Assembly: GCA_019359325.1 (NCBI GenBank)
Contig: JAHHHN010000009.1
Coordinates: 209,162 to 273,161, forward strand
From: Mojavia pulchra JT2-VF2
GTDB taxonomy: Bacteria > Cyanobacteriota > Cyanobacteriia > Cyanobacteriales > Nostocaceae
Length of the DNA: 64,000 nt
Reading direction: 5' to 3'
Part shown: piece after piece, positions 1-64,000 of the stretch
Layout: the number at the start of each line of letters is the position of its first letter
How positions within the stretch are numbered: position 1 is the stretch's first letter
Made by a program: the position numbers and the translations under genes
The notes under the pieces: model-generated
Told to the model about the DNA's origin: nothing
Database searches by the model: none
The model's input: only the letters and a program-made list of their open reading frames with translations

Positions 1-441
1 CCAGTCCTTGCCATAAGCTACAATCCTTTTTCCCGCCGCCCGAAACTTCTCTAGGGATTGCCGGATTTCCTTGAGGGATGCATAACCGGCGGGATTTGCT
101 GTTCCAGTACGTGTTGCATCGAGGTAAATACCCACAATTCGTGGGTCGCGCCGTGCCTTTTCTAAAGTATTTAGAATACTACGCAATGACATTCTGTTAT
201 CTTCTACACCTGACAATGCCTTTTGTAAAAATTCCCCAGAACTTGGTTCCCCATCGGTAATATTCATCGATAAGTCAAAAACTACCACAGACTTATCTTT
301 GACTAGCGGCCCTGTATCTTTAGAGGTGGCGGCGGCAAACAACAGCAAGAACAATCCAGTAGTTCCGATACCACAGAAAATAATAAGTCCCAGTAAGCTG
401 CCAACTAAGCTAGCAAAAGTTTGTTGAATAAAGTTACGCAT
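1..441 (-). CDS. sppA: Signal peptide peptidase SppA (protease IV), 5' part only
   Basis: This is the first 147 codons of a minus-strand gene that runs off the left edge. The translation starts MRNFIQQTFASLVG, then one hydrophobic membrane segment (about residues 8-33), then VVVFDLSMNITDGEPSSG and a stretch on ARRDPRIVGIYLDA. That is the N-terminal layout of SppA, a membrane-anchored serine protease that degrades cleaved signal peptides. The catalytic Lys and Ser lie further downstream and are not in the window. The family call rests on N-terminal motifs only. Confidence 0.8.
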   Translation of the reverse strand, partial: MRNFIQQTFASLVGSLLGLIIFCGIGTTGLFLLLFAAATSKDTGPLVKDKSVVVFDLSMNITDGEPSSGEFLQKALSGVEDNRMSLRSILNTLEKARRDPRIVGIYLDATRTGTANPAGYASLKEIRQSLEKFRAAGKRIVAYGKDW

Positions 442-546
442 TTCAGTTATTAGTTATTTACTTATTATTTATTAGTCGTAGAAGTAGGGAACAGGGAACC
501 GAAAAGAAGGAAGAATAATTAACCACAGATAAACACAGATAAATTT

Positions 547-610
547 GTACCTCAGCAGACTAGGAAACGCTATAAGTCTTTTTTCAAAAATCAAATAGGA
601 ATCCTATAGC
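547..610. repeat. Dispersed intergenic repeat, copy 1
   Basis: This non-coding segment contains GTACCTCAG, then AGGAAACGCTATA, then TTTTTTCAAAAATCAAATAG, and ends with CTATAGC. The first half recurs near 24247-24275 and the second half near 51285-51316. It looks like pieces of one short dispersed element. No ORF is linked to it. Confidence 0.5.
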
Positions 611-616
611 TAATAA

Positions 617-1666
617 CTATTGTATGCGCTGCAAAGTTCCAGAATGCTTTAACTGATCTAAAGTTGCATTACCAGTACAGAATAAAACTGTGGTGATTTC
701 TGCAATTAGCACCTCAACCAATTCATTAAGTGCTGCTTCTGATGCTGCTGCTGCTTGTAAGAAAGGCATTGCCAAACCAGCTATATCTGCTCCCAGCGCG
801 ATCGCCATTGCCACATCCACACCATGACGCAATCCTCCCGAAGCTATTAGGGGTATATGAGGAGCGATCGCCCGAATACTTGTAATACAATCTGCCGTTG
901 GTAAACCCCAATCAGCAAACGTCTTTCCTAAGCGGCGTTGCAAGGCATTATCTGCTCGTTCGCTTTCCACCTTTGCCCAAGAAGTGCCACCTGCACCCGC
1001 CACATCAATCGCCGTTACGCCAGCAGCGATCAGTTTCTCTGCCATAACTGCCGAAATCCCATTGCCCACTTCCTTCACAATCACTGGTACTGGCAACTTA
1101 TTGCATAATACAGCAATCTTGTCAAGCAATCCTCGAAAATTAGTATCACCTTTAGTTTGAATGCATTCTTGTAGAGGATTGAGATGTAAAATCAAAGCAT
1201 CAGCTTCTAAGATATCGACTACCCGCAGACATTCATCTAAACCATACTTATAGTTAAGTTGCACAGCACCCAAGTTAGCCAATAAAAGCACATCAGGGGC
1301 ATACTTGCGTACAGCGAAAGTCTCAGCCACCTGAGGTTTTTCCACTGCTACTCGCTGAGAACCCACACCCATCGCAATTTTGTAAACTTGGGCAACTTGC
1401 GCTAGACGTTGGTTAATAATTGCTGCTTGTTCGGTTCCCCCAGTCATAGAAGAGATAAGTAGGGGTGCGTCCAAGTGTTTACTCAGGAAACTTGTACTGA
1501 TATCAATTTCGTCGCGGTTTAGTTCTGGTAAGCAACAATGGGTGAAACGATAGCGTTCTAGTCCATTTGTTGTTTGCTGACACTGAACATCTTCTTCTAA
1601 GCAAATGCGGATGTGTTCCGCTTTACGAGACTGGGTTTGTGCCGAGATGCTGGTAGGAACTTTCAC
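617..1666 (-). CDS. fni: Isopentenyl-diphosphate delta-isomerase, type 2 (FMN-dependent)
   Basis: The enzyme interconverts isopentenyl and dimethylallyl diphosphate for isoprenoid synthesis (carotenoids, phytol, quinones). Cyanobacteria use this flavin-dependent type 2 form. The core motif [15 protein letters not shown] is followed by [43 protein letters not shown] and [10 protein letters not shown], as expected for the TIM-barrel FMN enzyme. The open frame continues upstream to an ATG at 1807, but the extra 47 residues have no family counterpart. The GTG at 1666 gives 349 aa, the usual length, so I prefer it. The start remains uncertain because no strong ribosome site precedes either codon. 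Confidence 0.9.
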
Positions 1667-2014
1667 TAGTAGGTATAACTCAAAGCAGTTGTTCTCACTA
1701 CATATTACAGTGAGAGGAATTCTGAACAATGGTGATTGAATAGAGGTGCTAAGTAGCCCTTCTACTTGCGACGACTCCCCCCAAGGACATTTCGCCACTT
1801 CTGCCAAAGTTGAGCATTCTATTGCTTTTTTAGTTTAAAGGCATCGCGGCAGGTTTTTTAAGGTTGCGATCGGCACAAATTTGATCGCAAGGGTTCTCTC
1901 GCGTCAGCCGATTGCGCTCCCGCGCAGCCAGGATGTCAAGGACTATCGACAGTTCTGGTTGTAAGTTGATGTAGTATATCGCCTGCTAGGTCGTACACCC
2001 TACTTTGTTCGGTC

Positions 2015-2038
2015 ACTATTTCGACGAGTCGAAATAGT
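2015..2038. promoter_or_regulatory. Near-perfect palindrome upstream of the sugar-binding protein gene
   Basis: An 11-base arm ACTATTTCGAC is followed by GA and then its exact reverse complement GTCGAAATAGT. It lies 40 bases before the ATG at 2078 and is followed by CTTTGTTT. It could be an operator for a LacI-type regulator, which would suit a sugar-binding protein, or a terminator of upstream transcription. The sequence alone does not decide. Confidence 0.4.
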
Positions 2039-2077
2039 CTTTGTTTCGAGATAAGCTCTAAATAGTACTCAGACACG

Positions 2078-3103
2078 ATGGATAGGAGTACTGATGGGGT
2101 TATGAAGAATGAAACCTGTTTTGGATGCTCAGGTGTCCGAGCCTATATGCCAAGGTTCCTGGTATTTAGCGCCTACGTTATGATTACTGTTGCGGCTTTC
2201 TCGCTGTCTGGCTGTATGCGCGAGAAAACGAAAAAAATTGTCGGATTTTCGCAGACGGAGAATATTGGGCCATGGCGCATTGCCGAAACGAACAGCATCA
2301 AGGAGGAGGCCGCCAAGCGTAAGAAAACTTATGATTTTCTGATGACGGATGCCCAGGGGCAGACATCAAAGCAATTTGCCGACATTGAGGATCTGATCGC
2401 ACGACAAGTTGACGCCATATTCCTTGCGCCACGCGAGTATGAGGGTCTCACGCCCGCCCTCGAAGCAGCGAGAGCAGCAAAAATACCGGTTTTTCTCATC
2501 GACCGTGAAGCGGCGGGAAGACCAGGAGAACATTTTGTCAGCTTTCTTGGGTCGGATTTTATCGCGCAAGGCCGTCGCGTTGGCGAATGGCTAGCCCAGG
2601 CGACCGATGGCAAAGCGTCCATCGTGGAACTCACCGGAACAGCGGGTTCATCGGTCGCAATTGATCGGGCTAAGGGGTTTCGTAGCGCCATCGGCAGTTA
2701 TCCCAACATGAAGATCATCGCCACGCAAACGGCGGATTTTTCGCGGGCTGCGGCCCAGCGCGTAATGGAAAACATCATCCAAGCCAAGGGTTCCGAAATC
2801 ACCGCAGTATATGCTCACAATGACGAAATGGCATTAGGTGCCATCCAGGCTCTCAAATCCGCAGGTATGAAGCCCGGCAAGGATGTGATAGTCGGTTCAA
2901 TCGATGGTCAGAAAGCCGCGCTTGAGGCAATTATCCGTGGCGAGCTTGGCGTAAGTGTCGAGTCCAACCCGCGTTTTGGCCCACTTGTTTTCGCCACGAT
3001 GGAGAAGTATTTTGCTGGCAAGAAAATTCCTCCGAGAATCATTCTCAAGGACAGGCTCTTCGACGCGACCAACGCCAAGGATTTCGTACATGAAGCATAC
3101 TAG
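2078..3103 (+). CDS. Periplasmic sugar-binding lipoprotein (RbsB/YtfQ-like), orphan
   Basis: This is a type I periplasmic binding protein of a sugar ABC importer. A hydrophobic segment ends in the lipobox LSGC (Cys46), so the mature protein should be lipid-anchored. VGFSQTENIGPW opens the ligand-binding fold; DAIFLAPREYEG, VFLIDREA, GSDFIAQGRRVGEWLA and VYAHNDEMALGAI are typical of ribose/galactofuranose-type binders. An internal ATG at 2147 would give a normal signal peptide of about 22 residues and may be the true start. No permease or ATPase gene is adjacent. Its G/C-rich codon use differs clearly from its neighbours and resembles proteobacterial genes, suggesting acquisition by transfer. 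Confidence 0.8.
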   Translation: MDRSTDGVMKNETCFGCSGVRAYMPRFLVFSAYVMITVAAFSLSGCMREKTKKIVGFSQTENIGPWRIAETNSIKEEAAKRKKTYDFLMTDAQGQTSKQFADIEDLIARQVDAIFLAPREYEGLTPALEAARAAKIPVFLIDREAAGRPGEHFVSFLGSDFIAQGRRVGEWLAQATDGKASIVELTGTAGSSVAIDRAKGFRSAIGSYPNMKIIATQTADFSRAAAQRVMENIIQAKGSEITAVYAHNDEMALGAIQALKSAGMKPGKDVIVGSIDGQKAALEAIIRGELGVSVESNPRFGPLVFATMEKYFAGKKIPPRIILKDRLFDATNAKDFVHEAY

Positions 3104-3224
3104 TAGCAGGACAATCCAAGATTACTAGGTTATGAGGTAAAGGATAATTTTTCAAGCGATCGCTGAGTGCGTACTCGCCTCGTTTGCGTATTACCAATTC
3201 GTTTGCTATTTCAGCCACCAGTGG

Positions 3225-3440
3225 ATGTCAAGTAGTTATCAATCATTACACCCTCAAATCCAAAATCCAAAATTGTTTCACCAAGGTCGTTTGGGTTATG
3301 TGAAAAACCGCCCGTGTGTTTATCAGTTTACTCCAGCCGATGATGGTCGCTCCTCGATTTTCGGGCAATGGTTAAGTCGGGATGAAGCACTAAAGCGTGA
3401 GTTGGTGTCAGTCACACAAGGGCTGATGCAGCGGGGTTAG
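3225..3440 (+). CDS. Small hypothetical ORF, possibly a gene fragment
   Basis: A 71-residue ORF. The first 15 residues are encoded by the AATCCAAAATCC-type repeat common between cyanobacterial genes, so the start is doubtful. The rest (GRLGYVKNRPCVYQF onward) reads like the tail of a soluble protein but matches no family I recognise. Its stop overlaps the 3' end of the convergent phoD by four bases. It could be a remnant. Confidence 0.3.
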   Translation: MSSSYQSLHPQIQNPKLFHQGRLGYVKNRPCVYQFTPADDGRSSIFGQWLSRDEALKRELVSVTQGLMQRG

Positions 3441-5029
3441 ATGCGCTCTACTACTCCTTGATTTGGTAGAGCGAACGAGACTGTTGTCGTGATCGGGGCA
3501 TTTGGGTCGGATACTGTAGTTCCAGTCTCTGGAGATGGAGGCAATAGCCGATAATCAGTACGCCAGCGCTGATGATTGAGGTCACAAACAACATAGCCAC
3601 GCTGCCTACCGTTGAAGTACTTCACCCACGGACTTTCTGGTAAAGCCTTCTCAATTCGGTCGCTAGCACCAAAACCTGAGCTGATCGATGTGCCGACAAA
3701 CTCAGTACCTACTGTGGCTGAGTTAGGGTTATTGTAGTCAGCCTTGAGGTCGCTTACCCAGCTCGAGTGTGTATCACCAGTGATCACAACTGGGTTTGCT
3801 GGCTGACGTTGAGCAAGAAAGTTGAGAATACGACTACGGGCAGCTACATAGCCATCCCAAGCATCAACATTGAAGGCAGCCTCAGAACCCGCCGTCCAGT
3901 CGTGTTGGGTAAAGACAACCTGTTGAGCAAGAACGTTCCAGCGTGCTTGAGAGCGTTCTAGGTTGCTCAACAGCCACTGCTCTTGCTCAGTACCAGTCAT
4001 AGTGGCATTTAGATCGAAAGCTTTGGGGCAGCGTGGCTCAATGCTGTCATTACAAGGCTGATCGCTACGGTACTGACGAGTATCCAGGACATTGAACTCA
4101 ACCAAGTTACCAAAGTTTAAACGTCGATACAGTTTCATATCAATGCCTCTAGGTTTTGAGAAGTCCCGCAGTGGCATATGCTCGTAATATGCTTGGAAAG
4201 CAGCAACACGACGAGCTAGGAAAGCTTCGCGTGATTGTTTTTCTGGGTCTTGAGGAATTTCATCCGCCCAGTTATTGTCAACTTCGTGATCGTCCCAAGT
4301 GACTAGCCAAGGAAATGCAGCATGGACAGCTTGCAGATTGGGGTCAGTTTTGTACTGGGCATGACGGTTGCGATACTCCTCCAGCGTTACTGGTTCTCCA
4401 TCACCTTCATGAGTTCGCAGTGCATTCGCTCTTGGCGCTCCCTCATAAATGTAGTCACCAAGGTGAAGTACTAAGTCTAAATCTTCTTGAGCCATATGTT
4501 TATAGGCAGCGAAGTATCCTTGCTCCCAATTTTGACAAGAAGCGAAGGCAAAACGGAAGCGATTGACGCGATCGCCGGGGTTAGGAGCAGTGCGTGTCCG
4601 CCCAATAGGACTGACTTGATTACCTACTCGGAAGCGATACCAGTACCAACGCGCAGGTTGTAATCCTTGCACTTCCACATGAACAGAGTGTCCAAATTCG
4701 GGAGTCGCCATCTGTGTGCCACTGCGGACAACTCGCTGCATCTTTTCGTCGGTAGCAATCTGCCACTGCACTGGAACATTATATTGCGGCATCCCACCAC
4801 CATTGAGCGGATCAGGGGCTAGGCGCGTCCACAACACTATATTATCTGGCAATGGTTCACCGGAAGCGACACCTAAGCTAAAAAGATAACTAGAAAATCT
4901 AGGTTGGGCGAGAACTCTGTTAGACCATTGATTAGCAATCACTAAACCAGTTAAGCTTCCAGCCCCAATTAAAAATTGTCGCCGTCTGTGCCGACTCGAT
5001 AGCAAGCGCTCGAAGTTTAACCTCTGCAT
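3437..5029 (-). CDS. phoD: Alkaline phosphatase D (PhoD family), Tat-exported
   Basis: A metal-dependent phosphodiesterase/monoesterase that releases phosphate from organic esters outside the cytoplasmic membrane. The N-terminus has a twin-arginine signal (RHRRRQFLIGAGSLTG, about residues 13-30). The PhoD N-terminal domain follows (SLGVASGEPLPDNIVLWTRL), then the metallophosphatase motifs FASCQNW, LHLGDYIYEG, TWDDHEVDNNW and VVITGDTHSSW, which carry the expected Asp, Asn and His ligands. The length of 530 aa is normal. The gene stands alone; no clear Pho box was identified upstream. Confidence 0.93.
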   Translation of the reverse strand: MQRLNFERLLSSRHRRRQFLIGAGSLTGLVIANQWSNRVLAQPRFSSYLFSLGVASGEPLPDNIVLWTRLAPDPLNGGGMPQYNVPVQWQIATDEKMQRVVRSGTQMATPEFGHSVHVEVQGLQPARWYWYRFRVGNQVSPIGRTRTAPNPGDRVNRFRFAFASCQNWEQGYFAAYKHMAQEDLDLVLHLGDYIYEGAPRANALRTHEGDGEPVTLEEYRNRHAQYKTDPNLQAVHAAFPWLVTWDDHEVDNNWADEIPQDPEKQSREAFLARRVAAFQAYYEHMPLRDFSKPRGIDMKLYRRLNFGNLVEFNVLDTRQYRSDQPCNDSIEPRCPKAFDLNATMTGTEQEQWLLSNLERSQARWNVLAQQVVFTQHDWTAGSEAAFNVDAWDGYVAARSRILNFLAQRQPANPVVITGDTHSSWVSDLKADYNNPNSATVGTEFVGTSISSGFGASDRIEKALPESPWVKYFNGRQRGYVVCDLNHQRWRTDYRLLPPSPETGTTVSDPNAPITTTVSFALPNQGVVERI

Positions 5030-5148
5030 ACACCCTTCCTTGAAAGTTGCAGTTGAACCACCGCAAATGTAGCAGCGTAACTTTAATACTTCTTTGCAAT
5101 TAGATTAAGCATTGATTATTTCTCCACGCTTCTAAGCGTACAGATGAC

Positions 5149-5541
5149 TTATGGCTGCACCAAAAACAGAATGATACCAACGAGCGAACCCAAGAGTAGC
5201 ACTATACTACTAAAAGAACTGATGACAAAGCCAATCATCCGCTTGGAGGCAGCCTGATAGTATCCCCAAGCATAGGCAATTCGACCCACAAGCCAGATAG
5301 CACCGATAACCGCTCCCCACAACGGGTTGACGTAGAAAGAAAATAACCATAAACCAGGCAGGAACAAAACCATTTGCTCTAGAGTATTTTGCTGGACACG
5401 CAGCACTCGTTCAAAGTCAGCATCTCCTGCCATTTGAGGAGGTGGTACTTTATATTTGGCTCTGGCTCGACCAACATTAACTGTGATGACCAAGTACAGT
5501 AGCAGTGTTAGAGCAGTTATGAGACTAGTCCAGGACGACAT
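5149..5541 (-). CDS. MAPEG family membrane protein
   Basis: A 130-residue protein with about four hydrophobic segments. It carries the family signature: FERVLRVQQNTLEQMVLFLPGLW, then GAIWLVGRIAYAWGYY. MAPEG proteins include microsomal glutathione transferases and eicosanoid enzymes; the role of bacterial members is mostly unknown. The open frame extends upstream to 5868, but that part is poorly structured and runs through repeats. The ATG at 5541 has GAGG eight bases upstream and starts the first membrane helix, so I use it. A second, different MAPEG gene lies at 59590. Confidence 0.82.
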   Translation of the reverse strand: MSSWTSLITALTLLLYLVITVNVGRARAKYKVPPPQMAGDADFERVLRVQQNTLEQMVLFLPGLWLFSFYVNPLWGAVIGAIWLVGRIAYAWGYYQAASKRMIGFVISSFSSIVLLLGSLVGIILFLVQP

Positions 5542-6118
5542 ATCAAAATCCTCGCGTACCAAAAAAGTATAATTCTTTAGTTTCATAATTGGGCAATCGC
5601 CCACAACAACCGCGATGATGCAGACATGGTGGCGCGGCAGATTGTGGCGACGTGGGAGTCCGGCACTTTGGAAACCCAAGAGCAGGTAAAACAATTTTTG
5701 ATTTTGGATTTTGCGAAAAGTTGTCAGGAGGGTTTCTAACGCCAGTCGCAAACTTTTCAAGACGGATTTTAGATTGACCCCATGCATGAATACAGGGGCT
5801 TCAATTAAAATTTTTGGATTTGAGATTTTGGATTTCTTCTCGCCTTTAAATTCGCTTTCTACCCTCAAGAGCGGGAACCCTCTTCTTTTGCAAAAACGCT
5901 AACGCGAACAGACCCGCTTAGATTTTAAACTTTGAATCCTTCAATTCCATTATTTAAAATCTAAAATTCGGTGACGGCATTTGTGCGATCGCATACGTCA
6001 ATAATCAGACTCTACAATTATGTAGAAGTATTTAGATTAATAACAAACAATTTTCTGCTTTGGTCAAATAATTCGTCGCTCTACAATTGCACTCAATTAT
6101 TAAACATTTTTACTTGCT
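5542..6118. other. Gene-free stretch with dispersed repeat
   Basis: About 580 bases without a convincing gene. ORFs here are short and composed of AATCCAAAATCC-type runs. At 5862-5913 it holds a repeat (TCTACCCT, AGAGCGGGAACCCTCTTCT, ACGCTAACGCGAAC) that recurs at 63553-63605. The inner part AGCGGGAACCCTCTTCT is a recurring cyanobacterial intergenic motif. Confidence 0.5.
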
Positions 6119-6616
6119 TTAGCTGTGTTCATTACTGCTTTGTTCTAACAATCGCCTAACTAGTTCTTCCGTGCGGCCAATTGTGTAATCAATAGTTTCT
6201 ATTACTCTACTGACGCTTTCCTCCAGTTGTAGTTGAAAGTTTTCTTGCCTTTGGGCTAGTCTGTCGATTTTCGCCGTCACTTGGGCGAGTGTCTGGCTAT
6301 TATTCTGAATAATTGCTTGAAGTTCTATTTGGTTTACTGCTAATCGGTTAATTGCGATAGATAAATCAGCGATCGCGTTTGTGTTTGCCTGCTGCTGTAC
6401 TGCGTTACTAAAAGTTTGTTCTTCAATACGAGTCAGCGCTTGATCGTGCCGATGGACTGTTTCTGATGTGGTGGTAGCTATCTGTGCAACCTGTGCCATC
6501 AGTGGAACCAACTGATTCAGCATTTGGGCGTGGGTTGTCAGCATTACCTCAAGCTGATCCAGTCTGTTAGAAGCTGGTGTTCCTCCATTTTGGTGATTTC
6601 CGGGTGTCTGGCTCAT
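6119..6616 (-). CDS. Hypothetical coiled-coil protein
   Basis: A 165-residue soluble protein. After a polar N-terminus (about 15 residues), nearly all of it is heptad-rich helix (RLDQLEVMLTTHAQMLNQLVPLMAQ, then repeated AQIATTTSETVHRHDQ-type segments, ending RTEELVRRLLEQSS). There is no catalytic motif or membrane segment. Proteins of this form are common and uncharacterised in Nostocales, often annotated as DUF or bZIP-like. The start at 6616 is preferred over 6661 because GAGGGG precedes it at a good distance. Confidence 0.6.
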   Translation of the reverse strand: MSQTPGNHQNGGTPASNRLDQLEVMLTTHAQMLNQLVPLMAQVAQIATTTSETVHRHDQALTRIEEQTFSNAVQQQANTNAIADLSIAINRLAVNQIELQAIIQNNSQTLAQVTAKIDRLAQRQENFQLQLEESVSRVIETIDYTIGRTEELVRRLLEQSSNEHS

Positions 6617-6730
6617 GCTATTTATTCCCCTCCAGAGATTTGTTGTTTTACTCAAGTGCAAACAGTACTCTCAATTGATAATCCCCTAAATTGACCAAAG
6701 GAGTTTTATTTAACACTCCGAGAAGGAAGT

Positions 6731-6758
6731 CCCCAGGTTCCGAAGACTTCACCTGGGG
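6731..6758. repeat. Subterminal hairpin of an IS200/IS605 element
   Basis: CCCCAGGT and ACCTGGGG form an eight-pair stem around a 12-base loop that itself contains the pairing GAA...TTC. It lies just past the tnpA end, where IS200/IS605 elements carry the hairpin recognised by TnpA. The matching right end after tnpB could not be placed. Confidence 0.6.
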
Positions 6759-6781
6759 ATGAGAGCGAGAGCAGGGTCTAG

Positions 6782-7193
6782 TTAGCTAGGCGGAGAATCT
6801 TGTTGCTTGATATATTTCTTCAGTACATCAAGCGAAACCACCACTAGAATTCACAAAATATGAGCTTGACCAAAAAACGGCTTTCCAATAGTGTTTGTCA
6901 ACGTGTGACTTGAACTCTTTGCGGATTAATCTACTTGACGACGCTTTTAGGACTTTTACGAACTCAGAAATATGATTATCTGGTGAAAGATTGACCAATA
7001 AGTGAACATGGTCTGACTCGCCATTAAATTCAATGAGAATACTTTTTTGTTGCTCACATAGATCGGTAAAAATTGCTTGTAACCTAGTCAAGATTGCAGA
7101 GGTAATAACCTTGCGTCTGTACTTCGTTACCAACACAATATGTAGGTGAATGCAAAATACAGCGTGAGAACTCTTTCTAAGAAAGGGTTGCAC
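6782..7193 (-). pseudogene. tnpA: IS200/IS605 family TnpA (Y1 transposase), frameshifted near the C-terminus
   Basis: The N-terminal 117 residues are a normal Y1 transposase: HLHIVLVTKYRRKV, the HUH-type metal motif in SDHVHLLVNL, and HYWKAVFWSSSYFVNSSGG. After SSGG the frame ends as FA-stop at about 6828. Reading one base off, the DNA continues VSLDVLKKYIKQQDSPPS and stops at 6782. That displaced tail holds the YIKQQ helix where the family's catalytic tyrosine sits, so the protein as written lacks it. A single-base indel in GGTGGTTTCGCT explains this. Either the copy is dead or there is a sequencing error. It is divergent from tnpB. Confidence 0.85.
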
Positions 7194-7194
7194 T

Positions 7195-8595
7195 GTGCGT
7201 TATGTGAATAAGATGATGACATTCATGATAGTAACACGTAGAACAACCTTTCGCTTATATCCAACCCCTTCTCAGGAAGTCAAATTGCACTATTGGCGGC
7301 GACTTCATAAGGATTTATACAATTCCTGTCTTTACCATAGAAAGACAGAATATCAGCGTTTTGGCAATTCTGTTAGTTACTACGATCAACAAAATATTCT
7401 GCCAGAATTCAAGGAGTGCTGGACTGAGTATAAAGAGTTAGGTTCGCAAGCTTTGCAAGCAACTGTTAAGCATGTTGATTATGCTTACGCACGATTTTTC
7501 AAGGGTTTAGGTGGGTATCCAAAATTCAAATCCTCACGGCATTATCGTGGATGGACTTACCCAGGAATCAGTGGGTGGAAAGCACATACAACAGGCGATA
7601 ACGGTTATCTAGAATTGTCTAACTTGGGGCAAGTTCAGATGAGGGGTAAAGCTAGGACTTGGAGTGTACCAACAACTTGCACCATTATCTGGAAACAAGG
7701 GAAATGGTATGCCTCAATCACGGTAAATTGCGAACCACAAAGAAAGACAAATACTAATGCTGTTGGGTTGGACTTTGGCGTATATCACGCTGTTGCTTGC
7801 TCGGATGGAACGATAATTGATAACCCCAAATATTTAGCTAACACCCAACAGAAAATAGAGCAAGCATCTAAAAAGTTACGCCGCAAACGCTCCCCTAATT
7901 TTAAAAAGAAGATTAAGGCATCTAAACGCTGGAGGAAAAGCCGGAAACAGGTCAGTAAACTACAAAGCAAAGTTGCTAATCAGAGGCAAGATTGGCAACA
8001 TAAAGTGGCTGCACAGATAGTAAAGAGTAATTCACTGGTAGCTACAGAAAAGCTAAATATTAAAGCGATGACTCGTAAAGCCCAAAAAGGTAGTAAGAGA
8101 AAACAGCAAAAGACAGGGCTGAATCGGTCACTGTTAGATGTTGGGATTGGTAATCTTACCTCACTAATCAAATACAAACTTAGTGAGTGTGACGGGATAT
8201 TTGTTGATGTTCCCCTCAAAATTGCTCCATCTCAAACTTGCCCTAACTGTGGACACAAAAAGAAAAAAGAGTTATCCGAACGTGTGCATAATTGTGAGAA
8301 CTGTAATTTCACTGCGGATCGGGATGTCGCCGCTTCAATAGTAATGCTCAATTATGCACTGAGGTTAGGAACTAGCCTCATAAACGTGGATGTTGAACCT
8401 CTTTCTAAGACCATAAAAGTTGCGGTGATGAACTTGGGCGATCGCACGACTCAACTGCGGTTTGCTGGGGTCAAACTCTACAGCAACCACTGGACGAATA
8501 CCCGCCAGTACCACTCCAACTTCAATTCCACTGCCCCTGCAAATAGCACAACAGCGATTGGTGCATTATCTGGCTGTCTGGGCTATAAACGTTGA
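7195..8595 (+). CDS. tnpB: IS200/IS605 family TnpB (RuvC-like RNA-guided nuclease)
   Basis: TnpB is the ancestor-type relative of Cas12; it cleaves DNA guided by an RNA from the element's right end. Visible are the N-terminal helix-turn-helix-like region (TTFRLYPTPSQEVKLHYW), RuvC-I Asp in VGLDFGVYHAVA, RuvC-II Glu in VATEKLNIKAM, a zinc ribbon CPNCG...CENCN, and RuvC-III Asp in TADRDVAAS. The catalytic set is therefore complete. The likely start is the ATG at 7225, since earlier Met codons lack family similarity. After NVDVEPLS, the last 65 residues or so diverge from the usual family tail and may be read-through into flanking DNA. Confidence 0.9.
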   Translation: MRYVNKMMTFMIVTRRTTFRLYPTPSQEVKLHYWRRLHKDLYNSCLYHRKTEYQRFGNSVSYYDQQNILPEFKECWTEYKELGSQALQATVKHVDYAYARFFKGLGGYPKFKSSRHYRGWTYPGISGWKAHTTGDNGYLELSNLGQVQMRGKARTWSVPTTCTIIWKQGKWYASITVNCEPQRKTNTNAVGLDFGVYHAVACSDGTIIDNPKYLANTQQKIEQASKKLRRKRSPNFKKKIKASKRWRKSRKQVSKLQSKVANQRQDWQHKVAAQIVKSNSLVATEKLNIKAMTRKAQKGSKRKQQKTGLNRSLLDVGIGNLTSLIKYKLSECDGIFVDVPLKIAPSQTCPNCGHKKKKELSERVHNCENCNFTADRDVAASIVMLNYALRLGTSLINVDVEPLSKTIKVAVMNLGDRTTQLRFAGVKLYSNHWTNTRQYHSNFNSTAPANSTTAIGALSGCLGYKR

Positions 8596-8667
8596 GATAC
8601 GTTGACTTCATTGTGTCCGAAATATATTATGCAACGCAAAAATAATTACTGAAACTACTGCCATAAG

Positions 8668-10134
8668 TTATGCTTCAACCTCAAGTACTCCCATCATTCC
8701 TCGGTCTTCATGTTCAGAAATATGACAGTGAAACACAGTTTTACCAATAAAATCACGCAGAGGTACAGCGATTCGGACTTTGGAATGACCAGATAAGTTA
8801 ATATTATCGCGCCATGCCGGGAATGGTTCAGGCCGCCAGGTGCTAGATTTTGCATCTTGCCTTGCAAGTACTTGAAAGGGGTAAGTGTGTAAATGGAATG
8901 GGTGGATTAAGCCGTTATGGTTCTCGATTTCCCAGATTTCCAGGGTATTCAAGCGCCCACGAAAATCTACGCGCTCAGGGTCAAATTGCTTTCCATTGAC
9001 GGTGTAATTAAATGGGATTGCGCCGCCAAACTGTACTGTACGCGTGGTAACTGCCTGTTCTGGGCTGAGTGCATCAACAGAGGCTAAACGTGTAGGCAGT
9101 GGCAATCTTTTAGGTGTAGCTGGAACGACGACTGTGAGCAACGCCTCTTCCTTTGCTGGCTCGCTGCCGACAACAAAGTTTCCATCATCATACGGCAAAT
9201 GTAGCAAATTGAACGTTCCAGCTCGCTTCAACTGAATCAGTACCTCAGCCCGTTCACCTGGTGAAAGGAACAATTCCTCAACGGTAACAGGTTTTTCAAT
9301 GAAGCCGTCGTCAGTAACAATCAAGTGCATCGGGTGTTCTTGGAACTTTAACCGAAACGGACGAGCATTGCTTGTATTCACTAGTCTCAAGCGCAAGAGT
9401 GATTTTTGAGGAACAAGTTTAGGACGATAAGCACCATTCACTAGGCAAAGGTTGCCGTATTTGCCTAGCCAGTCAAAAAAGCTGTGACTAGCAGCAACCT
9501 CACCTCTTAAAATAGTGAAGTCCTTAAGTACAAGCAGATGTTCCTCAGCCGCTTGGAGTTCGGGTATCTCATCGAGTGAACTTTCAATCACAATAGCTCC
9601 AGTCAGTCCGGCGAACTGTTGGGTGGCAACCATACCGTGTGGATGTGGGTGATACCAACGAGTACCTGCTGCCCCTTTGGGTACTGTAAACTCGTGTAAT
9701 CGGCTCTCTCCAGGCATAACATGAACAAAGGGGTTGTCCACTTCTGGTGAGATATGTAACCCGTGCGTGTGCAGATTTGTAGGCACTTCCAAGTGGTTGA
9801 TCAAGCAAAGCCGCACGCGATCGCCCTCCCGTAGCCGAAGCGTTGGCCCTGGAACTGTATCGTTATATGACAGTGCTTGTACTGTGATTCCTGCTAAAGT
9901 AACAGACGTGTGGCTAGCGACAATCTCAGCTTCGACAACACCGGGTTCTGGACGTCGCACACGCAACAATTCTGGTTCGCGTAAAGCAAGTCCAGATTCT
10001 TTTGCCCGCTCTCCAGACTGACCAAACAAAGCATGGTAACCTCCAACAACAGCTATTCCGCCTGTGGTCAGTCCTGCAAGCCGAACAAAGCTGCGGCGAG
10101 TCAGGATAGCTCGTTGGTTTTTAGAGTATGTCAA
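8668..10134 (-). CDS. Multicopper oxidase (laccase/CueO-like), Tat-exported
   Basis: It oxidises phenolic or metal substrates with reduction of O2 to water. A twin-arginine signal is present (TRRSFVRLAGLTTGG). All four copper motifs are intact: HTHGLH, WYHPHPHG, HPFHLHTY and HCHISEHEDRGM; the last includes the T1 Cys and the Met axial ligand. The 488 aa length fits a three-domain enzyme. It lies 50 bases downstream of trpD on the same strand, at the far end of the indole-alkaloid locus. It could be co-transcribed and act on the product outside the membrane. It could equally be an unrelated copper or laccase enzyme. Confidence 0.9.
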   Translation of the reverse strand: MTYSKNQRAILTRRSFVRLAGLTTGGIAVVGGYHALFGQSGERAKESGLALREPELLRVRRPEPGVVEAEIVASHTSVTLAGITVQALSYNDTVPGPTLRLREGDRVRLCLINHLEVPTNLHTHGLHISPEVDNPFVHVMPGESRLHEFTVPKGAAGTRWYHPHPHGMVATQQFAGLTGAIVIESSLDEIPELQAAEEHLLVLKDFTILRGEVAASHSFFDWLGKYGNLCLVNGAYRPKLVPQKSLLRLRLVNTSNARPFRLKFQEHPMHLIVTDDGFIEKPVTVEELFLSPGERAEVLIQLKRAGTFNLLHLPYDDGNFVVGSEPAKEEALLTVVVPATPKRLPLPTRLASVDALSPEQAVTTRTVQFGGAIPFNYTVNGKQFDPERVDFRGRLNTLEIWEIENHNGLIHPFHLHTYPFQVLARQDAKSSTWRPEPFPAWRDNINLSGHSKVRIAVPLRDFIGKTVFHCHISEHEDRGMMGVLEVEA

Positions 10135-10184
10135 TGGTACACCTCTTTCAGCAAGAGTTTAATAGGAATCGAGTTAGTGATTAA

Positions 10185-11339
10185 TTACCGCAGAAATTCA
10201 GCAAGCTGTTCCAGCTTTTTCCAAGCTTCCCCACTTTGCATAACTTCCTTGGCAATAGCAATTCCTTTCACACAAGCTTCTGTAATGTTGGTCGTCTGAT
10301 CAAGTGCTTCACCGACATAAAGTGCTAGTGCTGCATTTAACGCCACGACATCTTGTTGCGCTTGCGTACCTTGACCTTTCAGGATGGCTTTGAGGATTTC
10401 AGCGTTTTCGTGAATTTCTTTGCTATGTAGCGCTGCTGTAGGTGCAGGAGTTAAACCGAGTTCCTGAGGATTTAGTACAGTTAGGTGTACTTTCTGGTCT
10501 TTGAGTACAGCCACATCATTTAAGTCTGCTAATCCAGCTTCATCTAACTTTTCGCGTCCATACACCACAATAGCACGACGAGTTCCCAATTGCGATAAAG
10601 CTTGAGCAATTGTTTGTGTGAGTGCTGGATCATACACACCAATGATTTGCCCCGTTGGTTGCATGGGATTGACTAAAGGGCCCAGCAAGTTAAAAATAGT
10701 TCGTACTCTCAAAGTTTTTCGTAAAGCAGTTACTGTTTTTAGTGCTGGATGCCATCCAGGAGCAAACAAAAAGGTAATACCGACCTCATGAACCGCCGAC
10801 TTGACTTTCTCAGGATTGGCGTTGAGATTTATCCCCAAAGCTTCCAACACATCAGCGGAGCCAGTCTTGCTAGATGCTGAACGATTACCATGCTTTGCAA
10901 CTTTTAGCCCTGCTACTGCCGCAACGAAGGCGACAGCAGTGGAAATATTGAAGGTGGAGGCTCCATCTCCTCCGGTTCCGCAGGTGTCAATCAGGGGGGC
11001 TGGGGACTGGGAAGAGGTAGAGGATAGCGAAAATTCCCCCTTTATTGCTTCTTGCCCAATCCCTAATCCCCGCTCCCCAGTCCCCTGAGATTGAGAATAC
11101 AAGACACTAGCCATGCCAACCAATTCTTCTGTGGAAACTCCTTTGGCTTGAATTGCCGCTAAAATCGCTCCGGATAGCGCTGGAGAAATCGTATCTGCGA
11201 GCCAACCATGCATTAGCTCTGCTGCTTGTTCAACCGAGAGCGATCGCTTATCTAGTAATTGTTTTAACAAAGCAGGCAAATCGATGGATTCGCAGGTGAC
11301 GGCGATATTGTCAATCGGCGTCTGAGTTACAACTGTCAT
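10185..11339 (-). CDS. trpD: Anthranilate phosphoribosyltransferase TrpD
   Basis: Second step of tryptophan synthesis: anthranilate plus PRPP gives phosphoribosyl anthranilate. Motifs are [18 protein letters not shown] (PRPP binding), [21 protein letters not shown], and [18 protein letters not shown]. The length of 384 aa is somewhat above the usual 340-360. The excess is an insert of about 30 residues before [12 protein letters not shown], encoded by a G/C-rich short tandem repeat (about 10995-11095) that keeps the frame. It lies 29 bases downstream of trpB and is part of the trpEG-C-A-B-D series. Confidence 0.95.
10995..11095. repeat. Short tandem repeat-like insert inside trpD
   Basis: The stretch carries GGGGGGCTGGGGACTGGG, then CCCAATCCCTAATCCCC and GCTCCCCAGTCCCC. 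It is a variant of the GGGGACTGGGG/CCCAATCCC heptamer-type repeat normally found between genes in Nostocales. Here it lies inside trpD in frame and encodes a low-complexity loop. Confidence 0.7.
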
Positions 11340-11368
11340 TTGCTTAAAAGTTAATAATTATGCACGGA

Positions 11369-12610
11369 CTAAGGATTAAGGACTTTAGCAACTGTTTGCA
11401 CGTCCTTATCGCCTCTACCAGAGCAGTTGATCACAATTCGTGGGCTGCCATCTAGTTGCGGACATAACTTTTCTAGATAGGCGATCGCATGAGAGGTTTC
11501 TAAAGCAGGAATAATCCCTTCTAATTGAGACAGACGCACAAACGCAGCCAAAGCTTCAGAATCGGTAACGCTGTAATACTCGGCGCGACACGTATCTTTC
11601 AGATAGCTGTGTTCTGGGCCTACCCCAGGATAATCCAAACCTGCACTAATCGAATGTGCTTCGACAATCTGACCATCATCGTCTTGCAATACGTAGCTCA
11701 TTGCACCGTGCAATACCCCGATTCGCCCCTGTGTCAGAGTTGCTGCGTGCTTCTGGGTGTCAACACCTTCACCTGCCGCCTCAACTCCAATTAGGCGTAC
11801 AGATGCTTCACCCACAAACTCATGGAACAGTCCAATCGCATTGGAACCACCCCCCACACAAGCCAAGACAATATCTGGTAGTCCTCCCCACTTCTGTTGA
11901 CACTGAGTACGCGTTTCTTTGCCGATGATAGCGTGGAATTCGCGTACTAACATTGGGTAAGGATGCGGCCCCGCAACGGAACCTAAGATGTAATGTGTTG
12001 AAACCACGTTAGTCACCCAGTCCCGAATAGCCTCGGAAGTGGCATCCTTAAGTGTTCCGCTTCCAGCCTCTACTGGACGCACCTCTGCTCCCATCAGCCG
12101 CATCCGGAATACGTTGAGAGCTTGCCGTTGCATATCGTGGATGCCCATGTAAATCACGCACTGCAATCCAAAACGAGCGCACACAGTTGCTGTCGCTACT
12201 CCATGCTGACCTGCTCCAGTTTCCGCAATGATCCGCTGCTTACCCATGCGCTTTGCCAGCAATACCTGACCTAAAGCGTTGTTGATTTTGTGAGCACCTG
12301 TATGGTTTAAATCCTCCCGCTTTAAGTAAATTTGCGAACCTGTGCCATCAGGTCTAGCGTAGTGTGCTGTCAGGCGTTCAGCAAAATACAAAGGATTAGG
12401 GCGTCCCACATAGTCCCGCAGTAAATTTTGTAACTCTTGTTGAAAGCTTGGGTCATTGCGGTATTGCTCGAATGCTGTTTCTAGCTCGCTTAATGCAGGC
12501 ATTAAGGTTTCAGGGACATACTTACCGCCGAAGCGTCCAAATCTTCCCAAAGAATCAGGGCCGATAAAACCAGGCGCAACATAGGTATTGATATCTGGGA
12601 TGTTTACCAC
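11369..12610 (-). CDS. trpB: Tryptophan synthase beta subunit TrpB
   Basis: It condenses indole with serine through pyridoxal phosphate, the last step to tryptophan. Visible are [16 protein letters not shown] at the N-terminus, the PLP lysine in [23 protein letters not shown], the phosphate loop [10 protein letters not shown], and [13 protein letters not shown]. The 413 aa length is normal. It lies 203 bases downstream of trpA and 29 bases upstream of trpD. In this locus it would feed tryptophan to the halogenase and to the amino acid oxidase. A housekeeping trpB may exist elsewhere. Confidence 0.97.
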
Positions 12611-12813
12611 TGCTTAAAGTCCTTATTGCTAATAGTTAACAAGATGATGCAGGGATGCTATAACGGTTCTTACTCAGATGAATTCCCGCTATATTACACG
12701 GGGATGTAAACAGGGATGTGTCCCCAGCTTTCAAGGGCAGGCATTTTGAGTGACTCTGGCTTCCTTTGCTTGCCATTCGGACAACCTTAAAGTCAAACGA
12801 TATTAGTGATAAT

Positions 12814-13638
12814 TTAAACTGAACCTACCGTTAGAAGAGATGCAGGAGCGATCGCTGCTTTGATTTCTTGGCAAAGTTCTGCAATCGCTTGCAGTCCTGC
12901 ATTTGACTCATCATCTGCTAAACGCTTGACAAAGGCACTACCAACAATTACGGCATCAGCACCCCAATCTTTAACCTGACGAGCCTGTTCTGCTCCAGAG
13001 ATGCCAAAGCCTACGCCAATTGGTTTATTGGTCACATTCCGCATCTCCACCAACAAAGTTTTCACGTGGTCTTGCAACTGGGAGCGCATACCTGTAACGC
13101 CTGTGACACTGACTAGATAAATAAACCCCTGAGAAGACTTAGTAATAGCCTCAATTCTCTGTTTGGAACTTGTAGGAGTTACCAGCAAAATAACTTCTAT
13201 CCCAAATTCGGCTGCTGTATTTATCAGCTCTTCTGCCTCTTCTAAAGGCAAGTCTGGTACTACCAACCCTTGTACCCCAGCGTTGGCAAGTTGTGCTAAA
13301 AATAACCTAATACCCCGATATAAAATTGGATTGTAGTAAGTAAACAAAATCACAGGCGCTTGTAGGCTGGGACTGACATCTGCCACCATCTCCAGTACAG
13401 CTTCTAACTTAGTTCCTTTTTGCAATGCTCTCGTGGCTGCGGCTTGAATCACAGGGCCATCTGCTAACGGATCGGAATAGGGAACACCTAATTCAATAAA
13501 GTCAGCTCCATTGCGATCTAATACTTGTAAAGCCTCTTTTGTGGTTTCTAAGTCAGGGTCTCCAGCTGTTATGAAGGGAATGAGAGCGCACTGGTTGCGA
13601 TTTCTTAAAGATTGGAAGCATTGGGAAATTGAAGTCAT
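12814..13638 (-). CDS. trpA: Tryptophan synthase alpha subunit TrpA
   Basis: It cleaves indole-3-glycerol phosphate and channels indole to TrpB. Motifs are [17 protein letters not shown], the catalytic Glu/Asp pair in [35 protein letters not shown] and [11 protein letters not shown]. The 274 aa length is standard. It lies between trpC and trpB on the same strand; the 130-base gap to trpC contains repeat DNA. Confidence 0.97.
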
Positions 13639-13698
13639 GGGCTTAATCTACCTTATAGGGAAAGAGAAAAGGCTTAACTCAATCATTGCCTTATAAAT

Positions 13699-13715
13699 CA
13701 ATACGGTTCAGTTAA
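13699..13715. repeat. 17-base dispersed motif, copy A
   Basis: CAATACGGTTCAGTTAA occurs here between trpA and trpC and again exactly at 25729-25745 upstream of the O-methyltransferase. The motif resembles an insertion-sequence terminus, so both sites may be scars. No transposase gene is next to either. Confidence 0.5.
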
Positions 13716-13768
13716 TGCAGTAGCTTGGCTACACGAACAAAGCCTGGTTCTGCGAAGCAGTACGCAGG

Positions 13769-14743
13769 CTACAAAACCCTTGATTTTCCGAAGTCCGCCT
13801 GCATGGACTTCGTTTCTTTAGCCGCGACTTCTTGTCGTTCAGGCTTGGTGCTGAGTAGAGTTCGTACAGCTTGCTCTAAATCGGCTTGTTTAACTAATGA
13901 CTCTCCTACCAAAACTGCACGTACACCTGCTTGGGCTACAAGTGATAAATCAGCCGATGTATATAAGCCAGATTCACTCACTATAGTAATGCCGAAGCTT
14001 TGCAACTGTGAACGTCGCAACTCCAAGAGTTGTTGCGTGGTTTTGAGATCCACCGTAAAATCTTCTAAATTGCGATTGTTAATTCCAACTAAACGGATGT
14101 CGTCCAGTTTCAAGACTCGATCTAGTTCAGCCAAGGTATGAACTTCTACCAAAGCTTTCATCCCCAAATCATGGATGACTCGCACAAAGTCTTGGATTTC
14201 TTCATCTGTGAGGATGGCAGCTATCAGCAGTAAAGCATCTGCGCCTGCTACCCGTGCATAGTAGATTTGGTAGATGTCGATCGCAAACTCTTTACACAGT
14301 AGCGGTAATGTCACCTTCTGTCTGATGGCACGCAAGTTGTCAAAACTACCCTGGAAGTACTCAGAGTCAGTGAGAACTGAGAGACAAGCTGCTCCGCCTC
14401 GTTCATAAGCCTGGGCTATAGCCACTGGGTCAAAGTCAGATCGAAGTACTCCGCGAGAAGGGGAGGCTTTCTTGACCTCTGCAATTAAGGTTGGTACATG
14501 AGGACTCTGCTGCAAAGCACTCAGAAAATTTCGTGGCAAAGGAGCAGCAGATAACTGTTGTTGCAAAGAAGCTAGGGGCAATTCTTGCCGCATTTGTGCA
14601 ACTTCTTGCTTTTTATGCCACACAATCTCTTTGAGAATGTGACGCGGATAGAGGTCAGTAGTAGCGACTGAGTAACTCATAAACTGCATAGTACTAGGTT
14701 TCCAAACAACATTGGCATCTGATGGTTCGTCAACAGTATCCAT
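13769..14743 (-). CDS. trpC: Indole-3-glycerol phosphate synthase TrpC
   Basis: Fourth step of tryptophan synthesis: ring closure of CdRP to indole-3-glycerol phosphate. The TIM barrel shows [64 protein letters not shown] and [12 protein letters not shown]. The 324 aa length exceeds the usual 290-300. The extra C-terminal residues are encoded by a hairpin repeat (arms GAAGTCC/GGACTTC at 13790-13811), so the original stop was probably lost to a repeat insertion. The enzymatic core is complete. Confidence 0.95.
13790..13811. repeat. Hairpin repeat at the 3' end of trpC
   Basis: GAAGTCC, an eight-base loop, then GGACTTC. It belongs to a common cyanobacterial interspersed hairpin family and here supplies the last codons of trpC. 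Confidence 0.55.
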
Positions 14744-14838
14744 TGCGACTCACAGCCCTTTTTACTCAAGCAAACTTTGCTAGTGCTTGAGTTGTTGCTT
14801 TTGCTTGAAAAATCTACTGCAAGCTATTTTCAGAAGTC

Positions 14839-15474
14839 TCATTCTTTTGCGGTGAGCAGTTTTTCTTTCAGCTTGCGTTTCAGTAGTAAACTTATCCCCC
14901 CAATCCCAAAAGCTAATATACTCAAGTTAGAATTCGACTCAGGAACAACTTGAAATTTAGTAATCGATTCGCGGATGAGCAGCTGTTGAGTTGTGGGTTC
15001 AAACAACTCGACAGCAAGAACTATAGGGTAGGAATCTGGGTTAGGAGAAAGTTCTGAAGCATTGCCTGAGTAAATTACACCAACAGTGACTGAACAGCCG
15101 ACGCTAGTACCATTGGAACATCCACTTGGATAAACAGCACCGCTCAGAACACCCATACTCTCAGGAAGGACAAGAAGATCAGAAGTAAAAAATGGAGCAA
15201 CAACCCAGTCAGCAGTAACTTTTCTCAAACTTGTATACGATGCTGACAAAGACAAGTTAGAAACAGCATTAGGGTATAAAATCCCTGTAAACCCAGCCCC
15301 AAAGACAGCTGGCTCAGAAGCACGAACAGTTTCCGTATCCAAGGTAAAGGAACCTGTGCCACCGCTTTCGGTGGAAAAGCTGAAGGTTAAGAGGGCCGCA
15401 GTAGCCGGAGCCATACTTAAACTTTCCAGAGCTATCAATGCTGTTCCTACAGCAGCTACACATAACTTTTGCAT
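14839..15474 (-). CDS. PEP-CTERM-type exported protein
   Basis: A 211-residue protein with an N-terminal signal peptide (MQKLCVAAVGTALIALESLSMAPATA). At the C-terminus is a PEP-CTERM-like sorting tail: VVPESNSN, a hydrophobic helix LSILAFGIGGISLLL and a basic end KRKLKEK. The Pro-Glu-Pro core reads PES instead of PEP. The middle is beta-rich and contains CSNGTSVGC, possibly disulphide-linked. Such proteins are processed by exosortase and displayed at the surface. It interrupts the biosynthetic genes between trpC and the ABM protein, in the same direction. Its function is unknown. Confidence 0.7.
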   Translation of the reverse strand: MQKLCVAAVGTALIALESLSMAPATAALLTFSFSTESGGTGSFTLDTETVRASEPAVFGAGFTGILYPNAVSNLSLSASYTSLRKVTADWVVAPFFTSDLLVLPESMGVLSGAVYPSGCSNGTSVGCSVTVGVIYSGNASELSPNPDSYPIVLAVELFEPTTQQLLIRESITKFQVVPESNSNLSILAFGIGGISLLLKRKLKEKLLTAKE

Positions 15475-15649
15475 ACTCGTTTATTTCTGAGCTTGACGCT
15501 GCATAATTTGATCGAGTTGAGGTGATTAATCCTGTTGCCAACCAGTCAGCCCAATCTTTACACAATGAGCTGCACTTGTAAACTGGAGTTTAAGTTTGCT
15601 ACAAGTACGATATTATAGTCTGAGCTTTTTTGAGTAGACCCAGATCAGG

Positions 15650-16318
15650 TCAAGTCAGTAAGCCGTCTGCATCTGCGATGAAATCAATCTGATAAAGATG
15701 AGAATCTAACTGCTGAACCACATCTTTAATAGCTGTTTGTTCTTCACTATCAGCATTCCGATTCAGGTTTGACATTGCAGCATCGTAAGTATCTTTACTA
15801 CTCCATTGGGAGTAGTTAATAATCCGGTTGCCATCAAGACTACGAATCCAGGCGGTTGAAAGATTGCCTGTTTGTTTAGCGATCGCGGGATCGATAACCT
15901 GTGTTAGTTTTTGTAGTAACGACTGTTGATTCTCTGGTGCTACATACAAGACATCAATTTGAGTAATCAGGTTGTTGTGCGCTTCAATTTTTATCGGTTG
16001 TCCGCGTGTAAGAACCACTTCGTAATAGCGAAGATCCATGCTCACACCAAGGTCTTGATAAGTGGCAAAAGCAGCAGAGATGTCTGGATTCTGGTGGATT
16101 GCTTTACTCGCCTCAATACTAGTCCATTGCACATAGTTGATGACTCTGGTGCCATCCAAGCTGCGATGGAAATTGGCTGTGATAAAACCCGGTTGCTTTC
16201 TGATAGTTTCTGTATGAATCTTTAAATGATCTATCAGTGCTTGTTGTTTTGTTGCTTCAATTGTGAAAATATTGATAAAGGTAGCAACATTGTTGGTGAC
16301 GGCAATTGTAGTTATCAT
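15650..16318 (-). CDS. Twin ABM-domain protein (antibiotic biosynthesis monooxygenase fold)
   Basis: Two tandem alpha+beta barrel domains: about residues 10-100 (INIFTIEATKQQALIDHLK, FHRSLDGTRVINYVQW) and 115-205 (IDVLYVAPENQQSLLQKLT, WIRSLDGNRIINYSQW). The paired SLDG-R-INY-QW signature shows internal duplication. Members include small cofactor-free oxygenases in polyketide tailoring, but many have other or unknown roles. It lies within the halogenase-ribF-trp gene series, so a tailoring or protective role for the indole product is possible. The start at 16318 follows AGAGGAA; an ATG six bases earlier is the alternative. Confidence 0.75.
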   Translation of the reverse strand: MITTIAVTNNVATFINIFTIEATKQQALIDHLKIHTETIRKQPGFITANFHRSLDGTRVINYVQWTSIEASKAIHQNPDISAAFATYQDLGVSMDLRYYEVVLTRGQPIKIEAHNNLITQIDVLYVAPENQQSLLQKLTQVIDPAIAKQTGNLSTAWIRSLDGNRIINYSQWSSKDTYDAAMSNLNRNADSEEQTAIKDVVQQLDSHLYQIDFIADADGLLT

Positions 16319-16413
16319 TAGCATTCCTCTGAATAAAATTGAAAATTGAGATTACTTGCGAACCGGAAACTTTTTTGATAGTTGAAAAATTTTCATGGCA
16401 GGAGCAAATGCCA

Positions 16414-17427
16414 TTAAGCTACTGAAATAGTTGCTGGTCTTTCCAGTCGAGAACCCAGTTCTGACAAGTCTGCGAGAACAGTTCTGGCTATGGTGCAATC
16501 AGCTTGAATCTGTGCTTTTAGAGCTTCTAGGGATACAAATTCTTGTTGAGGTCGCAAAAACTTTTCTAGCTGTATAATTAGGGTCTTTCCATATAAATTT
16601 CCAGACCAATCTAACAAGTGTACTTTTACATGTGAACGCTCCCCATTTACTGTCAGGCAATAACCAATATTCATGACGCCTTTGTAGGCAAGAGGCACGG
16701 AGGATTCATCAGTGAGCGCTTTTACTCTCCCACTGTTCCACTCTGTTTCCCTCTCATCTTCAATAAAAACTCTTACAGCATAGACACCGTGTCTTGGCAA
16801 GAGCTTTTCTTTTGGTAACTGGAGATTAGCGGTAGGCAAACCTATGGTTTGACCCATCTGCTCACCTCGAACAACAGAGCCTGTAAGGGTGTAACAACTC
16901 CCTAATAGGGCTTTAGCGCGTTGGAGTTCGCCTTGCTCTATGGCTTTGCGGATGGATGTGCTGCTGATGCGTTCGCCTTCATGAGTGTGTGGAGAAACGA
17001 TAGTAACAGGGATGCCAAAGGTGGCTGCGATCGCTTGCAAATCAACAGCGGTTCCGCTACGCTGATGTCCAAAGCGAAAGTCGTGTCCGACACTAACTTG
17101 TTGGGCTTGCAAATCTTGTACAAGAATTTTTTCGACAAACTGCTGGGGACTTAAAGCTGCTAGTTCTCGATTAAACGGTAGTGACACCATCTGTTTTACC
17201 CCAAATGATCGCAGTTGTTGCACTTTCTCATTCACAGGTGTCAGTAAAGGACAGCGTTTTCCGCTAAAAAACTCACGAGGATGAGGATTGAATGTGACAA
17301 CTGTAGGATAAAAGTTTTGAGAATTCAAAATCGATTCAATTACCTTTTGATGTCCGCGATGCAAACCATCAAAGTTACCAAGAGCAACAGCGGTTGGAGT
17401 TAAAAATGAAGTTAAGCTTCCTAACAT
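16414..17427 (-). CDS. ribF: Bifunctional riboflavin kinase / FMN adenylyltransferase RibF
   Basis: It makes FMN and then FAD from riboflavin. The N-terminal FAD synthetase domain shows ALGNFDGLHRGHQKVI, TFNPHPREFF, VGHDFRFGHQRSG and ISSTSIRKAI. The C-terminal kinase shows GSVVRGEQMGQTIGLPTANL, HGVYAV, MNIGY and VHLLDWSGNLYGK. The 337 aa length is normal. Its place is telling: 109 bases after a flavin-dependent halogenase and in a locus with an FAD oxidase and another flavoprotein. It may be a dedicated cofactor supplier, if the genome also has a housekeeping ribF. That cannot be seen here. Confidence 0.93.
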   Translation of the reverse strand: MLGSLTSFLTPTAVALGNFDGLHRGHQKVIESILNSQNFYPTVVTFNPHPREFFSGKRCPLLTPVNEKVQQLRSFGVKQMVSLPFNRELAALSPQQFVEKILVQDLQAQQVSVGHDFRFGHQRSGTAVDLQAIAATFGIPVTIVSPHTHEGERISSTSIRKAIEQGELQRAKALLGSCYTLTGSVVRGEQMGQTIGLPTANLQLPKEKLLPRHGVYAVRVFIEDERETEWNSGRVKALTDESSVPLAYKGVMNIGYCLTVNGERSHVKVHLLDWSGNLYGKTLIIQLEKFLRPQQEFVSLEALKAQIQADCTIARTVLADLSELGSRLERPATISVA

Positions 17428-17536
17428 GATAGATGGTTCAAAAGTTTCCAGGATAAATATTCTTTCTATTGAGGAGTAGGTATTGGTTAGTGAGAAAACT
17501 CTTCCCTAATTCCCAGTACCTAGCCCTCAGTCCCTT

Positions 17537-19156
17537 TTATCGCGTCAAGCTTGGCTCAAGTTGACGATATTGTTCAACCATCAGTTCATCTCCTTTATGC
17601 AAATTTTTGATATAGGCATAATGCGAAGGCAACTCTTTTAAGAGGTTTTCTGTGGTAGCCTGCACAGACTTGAAAGTTATTTCTGCCTTTTCTATCGAGT
17701 CTGGTTTATGGTTTAAGATAGGCAAAACTGAATCGGGCAAGTAGTTTACTCCCGCTAAAATTGCCAAGTAATTACTATTAGTCCAGAACCTGTCAAAACC
17801 AGCATCAAAGTTCCGGTTATACCCATACTCGTCTGTGTAAGGAGTGTTAATAGGAGCTCCAGCCCGATAGATGTCTAAGAGGGTCTGCAACGATTCAGGG
17901 ATTTTGAGGTCGAACTTATTTGCCTTCCAGAATGGTGTGTCCTCACGAGAGGTGGTGCAGTAGTGCAGGACTATAAAATCCCTAACATCATCAATCATGT
18001 AAGCGATTCTTTCATTGAACTTGTTCCTCAAAGCAGGGTTCATACTCTTGTCAGGGAAGTACCTAATTAATTGCTTGAGAGCCGCGTAAATAAAGTAAAT
18101 CCCTGTTGACTCTAGCGGTTCAATAAACCCACTAGAGAGTCCGAGACTAACGCAGTTCTTCACCCAAGCTCGCTTAGTTCTGCCCACTCTCATTTTGAGG
18201 TGCTTGATTGGAACATCTTTGTCTTTAATACCGTGAAATCCTCTAAATTCTTGTTCAGCTTGTTCTGGAGAAATGAAGTTTTGGGAATAGACATAGCCTG
18301 TACCCAATCGCCCGTACTGTGGAATCTCCCATACCCAACCAGAACTGAGGGCGGTTGCTGTTGTGTAGGGTCTAAAATTATCATCATTGTCGTCCGTCGA
18401 TAGCGCTGTAGCCACAGCGCTATCGCACAAGAGATTATCTGAATAGGGCAAGAAAGGCTCTTTAAGCGCTTCATTAATCAACAGACCTCGGAAACCTGAG
18501 CAGTCCAAATATAAATCTGCGGTGTAAGTATTGCCTTTTTGGGTTTTCAAACAGCTAATGGCACCTGTATCGTCTAGGGCGACATCAACTACCTGATCAA
18601 TTACGCGCACCACCCCTCGTTTAGTCGCCCACTTAGTTAAGTACTGGGCAACTAAGCCTGCATCGAAATGGTATGCATAGTCAACGCTTGCACGTCCATC
18701 CAGAAATTTAGGAGATTTGTATTTTTCGCACAGTCTTTGGCTTGGGTAACAGCTATGGGCCATCGGACGTTCATATCCATTGAGCCGTTTTTTCAGCCAG
18801 TAATGCGTCAGTGGAACACCATCACATTCTTTGGCTTCCCCAAAGATGTGAAAAAATGTATTGTTTTTGGTTACGGAAGGCGGATAAGCCCAATTAACGT
18901 ACTTAATACCTATCTTAAATGTCGCCGTACATTCTGGCATCCATTCGGATTCTGAAAGCCCCAGAAAATCAAAGAAATCCGTTCGTATACTCGGTACGGT
19001 TGCTTCTCCTACACCTACTGTGGGAATTCGATCCGACTCAATAAGGGTGATATTAACGCTTCCTTGCAATGTTTTTGTCAGATAGGATGCTGCCATCCAG
19101 CCGGTTGTACCACCACCTACAATGATGATGTTTTGAATCTTGTTATTTGAATCCAT
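17537..19156 (-). CDS. Flavin-dependent tryptophan halogenase (RebH/Thal type)
   Basis: It chlorinates or brominates the indole ring of free tryptophan using FADH2, O2 and halide. The FAD site GGGTTGWMAASYL is at residues 14-26; the catalytic lysine is Lys81 in TFKIGIKY; the halogenase motif reads GWVWEIP; and the EPLESTGIYF segment carries the acidic active-site residue. The 539 aa length matches RebH (530) better than PyrH (511). It also shares with RebH the segments THYWL, YRAG, and FWTNSNYLAILAG, which suggests a 7- or 6-halogenase over a 5-halogenase. Regiochemistry cannot be settled by reading. AGGAG precedes the ATG. It follows trpEG, so substrate and halogenation are coupled in one transcript direction. 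Confidence 0.93.
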   Translation of the reverse strand: MDSNNKIQNIIIVGGGTTGWMAASYLTKTLQGSVNITLIESDRIPTVGVGEATVPSIRTDFFDFLGLSESEWMPECTATFKIGIKYVNWAYPPSVTKNNTFFHIFGEAKECDGVPLTHYWLKKRLNGYERPMAHSCYPSQRLCEKYKSPKFLDGRASVDYAYHFDAGLVAQYLTKWATKRGVVRVIDQVVDVALDDTGAISCLKTQKGNTYTADLYLDCSGFRGLLINEALKEPFLPYSDNLLCDSAVATALSTDDNDDNFRPYTTATALSSGWVWEIPQYGRLGTGYVYSQNFISPEQAEQEFRGFHGIKDKDVPIKHLKMRVGRTKRAWVKNCVSLGLSSGFIEPLESTGIYFIYAALKQLIRYFPDKSMNPALRNKFNERIAYMIDDVRDFIVLHYCTTSREDTPFWKANKFDLKIPESLQTLLDIYRAGAPINTPYTDEYGYNRNFDAGFDRFWTNSNYLAILAGVNYLPDSVLPILNHKPDSIEKAEITFKSVQATTENLLKELPSHYAYIKNLHKGDELMVEQYRQLEPSLTR

Positions 19157-19311
19157 GATGTCTCTCCTAGATTTTGATTGGAAATTTTTGGCAGTTAAAG
19201 TGAAAAAGTGGAGTTAAGCGTTTAGTACTGGACAGCCTGATGTCGTGTTCAAACTGATAGGAAACTAGGCTTACGAAGCAAAAAAATTGCGTTAGCTTGG
19301 GATGATGAATT

Positions 19312-21603
19312 TCAATGGTGTCCAGCTTTTGTCGTATCGGCTGTAGTCAATCTAATCGATGTCTGTTCATGGCTAGTTTCCATGAAAGGAGAAAGTTTAT
19401 TTATATAGGAGAACTGAGCCGGGCTAGTTTTGGCGTATGCAAGGATGACGTTCTTAATAATCGCTAGACCAACTTCTCCAGCCAGACTCATAATTGATTC
19501 TGGATGAAACTGAACGGCGGCAATTGGTAATGTCTGATGCTCGATACCCATAATCACGCCATCATCCGAAATGGCTGTAACTTTGAGTTCTTTAGGCATG
19601 TTTTCAGGTCGAGCAAACAACGAGTGATATCTGCCAACCTCGAACGATCGCGGCAAGTCTTTAAAAACGGCAGAGTCGGAAGCCACAACACAAACACGAG
19701 ATATTTTTCCGTGTTGGGGATAGCTGAGAACTCCCAACTCACCCCCGAAAGCTTCAACAATTGACTGTAATCCCAAACACACACCAAAAATGGGGATTTG
19801 CCGTCTTGTGCAAACTGTAATCGTTTCTGCCACATGAAAGTCACTTGGTTTTCCTGGCCCTGGAGATAGAACCACAAGATCTGGAGATTCTGCATCAAAG
19901 ACTGATTCCGAAAAACCATGACGCAGTGTTGTGACTGTAGCACCAGTTTGACGGATGTAGTTTGCTAGTGTGTGAACAAATGAGTCTTCATAGTCAATGA
20001 GTAAGACATGCTTGCCTGGTTGAGTGCTAGCTTGATGATGGTCAAAATTTGAGTTGCTTGAGACATCAGTACTCGTCTGCTTCGCCTGATAAAGTGTTTG
20101 AAGGAGGGCAGCAGCTTTGGTAATAGTTTCCTGGGCTTCGGCTTCTGGAATTGAGTCATAAAGAACTGTCGCACCCACTCTTACTTCTGCGATCGTGTCC
20201 ACAAGCTGGATAGTCCGTAGAATTAAACCCGTGTTTAGGTGACCTTTGAAGGTTAAGTACCCAACCGCTCCACCATACCAACGCCGAGGGCTACGCTCGT
20301 GCTGTTCGATAAACTGTATTGCTGCCCGTTTTGGTGCTCCTGTGACTGTGACTGCCCAAAGATGGGTAAGAAATGCATCCAAAGCATCAAACTCAGGTCG
20401 CAGTAAGCCTTCAACATGGTCTACGGTATGGATTAGATGACTGTACAACTCAATTTGGCGGCGACCAATCACTCGTACTGACCCAGGCTCACAAATCCGG
20501 GATTTATCGTTGCGGTCAACATCAGTACACATGGTTAACTCAGCTTCATCCTTGCGTGAGTTAAGAAGCTGAAGGATTTGAGTGGCATCATCGATCGCAT
20601 CTTTTCCTCGCCTAATCGTACCACTAATTGGGCAAGTTTCAACGCGTTTACCTTCTACCCTGACAAACATTTCTGGGGATGCACCAATAAGATACTCTCC
20701 ACCCAAATTAAAGATGAATCCATAGGGACTGGGATTAATCTGCTGTAGGGTTCGGAACAGTTCTGCTGGAGATTTTTCGCAGGCTTTAAAGAAGCTTTGA
20801 CTGGGAACAACCTCAAATAAATCGCCCCGACGGAAGTAATCGAGTGCTTTCTCAACTTGAAGAGTATACTCATCAGTTGCATGGTCAGACGCTTGAGTAG
20901 GGGTACGACGTTTACCTTTGTAATTAATCTTTTCACAGCTATTGGATAAACCCCTAGTGCTACCATGCTCAGTCTCGAATTCATACTGCACACGAATTGC
21001 ACGTTGCAGATAGTAGTCAACAATTACTAGTTCATCAGGTAAATATAACAACAAATCTCGCTGTTCTGTAGAACGTGGGAGCAGCTTTGGCATTGGCTCA
21101 AACTGAAAAACTAAGTCGTAGCCAAATGCACCGTACAGTCCCAGGTGGTTATCTTCAGAACTCTCGAAAGTATGTAGAATTTCACGAACAACACTAAACA
21201 CAGATGGTTGTTTGCTTCGTTCTTCTTCAGAAAAGAAACGTTCTTTTGGCCGGACAGAGCCAGTTATACTACCCTCCTGCCAATTGAGTGCCTGAAGTTG
21301 CGGTTGCTTGTATAAACGCTCTGCTAAATAAGTTAACAGCATCATACCCCGCTCGTTATGTGCTGTGAGTGTGAAAGAGTTCTCACAAGTAACCAGTTCT
21401 AGGGGTGGATTAATAAAGCCGATCGCCCATCTCTTGTATCGTCCTGGATATTCGTAACTGCTTGCAAGTAATCCTCCACGCTGAGTATCAATATGTAACA
21501 AAACCTCTTCAATAGCTGTTGCCATCGAAGTCTCTGTTACAGTGCGAGATACACAAACTCCACCTTTAGTTATGTAGCAATGACTATCAAAATTCATTAG
21601 CAA
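19312..21603 (-). CDS. trpE(G): Anthranilate synthase, fused TrpE-TrpG
   Basis: It converts chorismate and glutamine to anthranilate. The TrpE half (about 1-520) shows LLASSYEYPGRYKRW, FEVVPSQSF, CPISGTIRRG, ELTMCTDVDRNDKSR, LWAVTVTGAPKRAA and GGAVGYL. The TrpG half (about 555-745) shows LLIDYEDSFVHTLANY, LSPGPGKPSDF, the catalytic Cys in FGVCLGLQ, and AVQFHPESIMS. The fused single-chain form occurs in some cyanobacteria and rhizobia, often as a second copy in secondary metabolism. It heads the trp supply genes, directly upstream of the halogenase and downstream of DAHP synthase. Feedback sensitivity cannot be judged. Confidence 0.96.
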   Translation of the reverse strand: MLMNFDSHCYITKGGVCVSRTVTETSMATAIEEVLLHIDTQRGGLLASSYEYPGRYKRWAIGFINPPLELVTCENSFTLTAHNERGMMLLTYLAERLYKQPQLQALNWQEGSITGSVRPKERFFSEEERSKQPSVFSVVREILHTFESSEDNHLGLYGAFGYDLVFQFEPMPKLLPRSTEQRDLLLYLPDELVIVDYYLQRAIRVQYEFETEHGSTRGLSNSCEKINYKGKRRTPTQASDHATDEYTLQVEKALDYFRRGDLFEVVPSQSFFKACEKSPAELFRTLQQINPSPYGFIFNLGGEYLIGASPEMFVRVEGKRVETCPISGTIRRGKDAIDDATQILQLLNSRKDEAELTMCTDVDRNDKSRICEPGSVRVIGRRQIELYSHLIHTVDHVEGLLRPEFDALDAFLTHLWAVTVTGAPKRAAIQFIEQHERSPRRWYGGAVGYLTFKGHLNTGLILRTIQLVDTIAEVRVGATVLYDSIPEAEAQETITKAAALLQTLYQAKQTSTDVSSNSNFDHHQASTQPGKHVLLIDYEDSFVHTLANYIRQTGATVTTLRHGFSESVFDAESPDLVVLSPGPGKPSDFHVAETITVCTRRQIPIFGVCLGLQSIVEAFGGELGVLSYPQHGKISRVCVVASDSAVFKDLPRSFEVGRYHSLFARPENMPKELKVTAISDDGVIMGIEHQTLPIAAVQFHPESIMSLAGEVGLAIIKNVILAYAKTSPAQFSYINKLSPFMETSHEQTSIRLTTADTTKAGHH

Positions 21604-21715
21604 TTTGTCTCCAACTGCTTTAAAGAAATTTTTACAGGGGTGATTTGCTCACAAAGTCATTTGCAAAATATAAATGCGAGCGATTTAGTTGATGAGATTG
21701 GAACATACAATCCAA

Positions 21716-22825
21716 CTATGGATTTGCTGAACTGCTTGTGCTTAACTGTCTGTGCGAGCCTAAAGGTACTGTTGATAAAGGATATTCTTGAGGCCAACGA
21801 CAAACAGCTTGACCGATAATAGCTATCTGTTTCATAAATTCCTCATATTGCTGCAAGGAGAGGGACTGAGAACCATCAGAAAGAGCCTTTTTCGGATTTG
21901 GGTGAACCTCAATCATCAGGGAATCTGCTCCAGCAACGATCGCCGCTTTAGCCATTGTTGGGACGTACTCTGCCAGACCCGTACCGTGGCTAGGATCGAC
22001 CATAATCGGTAAATGAGTTAGCGATCGCAGAACAGGTACAGCAGTAAGATCGAGTGTATTACGCGTATATTGTCGATCAAAGGTGCGAATCCCCCGTTCG
22101 CACAGAATCACGTTTGGGTTACCTGCTGCCAGAATGTACTCAGCCGCCATCAACCACTCTTCAATTGTTGCGGACAGACCTCGCTTCAGCACAACTGGCT
22201 TATTTATTGCCCCTACTCGTTTCAACAATGAAAAATTTTGCATATTGCGGGCACCGATTTGGATAATGTCTGCAACCTCTGCCACTTTCTCAAGATCAGC
22301 TGTATCCATGACTTCAGTTACAATACCCAAACCTGTAGCCTGACGTGCTGTTGCCAGCAAGTCTAAAGCTGGCGCACCGTGTCCTTGGAAAGCATAAGGA
22401 GAGGTTCGGGGCTTATAGGCTCCTCCTCGCAAAAACTTAGCACCAGCCGCTTTGACGAGTTGAGCTGTCTCCACAATCATTTCTTCATTTTCTACTGAGC
22501 ATGGCCCAGCGATGGAAACTATCGGATAATTTTGACCAAATGTTACCAATCCATTAGGCGTTGATACAATTACCGAACTCGGCTCTCCATGACGAAATTC
22601 TAGACTCGCTCGTTTATAAGGCTTATTTACCCGGATAACTTTCTCAATAAAAGGACTTAGTTGTTGGATTTGTTGAGGATTGAGAGCAGCTGTATCACCT
22701 ATTAAACCAATTGCAACTTGGTGTTTGCCAACAATTGGTTCTGGTATGACATTCCAGCTACGTAATTCTTGACAAGTTCGTTCAATTTCTAAGGTAAGAG
22801 TACCAGGCTTGATGACTACAATCAT
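21716..22825 (-). CDS. aroF: 3-deoxy-7-phosphoheptulonate (DAHP) synthase, type I-beta with N-terminal regulatory domain
   Basis: First step of the shikimate pathway: PEP plus erythrose 4-phosphate. The N-terminal 70 residues (MIVVIKPGTLTLEIERTCQEL) form the ferredoxin-like domain that carries allosteric control in Thermotoga-type enzymes. The barrel follows: IAGPCSVENEEM, LRGGAYKPRTSPYAFQG, GARNMQNFSLLK, KPVVLKRGLSAT, CERGIRTF, and DPSHGTG. It lies immediately upstream of trpEG, so entry to the aromatic pathway and its tryptophan branch are transcribed together. Confidence 0.95.
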   Translation of the reverse strand: MIVVIKPGTLTLEIERTCQELRSWNVIPEPIVGKHQVAIGLIGDTAALNPQQIQQLSPFIEKVIRVNKPYKRASLEFRHGEPSSVIVSTPNGLVTFGQNYPIVSIAGPCSVENEEMIVETAQLVKAAGAKFLRGGAYKPRTSPYAFQGHGAPALDLLATARQATGLGIVTEVMDTADLEKVAEVADIIQIGARNMQNFSLLKRVGAINKPVVLKRGLSATIEEWLMAAEYILAAGNPNVILCERGIRTFDRQYTRNTLDLTAVPVLRSLTHLPIMVDPSHGTGLAEYVPTMAKAAIVAGADSLMIEVHPNPKKALSDGSQSLSLQQYEEFMKQIAIIGQAVCRWPQEYPLSTVPLGSHRQLSTSSSANP

Positions 22826-22904
22826 GGTTTAAATTCCCGTTCAAATGATAATTAGCTTGATGTGGTTCTCGGCTTAACCGATGGTAGAAGTGGAATTGTA
22901 AGGA

Positions 22905-24008
22905 TTACTTCCTTGCAACCATACAAGTTACCACTGGGTAATCTGGATGAAAATTATCTAGCTCATGAGACAATAATTCTTCTGCTGAAATTGCCATAAA
23001 ACTAGCTACAACTGTTAAAGGATTGCCGTAAACATATAACTTTTGTTGGGAAAAATCTTGAAATAACTGTTTCATTCCATCTGGAAGTGGTCGCCAATAA
23101 TCTCCAGGCATATCATGCAATCTTTGGGCGCTCGGAACCAAGCAAAAACATTGGCCACCCACTTTCAACCAACTGTAAATATTGTGGATAACTACCCAAG
23201 GATTATGACAGTGTTCCAACACATTAAAAACTACTATTGCGTCTAGAGATTCTGGCGCGATCGCCGCTAAGTCGTGAACATCTCCTACCTGGGTAACTCC
23301 TGGTCTGGGTGCTACATCCAAAGTTTGATATTCTGTGACATGAGAAAATTGATAAAGTTCTCGATTTTCCACGATTCCCCCCAGTTCCAACACGGTTCCT
23401 GCAACTTGGTGTCGAATCTCTCTAATAAATTGACCTAAATAATATCGATCAATAGGAGTTCCTCTGGTAAATCCGAACACAGGACATAAAGGAGAATTCC
23501 GCCTCAAATCACCCCATTCTAAAGTATTTACAGCTGGGGAGAGCAGACCGAGCGTTGCAAGATATTCTACTGATTGGTTAAAAGCTTCAAAACTGCTAAT
23601 TTCTTCATCTGCTGCAAAAGTTTCTTGAGCAAATAGACAACGCATTACTTGGCAAGTCTCTTTACTAATTGTATCTAAATCGTATTGTTTTTCTGGATTT
23701 AAAATATTAATAAATCCTTGCTCAACAACCTTCAATGTTTTGTTAGCAACTGCAACGATGAAATCACCTGATTTTTTGTATATTTCTCTACATTTTTGTA
23801 ATACACTCTGAGAAACAGGTAAATAATTAATTTCTTGAAAGTGTTGATATGCTGCTTCTAAAGATTTTTCATGAATAAAAATTTCTAGAATGATTAGCAA
23901 TTTTTTTTTGTCAATAACCTGGGTTTTATTTTGATTCCAGTCAAATACTGCCCAAACTTGATAATCTTTAACTGTCAAAAATGCACTAGCCACATAAAAA
24001 TTTCTCAT
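22905..24008 (-). CDS. Class I SAM-dependent methyltransferase with unknown N-terminal domain
   Basis: The C-terminal half (about residues 195-365) is a methyltransferase fold: VLELGGIVENREL (SAM loop in degenerate form), a conserved acidic VGDVHDLAAI, VFNVLEHCHNPW, then WLKVGGQCFCLVPSAQ. The N-terminal 190 residues are predicted soluble, match nothing I recognise, and may bind the acceptor. GAGGA precedes the ATG. It lies 79 bases upstream of aroF, at the join between tailoring and supply genes. Its acceptor is unknown: O-, N- or C-methylation cannot be told. Compared with the other two methyltransferases here it is a different family. Confidence 0.75.
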   Translation of the reverse strand: MRNFYVASAFLTVKDYQVWAVFDWNQNKTQVIDKKKLLIILEIFIHEKSLEAAYQHFQEINYLPVSQSVLQKCREIYKKSGDFIVAVANKTLKVVEQGFINILNPEKQYDLDTISKETCQVMRCLFAQETFAADEEISSFEAFNQSVEYLATLGLLSPAVNTLEWGDLRRNSPLCPVFGFTRGTPIDRYYLGQFIREIRHQVAGTVLELGGIVENRELYQFSHVTEYQTLDVAPRPGVTQVGDVHDLAAIAPESLDAIVVFNVLEHCHNPWVVIHNIYSWLKVGGQCFCLVPSAQRLHDMPGDYWRPLPDGMKQLFQDFSQQKLYVYGNPLTVVASFMAISAEELLSHELDNFHPDYPVVTCMVARK

Positions 24009-24386
24009 GATGATTATTCCTCAAGAATATCTAAAGAAAGCTCTAGAGTTCCTATTAAATTTATGAAAAAATTCTGTACAACTGTATCTCCTTTATAAAC
24101 TGTTAAGAGTTTTCTGCCCCCTACTCTATGAGTAAGTCTAAAAATTAAATTAAATTCCTATATTTTATTAAAAGTCTTTTTATAGCGGTTCCCATCCTGG
24201 TGAGGTATGTTTTCAAAGCTACTAACCTTATTAAACAAGATTTGGGTGTACCTCAGTTGCTTAGGAAACGCTATATTAGATAGATTTCTAAAAAATAGAA
24301 ATTTAAAAAACTACACCATTAAGATTAACAGAGATAATTTTATCTCTTTTCAACATTAGCCTTTTGTACGAGCCGCTTGTCAGTTG
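24009..24386. other. Gene-free stretch with dispersed repeat, copy 2
   Basis: A 378-base A/T-rich gap inside the biosynthetic locus. At 24247-24275 it carries GTACCTCAG...TAGGAAACGCTATA, shared with 547-575. This gap may hold a promoter for the aroF-trp segment, but no clear element was recognised. Confidence 0.4.
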
Positions 24387-24635
24387 TTATTCAAGTGCTT
24401 GACGAGAAACTAGTTTTTCAAAATTTGCTTGGGTTTGATGGAGCAATTGTTCGCGGCTAGTTACCGTCGTTTGGTTAAGATGGGGAACCAAATTCCGAGC
24501 TTGTAACGCCATATGAAGCTGAAGATGAGCCACGTACTCACTCAAATTTTTACTACTTAATCGCTTGGTATTCTCTTCATTTGCATTGCCATAGCATTCT
24601 GCTTGGTCATTGAGCAAAGAGGATGAATTTAACAT
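24387..24635 (-). CDS. Small hypothetical protein, coupled to the O-methyltransferase
   Basis: An 82-residue protein beginning MLNSSSLLNDQAECYG. The start at 24635 lies 10 bases after the methyltransferase stop and has GAGG nine bases upstream, so translation is probably coupled. A longer frame reaches back into the methyltransferase to 24767, but is less likely. The middle is helical with several His (EYVAHLQLHMALQARNLVPHLNQ). No family is recognised and it has no signal peptide. It may be a small accessory protein of the pathway. Confidence 0.5.
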   Translation of the reverse strand: MLNSSSLLNDQAECYGNANEENTKRLSSKNLSEYVAHLQLHMALQARNLVPHLNQTTVTSREQLLHQTQANFEKLVSRQALE

Positions 24636-24645
24636 TGAAAATGCC

Positions 24646-25695
24646 TCATATTTTAACGCCTTCAATGATGCTGCATGATGACTTAGTTGATATAATTTTT
24701 GTGAGATGAAAGCCTGCCTCAGTAAATAGTTTTTGAAACTCATCGGCAGTGCGTTCGCGTCCGCCATTTGTCCCTATCAGCATTTGCAAATCCATTAACT
24801 TAACACTAAAATATCGCTCATTTCCAGGGGGAACTACTGGGTCAATCACCAGCAGCTTTCCATTTGTTGGCATTGCGTGGTAGCAGTTCTGAAGAATCTG
24901 ATTGGCGCGATTATCATCCCAATTATGAATAGTTGATTTCAGAATATAAGTGTCCCCCCCGCCTGGCACAGATTTAAAAAAGTCTCCGCCTACTAGTTGA
25001 TAGCGTCCTGTCAGTTCTTCTTTTTGCAAATAATCGGTTTTCTTGGCGCGTTCGATTACAGTTGGCAAGTCGAAGAGAATGCCGGTTAGATTGGGATTGG
25101 CCTTGAGGATAGCAGCAAGTAAAGTTCCATATCCGCCAGCAACATCAACTAACTTAGAAATCGAGGAAAAATCATAGGCATCTAAGATGGCATCGTTAAT
25201 GATTGCAGAATGATGAGTCATTGCTTCATAATAGTTCCTGCCAAGTTCAGGATGTTCAACAAAATAGTCAAACATACTCATCCCAAACTGATGCTCAAAT
25301 GCAGGAACACCTGTCTTAATAGCATTGAACAAATTTCCTAAGCATTGCCAGTTCCAATCCTCACCCATTGCTAGTGCCATAGAACGCATTGAACCAGGAG
25401 CATCTTTCTGAAGACATATTGCCAGTGGTGTCAGTTCAAAGTAGCGATCGCCTACTTCAATAAATATGTTGACAGTTGCTAAAGCACGCAATAATCGATA
25501 CAAAAATTGAGCATCAACTTCAGTAGATTTTGCTAGGTCGTCACTGCTTTTTGCACCATCTTTAAGTAAATCAGCAACACCAAGTTTAGCTGCTACATAA
25601 ATTGCTTGACTTACATACATACCACTCAGTAGCTGTATTAGTTTGTCAAAAAGTTCCAGAGCATTGTTTTGATTGGAACTGGCTGTTTGAGACAT
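24646..25695 (-). CDS. SAM-dependent O-methyltransferase (COMT/HIOMT-like)
   Basis: A 349-residue enzyme with the two-domain layout of the plant-caffeate/hydroxyindole O-methyltransferase superfamily. An N-terminal dimerisation winged helix (AAKLGVADLL, DAQFLYRLLRALATV) precedes the SAM loop VDVAGGYG at residues 183-190. The catalytic base is His257 in STIHNWDD. AGGAG precedes the ATG. The substrate is normally a hydroxyl group on an aromatic or small metabolite. In this locus a hydroxylated indole is the likely acceptor, but that is inference. In similar natural product clusters members also act on sugars. Confidence 0.88.
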   Translation of the reverse strand: MSQTASSNQNNALELFDKLIQLLSGMYVSQAIYVAAKLGVADLLKDGAKSSDDLAKSTEVDAQFLYRLLRALATVNIFIEVGDRYFELTPLAICLQKDAPGSMRSMALAMGEDWNWQCLGNLFNAIKTGVPAFEHQFGMSMFDYFVEHPELGRNYYEAMTHHSAIINDAILDAYDFSSISKLVDVAGGYGTLLAAILKANPNLTGILFDLPTVIERAKKTDYLQKEELTGRYQLVGGDFFKSVPGGGDTYILKSTIHNWDDNRANQILQNCYHAMPTNGKLLVIDPVVPPGNERYFSVKLMDLQMLIGTNGGRERTADEFQKLFTEAGFHLTKIISTKSSCSIIEGVKI

Positions 25696-26060
25696 ACATT
25701 TTTTCTCCTAAATTGCTTGATTTAGACACAATACGGTTCAGTTAAGGACAGAACTTACTCAAAAGAAAGAACGAACCACAAAGGGCGCAAAGGACACGTA
25801 GACACGAAGTGGCTTCCCGAAGGGTAGGAATAAGGGCGTTGCTGAATCAGAATATGAAATACCTAAGTTCAATGCATTTTTCTTGTAAGAGTCTTGAGTT
25901 AGTATCCGCTGGATGGCAGTTTGTAGCTTGGAGACGCTCAAGCGAGAATAAGGTATTACCTCTGCAATACCTTTCCAAGCCAGACGTGCTGCCACTCCGG
26001 GCTGTTCGTAGGCTAGAGTAGGCTAGACAACTTCCACTTTTGGCGATATTCGTTTATCGC
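25696..26060. other. Gene-free stretch between P450 and O-methyltransferase genes
   Basis: The 365-base gap holds the second exact copy of the 17-base motif CAATACGGTTCAGTTAA (25729-25745) and the cyanobacterial repeat CGAAGTGGCTTCCCGAAGGG. The short ORF it contains (25759-25995) is made of such repeats and is not credible. Confidence 0.45.
25729..25745. repeat. 17-base dispersed motif, copy B
   Basis: It is an exact second copy of CAATACGGTTCAGTTAA (first copy at 13699-13715). It lies about 35 bases upstream of the O-methyltransferase start, so it may be within its promoter or leader. Confidence 0.5.
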
Positions 26061-27404
26061 CTAACGTTTAGTTAGCGACATTTTGAGTCCATACATAGGA
26101 CGCAGTAAAGCCGCAGGTGGAAAGGCAATTGGATGTCCTGGAACCATCGTCAGCCGAAACTTTTGGGCAATTGTTGCTAGTAGCAATACCATCTCCATCA
26201 TCGCAAAGCGTTTACCAATGCAAACTCGTGATCCGCCTCCGAAGGGGAAATAGGCAAAGGTGGGTAGCCGTTTAGCTAGGTCGTCTGTCCAACGGTCGGG
26301 ATTGAATACATCTGGATGATCAAAAAATCGTGGGTCTCGGTGCATCACCCACTGACTCATGAACACAGTGGTGTTAGCGGGCAAAACATATCCTCCGATT
26401 TCGCACTCTTGCACGACCTCACGAGCTATGCTCCAAATGGGTGGATACAGCCGCATAGATTCCAAGATAACCATCTCTGCGTAAGGCAACTGGGGAAGAT
26501 CCGAAACTGTAGGAGTTCGTCCACCTAATACTGTCTGTAGTTCCTCTATCAATTTGGTTTCTACTTCTGGATGCTGTGATAGCAGCATCCATGTCCACGA
26601 CAGCGCATTAGCAGTTGTTTCATAACCAGCAATGAACAGTGTCATTACCTCATCGCGTAATTGTTGGTCAGTCATTTGACTACCATCTTCACTCTCTGCG
26701 TGTAACAGCATAGACAGTAAGTCACCAGCATCTTCGTTACTAGCTCTGCGCTGTTTGATGAAGCTATAGACAATTTTGTCCAAACGCCGAACTGACCGTA
26801 GATAGCGCAAGTTGCCAGGTGTGGGAATGCGTTCTGGCAACATGAACAAAGTGGTTGCCCGCGCGTTAAAGCTTTCCACCAGCACTTTCATGGTGTCAAC
26901 TATCTTTTCGGTTTCGCTGGCTACATCAACGTCAAAGAGCGTCTTCGCCACAATAGTCAAAGTGAGGTGCGAAATTTCCTGTTGAACATCATAAGTTTCA
27001 CCATGTTGCCACGTAGCGAGCATTCGGTTGGTATAGGCAACCATCACATCTCCATAAGCAGCAATGCGATCGCGATGGAAGGCTGGTTGTGTCAGGCGAC
27101 GCTGACGGTGCCAAAAGGCTTTTTCACTTGTAAGCAGCCCGTTGCCTAAGAGGATTCCTCGCATGATCCGAGGTTTCTGAAAGTGGCTGCTCTTGTTAGT
27201 CAGTACTTCCTCAATGTAGCCAGGATGGTTGAGTAAATAAACTGGTTGCAAGCCGAATCGGAGGCGAACCAAATCTCCATACTTGCGAGCACAACTGCTT
27301 AGGAAGCCAAGCGGATCGCGTTGAAACTCAGGGATATGACCGATGATAAAATGTCCCTTTGGTTCTGGTGGAATGCGCGGAATACTTACCAAAGTCGTAG
27401 TCAT
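26061..27404 (-). CDS. Cytochrome P450
   Basis: A soluble heme monooxygenase of 447 aa. A proline-rich N-terminus (IPRIPPEPKGHF), the oxygen-binding I-helix AGYETTANAL, the K-helix ExxR in ESMRLYPP, and the heme loop FGGGSRVCIG with Cys395 are all intact. The start at 27404 has AAGGAG in a good position; the frame opens 45 bases earlier. The overall pattern is closer to the CYP4/CYP102-like clade of cyanobacterial enzymes than to StaP/RebP, the chromopyrrolate P450s. It lies between the glycosyltransferase and O-methyltransferase genes, so it probably hydroxylates or cross-links the scaffold. No redox partner gene is present. Confidence 0.92.
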   Translation of the reverse strand: MTTTLVSIPRIPPEPKGHFIIGHIPEFQRDPLGFLSSCARKYGDLVRLRFGLQPVYLLNHPGYIEEVLTNKSSHFQKPRIMRGILLGNGLLTSEKAFWHRQRRLTQPAFHRDRIAAYGDVMVAYTNRMLATWQHGETYDVQQEISHLTLTIVAKTLFDVDVASETEKIVDTMKVLVESFNARATTLFMLPERIPTPGNLRYLRSVRRLDKIVYSFIKQRRASNEDAGDLLSMLLHAESEDGSQMTDQQLRDEVMTLFIAGYETTANALSWTWMLLSQHPEVETKLIEELQTVLGGRTPTVSDLPQLPYAEMVILESMRLYPPIWSIAREVVQECEIGGYVLPANTTVFMSQWVMHRDPRFFDHPDVFNPDRWTDDLAKRLPTFAYFPFGGGSRVCIGKRFAMMEMVLLLATIAQKFRLTMVPGHPIAFPPAALLRPMYGLKMSLTKR

Positions 27405-27474
27405 CAGTAGTGCTCCTTCCTTAAACAAGCCTTGGAATATAAAACGCAAAGTAGAGAGAATGAAATTTGAAACG

Positions 27475-28794
27475 TTAAGTATGAACTGAAGTTTTCTTGA
27501 AAACGGGCTGTTTTGTTGACGCTAACTGTTCGAGTAGTACAGCAGCTTCAGTAGGTGCGTCGTAACGAGCGATGTCAGCTTTCAAAAGTTGAGCTTTCTG
27601 CCGATAATGGGGTGATGCTAGAATTTTCTGAACAGCATTTTTTAGTTGGGTTGGGTGAGGTTTTTTGGTTTTCAGGTTCACACCCACCCCAGCCCACTCA
27701 ATCCGAGCGCAGATTTCTGGTTTATCCTCAGTTTGACCCGCGGCAACCAGTGGTACACCGTTGGCAAGAGCCATATGTACACCATGAGGCCCACCGTTGG
27801 TCACCATGACATCAACGTGAGGCATGAGATGCTCATGAGGAATAAACTGCTCCAGCCTGACGTTTGTTGGCATCGGATCGATATTAAAACTATCAATCGC
27901 CTTACCACCTGTTGTTGCCACAACGAGTACATCTTCGTCGTTGGCAAACGCCTTGATTGTAGGAACAATTAAATCATCTGCCTCGGTTGATACTGTACCC
28001 TGTGTAACGTGGACAACTACTTTACCACTGTTCAACTCGTCCCACCAACTGGGAGGAGTAAAAGAATTGAGCTGTTCTGGCAATGATGCTCCGATAAAAT
28101 GTACTTGGGGGGGCAAGTCACTACGAGGATACTCAAACGATGGAACCGTCTGCTGTAAATAGAGAAAAGGCGATAAACTAGCATCAAAAAAATTTTGATA
28201 GTCAGGCGATAATCCGATGCTGCCTCGAACTTGGTCTAAATAGACGGTAACATCTTTGAAGAGGAATTGCTGGAACCTGTTCAACCAATAATTACGAAAA
28301 CGTCCGAGTGCTGAAGCGTCTGGTTGCATTCCTAATCCAAAAGGAGCTGTATCGCAACTGCTGAAGAATAGCCCAGTTGTACCTAAAGTTGCCCAAGGCG
28401 GCCCTCCTTTTTTATGAACCCAAGAGGCTCCCAAGAAAAACAAATCGGATAAAACAACATCAGCTGGGAACTTTTGCAATATTTCGGTAAGGTCTTTTAA
28501 CTGCGCTGCTGCTGAGTCAACAAAAAGGTGCTTGAGGCAGAACTTAAACTGTGCCAGTCCCTTTAAAGAAAACCCTTCTTCTTTTAAAGATTCAGGGATA
28601 GTGTCTGGTACAGTGAAATCAATGCCTGTACGGATGGGAACGTGGCGAGCGCCAGTCTGTTCCACCTGAGATTGAAAACCAATCCCTGTATACCACCACA
28701 CTTGGTGACCGCGCTCTACTAGCTTACGAGCAATGGGCAAGGCTGGGTTGACGTGTCCAAAAGCGGGGATCGTACCTATAAGAAAACGAGCCAT
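27475..28794 (-). CDS. GT1-family glycosyltransferase (MGT/UGT-like)
   Basis: It transfers a sugar from a nucleotide donor to a small lipophilic acceptor. The N-terminal Rossmann half starts FLIGTIPAFGHVNPALPIARKLVERGHQVWWYTG. The C-terminal donor-binding region includes VVVHVTQGTVSTE, RLEQFIPHEHLMPHVDVMVTNGGPHGVHMALANGVPLV, and GQTEDKPEICARIEWAGVG, with the family His-Gly-Gly-type signature. The 439 aa length is normal. It is located between the flavoprotein and P450 genes, as RebG-type N-glycosyltransferases are in indolocarbazole loci. No sugar-biosynthesis genes are in the window, so a common sugar such as glucose or xylose would be supplied by the cell. Confidence 0.9.
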   Translation of the reverse strand: MARFLIGTIPAFGHVNPALPIARKLVERGHQVWWYTGIGFQSQVEQTGARHVPIRTGIDFTVPDTIPESLKEEGFSLKGLAQFKFCLKHLFVDSAAAQLKDLTEILQKFPADVVLSDLFFLGASWVHKKGGPPWATLGTTGLFFSSCDTAPFGLGMQPDASALGRFRNYWLNRFQQFLFKDVTVYLDQVRGSIGLSPDYQNFFDASLSPFLYLQQTVPSFEYPRSDLPPQVHFIGASLPEQLNSFTPPSWWDELNSGKVVVHVTQGTVSTEADDLIVPTIKAFANDEDVLVVATTGGKAIDSFNIDPMPTNVRLEQFIPHEHLMPHVDVMVTNGGPHGVHMALANGVPLVAAGQTEDKPEICARIEWAGVGVNLKTKKPHPTQLKNAVQKILASPHYRQKAQLLKADIARYDAPTEAAVLLEQLASTKQPVFKKTSVHT

Positions 28795-28849
28795 TGCAGT
28801 AGACCTAAGAGGATGTTTTACAAGTTATGAAGCCAAAAATGAGACATGG

Positions 28850-28933
28850 CTTACGCAAGATCTGACCGAAAAGCTTATCCTTGCGTAGCGGTAATTCATA
28901 AATTACCGCTACTTTCGTTATCTTTTGCGTAAG
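28850..28933. repeat. Nested inverted repeat (MITE-like) between flavoprotein and glycosyltransferase genes
   Basis: Outer arms CTTACGCAA (28850-28858) and TTGCGTAAG (28925-28933) enclose a strong inner stem, GTAGCGGTAATT (28885-28896) with AATTACCGCTAC (28901-28912) around CATA. It may be a mobile miniature element, and as RNA it would form a long hairpin that could weaken read-through to the glycosyltransferase. Confidence 0.65.
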
Positions 28934-28980
28934 TCCTGATGAGAATGGGTTTCACCACCTTAAAAAGACTATTGGGCTAC

Positions 28981-30165
28981 CTAAATAATTGGAGTGTTAT
29001 GTGGTAATCCCAGCTGTAGCTTGCCATAGACTTCGTTAGCACCATCAAAATCGAGCATAATATGGGAATAAATCATGGCAATATCTCGTGCAAAACGCTG
29101 TAATTCTTCAGTTAAATAATGCGATCGCGATCCCATCACATCTAGGACTTCATTGATAATCGACTTACATTCTTTCACCGCTAATGTACACTGCACCCTG
29201 TATTTGGCTCTGTCATTCAAGGTCAAGGATGCTGTTTCAGTTTTGAGCATCATATCCTTAATACTGTCTTGCATTAACAGTTCCATTGTTTCCAACCTGA
29301 CCATGATATCTGATAGTCTGACAAGAGCTGTTTGTCTGACCTCTACATTCTTGTCTAAAAAACTGTGCAGTTTATCTTTGTAAATCTGGATGACTCTTTT
29401 GGCTGCACCAATAGCCGGAGCCGTTCCTGATAAAGCAGTAACCGGTGCAACGCACCATTGGAAATTAGTACTCTTTAAAACTTTAGAACCTGGAGAATTA
29501 CCGTTTAGCAGATCGATGAGATTTGCTACTCTGTACTCAGGAACGAATACCTCATTTATTTGAATATCGTTGCTGCCGGTTCCTTTCATTCCTGAAACAT
29601 ACCAAGTATCTAATATTTCCACTTCTTTTTGTGGAAGTAGAAAAACTTTTGGTACAGGCTTCTCATCTGTGGAATTAGGTAAATACATACCTCCAACAAT
29701 TACCCAAGAGTCATGTTTAACTCCAGTAATAAAAGGCCACCTTCCACTAAGAGTATATCCATCCTGTGTTTTGATTGCTTTGCCTTTGGGACTAAAAGTG
29801 GCAGAAACTAAATTGTAATTATTATCTGCAAAAACTTCTTTTTGAGCTTCCCAAGGAAATAATCCTACCATCCAGTTGTGTACCGACACCAAGCAGGTGA
29901 CCCAAGCTGTGGAAACACATCCCTGTGCAATATAATCGCAAACATCAAACACAACATCCAAAGGCATTTCATGTCCACCGAACTCTGAGGGAGTCATCGC
30001 GCTGAAAAAGCCTGCTTCACAAAGCTTTTTCACAATTTCGTCCGAAATATTTCCTCGTTTTTCAGTTTCGATCGCTACTTTAGCAACTTCGTCTCTTATT
30101 TGTCGTGCGTTTTCGATAATTTCTTCTCTGGTTAACTTCTTGATATTTACAACAACCATTTTCAA
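28981..30165 (-). CDS. Acyl-CoA dehydrogenase-fold flavin monooxygenase (group D)
   Basis: A 394-residue protein of the acyl-CoA dehydrogenase fold, of the hydroxylase type (HsaA, C2-HpaH, indole oxygenase IifC). Visible are an N-terminal helical domain (RQIRDEVAKVAIETEKRGNI), a central beta region with SGRWPFITGVKHDSWVIVGG and SGMKGTGSNDIQ, and the C-terminal helical bundle ending DGANEVYGKLQLG. The acyl-CoA dehydrogenase catalytic Glu is not evident. Such enzymes take reduced FMN or FAD from a separate reductase and hydroxylate aromatics; none is encoded nearby. It follows the VioB C-part by 36 bases. It may do the ring oxidation that VioC/VioD do in violacein synthesis. This is inference. 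Confidence 0.8.
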   Translation of the reverse strand: MKMVVVNIKKLTREEIIENARQIRDEVAKVAIETEKRGNISDEIVKKLCEAGFFSAMTPSEFGGHEMPLDVVFDVCDYIAQGCVSTAWVTCLVSVHNWMVGLFPWEAQKEVFADNNYNLVSATFSPKGKAIKTQDGYTLSGRWPFITGVKHDSWVIVGGMYLPNSTDEKPVPKVFLLPQKEVEILDTWYVSGMKGTGSNDIQINEVFVPEYRVANLIDLLNGNSPGSKVLKSTNFQWCVAPVTALSGTAPAIGAAKRVIQIYKDKLHSFLDKNVEVRQTALVRLSDIMVRLETMELLMQDSIKDMMLKTETASLTLNDRAKYRVQCTLAVKECKSIINEVLDVMGSRSHYLTEELQRFARDIAMIYSHIMLDFDGANEVYGKLQLGLPHNTPII

Positions 30166-30201
30166 CTCCTATTTTTAGGGCGATCGCTAAGTACGTTTCG
30201 T

Positions 30202-31446
30202 TCAATCAATATTCTGAGTAAAGCCGATAAAAAACTGCAATAACTCCTGAATCGTATCTGGAACAACCTTTAATTTTTGAGCCTTTGCATAAAGCTTTTC
30301 AAACTTATAAACGAGTAGCTTTTGTGCTGTTTTATCGTAGGGTATGTACTGGATAGGTTGTGACAACTCAAAAGAAGGGCCAGCAGTTCTCCCTGGTATT
30401 CCTGATTCCAAAGTCATCAACAAAATTGCCAGTGGACGCAGCAATACAGCCATAATTTCTAAGGAAGTATTCATTAATCTAGACATCCTCAGAGACTCTG
30501 TAGGTCTTTTCCCAAAATGCTGAACCATCATTTGCATACTGATTTCAAAGCAGCCATTAAAAATCTGCATTACTTCGGCAGTTTCTTCATTCAGTACCTG
30601 ATTAGTCCCAGGTCTACGAGCAATGCTAGGATTTCTTAATGTTGGATAAGCATGAAACCAATCACCTTGTAAATTAAATTCCTGTAGGTAGTGATGAATT
30701 TTTTGAAATTTGTGAAAGTGCGAATCCTCAAACACCTCGACCTGTGCATTGGCTCCTTCACCTTGTTCGGTAATTAGGTCGATAGTAAATAAAGCTGAAT
30801 CTAAATCATCTACCTGACATTGATAATTCGGGTGATGTGTGTTCGTCTTTTTATTTAAAAATAGATGATGTTCACCTCCAGTCTTATTCTTCTCAACCAA
30901 AATTAATTCAGGATTATTTACTAAAGCTATCCTGATTTTCTGATAAAGTTGACTAACGCTACTATAAGTCGTTTTCCCATTATTGCTGTGTCCTGGAACT
31001 GTTCTGTCTTGATAATAAGAGGGCCATTCAAAGTAGATAAATCGTTTTACACAGTTCTCAGAGAATGGCTCAAGTGCCATTTCTACACCAAGAGGGTAAA
31101 ATTTTGACAGCTTTGAAAAGTCAGGTGTGCAAGTGTGAAAAGAACCGCCTACAGCCATTAAAAGGTTATTAGCCATCAGGAAGTGTATCATTTCTTCCCT
31201 AGCAATCCGAAGGATAACACCTCGGATACCCTGGTTCATTCTTTCTTCACCGTCACCACACATGAATTTCAAGTGTTCTGGCTTCCAGATACCCCGCTTT
31301 ACGTATTCCTGTCCACTCACTAGATTAGGTATGGAATAAGCAGCATAGAGATACTGAAGCATCAAAGACATTTCTAATTCCACTGCATCTTTAAGAGCAA
31401 CTATTATCTCTTCAGCAGTGGTGATTTCTTCTTTAATCTCAATCAT
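30202..31446 (-). CDS. vioB: VioB/RebD-type imine-dimer synthase, C-terminal ferritin-like part
   Basis: A 414-residue protein that aligns by eye with the C-terminal third of VioB (Chromobacterium) and RebD. It has the helical ferritin-like start (KDAVELEMSLMLQYLYAAYSIPN), REEMIHFLMANNLLMAVGG with the ExxH-type motif, LEPFSENCVKRF, GGEHHLFLN, ITEQGEGA, and MTLESGIPGRTAGP. In known homologues this domain is fused to the N-terminal part. Here its ATG overlaps the stop of the upstream ORF (ATGATTGA), which shifts the frame by +1. AAGG lies nine bases before the ATG, which suggests coupled translation of two subunits that together rebuild the enzyme. Confidence 0.88.
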   Translation of the reverse strand: MIEIKEEITTAEEIIVALKDAVELEMSLMLQYLYAAYSIPNLVSGQEYVKRGIWKPEHLKFMCGDGEERMNQGIRGVILRIAREEMIHFLMANNLLMAVGGSFHTCTPDFSKLSKFYPLGVEMALEPFSENCVKRFIYFEWPSYYQDRTVPGHSNNGKTTYSSVSQLYQKIRIALVNNPELILVEKNKTGGEHHLFLNKKTNTHHPNYQCQVDDLDSALFTIDLITEQGEGANAQVEVFEDSHFHKFQKIHHYLQEFNLQGDWFHAYPTLRNPSIARRPGTNQVLNEETAEVMQIFNGCFEISMQMMVQHFGKRPTESLRMSRLMNTSLEIMAVLLRPLAILLMTLESGIPGRTAGPSFELSQPIQYIPYDKTAQKLLVYKFEKLYAKAQKLKVVPDTIQELLQFFIGFTQNID

Positions 31447-33499
31447 CTTTTACAGCCTTTTTGTGACAACAAGGCAGATAACCGATTTGCGAAACATTCA
31501 TCAAGAACTTTTTAAAAAGCAAAGCTTTAGGATAAGATAACTCCCTGGTAGGAGGCATGTAATAGGATTTATCTCTGTTGATAGGATCGCACATCTGCCA
31601 GGATAGTAAAGAGAAAGATTCTACTCTGGCTTTGTTGCCAAGACTAAAGATTTCGCGATTCATAAAAGGATAGAGCAGTTCATAAAATTGCAGAACATGC
31701 TCGTACATTAACTTAAAGTCTACGTCAGACTGTGGAACATCTATTAAATGCCAGTCATGAGGTAGCACTTTGATATGTATAACATTCGCCTTGTTCCAAA
31801 AATTCAGTTGGTTACTGTCATCATAAACCTCAAAAGGATCATGCTCCAACAAGGTCTGAATAAATTGATTTTCGCTTTCTCCAACTGCAAAAATAATTCG
31901 CCCTCCGCCACTTTTCAGCCCTCGAAATGTGATTGTCGCCCTACCTTTTTCATTAGTACTAAACTCTAACTCTGTCTGAAAATGACTGCTGTTTTCTACA
32001 TACTTACATTTGACAAGGCATAGTTTGTGTTCTTTACTATCCGGTAAATTCTCCTGTTTAAATTCTTCAACTTTAAAGGGAAAATTAGCCGGATTATAAA
32101 CTTGGTGTAAATGGATATTATTGACGGTGTGCGGCATCCCTCTGATAAAACTTCGGATTTCGATGCTCTCATCGAAAAATATTCCTTTTTCCTCAGAAGG
32201 AATTTCAAGGTAAATGTTGGCTCGATCTGCTTGAATGATAATCTCTTTTTCTTGCAATATTGGGATAAAGTTTCCTTGGTTGTCTTGGATAGCGATAAAC
32301 AAAGAACTTTGAAAAATTTGTTCCCAATGTTCGTCGCTAAGTTTAATTAAGTATTCAAAATCAAAAATCCCCGATGTCTGGTAATAAAAATGCTTTTGCA
32401 AATTTTTAACAGAGATAAAGGTTAAAGGATCTTCGATACCTTGGCAAAAAAGGAATAAGTCGTGCGGACTATAGAACTCTCCATGCTCAGGAAGAGGCCC
32501 ACTTGAGTGTGATGGTGGCCTTCCATCAATAGGAAGTGCGATTGGCATGTTTAAGCTCAAGTGTCCTTGGAAAAGTTCAACCGAAAGAGTACCCCAACCT
32601 TCCACAAGGTTCTGACTGGCTACATCCTGTAATGGGTGAAGCACCCTTCCTGCCGGATAAGTAGCCATTTCTCGCTCCCCATACCATATCCCTACAGTAC
32701 CGACTAAACTGTACCAAGTTGGTGTATTGGGTTGAATTGGTTCACTAGCATTGAACAAACAGTATTGGACAACAATGCCTTTCGCCGCCTCATGTTTTAG
32801 AGTTTCTTGAAAAGCTACTAATGCATCAGAATCTAACTCATCACTATTTAAATAGAAATGCTCTTGGTCTTTTTCCAGCACGAACTGATAGACCGCAGCC
32901 TTGTTAATCTCTTCATCATTCCAGTGTTGAGGAAAATTGATGATGTGATTATTTTTATGCCACCGGGCGTGGTGAACTTTCTGGACACCACCATTGATTA
33001 AGTGATTAGAACTGATAGAAGCTTCTCGGCCTAAGGTAAAATGCCCTGCATAAATCTGTCTAGTCCACTGGGAGGCAGAATCTAGTTCTACTACTTTTGG
33101 TTGGTTAAAGGTGGTAGCTAGATACTCATTGTAGTGTCCCCATAAATCAACCGCTCTACCAACCAAAGGGTCATCAGTGTTTATGACTCCAAATCTGGTT
33201 TGTGTGCTTACCACTTTGGCATTCCACGAAACCCTGCTATTCCCTTCTAAATCACGACCAGCAGCTTCGCTAAATATGCCTTCTGGGTCTTCTTGACCTT
33301 CACGGTTGTATTTTATTCCCAGATGAGAGTAGTACTCGTAAAAAGCTTCTGGAGCTACAGAGGAGTCAACTCGTTTCTGACCCATGTAGATTTCGTTAGT
33401 TGTTAAGTCAATATTTCCAGCCTTATTCTGGTTTCCGGTAGGCTCGTGAAAACGACACCACCCTGAAAAATGAATTCTCGGAAAATTTAAAATACTCAT
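31439..33499 (-). CDS. vioB: VioB/RebD-type imine-dimer synthase, N-terminal part
   Basis: The enzyme oxidatively couples two indole-3-pyruvate imines to the dimer that is the branch point to chromopyrrolic acid or, with VioE, to protodeoxyviolaceinic acid. The 686-residue product starts MSILNFPRIHFSGW, as VioB does, and continues AVDLWGHYNEYLATTFNQP, QIYAGHFTLGREA, VQYCLFNASEPIQPN, YPAGRVLHP, and CDPINRDKSYYMP-TRELS-PKA near its end. It ends precisely in the inter-domain linker of VioB. GAGGGAA precedes the start at 33499, 13 bases after the vioE stop; the frame opens at 33568 but that part is not conserved. VioB and RebD bind heme; the ligand is not identified here. Confidence 0.9.
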   Translation of the reverse strand: MSILNFPRIHFSGWCRFHEPTGNQNKAGNIDLTTNEIYMGQKRVDSSVAPEAFYEYYSHLGIKYNREGQEDPEGIFSEAAGRDLEGNSRVSWNAKVVSTQTRFGVINTDDPLVGRAVDLWGHYNEYLATTFNQPKVVELDSASQWTRQIYAGHFTLGREASISSNHLINGGVQKVHHARWHKNNHIINFPQHWNDEEINKAAVYQFVLEKDQEHFYLNSDELDSDALVAFQETLKHEAAKGIVVQYCLFNASEPIQPNTPTWYSLVGTVGIWYGEREMATYPAGRVLHPLQDVASQNLVEGWGTLSVELFQGHLSLNMPIALPIDGRPPSHSSGPLPEHGEFYSPHDLFLFCQGIEDPLTFISVKNLQKHFYYQTSGIFDFEYLIKLSDEHWEQIFQSSLFIAIQDNQGNFIPILQEKEIIIQADRANIYLEIPSEEKGIFFDESIEIRSFIRGMPHTVNNIHLHQVYNPANFPFKVEEFKQENLPDSKEHKLCLVKCKYVENSSHFQTELEFSTNEKGRATITFRGLKSGGGRIIFAVGESENQFIQTLLEHDPFEVYDDSNQLNFWNKANVIHIKVLPHDWHLIDVPQSDVDFKLMYEHVLQFYELLYPFMNREIFSLGNKARVESFSLLSWQMCDPINRDKSYYMPPTRELSYPKALLFKKFLMNVSQIGYLPCCHKKAVKDD

Positions 33500-33512
33500 G
33501 AGGAAAATTCCC

Positions 33513-34100
33513 TCAATACTTAAAAACTTTTTGGTCAATTTGCTCAGTTGAAGGATTGGGTAAATCACGAATTAGCATTTGCCCGTTCTTGAACTGTTGC
33601 ATCCTCACCAATTCATTGCTGCCTTTCTTCAGATAGAAGCGATGCATATTAAAGGAATTGTCCCGATCAAATTCCCAGCAATCGACTTCTATTCCTAATA
33701 TCTGTTCAGTTCCTTTGAAGGTGGCTTTTCCAGTAATCAAAATGTCCCTTGGAACAATTGAGTTGTTAGCCTTAACTTCCTGAGCTTCAAGTTCAGCAAC
33801 GTCATAGCTAAATGCTTCAGTTACGTCATCCTCTTGTTTAATGTGATAAGGAAGCTTGTAAACAAGGCTCTTGCCCTGACCGTAAAAAGTGACTTCTGAC
33901 ATCCATAACTGATAGCCCGTCTTTTCAACATCCCAAGGATTAAAAATACCGTCTATTCTATAGACTTCCGATTCGTAGTCGAACCAGACAGACCCTGAAG
34001 AAATAAAATTTCCTTGTTTCATCGGTGACCAGTAAGTGATGTACGCTGAACTCCATTGAACTGGTAACAAAGGTGGCTGAAAGTTATGATTTTTATTCAT
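33513..34100 (-). CDS. vioE: VioE homologue (imine dimer to protodeoxyviolaceinic acid)
   Basis: VioE intercepts the VioB imine dimer and causes the 1,2-indole shift that commits it to the violacein scaffold. The 195 aa product (VioE is 191) shows the diagnostic block PPLLPVQWSSAYITYWSPM, WFDYES-VYRIDGIFNPW, TGYQLWMSEV, IVPRDIL and LIRDLPNPS. By my recollection of VioE numbering, residues implicated in catalysis align as Tyr17 to Tyr20, Ser19 to Thr22, Phe50/Asn51 to Phe53/Asn54, Glu66 to Glu69 and Arg172 to Arg178; only Ser19 differs. The start at 34100 has AAAGGAG, placed inside the 3' end of the methyltransferase one base upstream. VioE is rare and pathway-specific, so this gene defines the locus. 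Confidence 0.92.
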   Translation of the reverse strand: MNKNHNFQPPLLPVQWSSAYITYWSPMKQGNFISSGSVWFDYESEVYRIDGIFNPWDVEKTGYQLWMSEVTFYGQGKSLVYKLPYHIKQEDDVTEAFSYDVAELEAQEVKANNSIVPRDILITGKATFKGTEQILGIEVDCWEFDRDNSFNMHRFYLKKGSNELVRMQQFKNGQMLIRDLPNPSTEQIDQKVFKY

Positions 34101-34101
34101 A

Positions 34102-34956
34102 TCACTTAACTCCTTTGACAACAATATTTTTTGCTGGTATGGACACAAAATAACCATCGTAGTATTTTGCTACATTCCGATGAATTTCTTCATGAATTTG
34201 ATTAGCTGTTTCCTCTGGAATATTGGCGAAGATTGAATCCATCTGAGGAGACATACTCCTGATAAAATTCCAGAAAGTCACAGGTGTACCTTGCCAACGC
34301 CAGTGGATTTCGGCGTAGTCCCACTGAAGATTTAAGAAACCTACACTTTTAAGTAATCGGGCAAAGTCTAAAGCAGTAATCAAATTAAAATCTGTTGAAG
34401 CTTTGTCTACATTTTTTGTTGCTGTGTGCTTTGTCAATACATCTAGGTAAACATTTTTGATTTCGCCATGTGCTTCTTCACCCCAATCAACAACGACAAT
34501 CTCGCCACCTTTTTTTAATACTCTATAGGCTTCCTGGAGTTGTCTAATCTTTAAATCATTAGTCAAATATTGCATCCCAAAACGACAGCAGGCAGCATCA
34601 AAACTTTCATTTTTAAAGGGCAAATCTAGAGAATTACCTAGCTTTACTGATATGTTTTTGAGATTTTTGCTGGTAGCGCGCTTTTCTAGTTCTTCAATAA
34701 ATCGGGAAACGAAGTCAAGACCTACTATCTCACCCTTTTCACCTACTAATGTTGTTAATGATAAAGTGGGATCACCTGGGCCACAGCCAATATCTAGAAC
34801 TTTTTTTGCTTCCAAATCAGAAAAAGTAGAAATGATGAGGTCTGTTGACTCTTTTGTCCAAGCGTCTACCAAATCGATATTTTCGCAAAGTGACGGGGCT
34901 AGTTCCACCCATCTGTCGTACAAGCGTTGAACTGCTGGAATTTCTGTGCTAACCAT
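34102..34956 (-). CDS. Class I SAM-dependent methyltransferase (UbiE-like fold)
   Basis: A 284-residue enzyme. SAM motif I is VLDIGCGPGDPTLSL (about 53-67), followed by VGLDFVSRFIEELEKRA, FDAACCRFGMQYL and LKKGGEIVVVDWG. The start at 34956 follows AGGAG; the longer frame to 35025 is less likely. It lies between the amino acid oxidase gene (62-base gap) and vioE (one base), inside the core operon, so it probably acts on an early intermediate or on the bis-indole scaffold. No known violacein locus carries a methyltransferase here. The acceptor atom is unknown. Confidence 0.85.
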   Translation of the reverse strand: MVSTEIPAVQRLYDRWVELAPSLCENIDLVDAWTKESTDLIISTFSDLEAKKVLDIGCGPGDPTLSLTTLVGEKGEIVGLDFVSRFIEELEKRATSKNLKNISVKLGNSLDLPFKNESFDAACCRFGMQYLTNDLKIRQLQEAYRVLKKGGEIVVVDWGEEAHGEIKNVYLDVLTKHTATKNVDKASTDFNLITALDFARLLKSVGFLNLQWDYAEIHWRWQGTPVTFWNFIRSMSPQMDSIFANIPEETANQIHEEIHRNVAKYYDGYFVSIPAKNIVVKGVK

Positions 34957-35017
34957 AATCTTCAACTCCTGAAATATTAGTATCAAATTTAGTTGTTTTT
35001 GTAAGAAACAGTCAGGT

Positions 35018-36535
35018 TTACACAACTGAAGGTTCTAACAATATTGTTCTAGTCTGAAGTTGAACAATTTCTTCTACCTGGCTCAGGGCAGATGTAATTG
35101 CCCCTTCTATCCAGGCGTTATCCATCGAACAATGTTCGCCTGCAAAATACAGCTTTTTTTCCGGTTTGGTGACGGCTTCAACATTGTATTTCGATCTACC
35201 AAGCCACATCACACCACTACATCCACGAGTCCATTTGTGCTTTTCCCATGAAATAACAGCAACATCTTGAACCATATCTTCAGTTTCAATCTCTGGATGA
35301 AATCTGCTGACGCTTCTTTTAATCAGATTGATCTGTTCATGATGACTAAGTTCGGCAAGATATGTGGAATCTTCACCAATTACGTAACTAGCAAGTAAAA
35401 CACCAGGATTTTCTTGCTTAAAAGAGGAATTATCTTGGGATGCAAGAGGATAATATAATTGGCGAATTACCCGATCGCTTACGGAAGCTCCTTCTTTAAT
35501 TTGATATTTGTCTTTTTCCCAGAATCTGTCTTTGCAATAGAACAGTACTTTAGTAGCACCAACATAAGTGAGGTTGTGAATGACATCTAGCTTTTCCTTT
35601 GAAAAGCCATCTAACTTAATTTCTCTCAAAACGCTAAATGGTATGGTGCATAATACAGTATCGCTGTATAATTGCTCATTGCCATTAATAGTAATTTTGA
35701 CCTTATTGTCCTCAAGGCTGATCCCCGTAACCTCTGCATTCAATCTGATGTCATCTTTTAAATGATTAGCGATCGCATCAGGAAGCTGGTTCATACCCCC
35801 GGCAAGTTGATAAAGGTCGCTAGAGGATTCGAGGATAATATGCCGCATATAAGTTCTTAGCACATCTTCACATCTACCTCTCAATTTGGAGAGCAGCGGC
35901 AATACATTGTTAGGGGAAAATTCCTCATCATTCAGTTCAATAGAACAGCGCTCAAGTGAATAATCTAATTCATCTAATAAATAGTTATGCAAATCTGTTT
36001 CAAACAGTTCGCGTATCTCTTTAGGAGACATAGCATCCACTATTGTTTTGAGTGCAGATGCAAACCGTTCGGTATATTTGGATTTGAACTTTCTGTTTTT
36101 AGAAAATTCATAGCTGGGATAAATCTCGTTGATAACATCTTTTAATCGACATACTTTTCCCTTTATATCAAGGAAGCATTCATTATTCTTAAAAATAGTT
36201 ACAAACTTCTTCAACTGAGACTGTAACCCCATTTCATTGATATAGTAATGAGTGAATTCGTGATTGAAAGGAAGGCGCATAGCACCAAGCTCTCCATATG
36301 CCGTTATATTTTCATCATCAAATCTATAAGTCCATATTCTTCCTCCAATTCGGTTGCTTGCTTCTAATATTTTGACTTCGTAGTTAAGCTTTTTTAGTTC
36401 ATAAGCAGCAACCAGACCGGAAATTCCTGCACCTAAAATAGTTATTGATTTAGGTAAACTGTTTGGGTTGAGAGAATTTATTTTTGAAAAATATCCTCTG
36501 ACCTTTTTAAAATCTCTGTTTAAAACCTTTTCCAT
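35018..36535 (-). CDS. FAD-dependent L-amino-acid oxidase (RebO/VioA/StaO type)
   Basis: It oxidises L-tryptophan, or here perhaps halotryptophan, to the indole-3-pyruvate imine and H2O2, the substrate of the VioB-type enzyme. The 505 aa product has the dinucleotide motif ITILGAGISGLVAAYEL (31-47), LEASNRIGGR (57-66), the substrate-binding motif GELGAMRLP with Arg87, and the C-terminal FAD segment LYFAGEHCSMDNAWIEGAITSA. It is longer than VioA (about 420) and, with GAMR, looks more like RebO and classic L-amino-acid oxidases than VioA itself. As the first gene of the minus-strand series it probably follows the main promoter, in or near 36.5-36.9 kb. Confidence 0.85.
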   Translation of the reverse strand: MEKVLNRDFKKVRGYFSKINSLNPNSLPKSITILGAGISGLVAAYELKKLNYEVKILEASNRIGGRIWTYRFDDENITAYGELGAMRLPFNHEFTHYYINEMGLQSQLKKFVTIFKNNECFLDIKGKVCRLKDVINEIYPSYEFSKNRKFKSKYTERFASALKTIVDAMSPKEIRELFETDLHNYLLDELDYSLERCSIELNDEEFSPNNVLPLLSKLRGRCEDVLRTYMRHIILESSSDLYQLAGGMNQLPDAIANHLKDDIRLNAEVTGISLEDNKVKITINGNEQLYSDTVLCTIPFSVLREIKLDGFSKEKLDVIHNLTYVGATKVLFYCKDRFWEKDKYQIKEGASVSDRVIRQLYYPLASQDNSSFKQENPGVLLASYVIGEDSTYLAELSHHEQINLIKRSVSRFHPEIETEDMVQDVAVISWEKHKWTRGCSGVMWLGRSKYNVEAVTKPEKKLYFAGEHCSMDNAWIEGAITSALSQVEEIVQLQTRTILLEPSVV

Positions 36536-36586
36536 AGTGCCTCTGGTTGAAGTTGATAAATTGAAGTCATTAATTCTCTTTTTTCA

Positions 36587-36871
36587 TTAAAGTATTTTGT
36601 TTTTTCTTCTCTTAAGAGCTTGATTCATATTTTTCCATACTCCAGAGCGACGCCAAGTCCGGAAGTAATGATAAACTGTTGGCCAAGGAGGCAAGTCATG
36701 AGGAAGCAACCTCCAAGAACAACCACTGTTCTGGATATATAAGATAGCGTTGATAATCTCACGCATATCCACAGTCCGAGGCCGTCCACCTGTTTTGATC
36801 GGTGGAATTAAGGATTGAAGTAGTTCCCACTCTGCATCTGTAATATCGGTTGAATATGCTTTTCGACTCAT
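36587..36871 (-). pseudogene. IS5-type transposase, N-terminal fragment
   Basis: The fragment begins MSRKAYSTDITDAEWELLQ and carries the DUF4096-type domain (GGRPRTVDMREIINAILYI, GCSWRLLPHDLPPW, TVYHYFRTWRRSGVW) of IS5/IS402-group transposases. It then ends after about 94 residues without the catalytic DDE domain. It sits directly upstream of the amino acid oxidase gene in the same direction, where outward transcription could affect the operon. Confidence 0.8.
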
Positions 36872-37413
36872 AGGGTCAAAGTTGGAGAAAATCAACTTCT
36901 CATTACCCTAAAAAAAACTTTATATGTACTTAATGAAAGTAGTCTTAGCTTATTCCCACTCAATATGATAAATGTGACTTCTTTGGTCTAGTAGGCTCAT
37001 TCTGATACCACGAACACAATTAATTTTTTCATTTGCTTGCTTCTTTAATACAAACTACTGATAAAAAGCTCGCTGCGTTTCTTCGTTTAGCTTGCCAGTT
37101 CCAAATCGTCTTGACCAGTAAAAATCAAGTTGTTGACCATGAACTTAGGCAAGATCGGGTTTTTTGTTTATGTTTAAAGGCAAACCATACTTGTCTAAAT
37201 TCAGTGCTGATAAAGCGAGGTTCTAAAAAAGGTTCACGGAAAAAAGGGAGCCAGTGCGTTCGGTCGCCAGACTTGTAGACACCCGTAGGGTGGTGAGACA
37301 GCGCTCTTAGTAGGGTTTCCAACGCCAGTCGCTCATGGGGGAATGGAGTTGATAGCGACAGGCCTTAGTTAATAGTTTAGGACTGTTGCTCAAAGTTGTA
37401 GTTAGTAAAGAAA

Positions 37414-37669
37414 ATGCCCCAGAAAGGGTTCTTGCTGCTTATGCAAGTCATGGTTAATAATTCAAGCTCGGTAGAAGTGATGCGTCGTGTTAGTTTTGAG
37501 TTTGAGGTTTTACCTAAGCGTTGGGTAGTAGAACGAACTTTTGGCTGGTTTAACCAATATCGTCATTTGAGCAAAGATTATGAGCATCTGACCGCAAATG
37601 AGTGAGGTTGCCATATATGCAGTTATGACTCCTATTATGCTACTTATGCTACGCCGCCTAGCTGTCTAA
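37414..37669 (+). pseudogene. IS5-type transposase, C-terminal fragment, frameshifted
   Basis: The translation [30 protein letters not shown] is the DDE-domain end of an IS5-type transposase, with the final catalytic Glu in VVERTF. After HLTANE the frame stops; one base off, the DNA continues VAIYAVMTPIMLLMLRRLAV to a stop at 37669. The fragment is opposite in strand to the N-terminal fragment at 36587, so the two either come from different insertions or were separated by an inversion. Confidence 0.75.
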
Positions 37670-38741
37670 AGATTTACTTGATCAATGGTCTCTAAGGAAA
37701 CTCTATAACTCCCTGGTCAATTTCTTGTTCTTAACTTGATTAAAGTTTTAAATATTGTTGAATTTCTGTATGTAAAGTAAATTTAAGAGGACGTTTCATA
37801 TTGAATTTATATATGTAAGTTAGTAATGAAAGATGCAATGTTAAACTAGAAAAAGCTTTCTAGCTCAGACAAATAGAGTAATACAACTCGAATGAGTTTC
37901 AATAAGCCAGAATCAAAAGATCATGCTGTAGCTAGCCAATGGGACTTTTGGAGACCATTATGAGTTATAGACTTACAATAGTTCAGCACTACATATCATC
38001 ATCTGAGGATATTGAAAAAATATGAAGTTGTGTCGTGTCTGATAATTAAATATTATCTTGGTTTTATCTCAGACGGTATCAGATTGAATCTGCTGCCTAG
38101 GAGTTACTTCAAGATAGTGAGGAATGCGTTACAACACAATTAGAATGATGATCGCGGCCGAGGCAAGACTGAGGATAAGTATCTGATAGCTTCGTTCAGG
38201 TATTTCCTAAATTGTTCAATTTTCTGCATATATGTGGGGTGCTATCGAACAGCACTAAGATTAAGGGCAAATCTTTAGCCCTGTTAAGGTGATTGCAACT
38301 ATCTCCGAAGTCTTGGCTTTTAGAAAAATGAAAGCGATCGCTTTCATGCTCACCATGTTCGGTTATTTAATTGTCAACAAACATCAATGCTTGAGAATTA
38401 AATCCCTAAAATGATGAAAATTCGTCAGTTTACACCATTTCACGAAATGCCTGATACAAATGACTGCTTTTTAATTTTTTCCCCCTGCTCCCTGCCCCCT
38501 GCCCCCTATTTGTATCAATCTTAAAGTGAAACAGTATTACACCTTTACATGGTTAAGAAATTGCCTTTAGCTAAAAGGTTTTTGGGTGTGGGGTTTAGTG
38601 AGCCACAGGTTTGTTAATGTCCGTGCTTAGTTTTATTTTGCTTTCTTGTTTCCTACACCCAAGGGTTTGATTCTAACTTCGTGCTATTCAGCTACTACCT
38701 TTACTGAAGAGTTGCTAAATAAGTAGGGCTAAGTTTCTACT
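37670..38741. other. Long gene-free region before the ThDP operon
   Basis: About 1.07 kb without a credible ORF. It contains the 20-base palindrome at 38328-38347, a CCCCCTGCTCCCTGCCCCC-type short tandem repeat near 38480-38512, and an inverted pair TTGGGTGT (near 38582) with ACACCCAA (near 38657). The promoter of the downstream operon should be here; no consensus element stood out. Confidence 0.5.
38328..38347. promoter_or_regulatory. 20-base perfect palindrome with HIP1 core
   Basis: ATGAAAGCGATCGCTTTCAT is exactly self-complementary and centred on GCGATCGC. Most HIP1 sites here have no such extension. It lies about 400 bases upstream of the ThDP gene and could be a regulator site, or only a chance extension of HIP1. 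Confidence 0.35.
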
Positions 38742-40604
38742 ATGAACGCTAAACGTCAGAATCTAGTCACAAATAAGGCTAAACAGATGGACTCACTTAA
38801 ACAGGCATCCCGATCTCGAATGCTGTCATCATCCTTGTCATTATCCTTGTCATTTTGGCTGAATTTACCTTTTCTTGATGTCCAGCAGGACAGTGAGTCG
38901 AACATCCCTCTCCCTAACAGGCAGAGGGATGTTTGTTTTTCGGTAGCCGAGACAGTGGTTAAGATGCTGGAAGAGATGGGAGTCACAGATGCGTTTGGTG
39001 TTTCAGGAGGTGCGATCGCCCCCCTCTGGGCCGCACTACAGCATAGCCAAATCCGAGTGCTTCACTTTCGCCACGAAGTTGGAGCGGTTTTTGCAGCTGT
39101 CGAGTCGTACTTTATTAGTGGACGCCCGGTCGTAGTGTTTACTACAACTGGCCCAGGAATTACCAATGCTCTGACCGGGCTATTCGCCGCCCGGTGGGAG
39201 GGCGCTAAGGTAATTTTATTGTCTCCTTCGACCTCGACATCGCAGCGTGGACACTGGGCTTTTCAAGAAACCAGCGCCTACACAATGTCCGACGCAGGTC
39301 TTTTTACCTCAGGAACACTGTTTCATTATGCGACTACCCTTGAATGCAGTGATGAACTTCCACAAATTTATCACAGACTGGCTTCAGGTCTAAAACGACC
39401 CGGAGGTTTTGTAGCCCATTTGAGTATTCCTACAGCTATCCAGAATAGTTTGCTCAACAAAGCGTTGCCACAAGTCAGTTTCTGTCATGCTCCACTCAGT
39501 GCTAGTGAGGAAACGATTAAAGAATGTGCCAGATTGCTGTCTGAAGGTTCATTTGCAATCTGGGTCGGCTTCGGTGCGCGAGGTGCTGCACAAGAAATCC
39601 AGCAGCTTGCCGAGAGAACAGGGGCTGCGGTGATGTGTTCGTCGCGTGGCAAAGGTATTTTTCCAGAGGATCATCCTCAATTTGTAGGCGTTACAGGCTT
39701 TGCTGGACATAAATCTGTTCTGAAATATATGCAAGAACAGCCTCCATTGCACACGCTGGTATTAGGAACACGGCTAGGTGAATTTACCTCGTTTTGGAAT
39801 CCTGTGATGATCCCCTCACGAGGCTTAGTGCATGTTGACATCGACCCGGAAGTACCGGGGACAGCATATCCATTAGCCGAGACGTTTGCCATCCAATCTG
39901 ACGTGGCATTGTTTGTCAAGGCGCTGCTCTCATACTTTCCAGAGCGTCCTAGTCGGTCAACAGCCCCGCCATTACCAAAACCTGAGAACCATGTTATCAA
40001 TCCACGGGATAGTGGTCTGGTAAGACCTGAGGTACTCATGAATGCGATTCAACAGGTAATTGTCGAGGGAAGCGATGCAGTGGTGATGACTGAGGCTGGT
40101 AACTCATTTGCTTGGGGAAATCACATGCTGCGATTTACAAAACCCGGTCGTTACCGTGTCAGTCCTGGGTTTGGGGCTATGGGTCATGCTGTAACGGGCG
40201 TCGTAGGTGCCGCACTGGCACGGAATGGCAAGGCTGTTGCGATCGTTGGGGATGGCGCCATGCTCATGAATAGTGAAGTCAGCACAGCCGTGCAACATCA
40301 GATTGCCGCTGTTTGGATTGTACTTAACGACTCTCGCTACAATATGTGCGATCAGGGAATGGCCATGCTAGGGTTCGAGGCTATAGACGCGAAGATTTCA
40401 CAGACAAATTTCGTCAAGATTGCCCAGGGGATGGGAGCTGATGGCATCCGTGTTGAAAGGGAGTCTGACATTCAAGCAGCACTAGAGAAAGCACTTGTCT
40501 CCACAGGCCCATTCGTTGTTGATGTGATCATCGACCCTACCCAGCCTGCGCCGATTGGGAGTCGTATTCATAACTTAATTTCTCAGGGAACTACGAATAA
40601 TTAA
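38742..40604 (+). CDS. ThDP-dependent enzyme (acetolactate synthase-like)
   Basis: A 620-residue thiamine-diphosphate enzyme that would decarboxylate a 2-keto acid and condense or release the product. The PYR domain (about 65-230) has the catalytic Glu112 in LHFRHEVGAV; a central domain spans about 255-395; and the PP domain has the Mg-ThDP motif from GDG (503-505) to Asn529-Asp530. The exact reaction is not readable. Acetolactate synthases, decarboxylases, and ScyA (which couples indole-3-pyruvate in scytonemin synthesis) share this form. The N-terminal 60 residues are low in complexity and not conserved. Met16 (38787, after AAGG) is an alternative start. It leads an operon with a KAS III-like gene 13 bases downstream. 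Confidence 0.85.
   Translation: MNAKRQNLVTNKAKQMDSLKQASRSRMLSSSLSLSLSFWLNLPFLDVQQDSESNIPLPNRQRDVCFSVAETVVKMLEEMGVTDAFGVSGGAIAPLWAALQHSQIRVLHFRHEVGAVFAAVESYFISGRPVVVFTTTGPGITNALTGLFAARWEGAKVILLSPSTSTSQRGHWAFQETSAYTMSDAGLFTSGTLFHYATTLECSDELPQIYHRLASGLKRPGGFVAHLSIPTAIQNSLLNKALPQVSFCHAPLSASEETIKECARLLSEGSFAIWVGFGARGAAQEIQQLAERTGAAVMCSSRGKGIFPEDHPQFVGVTGFAGHKSVLKYMQEQPPLHTLVLGTRLGEFTSFWNPVMIPSRGLVHVDIDPEVPGTAYPLAETFAIQSDVALFVKALLSYFPERPSRSTAPPLPKPENHVINPRDSGLVRPEVLMNAIQQVIVEGSDAVVMTEAGNSFAWGNHMLRFTKPGRYRVSPGFGAMGHAVTGVVGAALARNGKAVAIVGDGAMLMNSEVSTAVQHQIAAVWIVLNDSRYNMCDQGMAMLGFEAIDAKISQTNFVKIAQGMGADGIRVERESDIQAALEKALVSTGPFVVDVIIDPTQPAPIGSRIHNLISQGTTNN
38901..38933 (+). terminator. Terminator-like hairpin inside the ThDP gene's 5' end
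   Basis: AACATCCCTCT and AGAGGGATGTT form an 11-pair perfect stem around an 11-base loop and are followed by TGTTTTT. This has the form of an intrinsic terminator. It lies in the non-conserved N-terminal codons 54-64, so it may be an attenuator, or a sign that the real gene starts nearer to the conserved domain. Confidence 0.45.
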
Positions 40605-40617
40605 GAGGAAATTAGAG

Positions 40618-41760
40618 ATGATGTATCCCTCAGTAGGCATTTGTTCACTCGCATTGAGCTTTCCTAGTATTAGACTGACCAAAGATGATTACAAAGAAAA
40701 TTACCCGGATCTGCTCGCAAGTATCGAGCAAAAAAACTTGGCAAGGCTGTTTTCGCTAGGTAACTTCACTCCTAGCAACGAGTATGAGTTAGAGATGATG
40801 CCCTATCTCGAAGACCCCTTCCGTGGTACTGTTGAGCGGTGGATGCTTGGGCCTGGCGAGTCATCGCTAACATTGGAGTATCGCGCAGCAATCGATGCCC
40901 TTGATGCGGCCAAGCTTTCTCCCGATGACGTAGATATTCTACTCGTTGCCTCGTTCTTACCTGAACAAATAGGCTTTGGCAATGCAGCTTTTCTGGCTCG
41001 TCAACTCGGTATACCCTGTGCTGCATGGAATCTGGATGCAACATGCGCTAGTACTCCGGTGGCGCTGGAAACTGCTTGTGCTTTGGTAAAAAGTGGAGGG
41101 TATCGCCATGCGCTGGTGGTCATTTCATGTACATACTCTCGTTTTTTTGATCAAGACGATACTCTTTCGTGGTTTTTTAGCGACGGCGCTGGAGCTTTTC
41201 TAGTTAGCGCTCTCAAACCTACCCAAGGTTTCTTGGGATCAAAGACCGTTAATACCAGCGTATTGTGTGACCAATTTCCTTTTAAACTCACTCAAGATGA
41301 GCAGGGCAATCCACATCTGCGTATGCAGGTGCTGAAGGGCACGAACAAAGTGATCGGCGAAACGGCTGTGGGGCTTCTTCGTACATGTTGCGAAGGAGCG
41401 ATCGCTGCTGCGAATGTGACGCTAGAGCAAATTGACTTTTTTATTTTCAATACACCTACGGCTTGGTTTGCCAACTTCTGTATACGTATACTGGGTATTG
41501 ACCCAGAACGGACAATCAATGTCTACCCTTTCTATGCAAACATTGGGCCAACACTGTCCCTAGCCAATCTGTACCATGCTGCACAGTTAGATAAGATTCG
41601 TGAAAATGACTTGGTTTTGATGTATGGCTTTGGTGCAGCCAGTTCTGCTTCTGCAATTGTAATGCGCTGGGGTGATGTGACGCTAAGTCCGCAGCCCCAC
41701 AAGCACCCGACTCAAAATTTACAGAAGAGATATGAGGAAGCACAGAGGAGAACCTCATAG
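40618..41760 (+). CDS. KAS III-like (FabH superfamily) condensing or acyl-transfer enzyme
   Basis: A 380-residue thiolase-fold protein. The nucleophile is Cys143 in NLDATCASTPVALETA. Where FabH has PHQAN with the catalytic His, this protein reads FIFNTPT, so Asn278 or a neighbour replaces His. The third residue, Asn308 in FYANIGPTLSL, is kept. Loss of His argues against ordinary decarboxylative condensation and for acyl transfer or another reaction, as in KAS III relatives of natural product pathways. AGAGGAAA precedes the ATG, 13 bases after the ThDP stop, so the two are very likely co-expressed. Its substrate is unknown. Confidence 0.8.
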   Translation: MMYPSVGICSLALSFPSIRLTKDDYKENYPDLLASIEQKNLARLFSLGNFTPSNEYELEMMPYLEDPFRGTVERWMLGPGESSLTLEYRAAIDALDAAKLSPDDVDILLVASFLPEQIGFGNAAFLARQLGIPCAAWNLDATCASTPVALETACALVKSGGYRHALVVISCTYSRFFDQDDTLSWFFSDGAGAFLVSALKPTQGFLGSKTVNTSVLCDQFPFKLTQDEQGNPHLRMQVLKGTNKVIGETAVGLLRTCCEGAIAAANVTLEQIDFFIFNTPTAWFANFCIRILGIDPERTINVYPFYANIGPTLSLANLYHAAQLDKIRENDLVLMYGFGAASSASAIVMRWGDVTLSPQPHKHPTQNLQKRYEEAQRRTS

Positions 41761-41769
41761 TTGAAGAAG

Positions 41770-41945
41770 GCAGCTATGCTGGAGGCAGAGGGCAGAAGGA
41801 ACCAGCTCCAAAGGAGTTTGACCCCTCCTGACTTAGATCCACTGAACTCCAGTTCAGTGGGGGACTTAAACCCTTGCTCCGCAATGGTTCACAGCAAAGA
41901 GCAGAGGGCAGTATTCCTTCTGCCTCCTGCCCTCTGCCTTTCTTG
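41770..41945. repeat. Inverted-repeat element between KAS III-like and SDR genes
   Basis: GGCAGAGGGCAGAAGGA near the left edge pairs with TCCTTCTGCC...CTGCCCTCTGCC near the right edge, the latter with a seven-base insert. Inside is a perfect hairpin CCACTGAACT/AGTTCAGTGG. It is a typical cyanobacterial intergenic repeat and could also act as a processing or termination site within the operon. Confidence 0.6.
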
Positions 41946-42044
41946 ATAAATCTAGGCAGATCAGAACAAAGATGCCTTAAATATTGTTGCAAGCGATTTC
42001 GGTTCAAATCTTTTTTACTTTTTCCATAAATAAGGAACACACCC

Positions 42045-42794
42045 ATGCTAAGGCAATTGTATGGAAAAGTCGCACTGGTGACTGGGGCTTCATCAGGTAT
42101 TGGTCGAGCAACAGCGCTAGCACTTGCACAGTCAGGAGCAAAGGTTGTGGCTGCCAGTCGTCGGATTACCGAGGGAGAGGAAATTGTACGTCAAATACAA
42201 GAGGCAGGAGGCGAAGCTATTTTCGTCAAAACCGATGTGTCAAAAGCTGCTGAAGTAGAGGCACTGGTTAACAAAACCGTGGATACCTATGGTCGTCTGG
42301 ATTGTGCCTTCAATAACGCTGGTATCCCATCTACTGGTCTGCTTACCGATATATTAGAAGAAGACTGGGATCATGTAATTAACGTGAACCTTAAAGGAAC
42401 GTGGCTCTGCCTCAAGTATGAGATCAGGGAGATGCTGATCCAAGGTGGCGGCGCAATTGTGAACGTGGCTTCCATAGGTGGTGTCGTCGGTTTCGCGGGC
42501 TATGCTAGCTACTGTGCCAGTAAAGCTGGGGTTATCGCTTTAACCCGATCTGCTGCAATGGAGTATGCTAAATTCGGTATCCGGATAAATGCCGTCAGTC
42601 CTGGTGCAATTGAGACTGAAATGCTGGCAACTATTCCCGCGCATCAACTCGCCCAGATGATAGCAATGCATCCCATAGGACGTAGTGGCAAACCAGAAGA
42701 GATTGCAGAAGCCGTGGTGTGGTTGTGTTCGGACTCGGCTTCCTTCGTTGTGGGGCACAATATGATGATTGATGGAGGATATACCGTGCATTGA
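42045..42794 (+). CDS. Short-chain dehydrogenase/reductase, classical
   Basis: A 249-residue NAD(P)-dependent oxidoreductase. The cofactor motif VTGASSGIGRATAL is at residues 13-26; NNAGIPSTG follows; the catalytic Ser is in VNVASIGG, and the Tyr and Lys are in YASYCASKAG; the C-terminus has SPGAIETEM and GHNMMIDGGY. All catalytic residues are present. AAGGA precedes the ATG. It follows the KAS III-like gene by 284 bases of repeat DNA in the same direction and may reduce or oxidise that pathway's product. Substrate unknown. Confidence 0.88.
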   Translation: MLRQLYGKVALVTGASSGIGRATALALAQSGAKVVAASRRITEGEEIVRQIQEAGGEAIFVKTDVSKAAEVEALVNKTVDTYGRLDCAFNNAGIPSTGLLTDILEEDWDHVINVNLKGTWLCLKYEIREMLIQGGGAIVNVASIGGVVGFAGYASYCASKAGVIALTRSAAMEYAKFGIRINAVSPGAIETEMLATIPAHQLAQMIAMHPIGRSGKPEEIAEAVVWLCSDSASFVVGHNMMIDGGYTVH

Positions 42795-43172
42795 TATCTC
42801 TGTTGACCTCAGTCGAGCGATCGCACCTATGTCTGAAGGCTGGGGCTGAGACTGCGAGTTTTAGTTTCTTGGCGTTGATAGAACTAGCCCTTTCAAGGTG
42901 TGTTATTTTCTTGTTTTTTCTGGTTCAGAATCTTAAAAGTTGAGACATGAGGTCGATTTTTAAACTAAGTCCGCTTTTGCTGAGGTTTTTTAACCTACAC
43001 GGATGACGACGAAAAGCCCTCAGCTTGAAAAGACCTGCCAGATGTTTGAGAATTTGCAAAATTAAATTAGACATTGATATTAACAATACTCCGGACAATT
43101 TTTAGTTGAGGGAATCGACAAGAAAGCGCCTAATTTTTTCCAGAGTATTGATATTAAGTAGGAGGCATTTAA
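42795..43172. promoter_or_regulatory. Intergenic region with paired repeats before the second SDR
   Basis: An 11-base direct repeat ATTGATATTAA occurs at 43073-43083 and 43147-43157, and an inverted pair AATACTC (43085-43091) with GAGTATT (43143-43149) lies within. The second copies are directly before AGGAGG (43160-43165) and the ATG at 43173, so the fold could affect transcription or ribosome access. The remaining bases show nothing clear. Confidence 0.4.
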
Positions 43173-43967
43173 ATGACTGCGATATCCACTCAAGACGGAA
43201 AGTACTCTGAAGAAACTAAGTTAATGAAAGGTCGGGTAGCCTTGGTGACTGGAGCTAGTCGAGGAATTGGCGCGGCTACAGCTAAACTCTTAGCCCACCA
43301 TGGAGCAGCAGTCGGCATTAACTATTACAACAACCATGAAGCGGCTCAATCAGTTGTAGGCGAAATAGAAGCCAGTGATGGTAAAGCTATTCCGGTTCAA
43401 GCTGATGTCACAGATGAAGCGCAAGTTAAGAAAATGGTGCAGCAGGTATCAGAAGCATTTGGTTCGATTGACACCCTTGTACTCTGTGCTAACAGAACAT
43501 TTACGGTTGCTCCCTTCATAAACTACCAATGGTCAGATTTTGAAGAAAAGTTACTGGGAGAACTTAAAGGAGTTTTCTACCCTTGTAAAGCTATTGTTCC
43601 CTCAATGATCGAACATAAACGTGGTTGCATTGTAGCTATTAGCACTGGTTTGTCTCGTTATCCCTCTGAAGGTTTTATAGCTCACTCTACAGCTAAGTCA
43701 GGACTAGACGCTTTTATCAAAACTTTGGCTTTAGAATTAGGCCCTTTAGGGATTCGAGCCAATGCCATCGCTCCTGGTCTAACTTTGACTGAAGCCACTG
43801 TCTTTCTTCCTGAAGAATATAGGGAAAAGACGGCTCAGGCAACTCCATTAAGGAGAAATGCGATGCCAGAAGATATTGCTGGAGCCATTCTCATGCTTGC
43901 ATCTAATGAAGCGAGATTTATTAATGGAGTTTACTTACCGGTATCTGGTGGTATTCAGATGCTTTGA
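43173..43967 (+). CDS. Short-chain dehydrogenase/reductase with His replacing the catalytic Tyr
   Basis: A 264-residue SDR. The cofactor loop VTGASRGIGAATAK is at residues 25-38 and is normal. The usual NNAG reads LCANRTF. The YxxxK motif reads HSTAK, with His171 and Lys175; the codon is CAC, one base from TAC. The C-terminus (APGLTLTEAT, GVYLPVSGG) resembles enoyl/ketoreductase-type SDRs. AGGAGG gives a strong start at 43173; the first 18 residues precede the fold. The protein may be inactive, may act through a different mechanism, or the base may be an error. It is the last enzyme of the plus-strand series. Confidence 0.85.
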   Translation: MTAISTQDGKYSEETKLMKGRVALVTGASRGIGAATAKLLAHHGAAVGINYYNNHEAAQSVVGEIEASDGKAIPVQADVTDEAQVKKMVQQVSEAFGSIDTLVLCANRTFTVAPFINYQWSDFEEKLLGELKGVFYPCKAIVPSMIEHKRGCIVAISTGLSRYPSEGFIAHSTAKSGLDAFIKTLALELGPLGIRANAIAPGLTLTEATVFLPEEYREKTAQATPLRRNAMPEDIAGAILMLASNEARFINGVYLPVSGGIQML

Positions 43968-44411
43968 GATATTTTTCCAAAGAATCGGGGAAGACCAAAG
44001 TGCGATCCAAATGGTAAGCGTCTAGGCAACTATAAATAAATTAACTCCCATTTTGAATTTCAAAATGTAGTACAAAACAATTAGTCCTGAAGCATTAAGT
44101 AAGTTGGCGCGAAAAAACCCAAGTATGTTACGAAACGTAAATGGGCTTAAAATCCTTACTAATGATCAATACAACTCTTGGAGAGGCTGCACAACTCTTA
44201 GAGACGCTGCGCGTAGCTTGGTAGCTTGCTTCCACGAAGTGGTACGACTACGCTCAATGACCACGCCAACGACTCCTTTCGACAACTCTTAGAGACGCAC
44301 TTGCGTTCGCGGTTCCTGCTCTTAAGGGCAAGGCAAGTCGCTCAGTACAAGTGACAAACGACAAATAACAGCCTTAGCTAGTTAGCTTTAATTACGCTGA
44401 CCTACTTAATA
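43968..44411. other. Gene-free stretch with interspersed repeats
   Basis: About 440 bases. It holds several copies of the cyanobacterial unit CTTAGAGACGC (near 44199 and 44288) and GCGTAGCTTG/GCTTCCACGAAGTGG. The 62-residue ORF here is repeat-derived and not credible. Confidence 0.45.
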
Positions 44412-47111
44412 ATGGCATTAGTTTTAGCTCCATATTGTGAGGTATGTATTTCAATGGATAATTTGCAGAATACAGGTCTTGATCAATTCTCAACAAAACC
44501 TACAAGTTCAGTAATTGTTGATGAATTATCTCCAACAACCCTCTATCAGGCACAACCGAGTATTTACGCTAGCGCTAGCGCCTTGGTTTCTCAGGGAGAT
44601 GGACTCAAAGCAGAATATTACGACAACATCGACTTTAGCAACCTGAAGGTAACTCGCATAGATCCAAACGTAGACTTCATCTGGGGTAATAATTCTCCAG
44701 ATCCGCTCATTGGTGCAGATACCTTCTCAGTGCGTTGGACAGGTCAAGTAGAAGCCGAGTACGACGAAGTTTATAACTTCTATACCAGTAGTGATGATGG
44801 TGTGCGAGTGTGGGTAAATAATCAACTGCTAATCGATCAGTTTGTCGATCAATCGACCACAGAACATAGTGGGTCGATCGCACTGATTGCAGGTCAAAAG
44901 TACGATATTAAACTGGAATATTATGAAAATGGTTACGATGCCGTTTCCCAACTGTCTTGGTCAAGCGCCTCTCAAACCAAGGAAATTATTCCTCAGTCTC
45001 AACTATATAGTCAGGCCAATACACAGGAAATTATTCTTCAGCCTCAACTGTATTCACCAGCCCTTCAGACCGCCATTACTATAGGATCGGGTTCCATAAC
45101 TTTGAACGTGAACGAATCCGATGCTGCTGTATCCATCCCTCTGCTGCGGAGTGGTGATTTAAGCGGCATATCTACAGTTAAGTATGCCACCTTTTCTAGT
45201 ACTGCTAAAGTAGGAGTTGACTACGGCTTTGCAGATGTTGAAACCAGTGGAACAATTACTTTTGAACCAGGACAAAGCAGCACACAGGTCTTTGTTCCGA
45301 TCAATGATAATTCCTTAGCAGAACCAGATGAAACCTTTAGTTTTGTGATCGATCAGCCAGAGGGAGCAACACTAGGAGTCCAAAGAACTATCGGAATTAC
45401 GATTCAAGATAATGATAGTTCTGATATAGAGTTTACTCAGCCAGTAGTTAGCGAGAAAGATGGTTCTGCTAGAGTGACAGTTACACGGGGTAACGGTTTA
45501 GAGGCTGCTAGTGTCAGCTATACAACCGTGGATGGAACTGGTAAAGCTGGATCTGACTACAAGGCTGTATGTGGAACTTTGAACTTTCTAGCCGGAGAAA
45601 TTACCAAGACGATTTCTATAGACCTTGTAAATGATACGACTACAGAACCAAATGAAACGTTTACTTTGAAGTTTAGTAACGCAGTTGGGGTGACATTAAG
45701 TACTCAAGAGACAACAATCACTATTACCGATGATGATCCAGGTAACCTTGTTTTAGAATCGGTGGCTTCTGGTTTAACTCAACCTACATCTTTTGACTGG
45801 AGTCCTAACAATAAGCTGATGTTCATTGCCCAGAAGAATGGTTTAGTGCGAGTGTTGAACAACGGCACCTTATCATTAACACCATTTATCGATATTTCTG
45901 GACAGGTAAATGATACGAACGATCGCGGTTTGTTAAGCATCGCTGTACATCCAGATTTTGGCAAGGGTAGCGACTATGTTTACCTGTTGTTTACCTACGA
46001 TCCACCAGAAACCAATCCAAACAATCCTAAGAACAATCCCGATAGCACACTGGACAACCCTGACCTAAATGGAAACCGTGCTGCACGACTAATTCGGGTA
46101 ACAGCTGATCCCAACACTAATTACACTACTGCGATCGCTGACAGCGAAGTTGTACTGCTAGGCAACAATAGCACTTGGGAATATATTAGTCGTCCCGATG
46201 GCAATAGCACAAATGTCGGGCTTAACTACGCACCATCAGGAATTCTTAACAAAGATACTGGTAAGCGTTTTACGAGTATACAGGATTACCTGAATAATCT
46301 CGATAAAGTTCAAAATGTCAAGGATTTTATTGCGACCGATAGCGAATCTCACTCAGTTGGAACTGTGGCCTTTGGAACTGATGGTTCTTTGTTTGTTAGC
46401 TTAGGCGATGGTACTTCCTACAATGGAGAAGATCCTCGAGCAATTCGCGTCCAGGATATCGATAATCTCTCTGGTAAGCTTTTGCGGATTGACCCGATTA
46501 CTGGTGATGGTCTATCAAGTAATCCTTTCTACAACGGTGACTCCGATAGCAATCGTTCCAAAGTTTATAACTACGGTTTGCGTAACCCCTTCCGCTTCAC
46601 GATTGATGAGGAAACCAATACTCCCTATATTGGTGATGTTGGCTGGTTTACTTGGGAAGAACTAAATGTTGGAACACCAGGAGCTAACTTTGGGTGGCCG
46701 TACTTTGAAGGTGGTAGAGATTCAGAAGGTAATTACGTGAATATACGAGAACTAAGGTATTCTACGTTAGATTCAGCCCAAGCCTTCTATAATAGTGGTG
46801 AAACTGTTACAGCACCAACTTACGCCTATAAGCATTTTGCTTCTAATGCAATTATTGTAGGTGACTTTTATACAGAGACTACTTTCCCCTCAATCTATCA
46901 AGACGCTTTATTCTTTGCTGATTCCAGTCAAGGAACTATCGATGCTGTAAAATTCGATGATCAAGGCAAAGTTGTCTCAGTTCAACGATTTGCTTCCAGT
47001 GAAGACATACCTAATTTAGGGGTGCCTGTACAAATCTCCGTTGGAGAAGATGGCAATTTGTACTACGCAAGCCTGCTTTCAGGTGAGATTAATCGCTTCC
47101 GACCTGTTTAG
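44412..47111 (+). CDS. PA14 / Calx-beta / sugar-dehydrogenase-like beta-propeller protein
   Basis: An 899-residue, probably extracellular protein. Domains in order are PA14 (about 62-190, GDGLKAEYYDN and FYTSSDDGVRVWVNNQLLIDQ), two Calx-beta repeats (about 222-330 and 338-440, each ending in an ITIxDDD-type strand), and a glucose/sorbosone dehydrogenase-type six-bladed propeller (about 450-895, VASGLTQPTSFDWSP, RGLLSIAVHPDF, GKLLRIDP, YGLRNPFRF, GDVGWFTWEELN). It has no classic signal peptide; Calx-beta proteins of this type often use type I secretion. An alternative start at 44454 follows GAGG. Whether PQQ is bound is unknown. Its link to the SDR operon upstream is only positional. Confidence 0.82.
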   Translation: MALVLAPYCEVCISMDNLQNTGLDQFSTKPTSSVIVDELSPTTLYQAQPSIYASASALVSQGDGLKAEYYDNIDFSNLKVTRIDPNVDFIWGNNSPDPLIGADTFSVRWTGQVEAEYDEVYNFYTSSDDGVRVWVNNQLLIDQFVDQSTTEHSGSIALIAGQKYDIKLEYYENGYDAVSQLSWSSASQTKEIIPQSQLYSQANTQEIILQPQLYSPALQTAITIGSGSITLNVNESDAAVSIPLLRSGDLSGISTVKYATFSSTAKVGVDYGFADVETSGTITFEPGQSSTQVFVPINDNSLAEPDETFSFVIDQPEGATLGVQRTIGITIQDNDSSDIEFTQPVVSEKDGSARVTVTRGNGLEAASVSYTTVDGTGKAGSDYKAVCGTLNFLAGEITKTISIDLVNDTTTEPNETFTLKFSNAVGVTLSTQETTITITDDDPGNLVLESVASGLTQPTSFDWSPNNKLMFIAQKNGLVRVLNNGTLSLTPFIDISGQVNDTNDRGLLSIAVHPDFGKGSDYVYLLFTYDPPETNPNNPKNNPDSTLDNPDLNGNRAARLIRVTADPNTNYTTAIADSEVVLLGNNSTWEYISRPDGNSTNVGLNYAPSGILNKDTGKRFTSIQDYLNNLDKVQNVKDFIATDSESHSVGTVAFGTDGSLFVSLGDGTSYNGEDPRAIRVQDIDNLSGKLLRIDPITGDGLSSNPFYNGDSDSNRSKVYNYGLRNPFRFTIDEETNTPYIGDVGWFTWEELNVGTPGANFGWPYFEGGRDSEGNYVNIRELRYSTLDSAQAFYNSGETVTAPTYAYKHFASNAIIVGDFYTETTFPSIYQDALFFADSSQGTIDAVKFDDQGKVVSVQRFASSEDIPNLGVPVQISVGEDGNLYYASLLSGEINRFRPV

Positions 47112-47477
47112 AGAGAACCTAAGCTCTGATTGCGCTCTGTCAAGAGCTTTAGCCTCCGAAACTCCGAGTTCGGTCGTTGTGGGCAGGTCGGGGTCACTAC
47201 TACCTTTGTAGGAGAAGACTTTCACTTCTATCCCAGGTTTACTTATAAGATTTTCAAGGTTCTGTTCCTTGATGTTCTGATCGTAAGTTATGTATTAGAC
47301 ATCTGAGTAAAAATGACGTAGGGACAATACCCCTGCGGGTTCGCCTTTGGCGTTCTCGTAGAGTAGCCGCAACTCTTGGAGACGCAAACGCGAGTGCGTC
47401 TACATGAATTGTCCCTACCAAAGATTTGGGGCAATGCATAACTAATTTCTGGAGATGTCTATTGGCTTAGGAACAAG
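47112..47477. other. Gene-free stretch between convergent genes
   Basis: It lies between the 3' ends of the PA14 protein and the WD40 protein. It contains the repeat units CGTAGAGTAGCCGCAACTC and TTGGAGACGCAAACGCG, related to those at 43968-44411. No ORF is credible. Confidence 0.45.
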
Positions 47478-50400
47478 TCACAGATGCATTTGCCCTGCTT
47501 GATACTCAACCGCCCCTAAATCTTTCAAAGCAATTTTTTGAGACCCAGTTAAACCTGTGACGCCAATAATGTTCATGCCCTCGTAAGGTCTAGAGCTTTT
47601 AAGAGTTTTCAAGCATTCACCTGTCTCTATATCCCACAGCTTTATTGTCTCATCTTCACAGCCACTGGCTAGGATATTACCTTGAGGACTAAAAGCGATC
47701 GACCAAACTAACTTGCTATGTCCGCTGAAGGTTCTGAGGCTGCTTGTTGTACTAACATCCCAGAGCTTGACTGTTTGATCCCCACTACTACTGGCAAGTA
47801 TACGACCATCTTGGCTAAAGGCGGTTGAGTACACACAATTAGTATGCCCCCGCAAAATTCCAAGGCACTCACCGGTACTAACATCCCAGAGCTTGATTGT
47901 TTGATCCGCACTGCCACTAGCAAGCACACGACCATCCACATTAAATGTGACTGACCATATCCAGCCATGATCCTGTATAATCCGAAAGCATTGACCAGTG
48001 CTGACATCCCACAATCTTACTGTTTCGTCATGACAACCACTAGCCAGCGTCTGAGCGTCCTGGCTAAAAGCGACTGACCAGACTCGACCTGTATGCCCCT
48101 GTAAGGTATGAAGGCAAGCACCAGTACTAACGTCCCACAGTCTCACCGTTTGATCCCCACTGCTACTAGCAAGAATCGTACCTTGAAGGTTGAAGGTGAC
48201 ATCAGTCACCCGATTACTATGCCCCCGCAAAGTCTTGAGACATTCACCAGTACTAACATCCCATAGTTTCACTGTTTGGTCTTCACTGGCACTAGCAAGA
48301 ATCGTACCTTGAGGGTCGAAGGTGGCTGATGTCACCCGATTACTATGCCCCCGCAAAGTTTTGAGACATTCACCAGTACTAACATCCCACAGTTTCACTG
48401 TTTGGTCTTCACTGGCACTAGCAAGAGTTGTACCTTGAGGATTGAATGCAACTGACCATACCCTATTGCTATAACCCTGCAAAGTTTTAAAACAATGACC
48501 AGTACTGATATCCCACAAGCGCAACGTTTGATTATCATTTACACTAGCAAGTATCGTACCCTGAGGACTAAAGGCTACCGACCATACTCTATTCCAATCT
48601 CCCTGTAGAGTTTTGAGGCATTCCCCTGTGGTAACATCCCACAACTTCACCGTTTGATCCTCACTGCCACTCGCCAGCGTTTGATTATCTGGACTGAAGG
48701 CAACTGAATTTACCCAGTTAGTATGATCCTGCAAAGTATGAAGGCATAGGCCTGTATTAACATCCCACAACTTCACCGTATGGTCATGAGAACCACTTGC
48801 TAGCATCTGACCGTCTGGGCTGAAGGCAACCGACCAAACCCAACCTGTATGACCCTGCAAAGTATTGATGCATTTAGCAGTGCTGATATTCCACAGCGTT
48901 ACTGTTTGGTCTTCACTGCCAATAGCTAGGGTAGGATTATTTGGACTAAAGGCGACTGACAACATCCTCTTATTATTTACTTGTAGAGTGTTGAGGCAGT
49001 GACCTGTGTCCACATTCCATAATCTCACCGTCCGGTCTTCACTGGCACTTGCCAGGATTTGACCATCCGAACAGAAAGCGACTGAGCGGACTGTACCACT
49101 GTGACCCTGCAAAGTTCTAAGGTCTTCACCAGTGTTAACATTCCACAGCTTTACTGTTTGGTCATCACTACCGCTGGCAATAATATTACCATCAGGGCTG
49201 AAGGAGATTGACCAGACCCAAGCAGTGTGACCCTTTAAGGTAAGAATTTGTTTGCCATCCAGAACTTGGTACAAGCGAATCTGACCATTGGTATCGCTTG
49301 TCGCCAGAAGTTTTTCATTAGGGCTAAAGGCTACGGAAAAACAACAACTGAGGGTTTCAGCAAAAACAGATTTAGCGAGATTAGCGTGAGCGAAAGAAGC
49401 ATTATACAAATTTACATTCCGCAGGTCTGCTTGCCAAACAGTCAGATAAGAAAAATCACAGCCGCTTAAATCTGTCTTTAAATAACAAAACAGATTCAGA
49501 ATATTTCCACCTGTATACTCTGATTCTAACGGAGATTTATTTTGTAAAGTTGCGAGAATTTGAGTTAAATGATTTTCAATATTTCTTTTGCTTCTGAAAG
49601 CGGTGAGCAGCCCATCAATAACCGGTTTGAGGATCAGGCGAACTTGATTTTCCCTCACGTAATCTTTGGCAGTCGCCTTCATCAGAGCATGACTTTTGAA
49701 TAATTCAAAATTCTGAGTGCCAATCTCTTCACAAACTTTATCTACCAATTGCTGAGTCACAAACTCCATGACTACAGGTTGTAGTGTGAAGAGTGTTTCG
49801 CTTTTGTCTATTAGCGATCGCCGTCCTAAAGACTCCAAAGCCTCTAGTAATTTTGGTGGTGGTATTGGTGAAGCAATATCTTCTCGCAATTGTGAGAGTG
49901 CAATCGGCTCACGATTAATCGCTAACCAATACATGATGTCCTTTGCTAAATCTGACAAGCGCTCAAACTGTTGCTCTAAAATATCGTGAATGTCTCCAAA
50001 AACAGTCGTACCTTGTTGCAAAAACTCAGTAATATTTCCATCAAAAATATCTTGAATAGTCGTAGCAACTATCTTTAAGGCTAATGGATTACCTGCATAG
50101 CGCTCGATCACTGCTACCCATTCATCTTGTGCTTCAGATAACCCCTTGGCTTTAAAGATTTCCTGCCCGTCTACCGATTTTAGTCCACTTAATATGAATG
50201 AGCGAATGGGTAGGGCTTCTCCTTCTAGGAATCCCACTTCTTTGGGTTTTTCTCGACTAGTCAGCACCAAGCAGCTAATGTGAGCTGCTTCTCCCACTCG
50301 TCTGAAGATTTCAGCATATTCCTCATATCCCTCTCGATAAAGTCCTGATCGAGTACCACTGCGTAGAATTGCTTCTGTATTGTCTAGTATTAGCAGACAG

Positions 50401-51014
50401 CGTGATGAGCGTAAATAATCAATTAGTTGCGATACTCCATCGCCTACTGTCTGTGGGATGTTGGTTTGTGAAACCTGCTCGTCAGATAGGAATTGGATCA
50501 AGCTAGTCAAGATGGCTTGAGGTGGCGGAGCTTCTCGTAGCGATCGCCAGATAACGTACTCAAAGTTCTCTTGAATCTGTTGAGCAAGCTTTACAGACAG
50601 CGCCGTTTTCCCAATACCTCCTATTCCTAATAGTGCGATCAATCGGCAGCGCTCATTGAGAACCCATTGCTCTAGCGTGGCAAGTTCTTCTGTACGCCCA
50701 TAGAAAACTGATGGAAATATCGCTTCTCCCCAATCTATACGCGTATTAGACCTTAAATAGTCGCTTTTATCTAGTTTTATATTAAAAGCTTTAAAAAGTT
50801 CTTCAAAAGTCCGTTTGTCAACTCCTTCTTCGCAATTAAGTACTTTGGAAATTGTGCCAGTATATAACCCAGATTTGGCACTCATTTCCTCAAGAGTGTA
50901 CCTATTTCCAAAATTTTCCTCCATTTCAGACTTATGCTTTGCCTGCTGAAGTTTTTCCAACCCCTTGGGCGTAAGTACAACACCACGGTTGCGTCTCCAA
51001 TTTTGTCTACTCAT
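47478..51014 (-). CDS. STAND NTPase with HTH, NB-ARC, pentapeptide-like linker and 14 WD40 repeats
   Basis: An 1178-residue signalling or defence-type protein. The N-terminal 90 residues include a Cro/C1-like helix-turn-helix ([22 protein letters not shown]). The NB-ARC NTPase has the P-loop [10 protein letters not shown] (130-139), Walker B CLLILDN and sensor [10 protein letters not shown] short pentapeptide-like segment ([28 protein letters not shown]) precedes the WD40 array (about 570-1150), in which I count 14 repeats of about 42 residues, enough for two seven-bladed propellers. Repeats 8 and 9 are almost identical, which suggests recent duplication. Such proteins are abundant in filamentous cyanobacteria; ligand and output are unknown. 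Confidence 0.92.
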
Positions 51015-51545
51015 ACTGAAAAGTGGAGGATAGTATAGAGTATTTACTTCATTAATTGTTAATAGTTTGCGCCTAAAACAGTGATTTTCTTCAAATAACT
51101 TTACATACAGTAATACTTCGTCAAATAAAGGGGATGAGCCAACTAATCCGATTATTTGATTTTTAGCTCCTTCATAGCTTGCTCAATATAGCAATCCGAT
51201 TTGATTCCTGAAATTATTTGTGTAAGAAGGGAACTCATAACGGTGAATAGGGAACAGGAAAACATCTTTGGAAGTAATACTGAATTTTTTCAAAAATCAA
51301 ATAGAAGTTCTATAGCAGAGGATAGTAATAGCTCTTTAAAAAGCAATTCTAAACATGGAATTTAAGTACTAACCAATGATGATTAGTTCAGATAGGCAAA
51401 TTCTAGTCAGTAACTATGCAGATAAAATTTCGGCGTATCTTCCTAAAACAACGCTACGATGGATGGTGCTGAGAATTAGTGCTGTTCTCTAAAATCTAAA
51501 ATATTTATGGCTTGAAGATAAAACTAAAACTCTCCACCTAACAGT
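51015..51545. other. Divergent intergenic region, dispersed repeat copy 3
   Basis: It separates the WD40 gene and the devBCA-type operon, so both promoters should be here. At 51285-51316 it carries TTTTTTCAAAAATCAAATAG and CTATAGC, shared with the repeat at 547-610. I found no GTA-N8-TAC (NtcA) site. Confidence 0.45.
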
Positions 51546-52733
51546 ATGGTTCAGTTCCAGGAAGGTGTATCTGCTGTAATGCAAGGGTGTGTTGCTAGCA
51601 CGGCAATTCTCAGTCTAATTGCTTGTACCGCTTGCAGTTCTATGCAAGCACAAAATAACCCCCGTGACTCTCCTACCCCAACTGAAGTTGCTACCTCCTC
51701 TCAAGTGGTGGCTTTGGGTAAGTTAGTTCCTGAAGGGGAAGTGATTAAAATTTCTGTGGTGAATGCTCAAGATAGTCGTGTTAACCAAATTTTGGTGAAA
51801 GAAGGCGACTTTGTACAAGCCAATCAAGTAATTGCTATTTTGCAAGGACAGAATAGAGCCGAGCAGCAACTAAGACAAGCACAGGCTAATGTTGCAATTA
51901 AGCGCGCACAACTGCGGAAAATTCAACAAGGAGATTCTAAACAGGGAGAAATCATAGCTCAAAAGGCAGTACTCGTAGAATTAGCCGCAAGGTTACGCAC
52001 CGAAACAAAACAAAGACAAGCGGCTATCGTTCAAGCCCAAGCAACAATGCGTAATGCCGAGCTAAAATACCAGCGTTATCTAACTTTAGCTAACCAAGGA
52101 GCTATCCAGCGTTCGGAATTAGACGACGCTCAAGAGCAATTTGAAACAGCTAAAGCAATTCTTGCCCAAAATCAAGCCGAATTAGAAAACACCACATCCA
52201 CCTTAAAAGCGCAGCTGACTAAAGAAGAAGCCAATCTCAAACGCTTACAGGAAGTGCGTCCAGTTGATGTAGAGATAGCCAAAGCGGAACTCCAACAAGC
52301 CCAAATCCAAGTAGAACAGAGCAAAGCACAATTAGAAGATACACAAGTCCGAGTTCCTGTGTTTGGGCAAATTTTACGCATCAATACCCGCGTTGGCGAA
52401 CAGGTAAACACCCAAGAAGGAATTGCAGAATTGGGACAAACAAAACAAATGTATGTGATTGCAGAAATCTACGAAGCTGATATTGGCAAGGTGGAATTAG
52501 GACAACCAGCGATCATCACTAGTGAGTACGGCGGCTTTAGTGGCGAACTGCGGGGGAAAGTTGCTCAAATTGGTTTGCAAATTGGTAAAACCCGTCTCAG
52601 TCAAGACCAAAATAACCCGACTAATGATGTAAATGCACGAGTAGTTGAAGCAAAGATTCGCATTGCTCCTCAAGATAGTCCCAAGGTGGCGGCGTTAACG
52701 GGGATGCAGGTACGAGTGAAGATTAATATTTGA
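51546..52733 (+). CDS. devB: DevB-like membrane fusion protein of an ABC exporter
   Basis: A periplasmic adaptor linking the inner membrane exporter to TolC. The 395 aa product has a hydrophobic N-terminus with Cys residues (LSLIACTAC), a biotinyl-lipoyl half-motif (GKLVPEGEVIKISV, LVKEGDFVQANQVIA), a long helical hairpin (about 105-250) rich in Gln/Ala, the second lipoyl half (VRVPVFGQILRINTRVGEQV) and a beta-barrel end. DevB of Anabaena is needed for heterocyst glycolipid export, but paralogues exist in each genome. It starts a three-gene operon, seven bases before the permease gene. Confidence 0.85.
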   Translation: MVQFQEGVSAVMQGCVASTAILSLIACTACSSMQAQNNPRDSPTPTEVATSSQVVALGKLVPEGEVIKISVVNAQDSRVNQILVKEGDFVQANQVIAILQGQNRAEQQLRQAQANVAIKRAQLRKIQQGDSKQGEIIAQKAVLVELAARLRTETKQRQAAIVQAQATMRNAELKYQRYLTLANQGAIQRSELDDAQEQFETAKAILAQNQAELENTTSTLKAQLTKEEANLKRLQEVRPVDVEIAKAELQQAQIQVEQSKAQLEDTQVRVPVFGQILRINTRVGEQVNTQEGIAELGQTKQMYVIAEIYEADIGKVELGQPAIITSEYGGFSGELRGKVAQIGLQIGKTRLSQDQNNPTNDVNARVVEAKIRIAPQDSPKVAALTGMQVRVKINI

Positions 52734-52740
52734 AAATATC

Positions 52741-53961
52741 ATGAAAATTCTTCAAAATCTCGGATTAGAAACTCCTTTAGCTTGGGCGCAATTATCCCAT
52801 CAGAAGGTACGTCTAGTTGTAGCAACTACAGGTGTATGCTTTGCCAATATTCTCATGTTTTCCCAGATGGGACTTTTAGCCATGCTAACTGAGGGAACAA
52901 CCAAACTGCATGAAACTTTAGGCGGAGAATTAATCTTAGTCTCTACATTTAGCCCCAGTTTACAGTTTAGAATTTCTTTTCCTCGTGCTTATCTGTATCA
53001 AGCAGCCTCAGTAAACGGTGTAGAGGCTGTCGCACCAGTTTATATCAGTCAGGCTAATTGGGTGAACCCTAACCAGTTATCTCAGCCCATTAATTCTAGA
53101 CAAAAAATATCACGCAGACGAGGTTTTTTTGGTAATGAAGTTCGGGTGATTGCGTTCAACCCTACCCAATCTTTTGTATTGAACTCACCTGAAATCAAAC
53201 AGCAACTTTCCAAATTAACCACCCCAGATGCAGTTTTATTTGATCGTCTATCTCAAGCTTCTCTAGGAGACATTGGGCAATTACTTACTCAGCAAAAAGA
53301 GTTAGTCACTCTCATGGAAAATCAACGCACCTATGTAATGGGGCTTTTTAGCATGGGTAGCACTATGAATGATAAAGGTAATGTAATTATGAGTGACTGG
53401 AACTATGCTCTGCGGAATGGGCAAAATAGCCTCAACTCAGTAAGACTTGCAGTTGTCAGCCTCCAAACAGGTGCAAATATTAAGACAGTGCAAGCAAAAT
53501 TACGTCAACATCTGCCTTCAGATATTAGTGTGTTCACCCACGAGGAATTAATTAAACGGGAACAACAGTTTTACGCTTCCCAGCCAGAGGGAATTATTCT
53601 CAAATTTGGTACGATTGTTGGTTTTGTGGTTGGGGTGATCATCTTATATCAAGTTCTCTACTCTGATGTCAGCGATCATTTGCCAGAATATGCCACTCTC
53701 AAGGCAATGGGTTATAGCGATCGCTCACTACTAATAGTAGTTTTACAAGAAGCGATCATTCTTGGCGTGATGGGATTTGTCCCTGGCTTCTTCGCCTCAG
53801 TAGGTATTTATGAGTTATTGGTAACACTCACACGTATTCCCTTAAATATGAAGACAAGTGTAGCAATACAAGTATTTGTTTTAACTATCATCATGTGTAG
53901 CGTTTCCGGTGCGATCGCGACTACAAAACTTCGTAGTGCTGATCCCGCCGACGTGTTTTAA
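52741..53961 (+). CDS. devC: DevC-like ABC exporter permease (FtsX/MacB fold)
   Basis: A 406-residue inner-membrane protein with one N-terminal membrane helix (LVVATTGVCFANILMFSQMGLLAML), a large periplasmic domain (about 55-275), and three C-terminal helices with the FtsX core (VGVIILYQVLYSDVSDHLPEYATLKAMGYSD). That layout is the DevC/MacB mechanotransmission type. It includes an insert around residues 105-140 (SQPINSRQKISRRRG). It sits between the adaptor and ATPase genes. Confidence 0.9.
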   Translation: MKILQNLGLETPLAWAQLSHQKVRLVVATTGVCFANILMFSQMGLLAMLTEGTTKLHETLGGELILVSTFSPSLQFRISFPRAYLYQAASVNGVEAVAPVYISQANWVNPNQLSQPINSRQKISRRRGFFGNEVRVIAFNPTQSFVLNSPEIKQQLSKLTTPDAVLFDRLSQASLGDIGQLLTQQKELVTLMENQRTYVMGLFSMGSTMNDKGNVIMSDWNYALRNGQNSLNSVRLAVVSLQTGANIKTVQAKLRQHLPSDISVFTHEELIKREQQFYASQPEGIILKFGTIVGFVVGVIILYQVLYSDVSDHLPEYATLKAMGYSDRSLLIVVLQEAIILGVMGFVPGFFASVGIYELLVTLTRIPLNMKTSVAIQVFVLTIIMCSVSGAIATTKLRSADPADVF

Positions 53962-53997
53962 ACAATCCAAAATTTCAAATCCAGAATTAACAATTCT

Positions 53998-54681
53998 ATG
54001 ATTCCCTCTGCTACTGTTACTATCACCAAGCTCAACCATGCTTTTGGGCAAGGAATGTTACGCAAAGCTGTGTTAACTGATATAAATTTGGCAATTTACC
54101 CAAGCGAAATTGTAATTCTTACAGGCCCTTCTGGTAGTGGTAAGACAACTTTACTGTCGCTGATTGGTGGTTTGCGTTCAGTACAGGAAGGAAGTTTAAA
54201 ACTATTTAATCAAGAACTCAGAGGTTGTAATAAAAAGCAATTAACACAAGTACGCAACCAAATCGGCTTTATCTTTCAACATCACAACTTACTCAAATGC
54301 TTGAGTGCTTATGGTAATGTGCGGATGTCCTTGAAATTGCACCCAGAAATTCCCAAATATGAATATCGACAAAGGGCTGTAGCTATTTTAGATGCAGTAG
54401 GATTAAGCGATCGCGTAGACTATTACCCAGAAAACTTATCAGGGGGACAAAAGCAACGAGTAGCGATCGCGCGTGCTTTAGTTGCTCAACCTAAGTTAAT
54501 CTTAGCAGATGAACCCACTTCATCATTAGATAGTAAAACTGGGCGGGATGTGATTGATATTATTCAGCGTCTTGCTAAAGAAGAAGGTTGTTCTGTGTTG
54601 TTGGTAACTCACGATGACCGTATTTTATACATAGCTGATCGCATCGTTCACATGGAAGATGGACGATTACAGGATCGATAA
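53998..54681 (+). CDS. devA: DevA-like ABC exporter ATPase
   Basis: A 227-residue ATPase. Walker A is GPSGSGKTTLLSLIGGL, the signature LSGGQKQRVAIARALVAQP, Walker B LILADEPTSSLD, and the H-loop VTHDDRI. It pairs with the DevC-like permease and lies 36 bases after it. With the DevB-like adaptor it makes a complete inner-membrane part of a TolC-dependent exporter. The cargo is unknown; heterocyst-envelope glycolipid is the best-known cargo of the family. Confidence 0.93.
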   Translation: MIPSATVTITKLNHAFGQGMLRKAVLTDINLAIYPSEIVILTGPSGSGKTTLLSLIGGLRSVQEGSLKLFNQELRGCNKKQLTQVRNQIGFIFQHHNLLKCLSAYGNVRMSLKLHPEIPKYEYRQRAVAILDAVGLSDRVDYYPENLSGGQKQRVAIARALVAQPKLILADEPTSSLDSKTGRDVIDIIQRLAKEEGCSVLLVTHDDRILYIADRIVHMEDGRLQDR

Positions 54682-54911
54682 ATATCACGGATATTGAGGA
54701 AAAGTGTCTTCTTTTCTTCAATAGAGTGATGAATTAATCTTTAAAAGAATTCGATGTTGAGGAAGAATTCAGATTTTAGCCACCAATTGGGGCAACTACT
54801 GCGTCTTCATAGGCAGTATTAATTCCGATTTCTTTGGGCTAACTTTTCTGGAATGGATTCAGCAAACCTCGGTTAAAAAGATTTTGACGTAAGGCGCTGA
54901 TTTACTTTAAT

Positions 54912-56021
54912 TTATTGCATTGCTTTAACCACTGCTGAAGCAATGTTAGCCATCAACTTTTCGCGTACTTCTAAAGGAGCTTTTGAACCAGCAATAAATA
55001 CAGCGATCGCAATCCGTTTCCCGTTGGAGGAACTAATAATTCCAACATCATTAGTGGCAGTACCTGTTTGCAGAACATCTAAACCAGTACCAGTCTTATG
55101 TGCAATTGACCAATTCTTGGTAAGGCCGGCTTTGAGGCGGTTGCGACCGGTTGGAGAATCAGTCATCATCTTGAGTAGTAGCTCAGTAGAATTTTGCTTG
55201 AGTAACTCATTTGAATGCAGTTTTTTCAAAAGGTCAATCATGCCTTTAGGAGTAGCAGTATCTCGTGGGTCAGCAAGGTACTTTTCCAGAGCAGCTTTCT
55301 TCTGTTGCTCAGGAATCTGCTCGATAGCTTGGGCAAATTTTTGCTCGTCAACTAATTCTGGGCTAAAGTTAGTCAGTCCCACGGAATCCGGCTGCATCTG
55401 TTGCTCTAATCTATCAATACGAACATCTTGAATTTTTAGCCGATTCAAGATTAAATTAACTTGTTTTGTGCCACCGATGAGTCGCACTAAGGCATCTGCT
55501 GCTGTATTATCACTAATTCCGACAGAACGCTCAAGAAGGTTTTTGACAGTGAACTGTGCCTTATCACCTTTGATGTCTTTAATGATTGGACTCCATCCAG
55601 GCGCAAACTCTTGACGAGTAATAGTGACTAATTGGTTAAGTGAAATCTTGCCCTCGTCTACGAGTTTGAGAACGGCGATTGCAATAGGAAGCTTGTATAC
55701 GCTTTGCATAGGAAAGCGTTGTTTGCCATTAAGAAACCAACTTTTACCACTATTAAGATCCAATACTCCAATACCGACATTACCTTGAACAGCCGAGATG
55801 TCAAGATTTTCTAGTTGTTCTGAGAGCAATACATTGTTGATTTGCCTGTGTAGAGTAATGTGATTAATTTTTTGCTTAAGCTGTGGTGAAGATACATCAA
55901 TAACGTTTGAAGATGAAGGTATTAGAGATGCTCCTTGTACTTTGGCTGGAAACAGCGTCAACTTCAGCAAAATAATTGTTGCACATGAAAGCCAAAAACG
56001 ATGTACAAACACTGAAAACAT
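54912..56021 (-). CDS. Class A beta-lactamase-like serine hydrolase
   Basis: A 369-residue exported protein with an N-terminal hydrophobic segment. It has the three active-site elements: SVYK with Ser107 and Lys110, SDN at 170-172, and KTG at 309-311. Glu206 in RIDRLEQQMQ is a candidate for the deacylation Glu. The spacing is that of a genuine class A enzyme, closer to the PER-type subgroup than to TEM. The 60 residues after the signal are extra. It could hydrolyse beta-lactams or act on cell-wall fragments; the sequence alone does not show resistance. Confidence 0.82.
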   Translation of the reverse strand: MFSVFVHRFWLSCATIILLKLTLFPAKVQGASLIPSSSNVIDVSSPQLKQKINHITLHRQINNVLLSEQLENLDISAVQGNVGIGVLDLNSGKSWFLNGKQRFPMQSVYKLPIAIAVLKLVDEGKISLNQLVTITRQEFAPGWSPIIKDIKGDKAQFTVKNLLERSVGISDNTAADALVRLIGGTKQVNLILNRLKIQDVRIDRLEQQMQPDSVGLTNFSPELVDEQKFAQAIEQIPEQQKKAALEKYLADPRDTATPKGMIDLLKKLHSNELLKQNSTELLLKMMTDSPTGRNRLKAGLTKNWSIAHKTGTGLDVLQTGTATNDVGIISSSNGKRIAIAVFIAGSKAPLEVREKLMANIASAVVKAMQ

Positions 56022-56118
56022 CTGTCGTTTAGTTTTTGAGGCCAGAGTAAATGATAAACCAATAGTTGAACGGGAGCAATGCTAGGGCAATCGCATCATC
56101 TTAATCACAACCGCAGAT

Positions 56119-56394
56119 GTGTTTGATAATTTAGTCCAAAGATGTGAGCCAATGGATCACATCCTGCCCATGAATGAGCGCCAAGCTCGCTCTATGAACA
56201 AGCTAGAACCTCAACAGCAGTGGGAGGTGTGGCAAACCGCAGTTCAACAAGCGCTCTTCCAAGAACCCACAACAGACTCTGTTGGGCGCAGTTGTATCGG
56301 CTTTCAGGTGAAGCCCGAAAAGTTTTGCACTAGGCTCCTCATCGACACCATCTTTGAATATCGAAAGCTCGACAGGGTTAATAAGCACTATTAG
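56119..56394 (+). CDS. Small ORF, possible fragment of a ParB-like protein
   Basis: A 91-residue ORF. The segment ILPMNERQARSMNKLEPQQQWEVWQTAVQQAL resembles the linker seen after ParB-type nuclease domains in cyanobacterial plasmid and phage proteins; nothing of the ParB core is present. The C-terminal half matches nothing I know. It is probably a relic. Confidence 0.3.
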   Translation: MFDNLVQRCEPMDHILPMNERQARSMNKLEPQQQWEVWQTAVQQALFQEPTTDSVGRSCIGFQVKPEKFCTRLLIDTIFEYRKLDRVNKHY

Positions 56395-56673
56395 AACGAA
56401 TAGTTGTCTTGCACAAGGATGAATTCACAATCTACCTTAGAAAAGATTTTAGGATTTCACAAAAGCAATTATGGTGTTAATACTATCTTGTTCCAATATC
56501 GAGTATTGGCTGAAAATCATCAAACTGTCCTACTTAATTTACTAATAGCATTTACATTGCGACAGCTTTGAAGCATTCGTTTTCATCTAGCAACTGAGAT
56601 GAAATCAATAAAATATGCCCAAATTTATTACTTTCTTAAATTTACTTTTTAATACTCAGGGAACGGAAACTCT

Positions 56674-57666
56674 ATGTTTATTTCCGAATTTCGCTCACAG
56701 GTACTCAAAGGAGTGCAAACTCTTAAGCAATTTTGGTCAATCAACCAGCCGCTGACCTTCGTTGGTATTTTTACTTTTGGGCTGTTGCTGTTGATGCTGC
56801 CAGGGTTGCTAATTGATGAGCGCGTCATTACTGGCGCACCTGCTTGGCTCAAACCATGCAAGTTTGCGTTTTCAACTTCAGTGTATTCGTTCACTTTAGT
56901 ATGGCTGTTGGGTTTGCTCAAACAACATCGGCAGCTAGCTACTTTAGCTGCTAATGCCACAGCTTTTGCATTGGTTGTGCAAATAGTAGTCATCATAATC
57001 CAGGTATTACGGGGTACAACCAGTCACTTCAACTTTAGTACTCCTCAAGATGAAGCGCTCTGGAGATTCATGGAAATTGCGCTGATCTTGCTTTGGGTAG
57101 CAACTTTGGTTACGGTAATTTTACTGCTGCTAGAGCCGTTGGATAAACCTGTTTTGGCGCTGGCGCTGCGGTTTTCACTTTTTTTGACCTTCATTGGCAT
57201 GGGCTTGGGCTTTTTCATGACTCTACCGACACCTGAGCAACATTCCGCGCTGGTGGCAGGTCAGCTAGTGTTACATATTGGCGCTCACAGTGTGGGAGTA
57301 CCCGATGGTGGCCCTAGCATCCCTATCTTATATTTAAATACACAGGGTGGTGATTTACGACTTCCTCATTTGGTAGGTATTCATGCTGTACAAGTTTTAC
57401 CATTAGTAAGCTGGTTAATTACTTTTAGTTTGTCGCACCTCGGACAGCGCACACAGGTGGCTTTGATGTGGGTTGCCAGTCTTAGTTATGCTATGTTGAT
57501 GTTTCTATTTACCTGGCAAGCATTGCGGGCCCAGCCTATAACGTCACCCGACGCACTGACCTTAGCTGCTCTTGCTGGCTTAGTTGCATTCACTCTCATT
57601 GCAAGTCTAATAACTTTAGCAACTGACCACTATCAATCCATTACAACTCAAGACTTTAGCAGTTAA
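56674..57666 (+). CDS. Multi-pass membrane protein of unknown function
   Basis: A 330-residue protein with about eight hydrophobic segments, including LTFVGIFTFGLLLLMLPGLL, FALVVQIVVIIIQVL, LILLWVATLVTVILLLL and VLPLVSWLITFSL. Between segments are charged loops such as APAWLKPCKFAFS and IPILYLNTQGGDLRLPHLVGIHAVQ, the latter with conserved-looking His. No transporter or enzyme motif was recognised. It is a single gene with free intergenic space on both sides. Confidence 0.7.
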   Translation: MFISEFRSQVLKGVQTLKQFWSINQPLTFVGIFTFGLLLLMLPGLLIDERVITGAPAWLKPCKFAFSTSVYSFTLVWLLGLLKQHRQLATLAANATAFALVVQIVVIIIQVLRGTTSHFNFSTPQDEALWRFMEIALILLWVATLVTVILLLLEPLDKPVLALALRFSLFLTFIGMGLGFFMTLPTPEQHSALVAGQLVLHIGAHSVGVPDGGPSIPILYLNTQGGDLRLPHLVGIHAVQVLPLVSWLITFSLSHLGQRTQVALMWVASLSYAMLMFLFTWQALRAQPITSPDALTLAALAGLVAFTLIASLITLATDHYQSITTQDFSS

Positions 57667-58080
57667 AGCTTTCTGCTTCTCAAAATTGCAAACAGATTTT
57701 TTTGTTAGAGTAATGTTGTTGACCAAGCGATGTTTGAAATCCCTATAAATTGAGGATAGTTTATCTTGTCTGGACATTGTTGCTTTTAAAACAGCGCGAT
57801 AAAAATATTTATTTGGCTCTTCATTATTTAGTATCAGCACTACTTTAATCCCAGCCTGACATCAGCCCTATGGGGTAATGATATTCAACATGACCGTGAT
57901 GCAGCCATTGTTTGTTACTGGTGGGATTTGATGAAGCCTGCAAAACGTTTTCTTAGCACGTTTTCTTAACAATAGTTCAATAGGCAAGGCTACAGAAATT
58001 TTAAAAATAGTGCAAGCGGAACTAATAACTCAGAATTATCATCACTTGTCATGAAGTTGCTGATTTCAAAGTGACAAAAT
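57667..58080. other. Gene-free stretch
   Basis: About 410 A/T-rich bases between the membrane protein and S41 peptidase genes. A small piece near 57900 reads HDRDAAIVCYWWDLMKP, which may be a worn gene relic. No clear regulatory site was seen. Confidence 0.35.
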
Positions 58081-59376
58081 ATGAGAGTATTTGGGCTTAC
58101 TTTTTTCAAACATTCAGCCAGAGCATTTATACTAAGTATTTCTGTTTTACTTCTGCTATGGTTGAGTTCGCCACTTCTGCCAATATTAGCAAAACCAGAA
58201 ACTCAAATTTTTGAGCAAGTTTGGCAAACAGTAAACGATAACTTTTATGATCCCAACTTGAATGGAGTAGATTGGAAAGCCGTTAAAAAACAATATCAAC
58301 TTCAGCTAGTAAAAGCTCGCTCAAGCAAAGATGTTGCTGTTGTCCTTAATCAAATGCTTTCTCAACTCAAATCTTCTCATACTCGGTTTTATACTCAAGA
58401 TGAACCTGCTTACTATCAACTTTTAGGAATTTTTCAGCCTCGAAATCCTGATTTAAATAAGCAATTAAAACAGTTTTTTCCCAAAGGTAAAATTGAATAC
58501 ACTGATATTGGCTTGTTTACCAAAGATATTAATGGCAAAACATTTACTAGTTCTATTCTTGATGAAAGCCCGGCTGCCAAAGCTGGCTTCAAGGTAGGTG
58601 ACCAAATTTTAAGTGTTGATGGTCGTCCCTATCATCCAATACACTCTTTTGCTGGAAAAGCAGGCCAAACTGTCAAGATGTTGATACAGCGATCGCCTGA
58701 ACCGAGCAGCCAGCAAGAAATTGCTGTCGTGCCAAAAATTTTTGATGCTAGCACAATGTTCTTGCAAGCTCAGACAGCCAGTATTGAGCTAATTGAGCAA
58801 GAAAACAAGAAAGTTGGTTATATCCATATATGGTCAAATGCAGCTGACCTCTACCAGCAACAACTTCAAGATGAACTAATTTATGGTCGCTTAAAAAATG
58901 CAGACGGTTTAGTTTTAGATTTGAGAGATGGATGGGGTGGAGGAGATATTAGTTATCTCAACATCTTTAGCGCCAAACACAATCTCAGCATCACTAACAT
59001 TCCACGAGATCAGCGACGTTATACCTATAATTATCAATGGAAAAAACCTGTAGTGATGATAGTCAATGAGGGCAGCCGTAGTAGTAAAGAAATTCTCGCG
59101 TTTGGCTTTCAACAAAGTAAGATGGGGCCAGTTATTGGAACTCAAACAGCAGGAGCCGTACTTGGAGGTCGTCCTTTTTTAATGCGAGATGGTAGCCTAC
59201 TTTATGTTGCAGTTACGAATGTATTCGTTAATGGCAATCAAAGGCTGGAAGGCAAAGGTGTAATACCAGACATTAATATTCCATTCCCCCTAGAATATGC
59301 CCAAGGAGTAGATCCTCAAAAACAAAAAACTATAGAAACTGTGTTACAAGCACAATTTCCACCAACAGATAAATAG
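58081..59376 (+). CDS. S41-family carboxyl-terminal-type peptidase with PDZ domain
   Basis: A 431-residue exported serine peptidase. An N-terminal signal segment (AFILSISVLLLLWLSSPLLPILA) is followed by a helical region (EQVWQTVNDNFYDPNLNGVDW), a PDZ domain (about 135-225, SPAAKAGFKVGDQILSVDGRP) and the tail-protease core (GYIHIWSN, GLVLDLRDGWGGG, MIVNEGSRSSKEILAFGFQ, GTQTAGAVLGG). The Ser/Lys catalytic dyad should lie in GSRSSKEI and downstream. Its role may be processing or quality control in the periplasm. It is shorter and more divergent than CtpA, which matures the D1 protein. Confidence 0.85.
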   Translation: MRVFGLTFFKHSARAFILSISVLLLLWLSSPLLPILAKPETQIFEQVWQTVNDNFYDPNLNGVDWKAVKKQYQLQLVKARSSKDVAVVLNQMLSQLKSSHTRFYTQDEPAYYQLLGIFQPRNPDLNKQLKQFFPKGKIEYTDIGLFTKDINGKTFTSSILDESPAAKAGFKVGDQILSVDGRPYHPIHSFAGKAGQTVKMLIQRSPEPSSQQEIAVVPKIFDASTMFLQAQTASIELIEQENKKVGYIHIWSNAADLYQQQLQDELIYGRLKNADGLVLDLRDGWGGGDISYLNIFSAKHNLSITNIPRDQRRYTYNYQWKKPVVMIVNEGSRSSKEILAFGFQQSKMGPVIGTQTAGAVLGGRPFLMRDGSLLYVAVTNVFVNGNQRLEGKGVIPDINIPFPLEYAQGVDPQKQKTIETVLQAQFPPTDK

Positions 59377-59589
59377 CTCAAAATGCTTCTAAAGATTCAA
59401 ACCAATATCAATCACTACACTTATCCAATTTTTATTTTCCTGACTAACTCTGAGAGGCTATTTTTTTCCGCCTAGAGTCACAGACAGAACAGCAGTATTT
59501 TGAAAGTTATCCGTGGGGCGGTAATTTCAAAACTGATATATGAAATAAACTAAAATAAACGCTAAAGTGGCAGTAGTCAGTTTACCGGG

Positions 59590-60015
59590 ATGAAGTGTAT
59601 GAGTTGGGTCATGCCTACTACCGAGATGACCTTCCCCTTATGGGGTTTAGCAATTTTCATCATCTGGACGATTACTGTTGTTGCGCTTCTGCTCACAGTC
59701 AGGATTCGGCATTTATCTGCTGGTGGTTCGCCAAAAGATTTCGGAACACCAAACGAAGAAAGCTTGCTTTGGCGACTATTTCGAGCGCAGTCTAATTTAG
59801 TAGAAAACCTTCCTTTATATATAGGAGTTGTGTTTCTGCTCACAGTTCGGGGTGTATCTGGAGCAGCGGTAGATTTGCTTGTTGTTTTGTACATCGGATT
59901 TCGGCTTGTGCATTCAGTGATTCACATAGCTGGACTCAATCCGACATTTCGGCTTTTAAGCTTAGTTATTCAGTTAGTCTGCTTGGTCGCTTTGACTGCT
60001 TTGGCAATCTTCTAG
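59590..60015 (+). CDS. MAPEG family membrane protein, second copy
   Basis: A 141-residue membrane protein with about four helices and the segment NEESLLWRLFRAQSNLVENLPLYIGVVFLL, typical of MAPEG proteins (Glu-Asn-Pro motif in the second helix), plus YIGFRLVHSVIHI. It is only distantly similar to the one at 5149. Function unknown. A DUF1772 remnant follows 34 bases downstream. Confidence 0.78.
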   Translation: MKCMSWVMPTTEMTFPLWGLAIFIIWTITVVALLLTVRIRHLSAGGSPKDFGTPNEESLLWRLFRAQSNLVENLPLYIGVVFLLTVRGVSGAAVDLLVVLYIGFRLVHSVIHIAGLNPTFRLLSLVIQLVCLVALTALAIF

Positions 60016-60049
60016 CTGAGAAAATGAATTTTCAAAAGGCTAAAAGCCG

Positions 60050-60593
60050 ATGCAGGGAATTACCGCTATGCAATCCATTAATATTACGGTGATCAATTCA
60101 TTGTTTATGACGGCGTTTCTCGGAACGGGCGCGGCTTGCATCCTTGTTTTAATCTCCTCGCTGTTTAGGTAACGTGAGTTCGACAAACCTCTGCCTCCCA
60201 GCCTCCCTTTCCTACAAGGCGCTACGGTGTACGCACATCTGTGTACTAAACCGAAATCATTGTAGATCCGTCATTATCCTCCAATTTATCGGAGGATAAT
60301 GACGGATTTTAGCCCCCCTTTTTAAGGGGGGTTGGGGGGATCAAAAGGTTGTGGGGCAAGTTTATAAGATTTGTGTGTAGACCGTAGCTTAAAAAGGGAG
60401 AGAGGAATGGAAGCGGGGTTTTTTAGATCTGTGACAATCGTGTTCAATGTGCCGCTGAACGAAGCACTGGCGCTCGTCGAGCCGGACAGCACTGAGGGCG
60501 CGAGGCTATGGGCTAGCTACCTTGCCAACTGGACTGTTTAGAATTACATTCGGGCAGCTGCTGCATCACTCACTATCTCGCTTTGCCATCATT
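60050..60593 (+). pseudogene. DUF1772 (anthrone oxygenase-like) gene, middle replaced by repeat DNA
   Basis: The first 40 codons (MQGITAMQSINITVINSLF to LVLISSLFR) match the N-terminus of small DUF1772 membrane proteins and stop at 60172. From about 60430 the DNA resumes the family's C-terminal part (VFNVPLNEALALVEPDSTEGARLW, YLANWTV). It then hits TAG where the family has Trp, and continues NYIRAAAASLTISL to 60593. About 250 bases of foreign repeat DNA, including a 17-pair hairpin, replace roughly 80-90 codons. The gene is dead. Confidence 0.75.
60266..60307. repeat. 17-pair perfect hairpin within the DUF1772 remnant
   Basis: ATCCGTCATTATCCTCC, an eight-base loop, then GGAGGATAATGACGGAT. 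It is followed by TTTT and by a G/C-rich run (AGCCCCCCTTTTTAAGGGG), itself a known type of cyanobacterial hairpin. It is either part of a miniature inserted element or a strong terminator. Confidence 0.7.
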
Positions 60594-61471
60594 AGAAACT
60601 GTAAAATATGTTGAGATATGATTTGCGGCTGTTCAAGTTGGGGGGCATGACCGCAATTGTTAAGCTTTATTAGCTGAGAATTGGCAATGTCTTGCTGAAA
60701 CTTTTCTGCATCTTCAGATGCCAGCATATCATCCGCTTCTCCCCATAAAATCAGTGTTGGTTTATCAATTTGGGCAATTCTATTTGCCAAGTCAGTGTAA
60801 CCACCAGTTTTGACATAAGAAATCATTGCATCATACCAAAGCGGCATTTCTTGGTGTAACATCGCGCACTGAATAGCCAAAAGTAATTTGGCATTCAAAT
60901 TAGCTAAAATACTGGCTAAATTTAATGCCAAAATGTGGCGTTGACGCAGGTATTCCACAGCAAAGAAGTCAAAAGGAGGAAACAAGTATTTGCTAAATGT
61001 AGGAGCGCCTGTGTAACCTAAGCTATTAATCAATACTAACGATTTCACAACTTGAGGATAAGTGAGAGTAAAATCAATTGCAGTTGCGCCTCCCATTGAT
61101 GCCCCTACTAGTATGATAGGTTTGTTGATTAAAGTTTTCCAAAAGTCATAAAAGTGAATTTTGATTGCATTAGGGCTGTAGTTTATTTCTTTTTGCCTTT
61201 GTGTAAAGCCAAAACCTAACAAATCTACTGCCCATGTTTCATTTTGCGCCGCAAGTAATGGCAACAGAAGACGGAATTCTAAGATAGAACTGTCGAAGCC
61301 GTGCAGCAACACAATTGGTGTTCCTCCAAGACCTTTGTGAATGTAGGTGGTGAGGATTGATTGTTGGCTGAGGGAGGTTGTAAGGGCAATTTTCTCAATA
61401 CTCTGGACAAAAGCGATCGCCTCTGGGTCTGTTATTTGATTAACTTGTGATGGCAGAAAATTAGGAAACAT
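60566..61471 (-). CDS. Alpha/beta hydrolase
   Basis: A 301-residue alpha/beta hydrolase. The oxyanion region is VLLHGFDSSILEFR, the nucleophile elbow is VGASMGGATA with the Ser, the acid is in LWGEADDML, and the His is in NNCGHAPQLEQP. All members of the triad are present. The N-terminal 30 residues precede the fold. The substrate is unknown; esterases and C-C hydrolases share this pattern. It is convergent with the DUF1772 remnant, whose 3' end it overlaps. Confidence 0.85.
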   Translation of the reverse strand: MFPNFLPSQVNQITDPEAIAFVQSIEKIALTTSLSQQSILTTYIHKGLGGTPIVLLHGFDSSILEFRLLLPLLAAQNETWAVDLLGFGFTQRQKEINYSPNAIKIHFYDFWKTLINKPIILVGASMGGATAIDFTLTYPQVVKSLVLINSLGYTGAPTFSKYLFPPFDFFAVEYLRQRHILALNLASILANLNAKLLLAIQCAMLHQEMPLWYDAMISYVKTGGYTDLANRIAQIDKPTLILWGEADDMLASEDAEKFQQDIANSQLIKLNNCGHAPQLEQPQIISQHILQFLMMAKRDSE

Positions 61472-61614
61472 TAGAGCAATCTAATCAGGTAAGGGCAACA
61501 GGATTACTAGCATTGTTATTAACAATAGTGGGATAAATTCAAATATAAGAGTGGTCAGGGAATGAGATTGATATTTTTGGAATTATTGCAAGATATTTAT
61601 TGAAAATCAAACAG

Positions 61615-62151
61615 TTAGTTCGCAATTTCTTGCTCTTTCTTCAGGTAGTGACAAACTCCTTGACTCATTTGTTGGAAATTGGGTGGAATCTGTTTTCCTA
61701 ATGAATTCTCAACGATGCGGGCGATCGCCACTGTTAACTGCTGTGGTGTACCCTTTATCTGCTGCGGGTCAATAATTAGTTCGCCCCGGCTCTGGATTAG
61801 CGTTCCTTTATCATCTTCGAGAAAGTGATTTTTGCCCGTACAGTGAACTGCTTCAGTAAAGACGTGGGTTTTGATGTGCCAACTAGTTGTATATTCAGAA
61901 TTATTCCAAATAGATTCTTCTGTCCAATTAAGTAAATCTTCGCTTAAAAAAGCACGCGCTAGTGCTGGAACATTGGCACCACCATACCAATCATGTACTA
62001 GGTATAAAAGTCCGTCTTGCTTTTGGCTTGATTTGAGCTGAATTTGTCTAACCTTTGACATATAGGGCACAAGTTCCGTTAGCTTGTCTCGGTAAGTGGC
62101 ATAAACCAAAGGGCGAGCAAAGGGAATATAGGCATTGATGGAGATCAACAT
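61615..62151 (-). CDS. SRPBCC-like hypothetical protein
   Basis: A 178-residue soluble protein: MLISINAYIPFARPLVYATYRDKLTELVPYM, then mixed beta strands (GLLYLVHDWYGG, TTSWHIKTHVFTEAVHCTGKNHFLEDDKG, IQSRGELIIDP). It ends with a long helix (VAIARIVENSLGKQIPPNF). The pattern suits the START/SRPBCC lipid-binding fold. The start at 62151 follows GAGG; the frame opens 36 bases earlier. No enzymatic motif. The ligand and role are unknown. Confidence 0.65.
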   Translation of the reverse strand: MLISINAYIPFARPLVYATYRDKLTELVPYMSKVRQIQLKSSQKQDGLLYLVHDWYGGANVPALARAFLSEDLLNWTEESIWNNSEYTTSWHIKTHVFTEAVHCTGKNHFLEDDKGTLIQSRGELIIDPQQIKGTPQQLTVAIARIVENSLGKQIPPNFQQMSQGVCHYLKKEQEIAN

Positions 62152-62456
62152 AGAAAGTCCTCGTGCATTACTGCACGTTGGTAGCACAAAGCGTTATTTA
62201 GGTTGTAGTCAAGAAAGCTTTCCATTGCTTCTATCAAAGTGGATAGTTATCGCTTTCTTCCCAATAGCAGCCCAAAGCTACGATCAAACAATTTATTGAA
62301 TTGGTCAGCCTTAAGATGTAGTGATACTATGTTGCGATCAGACAGATTTGGATTTCCTCACCTCTGCTGCCCTAATTTACTATCTTTGAATGCAACTCGG
62401 TATGAGGAGGTCAAAGGAATCGATGGAAACTGACGCCTAGCTGTTAAAGATTTGAG
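62152..62456. other. Gene-free stretch
   Basis: About 305 bases between the SRPBCC-like gene and a monooxygenase fragment. The short plus-strand ORF here (62239-62433) shows no family features. Nothing else recognised. Confidence 0.35.
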
Positions 62457-62711
62457 TTATGAATCAAAGGAAGGTTTGGGTAGCTCATCATTTAATGCCC
62501 AGTTACCAATATCCCGAACCTTGTAATCTACTGGATCATGGAGGGTAAAAGTACGGAGGTTACGCCAGTAGCGATCAAAGCCATGTTTTTTGCTGGTGGC
62601 GCGTGCGCCCATCACTTCAAAGATGCGGTTGGTGATGTTTAAGCCGACTCTGGTAGCTAGGATTTTGACAGTTGCGATCGCGCTCCTGCTTTGGTGTTCC
62701 TCCTTCCGCAT
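62457..62711 (-). pseudogene. C-terminal fragment of a DszC/SfnB-type flavin monooxygenase
   Basis: An 84-residue remnant. VKILATRVGLNITNRIFEVMGARATSKKHGFDRYWRN, then RTFTLHDPVDYKVRDIGNWAL, is the C-terminal end of acyl-CoA-dehydrogenase-fold monooxygenases used in sulphur scavenging. The N-terminal 300 residues or so are gone and the DNA upstream is not in frame. It is a decayed gene, unrelated in detail to the intact flavoprotein at 28981. Confidence 0.8.
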
Positions 62712-62813
62712 CCCGTTCTACCGCAGTTTGGGCAAACGGTGGTGTTGAGAATTGCAGTAAGGCTTTCCTCAAGTAGATTGACTGGTTAATCGCAAAATAG
62801 CAAATAATAGATT

Positions 62814-63308
62814 ATGAACAAACGGTATTTTTTACAGGCTAACGCGGCGCTAGTGGGCGCAGCATTGTTATTACCTTATACCAACTGGAGAGCAGCAACT
62901 ATGGCAACTTCTAATACCGAATATGAAATTACCAAATCCGAGGAAGAGTGGCGTAAAATACTAACGCCGGAACAATTTCATGTACTACGTAAACATGGAA
63001 CTGAACGTGCTCACACTAGCCCACTCGATAAACAATATACCCAAGGCGCTTATGTGTGCGCTGCCTGTGAACAGCCACTATTCACATCTGAAACCAAATT
63101 TAATAGTGGAACTGGCTGGCCCAGCTTTTTTAACCCAATTGAAGGTGCGATCGGCACAACTGTAGATCGGTCGCTTTTTATGACTAGAACTGAAGTGCAT
63201 TGTAGTCGCTGTGGTGGGCATCTGGGTCATGTGTTTAACGACGGGCCAGCGCCTACTGGTAAGCGCTACTGTATGAACGGTGTCGCGCTTAAGTTTATTC
63301 CTGCTTGA
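62814..63308 (+). CDS. msrB: Peptide methionine-(R)-S-oxide reductase MsrB, probably exported
   Basis: It reduces the R form of methionine sulphoxide in proteins. The 164 aa product has two CxxC zinc pairs (CAAC and CSRC), GTGWPSFFNP, GGHLGHVFNDGP and the catalytic Cys in RYCMNGVALKF. The N-terminal 30 residues form a hydrophobic signal-like segment (KRYFLQANAALVGAALLLPY), so this copy probably works outside the cytoplasm. A second Met (residue 30) would give a cytosolic form. Confidence 0.92.
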   Translation: MNKRYFLQANAALVGAALLLPYTNWRAATMATSNTEYEITKSEEEWRKILTPEQFHVLRKHGTERAHTSPLDKQYTQGAYVCAACEQPLFTSETKFNSGTGWPSFFNPIEGAIGTTVDRSLFMTRTEVHCSRCGGHLGHVFNDGPAPTGKRYCMNGVALKFIPA

Positions 63309-63317
63309 TATTTTCAC

Positions 63318-63482
63318 TTAAAGCAGATATTTAATAGGTTAAAAATTCTAGTTCCCCTTGCAATTGGATTGGTAAGCTGCTTTTGGTTGCAAGGCTGTTC
63401 ACCACCAAACGAAGCTACAAATAAGCTTCAGGGGAAACTAGTGTTAACCGACTTTAGTACCATTGCACCCTTAGCGGCATAA
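63318..63482 (+). pseudogene. Lipoprotein N-terminal fragment (metal-binding ABC type)
   Basis: The frame reads KQIFNRLKILVPLAIGLVSC, FWLQGCSPPNEATNK, LQGKLVLTDFSTIAPLAA and then stops. It has a signal segment with the lipobox LQGC and then a beta strand as in ZnuA-type metal-binding lipoproteins. No ATG lies upstream in frame, and the rest of the protein is missing. It is a relic; the ZnuA assignment is weak. Confidence 0.5.
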
Positions 63483-63552
63483 ATCAGCAAACGCTTTGAG
63501 GCGTTGCATATTTGCGGGATGAATTGAGATTTTTGACTAAGGTTAAAGGTAG

Positions 63553-63605
63553 ATTCTACCCTAAAGAGCGGGAACCCTCTTCTCCTGCAAAGACGCTAAC
63601 GCGAA
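63553..63605. repeat. Dispersed repeat matching 5862-5913
   Basis: It shares TCTACCCT, AGAGCGGGAACCCTCTTCT and ACGCTAACGCGAAC with the segment near 5862. It is non-coding; the ORF drawn through it is an artefact of the repeat. Confidence 0.55.
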
Positions 63606-63747
63606 CGAGGGAACGGGAACGCTTTGGGCGAACGCGCCTTTGCGTCGCCAGTTGCTACCCTGTGGGAAGCCCTTTGGGTACTCTAAAACTTAAAATCAAA
63701 AATAGGTATGAGGTAGTATATCTACTGGTCAGTTAGGAAAAATAATT

Positions 63748-63897
63748 GTGTTATATCACCTAGATTTTCACGTAGAATACCCCGATAATATTTCTCAGCA
63801 AGAACTTTTTGCAATCTGGACTGAGGAAGCAGATGCAGCTCTCCAAGCAAAGCAGGCAGGGGTGGTTGTGGACTTACAGCGGTTTTCAGATGAATAG
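63748..63897 (+). pseudogene. Muconolactone isomerase-like gene, cut by an insertion
   Basis: The GTG start gives VLYHLDFHVEYPDNISQQEL, FAIWTEEADAALQAKQAG, VVVDL, the N-terminal half of small muconolactone delta-isomerase-like (CatC) proteins found in cyanobacteria. After VVVDL the sequence changes to QRFSDE and stops at 49 residues; the family continues for about 50 more. The break coincides with the end of a transposase gene on the other strand, so an insertion sequence has split the gene. Confidence 0.75.
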
Positions 63898-63999
63898 ACC
63901 ACAGTGAGCAAACCAGCCCCAAGCATCATCAGGTAAAATTTGCTCAGTAATAATTTGGTTTAATACTTGGTTAAGCACTTCTTGAGTTCGAGGTTTTGC
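63886..63999 (-). mobile_element. Transposase, C-terminal end only (cut by right edge)
   Basis: The last 37 codons of a minus-strand frame: AKPRTQEVLNQVLNQIITEQ, then ILPDDAWGWFAHCGLFI and a TGA. The WGWFAHCG segment near the C-terminus is one I associate with cyanobacterial IS630-type transposases; the assignment is tentative. The rest lies beyond the window. The element's end should be near 63870-63885, inside the muconolactone isomerase-like gene. Confidence 0.6.
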
Positions 64000-64000
64000 T

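What the first reader, a model, noticed from the sequence alone, without database searches (positions are those of the whole stretch)
8668..36535. A violacein-type bis-indole locus with halogenase, glycosyltransferase and methyltransferases in a cyanobacterium
Read directly: RebO/VioA-type oxidase, VioE homologue, VioB/RebD-type synthase (two ORFs), tryptophan halogenase, GT1 glycosyltransferase, P450, group D flavoprotein, three methyltransferases and a full set of tryptophan genes, all on one strand over 28 kb. Known: VioA, VioB and VioE make protodeoxyviolaceinic acid. Inference: the product is a halogenated, glycosylated and methylated relative of violacein. I know of no described cyanobacterial pathway of this type; characterised violacein producers are mainly proteobacteria.
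Basis: partly seen in the sequence, partly recalled or inferred. Interest (0 to 1): 0.93.

Follow-up and report, generated by a model that had tools for sequence, protein, structure and literature searches.

The report
Cyanobacterial violacein-type cluster, deeply branching
A cyanobacterium related to Nostoc carries a cluster of about twenty genes, including a deeply branching relative of the violacein enzyme VioE, a VioB enzyme coded as two genes, and halogenase, sugar-transfer and methyl-transfer genes, which would likely make a chlorinated, sugar-bearing relative of the purple pigment violacein.

Summary
At 8,668-36,535 (- strand), 21 ORFs taken as genes run one way: a tryptophan-oxidase-type flavoprotein (VioA position), VioE, VioB in two genes, a group-D flavin hydroxylase, GT1, P450, three methyltransferases, DAHP synthase, TrpEG, a PrnA-like halogenase, RibF, trpC/A/B/D (no trpF seen) and three others. 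The VioE call is firm: PF18234 170 bits; the predicted fold's 13 best PDB matches are all VioE.
New here: (1) This VioE lies in a 13-row clade (100/100) apart from 111 VioEs that include other cyanobacterial ones. (2) VioB is two genes, split before the ferritin-like domain, in all three genomes found with this type. (3) Nostoc XA010 has the same cluster. Calothrix NIES-4105 has the same core, halogenase and GT1, plus VioC and VioD; no other VioB or VioE was found there, so this core very likely makes the VioD/VioC substrate. (4) The window genome has no VioD and no close VioC; a group-D hydroxylase, P450 and methyltransferases are there instead. (5) Six other genomes of the family carry canonical VioE and one-piece VioB.
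The product is inferred; halogenation timing, sugar and oxidation pattern are untested. New variant of a known kind.

The parts
35018..36535 (-). VioA position: flavin L-amino-acid/tryptophan-oxidase type (LAAO/RebO-like) enzyme, 505 aa
   Evidence: Pfam Amino_oxidase 214 bits; best PDB hits L-amino-acid oxidases; NCBIfam VioA only 45.9 bits; 70% to the NIES-4105 homologue beside its VioE
34102..35025 (-). Methyltransferase 1 (UbiE/Methyltransf_25 type)
   Evidence: present in XA010, no homologue between NIES-4105 TrpEG and GT1
33513..34157 (-). VioE of the deep clade; likely start ATG at 34100
   Evidence: PF18234 170 bits, TIGR03650 165.2 bits; PDB 2zf3 1.3e-33; tree and residues; model pLDDT 85.5, 13 best PDB fold hits all VioE
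31439..33568 (-). VioB N-terminal half (dimer synthase), own gene; likely start ATG at 33499
   Evidence: TIGR04492 488.5 bits, best stretch positions 1-454; tree; model pLDDT 85.3, pTM 0.88; start checked
30202..31446 (-). VioB C-terminal half (ferritin-like domain), own gene; its ATG overlaps the end of the N-half gene by 8 nt
   Evidence: TIGR04492 positions 598-987, 397.8 bits; PF12902 135.8 bits; junction; 86 of 101 columns invariant in 8 one-piece relatives kept
28981..30165 (-). Group-D (HsaA/HPAH-C2/XiaF-type) two-component flavin hydroxylase, oxygenase part
27475..28794 (-). GT1 glycosyltransferase
   Evidence: 60% homologue next to the halogenase in NIES-4105
26061..27449 (-). Cytochrome P450 (best PDB match 3dbg)
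24646..25695 (-). O-methyltransferase 2 (Methyltransf_2 with dimerisation domain)
22905..24008 (-). Methyltransferase 3 (Methyltransf_23 in C-terminal half)
21716..22825 (-). DAHP synthase
   Evidence: NF009933 649.8 bits; Pfam DAHP_synth_1 290 bits
19312..21603 (-). TrpEG fused anthranilate synthase; the second fused copy of the genome lies on contig C19 with ScyA
   Evidence: TIGR01815 1189.5 bits
17537..19156 (-). PrnA/RebH-family tryptophan halogenase
   Evidence: 81% homologue in the NIES-4105 cluster
16414..17427 (-). RibF (riboflavin kinase/FAD synthetase); a second copy is elsewhere in the genome
15650..16324 (-). ABM-domain protein, role unknown
   Evidence: PF03992 66 bits
14839..15474 (-). 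ORF with no family match; 95% identical in XA010
13769..14743 (-). TrpC
12814..13638 (-). TrpA
11369..12610 (-). TrpB, one of three full-length copies of over 85% identity in the genome
10185..11339 (-). TrpD
8668..10134 (-). Multicopper oxidase, last gene of the order shared with XA010; role in the pathway unknown

Best explanation
The locus is a violacein-type bis-indole cluster with a two-gene VioB and a deep-branching VioE, and it would likely make a chlorinated, glycosylated and methylated relative of (deoxy)violacein. Proposed steps: the cluster's own DAHP synthase, TrpEG, TrpC/A/B/D and RibF would supply tryptophan and FAD (inferred from extra gene copies). The VioA-position oxidase would turn L-tryptophan into the indole-pyruvate imine, the two VioB subunits together would couple two of these, and VioE would shift one indole ring to give a protodeoxyviolaceinic-acid-type core (inferred by homology and from the NIES-4105 hybrid cluster). 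The PrnA-like halogenase would chlorinate tryptophan or the bis-indole. The genome has no VioD hit and no close VioC (shown); the group-D hydroxylase and the P450 are predicted to do the ring oxidations instead, after which the methyltransferases and GT1 would decorate the new oxygens or the indole nitrogen.
For: Gene content and order shown, repeated in Nostoc XA010. VioE: positions Cv Y17, F50, N51, E66 and R172 kept in the window (roles recalled), fold VioE. Both VioB halves are encoded in all 3 genomes of this type found, and the C half keeps 86 of 101 columns invariant in 8 one-piece VioB/RebD-type proteins, with 86 of 101 in NIES-4105 and 84 of 101 in XA010. Key genetic argument: NIES-4105 has one VioE hit and only the split VioB, yet full-length VioC (735 bits, cut-off 760) and VioD (616, cut-off 620) in the same cluster, so the deep-clade VioE and split VioB very likely feed VioD/VioC. 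The halogenase and GT1 lie just upstream of VioA there. Tryptophan/DAHP genes also accompany vio genes in NIES-4105 and in G550, and the window copies are extra to those on the ScyA contig. Precedent: violacein analogues were made in E. coli by feeding tryptophan analogues or by adding the tryptophan 7-halogenase RebH, and 7-chloroviolacein was purified from one extract (PMC7179595, passages). XiaF, recalled to hydroxylate indole, is among the hydroxylase's solved homologues.
Against: No chemistry was measured. VioE is 36-41% identical to 8 non-cyanobacterial VioEs and falls under the TIGR03650 equivalog cut-off. S19 is T in 12 of 12 readable rows of its clade, and Y17 is F in 4 of those 12, though not in the window. 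The halogenase has N and G at PrnA Y444 and E450, positions recalled to hold the amino-acid part of tryptophan, so free tryptophan may not be its substrate. No flavin reductase was recognised among the locus ORFs scanned; NIES-4105 has one (FMN_red). An IS4/5-type transposase fragment lies 5' of the VioA gene, so expression is uncertain. The VioE-like MarE comes from a cluster I recall as making a bisindolylmaleimide, a warning that a VioE-like gene need not mean a violacein core.
Confidence: 0.62

Rival explanations
1. The VioE homologue does not make the violacein skeleton; the pathway runs through chromopyrrolic acid to a chlorinated glycosylated indolocarbazole or bisindolylmaleimide, like rebeccamycin or the tjipanazoles.
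For: The halogenase + GT1 + P450 + methyltransferase set resembles that of rebeccamycin-type clusters (recalled), tjipanazoles are halogenated bis-indoles of cyanobacteria (PMC8065813, passages), and a VioE-like MarE exists.
Against: PMC5577590 (passages) states that chromopyrrolic acid forms in pathways lacking a VioE homologue; VioE is kept in all 3 genomes of this type and in NIES-4105 stands with VioC and VioD. The P450's best NCBIfam match is the albaflavenone monooxygenase model (322 bits, under its cut-off of 700); no StaP was named in the 60 of 536 PDB hits shown, which does not exclude it. RebC was not searched for by name.
Confidence: 0.17
2. The halogenase acts late, on the assembled bis-indole, rather than on free tryptophan; otherwise the pathway is as in the best explanation.
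For: PrnA Y444 and E450 are N and G in all 3 halogenases of this type, while K79, E346, H101, F103, F454 and W455 are kept (residue roles recalled).
Against: The closest solved relatives, PrnA and RebH, are named tryptophan halogenases and Y443 is kept.
Confidence: 0.35
3. Two unrelated loci abut: a vio half (22.9-36.5 kb) and a tryptophan/halogenase half (8.7-22.8 kb) with its own product.
For: Gaps of 365 and 637 nt separate P450, OMT2 and MT3; GC is 40.1% in the right half and 44.7% in the left.
Against: In NIES-4105 halogenase and GT1 lie directly upstream of VioA-VioE-VioB, and TrpEG and DAHP synthase are in the same stretch; XA010 keeps the whole order.
Confidence: 0.08
4. The cluster is silent or decaying and makes nothing.
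For: IS4/5-type fragment between VioA and the next operon, IS200/605 pair at the left edge.
Against: The 21 ORFs have full-length counterparts in XA010, and the IS fragment is shared with XA010 (85%), so the genes have stayed open since it arrived.
Confidence: 0.1

Closest known systems
Violacein pathway VioABCDE (Chromobacterium, Janthinobacterium)
   Same: VioB-type dimer synthase and VioE, an amino-acid oxidase before them
   Different: VioB in two genes, VioE in a separate clade, no VioD hit and no close VioC in the genome, oxidase of the LAAO/RebO type, added halogenase, GT1, P450, group-D hydroxylase, three methyltransferases
Canonical-type vio genes in other cyanobacteria of the family (G540, G475, G550 and, without VioC/VioD, G413, G414, G434)
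   Same: VioE family, VioB family, LAAO-type oxidase (seen in five of six; the 12 kb read of G475 shows none); G550 also has DAHP synthase and trp genes beside them
   Different: VioE inside the canonical clade, VioB one piece, VioC and VioD in three of six, and no halogenase or GT1 match shown in the stretches read, 9 to 40 kb each
Calothrix sp. NIES-4105 vio cluster
   Same: Split VioB, deep-clade VioE, VioA, halogenase, GT1, TrpEG, DAHP synthase
   Different: Has VioC, VioD, a second VioA, an FMN reductase and its own exporters; no homologue of the group-D hydroxylase or P450 in the 60 kb read. Homologues of the three methyltransferases are absent from the cluster, but two other methyltransferase ORFs lie 1-3 kb beyond TrpEG
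Rebeccamycin / tjipanazole indolocarbazole clusters
   Same: Tryptophan halogenase, RebO/RebD-like pair and glycosyltransferase logic (recalled for rebeccamycin; tjipanazoles as a class)
   Different: Recalled to lack VioE; the tjipanazole gene-cluster paper was not held
Scytonemin cluster
   Same: Tryptophan genes beside the pathway; a ScyA-related enzyme lies 2 kb away
   Different: The ScyA that passes the curated cut-off is on contig C19 with another TrpEG and TrpB

Membership tests
Violacein pathway (VioABCDE) | VioE | tested here: met
   PF18234 170 bits over cut-off 25; TIGR03650 165.2 under its cut-off 177.05; 13 best fold hits all VioE
Violacein pathway (VioABCDE) | VioB dimer synthase | tested here: met
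   Both halves match TIGR04492 (398 and 489 bits). The cut-off of 1250 is not reached by either, nor by the one-piece G550 VioB at 984
Violacein pathway (VioABCDE) | VioA proper | tested here: not met
   45.9 bits against cut-off 600; LAAO-type enzyme in its place
Violacein pathway (VioABCDE) | VioD | tested here: not met
   no hit in the window genome; the query's own genome and 3 of the 8 others searched have it
Violacein pathway (VioABCDE) | VioC | tested here: not met
   best hit 43 bits, 27% identity, on another contig; the query's own genome and 3 of the 8 others (76-78%) have a copy
Violacein pathway (VioABCDE) | Product with 1,2-shifted indole | not testable with these tools
   needs enzymology or LC-MS
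Indolocarbazole (rebeccamycin/staurosporine) | StaP/RebP P450 | tested here: inconclusive
   no StaP named among the 60 of 536 PDB hits shown
Indolocarbazole (rebeccamycin/staurosporine) | No VioE homologue | tested here: not met
   VioE present; criterion from PMC5577590 passage
PrnA/RebH tryptophan halogenases | Catalytic K79 and E346 (PrnA numbering, roles recalled), flavin and WxWxI motifs | tested here: met
PrnA/RebH tryptophan halogenases | Residues holding the amino acid of free tryptophan (recalled) | tested here: inconclusive
   Y443 and F454 kept, Y444 to N and E450 to G
Tjipanazole cluster (tjp) | tjp gene set | not tested
   paper not held

The most novel reading that the evidence does not exclude
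This is a second, anciently separated branch of violacein-type chemistry, built on a two-subunit VioB and a VioE subfamily marked by T19, which nature has combined with a tryptophan halogenase, a glycosyltransferase and either VioC/VioD (Calothrix) or a group-D hydroxylase, P450 and methyltransferases (Nostoc) to make naturally chlorinated violacein glycosides, a compound class so far known to me only from engineered bacteria and enzyme reactions.
Probability: 0.45. Interest if true: 0.8.

Novelty: new variant of a known kind. Interest (0 to 1): 0.64.

Why it matters
Violacein analogues have been made on purpose in E. coli by feeding tryptophan analogues or adding RebH, and purified 7-chloroviolacein was at least equipotent to violacein against malaria parasites (PMC7179595, passages). 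Violacein glycosides are known as enzymatic products (a reference title seen in PMC9705886). If this locus does what it looks like, cyanobacteria make both changes at once. It would also give a two-subunit VioB, useful because no solved relative of either half was found by sequence, a VioE clade that can test which residues drive the poorly understood ring shift, and a natural gene swap (NIES-4105) showing how pathway halves are exchanged.

Tried and rejected
Frameshift as the cause of the split VioB: rejected, because XA010 has the same 8-nt overlap of the two ORFs (junction letters read in the window only), the two-gene form is also in NIES-4105 at 65-69% identity, and the N half is modelled well except for residues 1-24, 502-510 and 697-709.

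VioE as a chance or unrelated match: rejected. VioC/VioD hidden elsewhere in the genome: rejected for VioD, and for any close VioC.

Led nowhere: fold search of the VioB N half gave no meaningful match (query-normalised TM at most 0.15 among the 50 rows shown). No PDB sequence match for either VioB half. Rfam at gathering thresholds and the tRNA scan of the window were empty. VioE in plasmid records: none. TrpEG and TrpB identities do not separate vio copies from other copies; in that call the contig-C19 TrpB row was a wrong frame and is dropped (one search gives 87%). Tree rows dropped: P0055 (485 aa, too short) from the VioB tree; the second G550 VioB (C66) was not fetched. G748, a VioE hit in another family of the order, was not examined further.

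The P450, group-D enzyme, GT1 and methyltransferases were not followed by homologue searches beyond the family and PDB scans.
Full report
WHAT IS THERE. The window lies in an 8.2 Mb genome (85 contigs) that has PSII reaction-centre genes, so the host is a cyanobacterium. Its proteins across the locus are 83-96% identical to those of Nostoc sp. XA010. From 8668 to 36535 I count 21 ORFs on the - strand as genes, setting aside shorter nested or overlapping ORFs. In transcription order: VioA-position flavoprotein, methyltransferase 1, VioE, VioB N half, VioB C half, group-D hydroxylase, GT1, P450, O-methyltransferase 2, methyltransferase 3, DAHP synthase, TrpEG, halogenase, RibF, an ABM-domain protein, an unknown ORF, TrpC, TrpA, TrpB, TrpD, multicopper oxidase. 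TrpF was not among the hits.

VioE. The protein passes Pfam PF18234 (170 bits, cut-off 25), falls a little short of the NCBIfam equivalog cut-off (165.2 against 177.05) and matches solved VioE at 1.3e-33. Its AlphaFold model (mean pLDDT 85.5) has VioE chains as its 13 best PDB matches, followed by ependymin-related and LolA proteins, fold relatives already reported for VioE (reference title, abstract of PMC6608618). Positions Y17, F50, N51, E66 and R172 of C. violaceum VioE are kept in the window; their importance is recalled, as the paper was not held.

A SEPARATE VioE CLADE. A profile search found 117 VioE proteins. The other 111 rows include proteobacterial and myxobacterial VioEs and seven that come from cyanobacteria (G413, G414, G434, G475, G540, Stigonema, Anabaena azotica). 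The clade carries T at position 19 in 12 of 12 readable rows, against S in 109 of 109 readable others; positions 55 (V or I against E) and 162 (Q against T, S and others) also separate them. Y17 is F in 4 of the 12 readable rows of the clade, not in the window. The tree program warns of long branches meeting here (a 4-row subgroup), so the inner order of the clade is unsure. The window VioE is 36-41% identical to 8 non-cyanobacterial VioEs, while the 7 canonical cyanobacterial ones are 43-62% identical to the same 8.

TWO-GENE VioB. The N half matches VioB model positions from 1 on and the C half 598-987. The break lies in the linker before the ferritin-like domain: one-piece VioBs run on through the same place. 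The C half keeps 86 of the 101 columns that are invariant in 8 one-piece VioB/RebD-type proteins (XA010 84, NIES-4105 86), among them EEM.H, GEH and EQGEG. The genes overlap by 8 nt (ATGATTGA) in the window, and the XA010 ORFs overlap by 8 nt too; NIES-4105 is also split. The N half alone models well (mean pLDDT 85.3, pTM 0.88) but has no meaningful PDB fold match.

RELATIVES. VioE occurs in 1 of 386 genomes drawn from the phylum, 9 of 217 of the family and 2 of 388 drawn from the order; the draws overlap and each counts the window's own genome. Of the nine in the family, three are of the window's type: the window, XA010 (G386, also drawn as G507) and NIES-4105 (G387, also drawn as G436). Six (G413, G414, G434, G475, G540, G550) have canonical VioE (280-340 bits) and one-piece VioB. 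Three of these six, G475, G540 and G550, have VioC and VioD; in G413, G414 and G434 no VioD and no close VioC was found, so lack of VioC/VioD is not peculiar to the window.

THE KEY COMPARISON. Calothrix NIES-4105 has, in one stretch: TrpEG, DAHP synthase, an FMN reductase, a second VioA, VioD, VioC, MFS and ABC exporters, VioB C and N halves, VioE, VioA, halogenase, GT1; TrpC/A/B/D lie about 12 kb beyond GT1 on the other strand, and two methyltransferase ORFs lie 1-3 kb beyond TrpEG. Its VioC (735 bits, cut-off 760) and VioD (616, cut-off 620) are nearly at the curated cut-offs. The genome has one VioE hit and only the split VioB. Since VioD and VioC act after VioE (PMC5577590, passages; PMC9705886, passages), the split VioB and deep-clade VioE very likely make the violacein precursor. 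This is an inference from gene content. The window genome, by contrast, has no VioD hit and no close VioC; a group-D hydroxylase, P450 and three methyltransferases are in the cluster, and of the two relatives read only XA010 shares them.

TAILORING. The halogenase is 53% identical to PrnA and keeps K79, H101, F103, E346, F454 and W455, but has N and G at Y444 and E450 in all three copies. With recalled roles of these residues, chlorination at or near position 7 is likely, and free tryptophan as substrate is in doubt. The hydroxylase is related to HsaA, HPAH-C2 and XiaF, the P450 best to the albaflavenone monooxygenase model and PDB 3dbg, GT1 to CalG1 and macrolide glycosyltransferases, methyltransferase 2 to small-molecule O-methyltransferases. 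Substrates are inferred.

SUPPLY GENES. TrpB has three full copies in the genome (100, 87 and 86%) and fused TrpEG two; the other TrpEG and one TrpB are on contig C19, which also carries the ScyA that passes the cut-off (1112 bits), so that set probably belongs to scytonemin. RibF has a second copy on C3, 60% identical. Extra copies inside the cluster fit a dedicated supply of tryptophan and FAD. NIES-4105 and G550 also keep trp genes near vio genes; in G540 none was seen in the 40 kb read. Sequence identities do not show that the vio-linked trp copies share an origin.

WHAT IS KNOWN. NCBI already names VioE in XA010, Anabaena azotica and Stigonema ocellatum. Literature searches (listings read, not the papers, except as cited) showed no described cyanobacterial violacein-type pathway; the library lacks most subscription journals. 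A 2021 violacein review has no word beginning cyanobacteri- in its main text. Violacein analogues were made in E. coli by feeding or with RebH, and 7-chloroviolacein was purified (PMC7179595, passages). Tjipanazoles are halogenated cyanobacterial bis-indoles (PMC8065813, passages); their gene-cluster paper was not held.

VERDICT. Real locus, violacein-type core well supported, decorations plausible, product unmeasured. New variant of a known kind.

Noticed in passing
L024+L025 (G540), gene table: VioD and VioE are fused in one 571-aa ORF, and the VioE part has Q at the C. violaceum E66 position (1 of 123 readable rows).
   Followed up: partly
L026 (G475) and L024+L025 (G540): Beside canonical vio genes lie a cytochrome-b5-domain ORF and a type III polyketide synthase (chalcone/stilbene synthase domains 92 and 79 bits in G475; the G540 pair judged by eye from its likeness to it). 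An acylated or polyketide-modified violacein is possible.
   Followed up: partly
L027+L028 (G413), L033 (G414), L031+L032 (G434), L024+L025 (G540): In G413, G414 and G434 a VioA-type oxidase and VioE adjoin while no VioD and no close VioC is found in the genome; in G413, G414 and G540 VioB lies far away or on another contig.
   Followed up: partly
window 38742-43967 (+): ScyA-related TPP enzyme (1043 bits, cut-off 1000), KAS III-type enzyme and two SDRs, also next to the cluster in XA010; one of four ScyA-like genes of over 900 bits in the genome. Could use the same indole-pyruvate.
   Followed up: partly
window 36587-36895 and 6828-8595: IS4/5-type transposase fragment between VioA and the divergent operon, shared with XA010; IS200/605 pair at the left edge, where synteny with XA010 ends.
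   Followed up: partly
window 51546-54681 (+): DevB/DevA-type ABC exporter, related (33-60%) to the exporter inside the NIES-4105 vio cluster but 15 kb from this one.
   Followed up: no
protein P0014: Aetokthonos hydrillicola has a one-piece VioB (1120 aa) that groups with the canonical cyanobacterial ones.
   Followed up: no
L060 (G748): A VioE of 318 bits in another family of the order, in an 82% complete genome of 610 contigs.
   Followed up: no
window 47478-51014 (-) and 44412-47111 (+): WD40-repeat protein and a PA14/Calx-beta/GSDH protein, apparently unrelated to the cluster.
   Followed up: no
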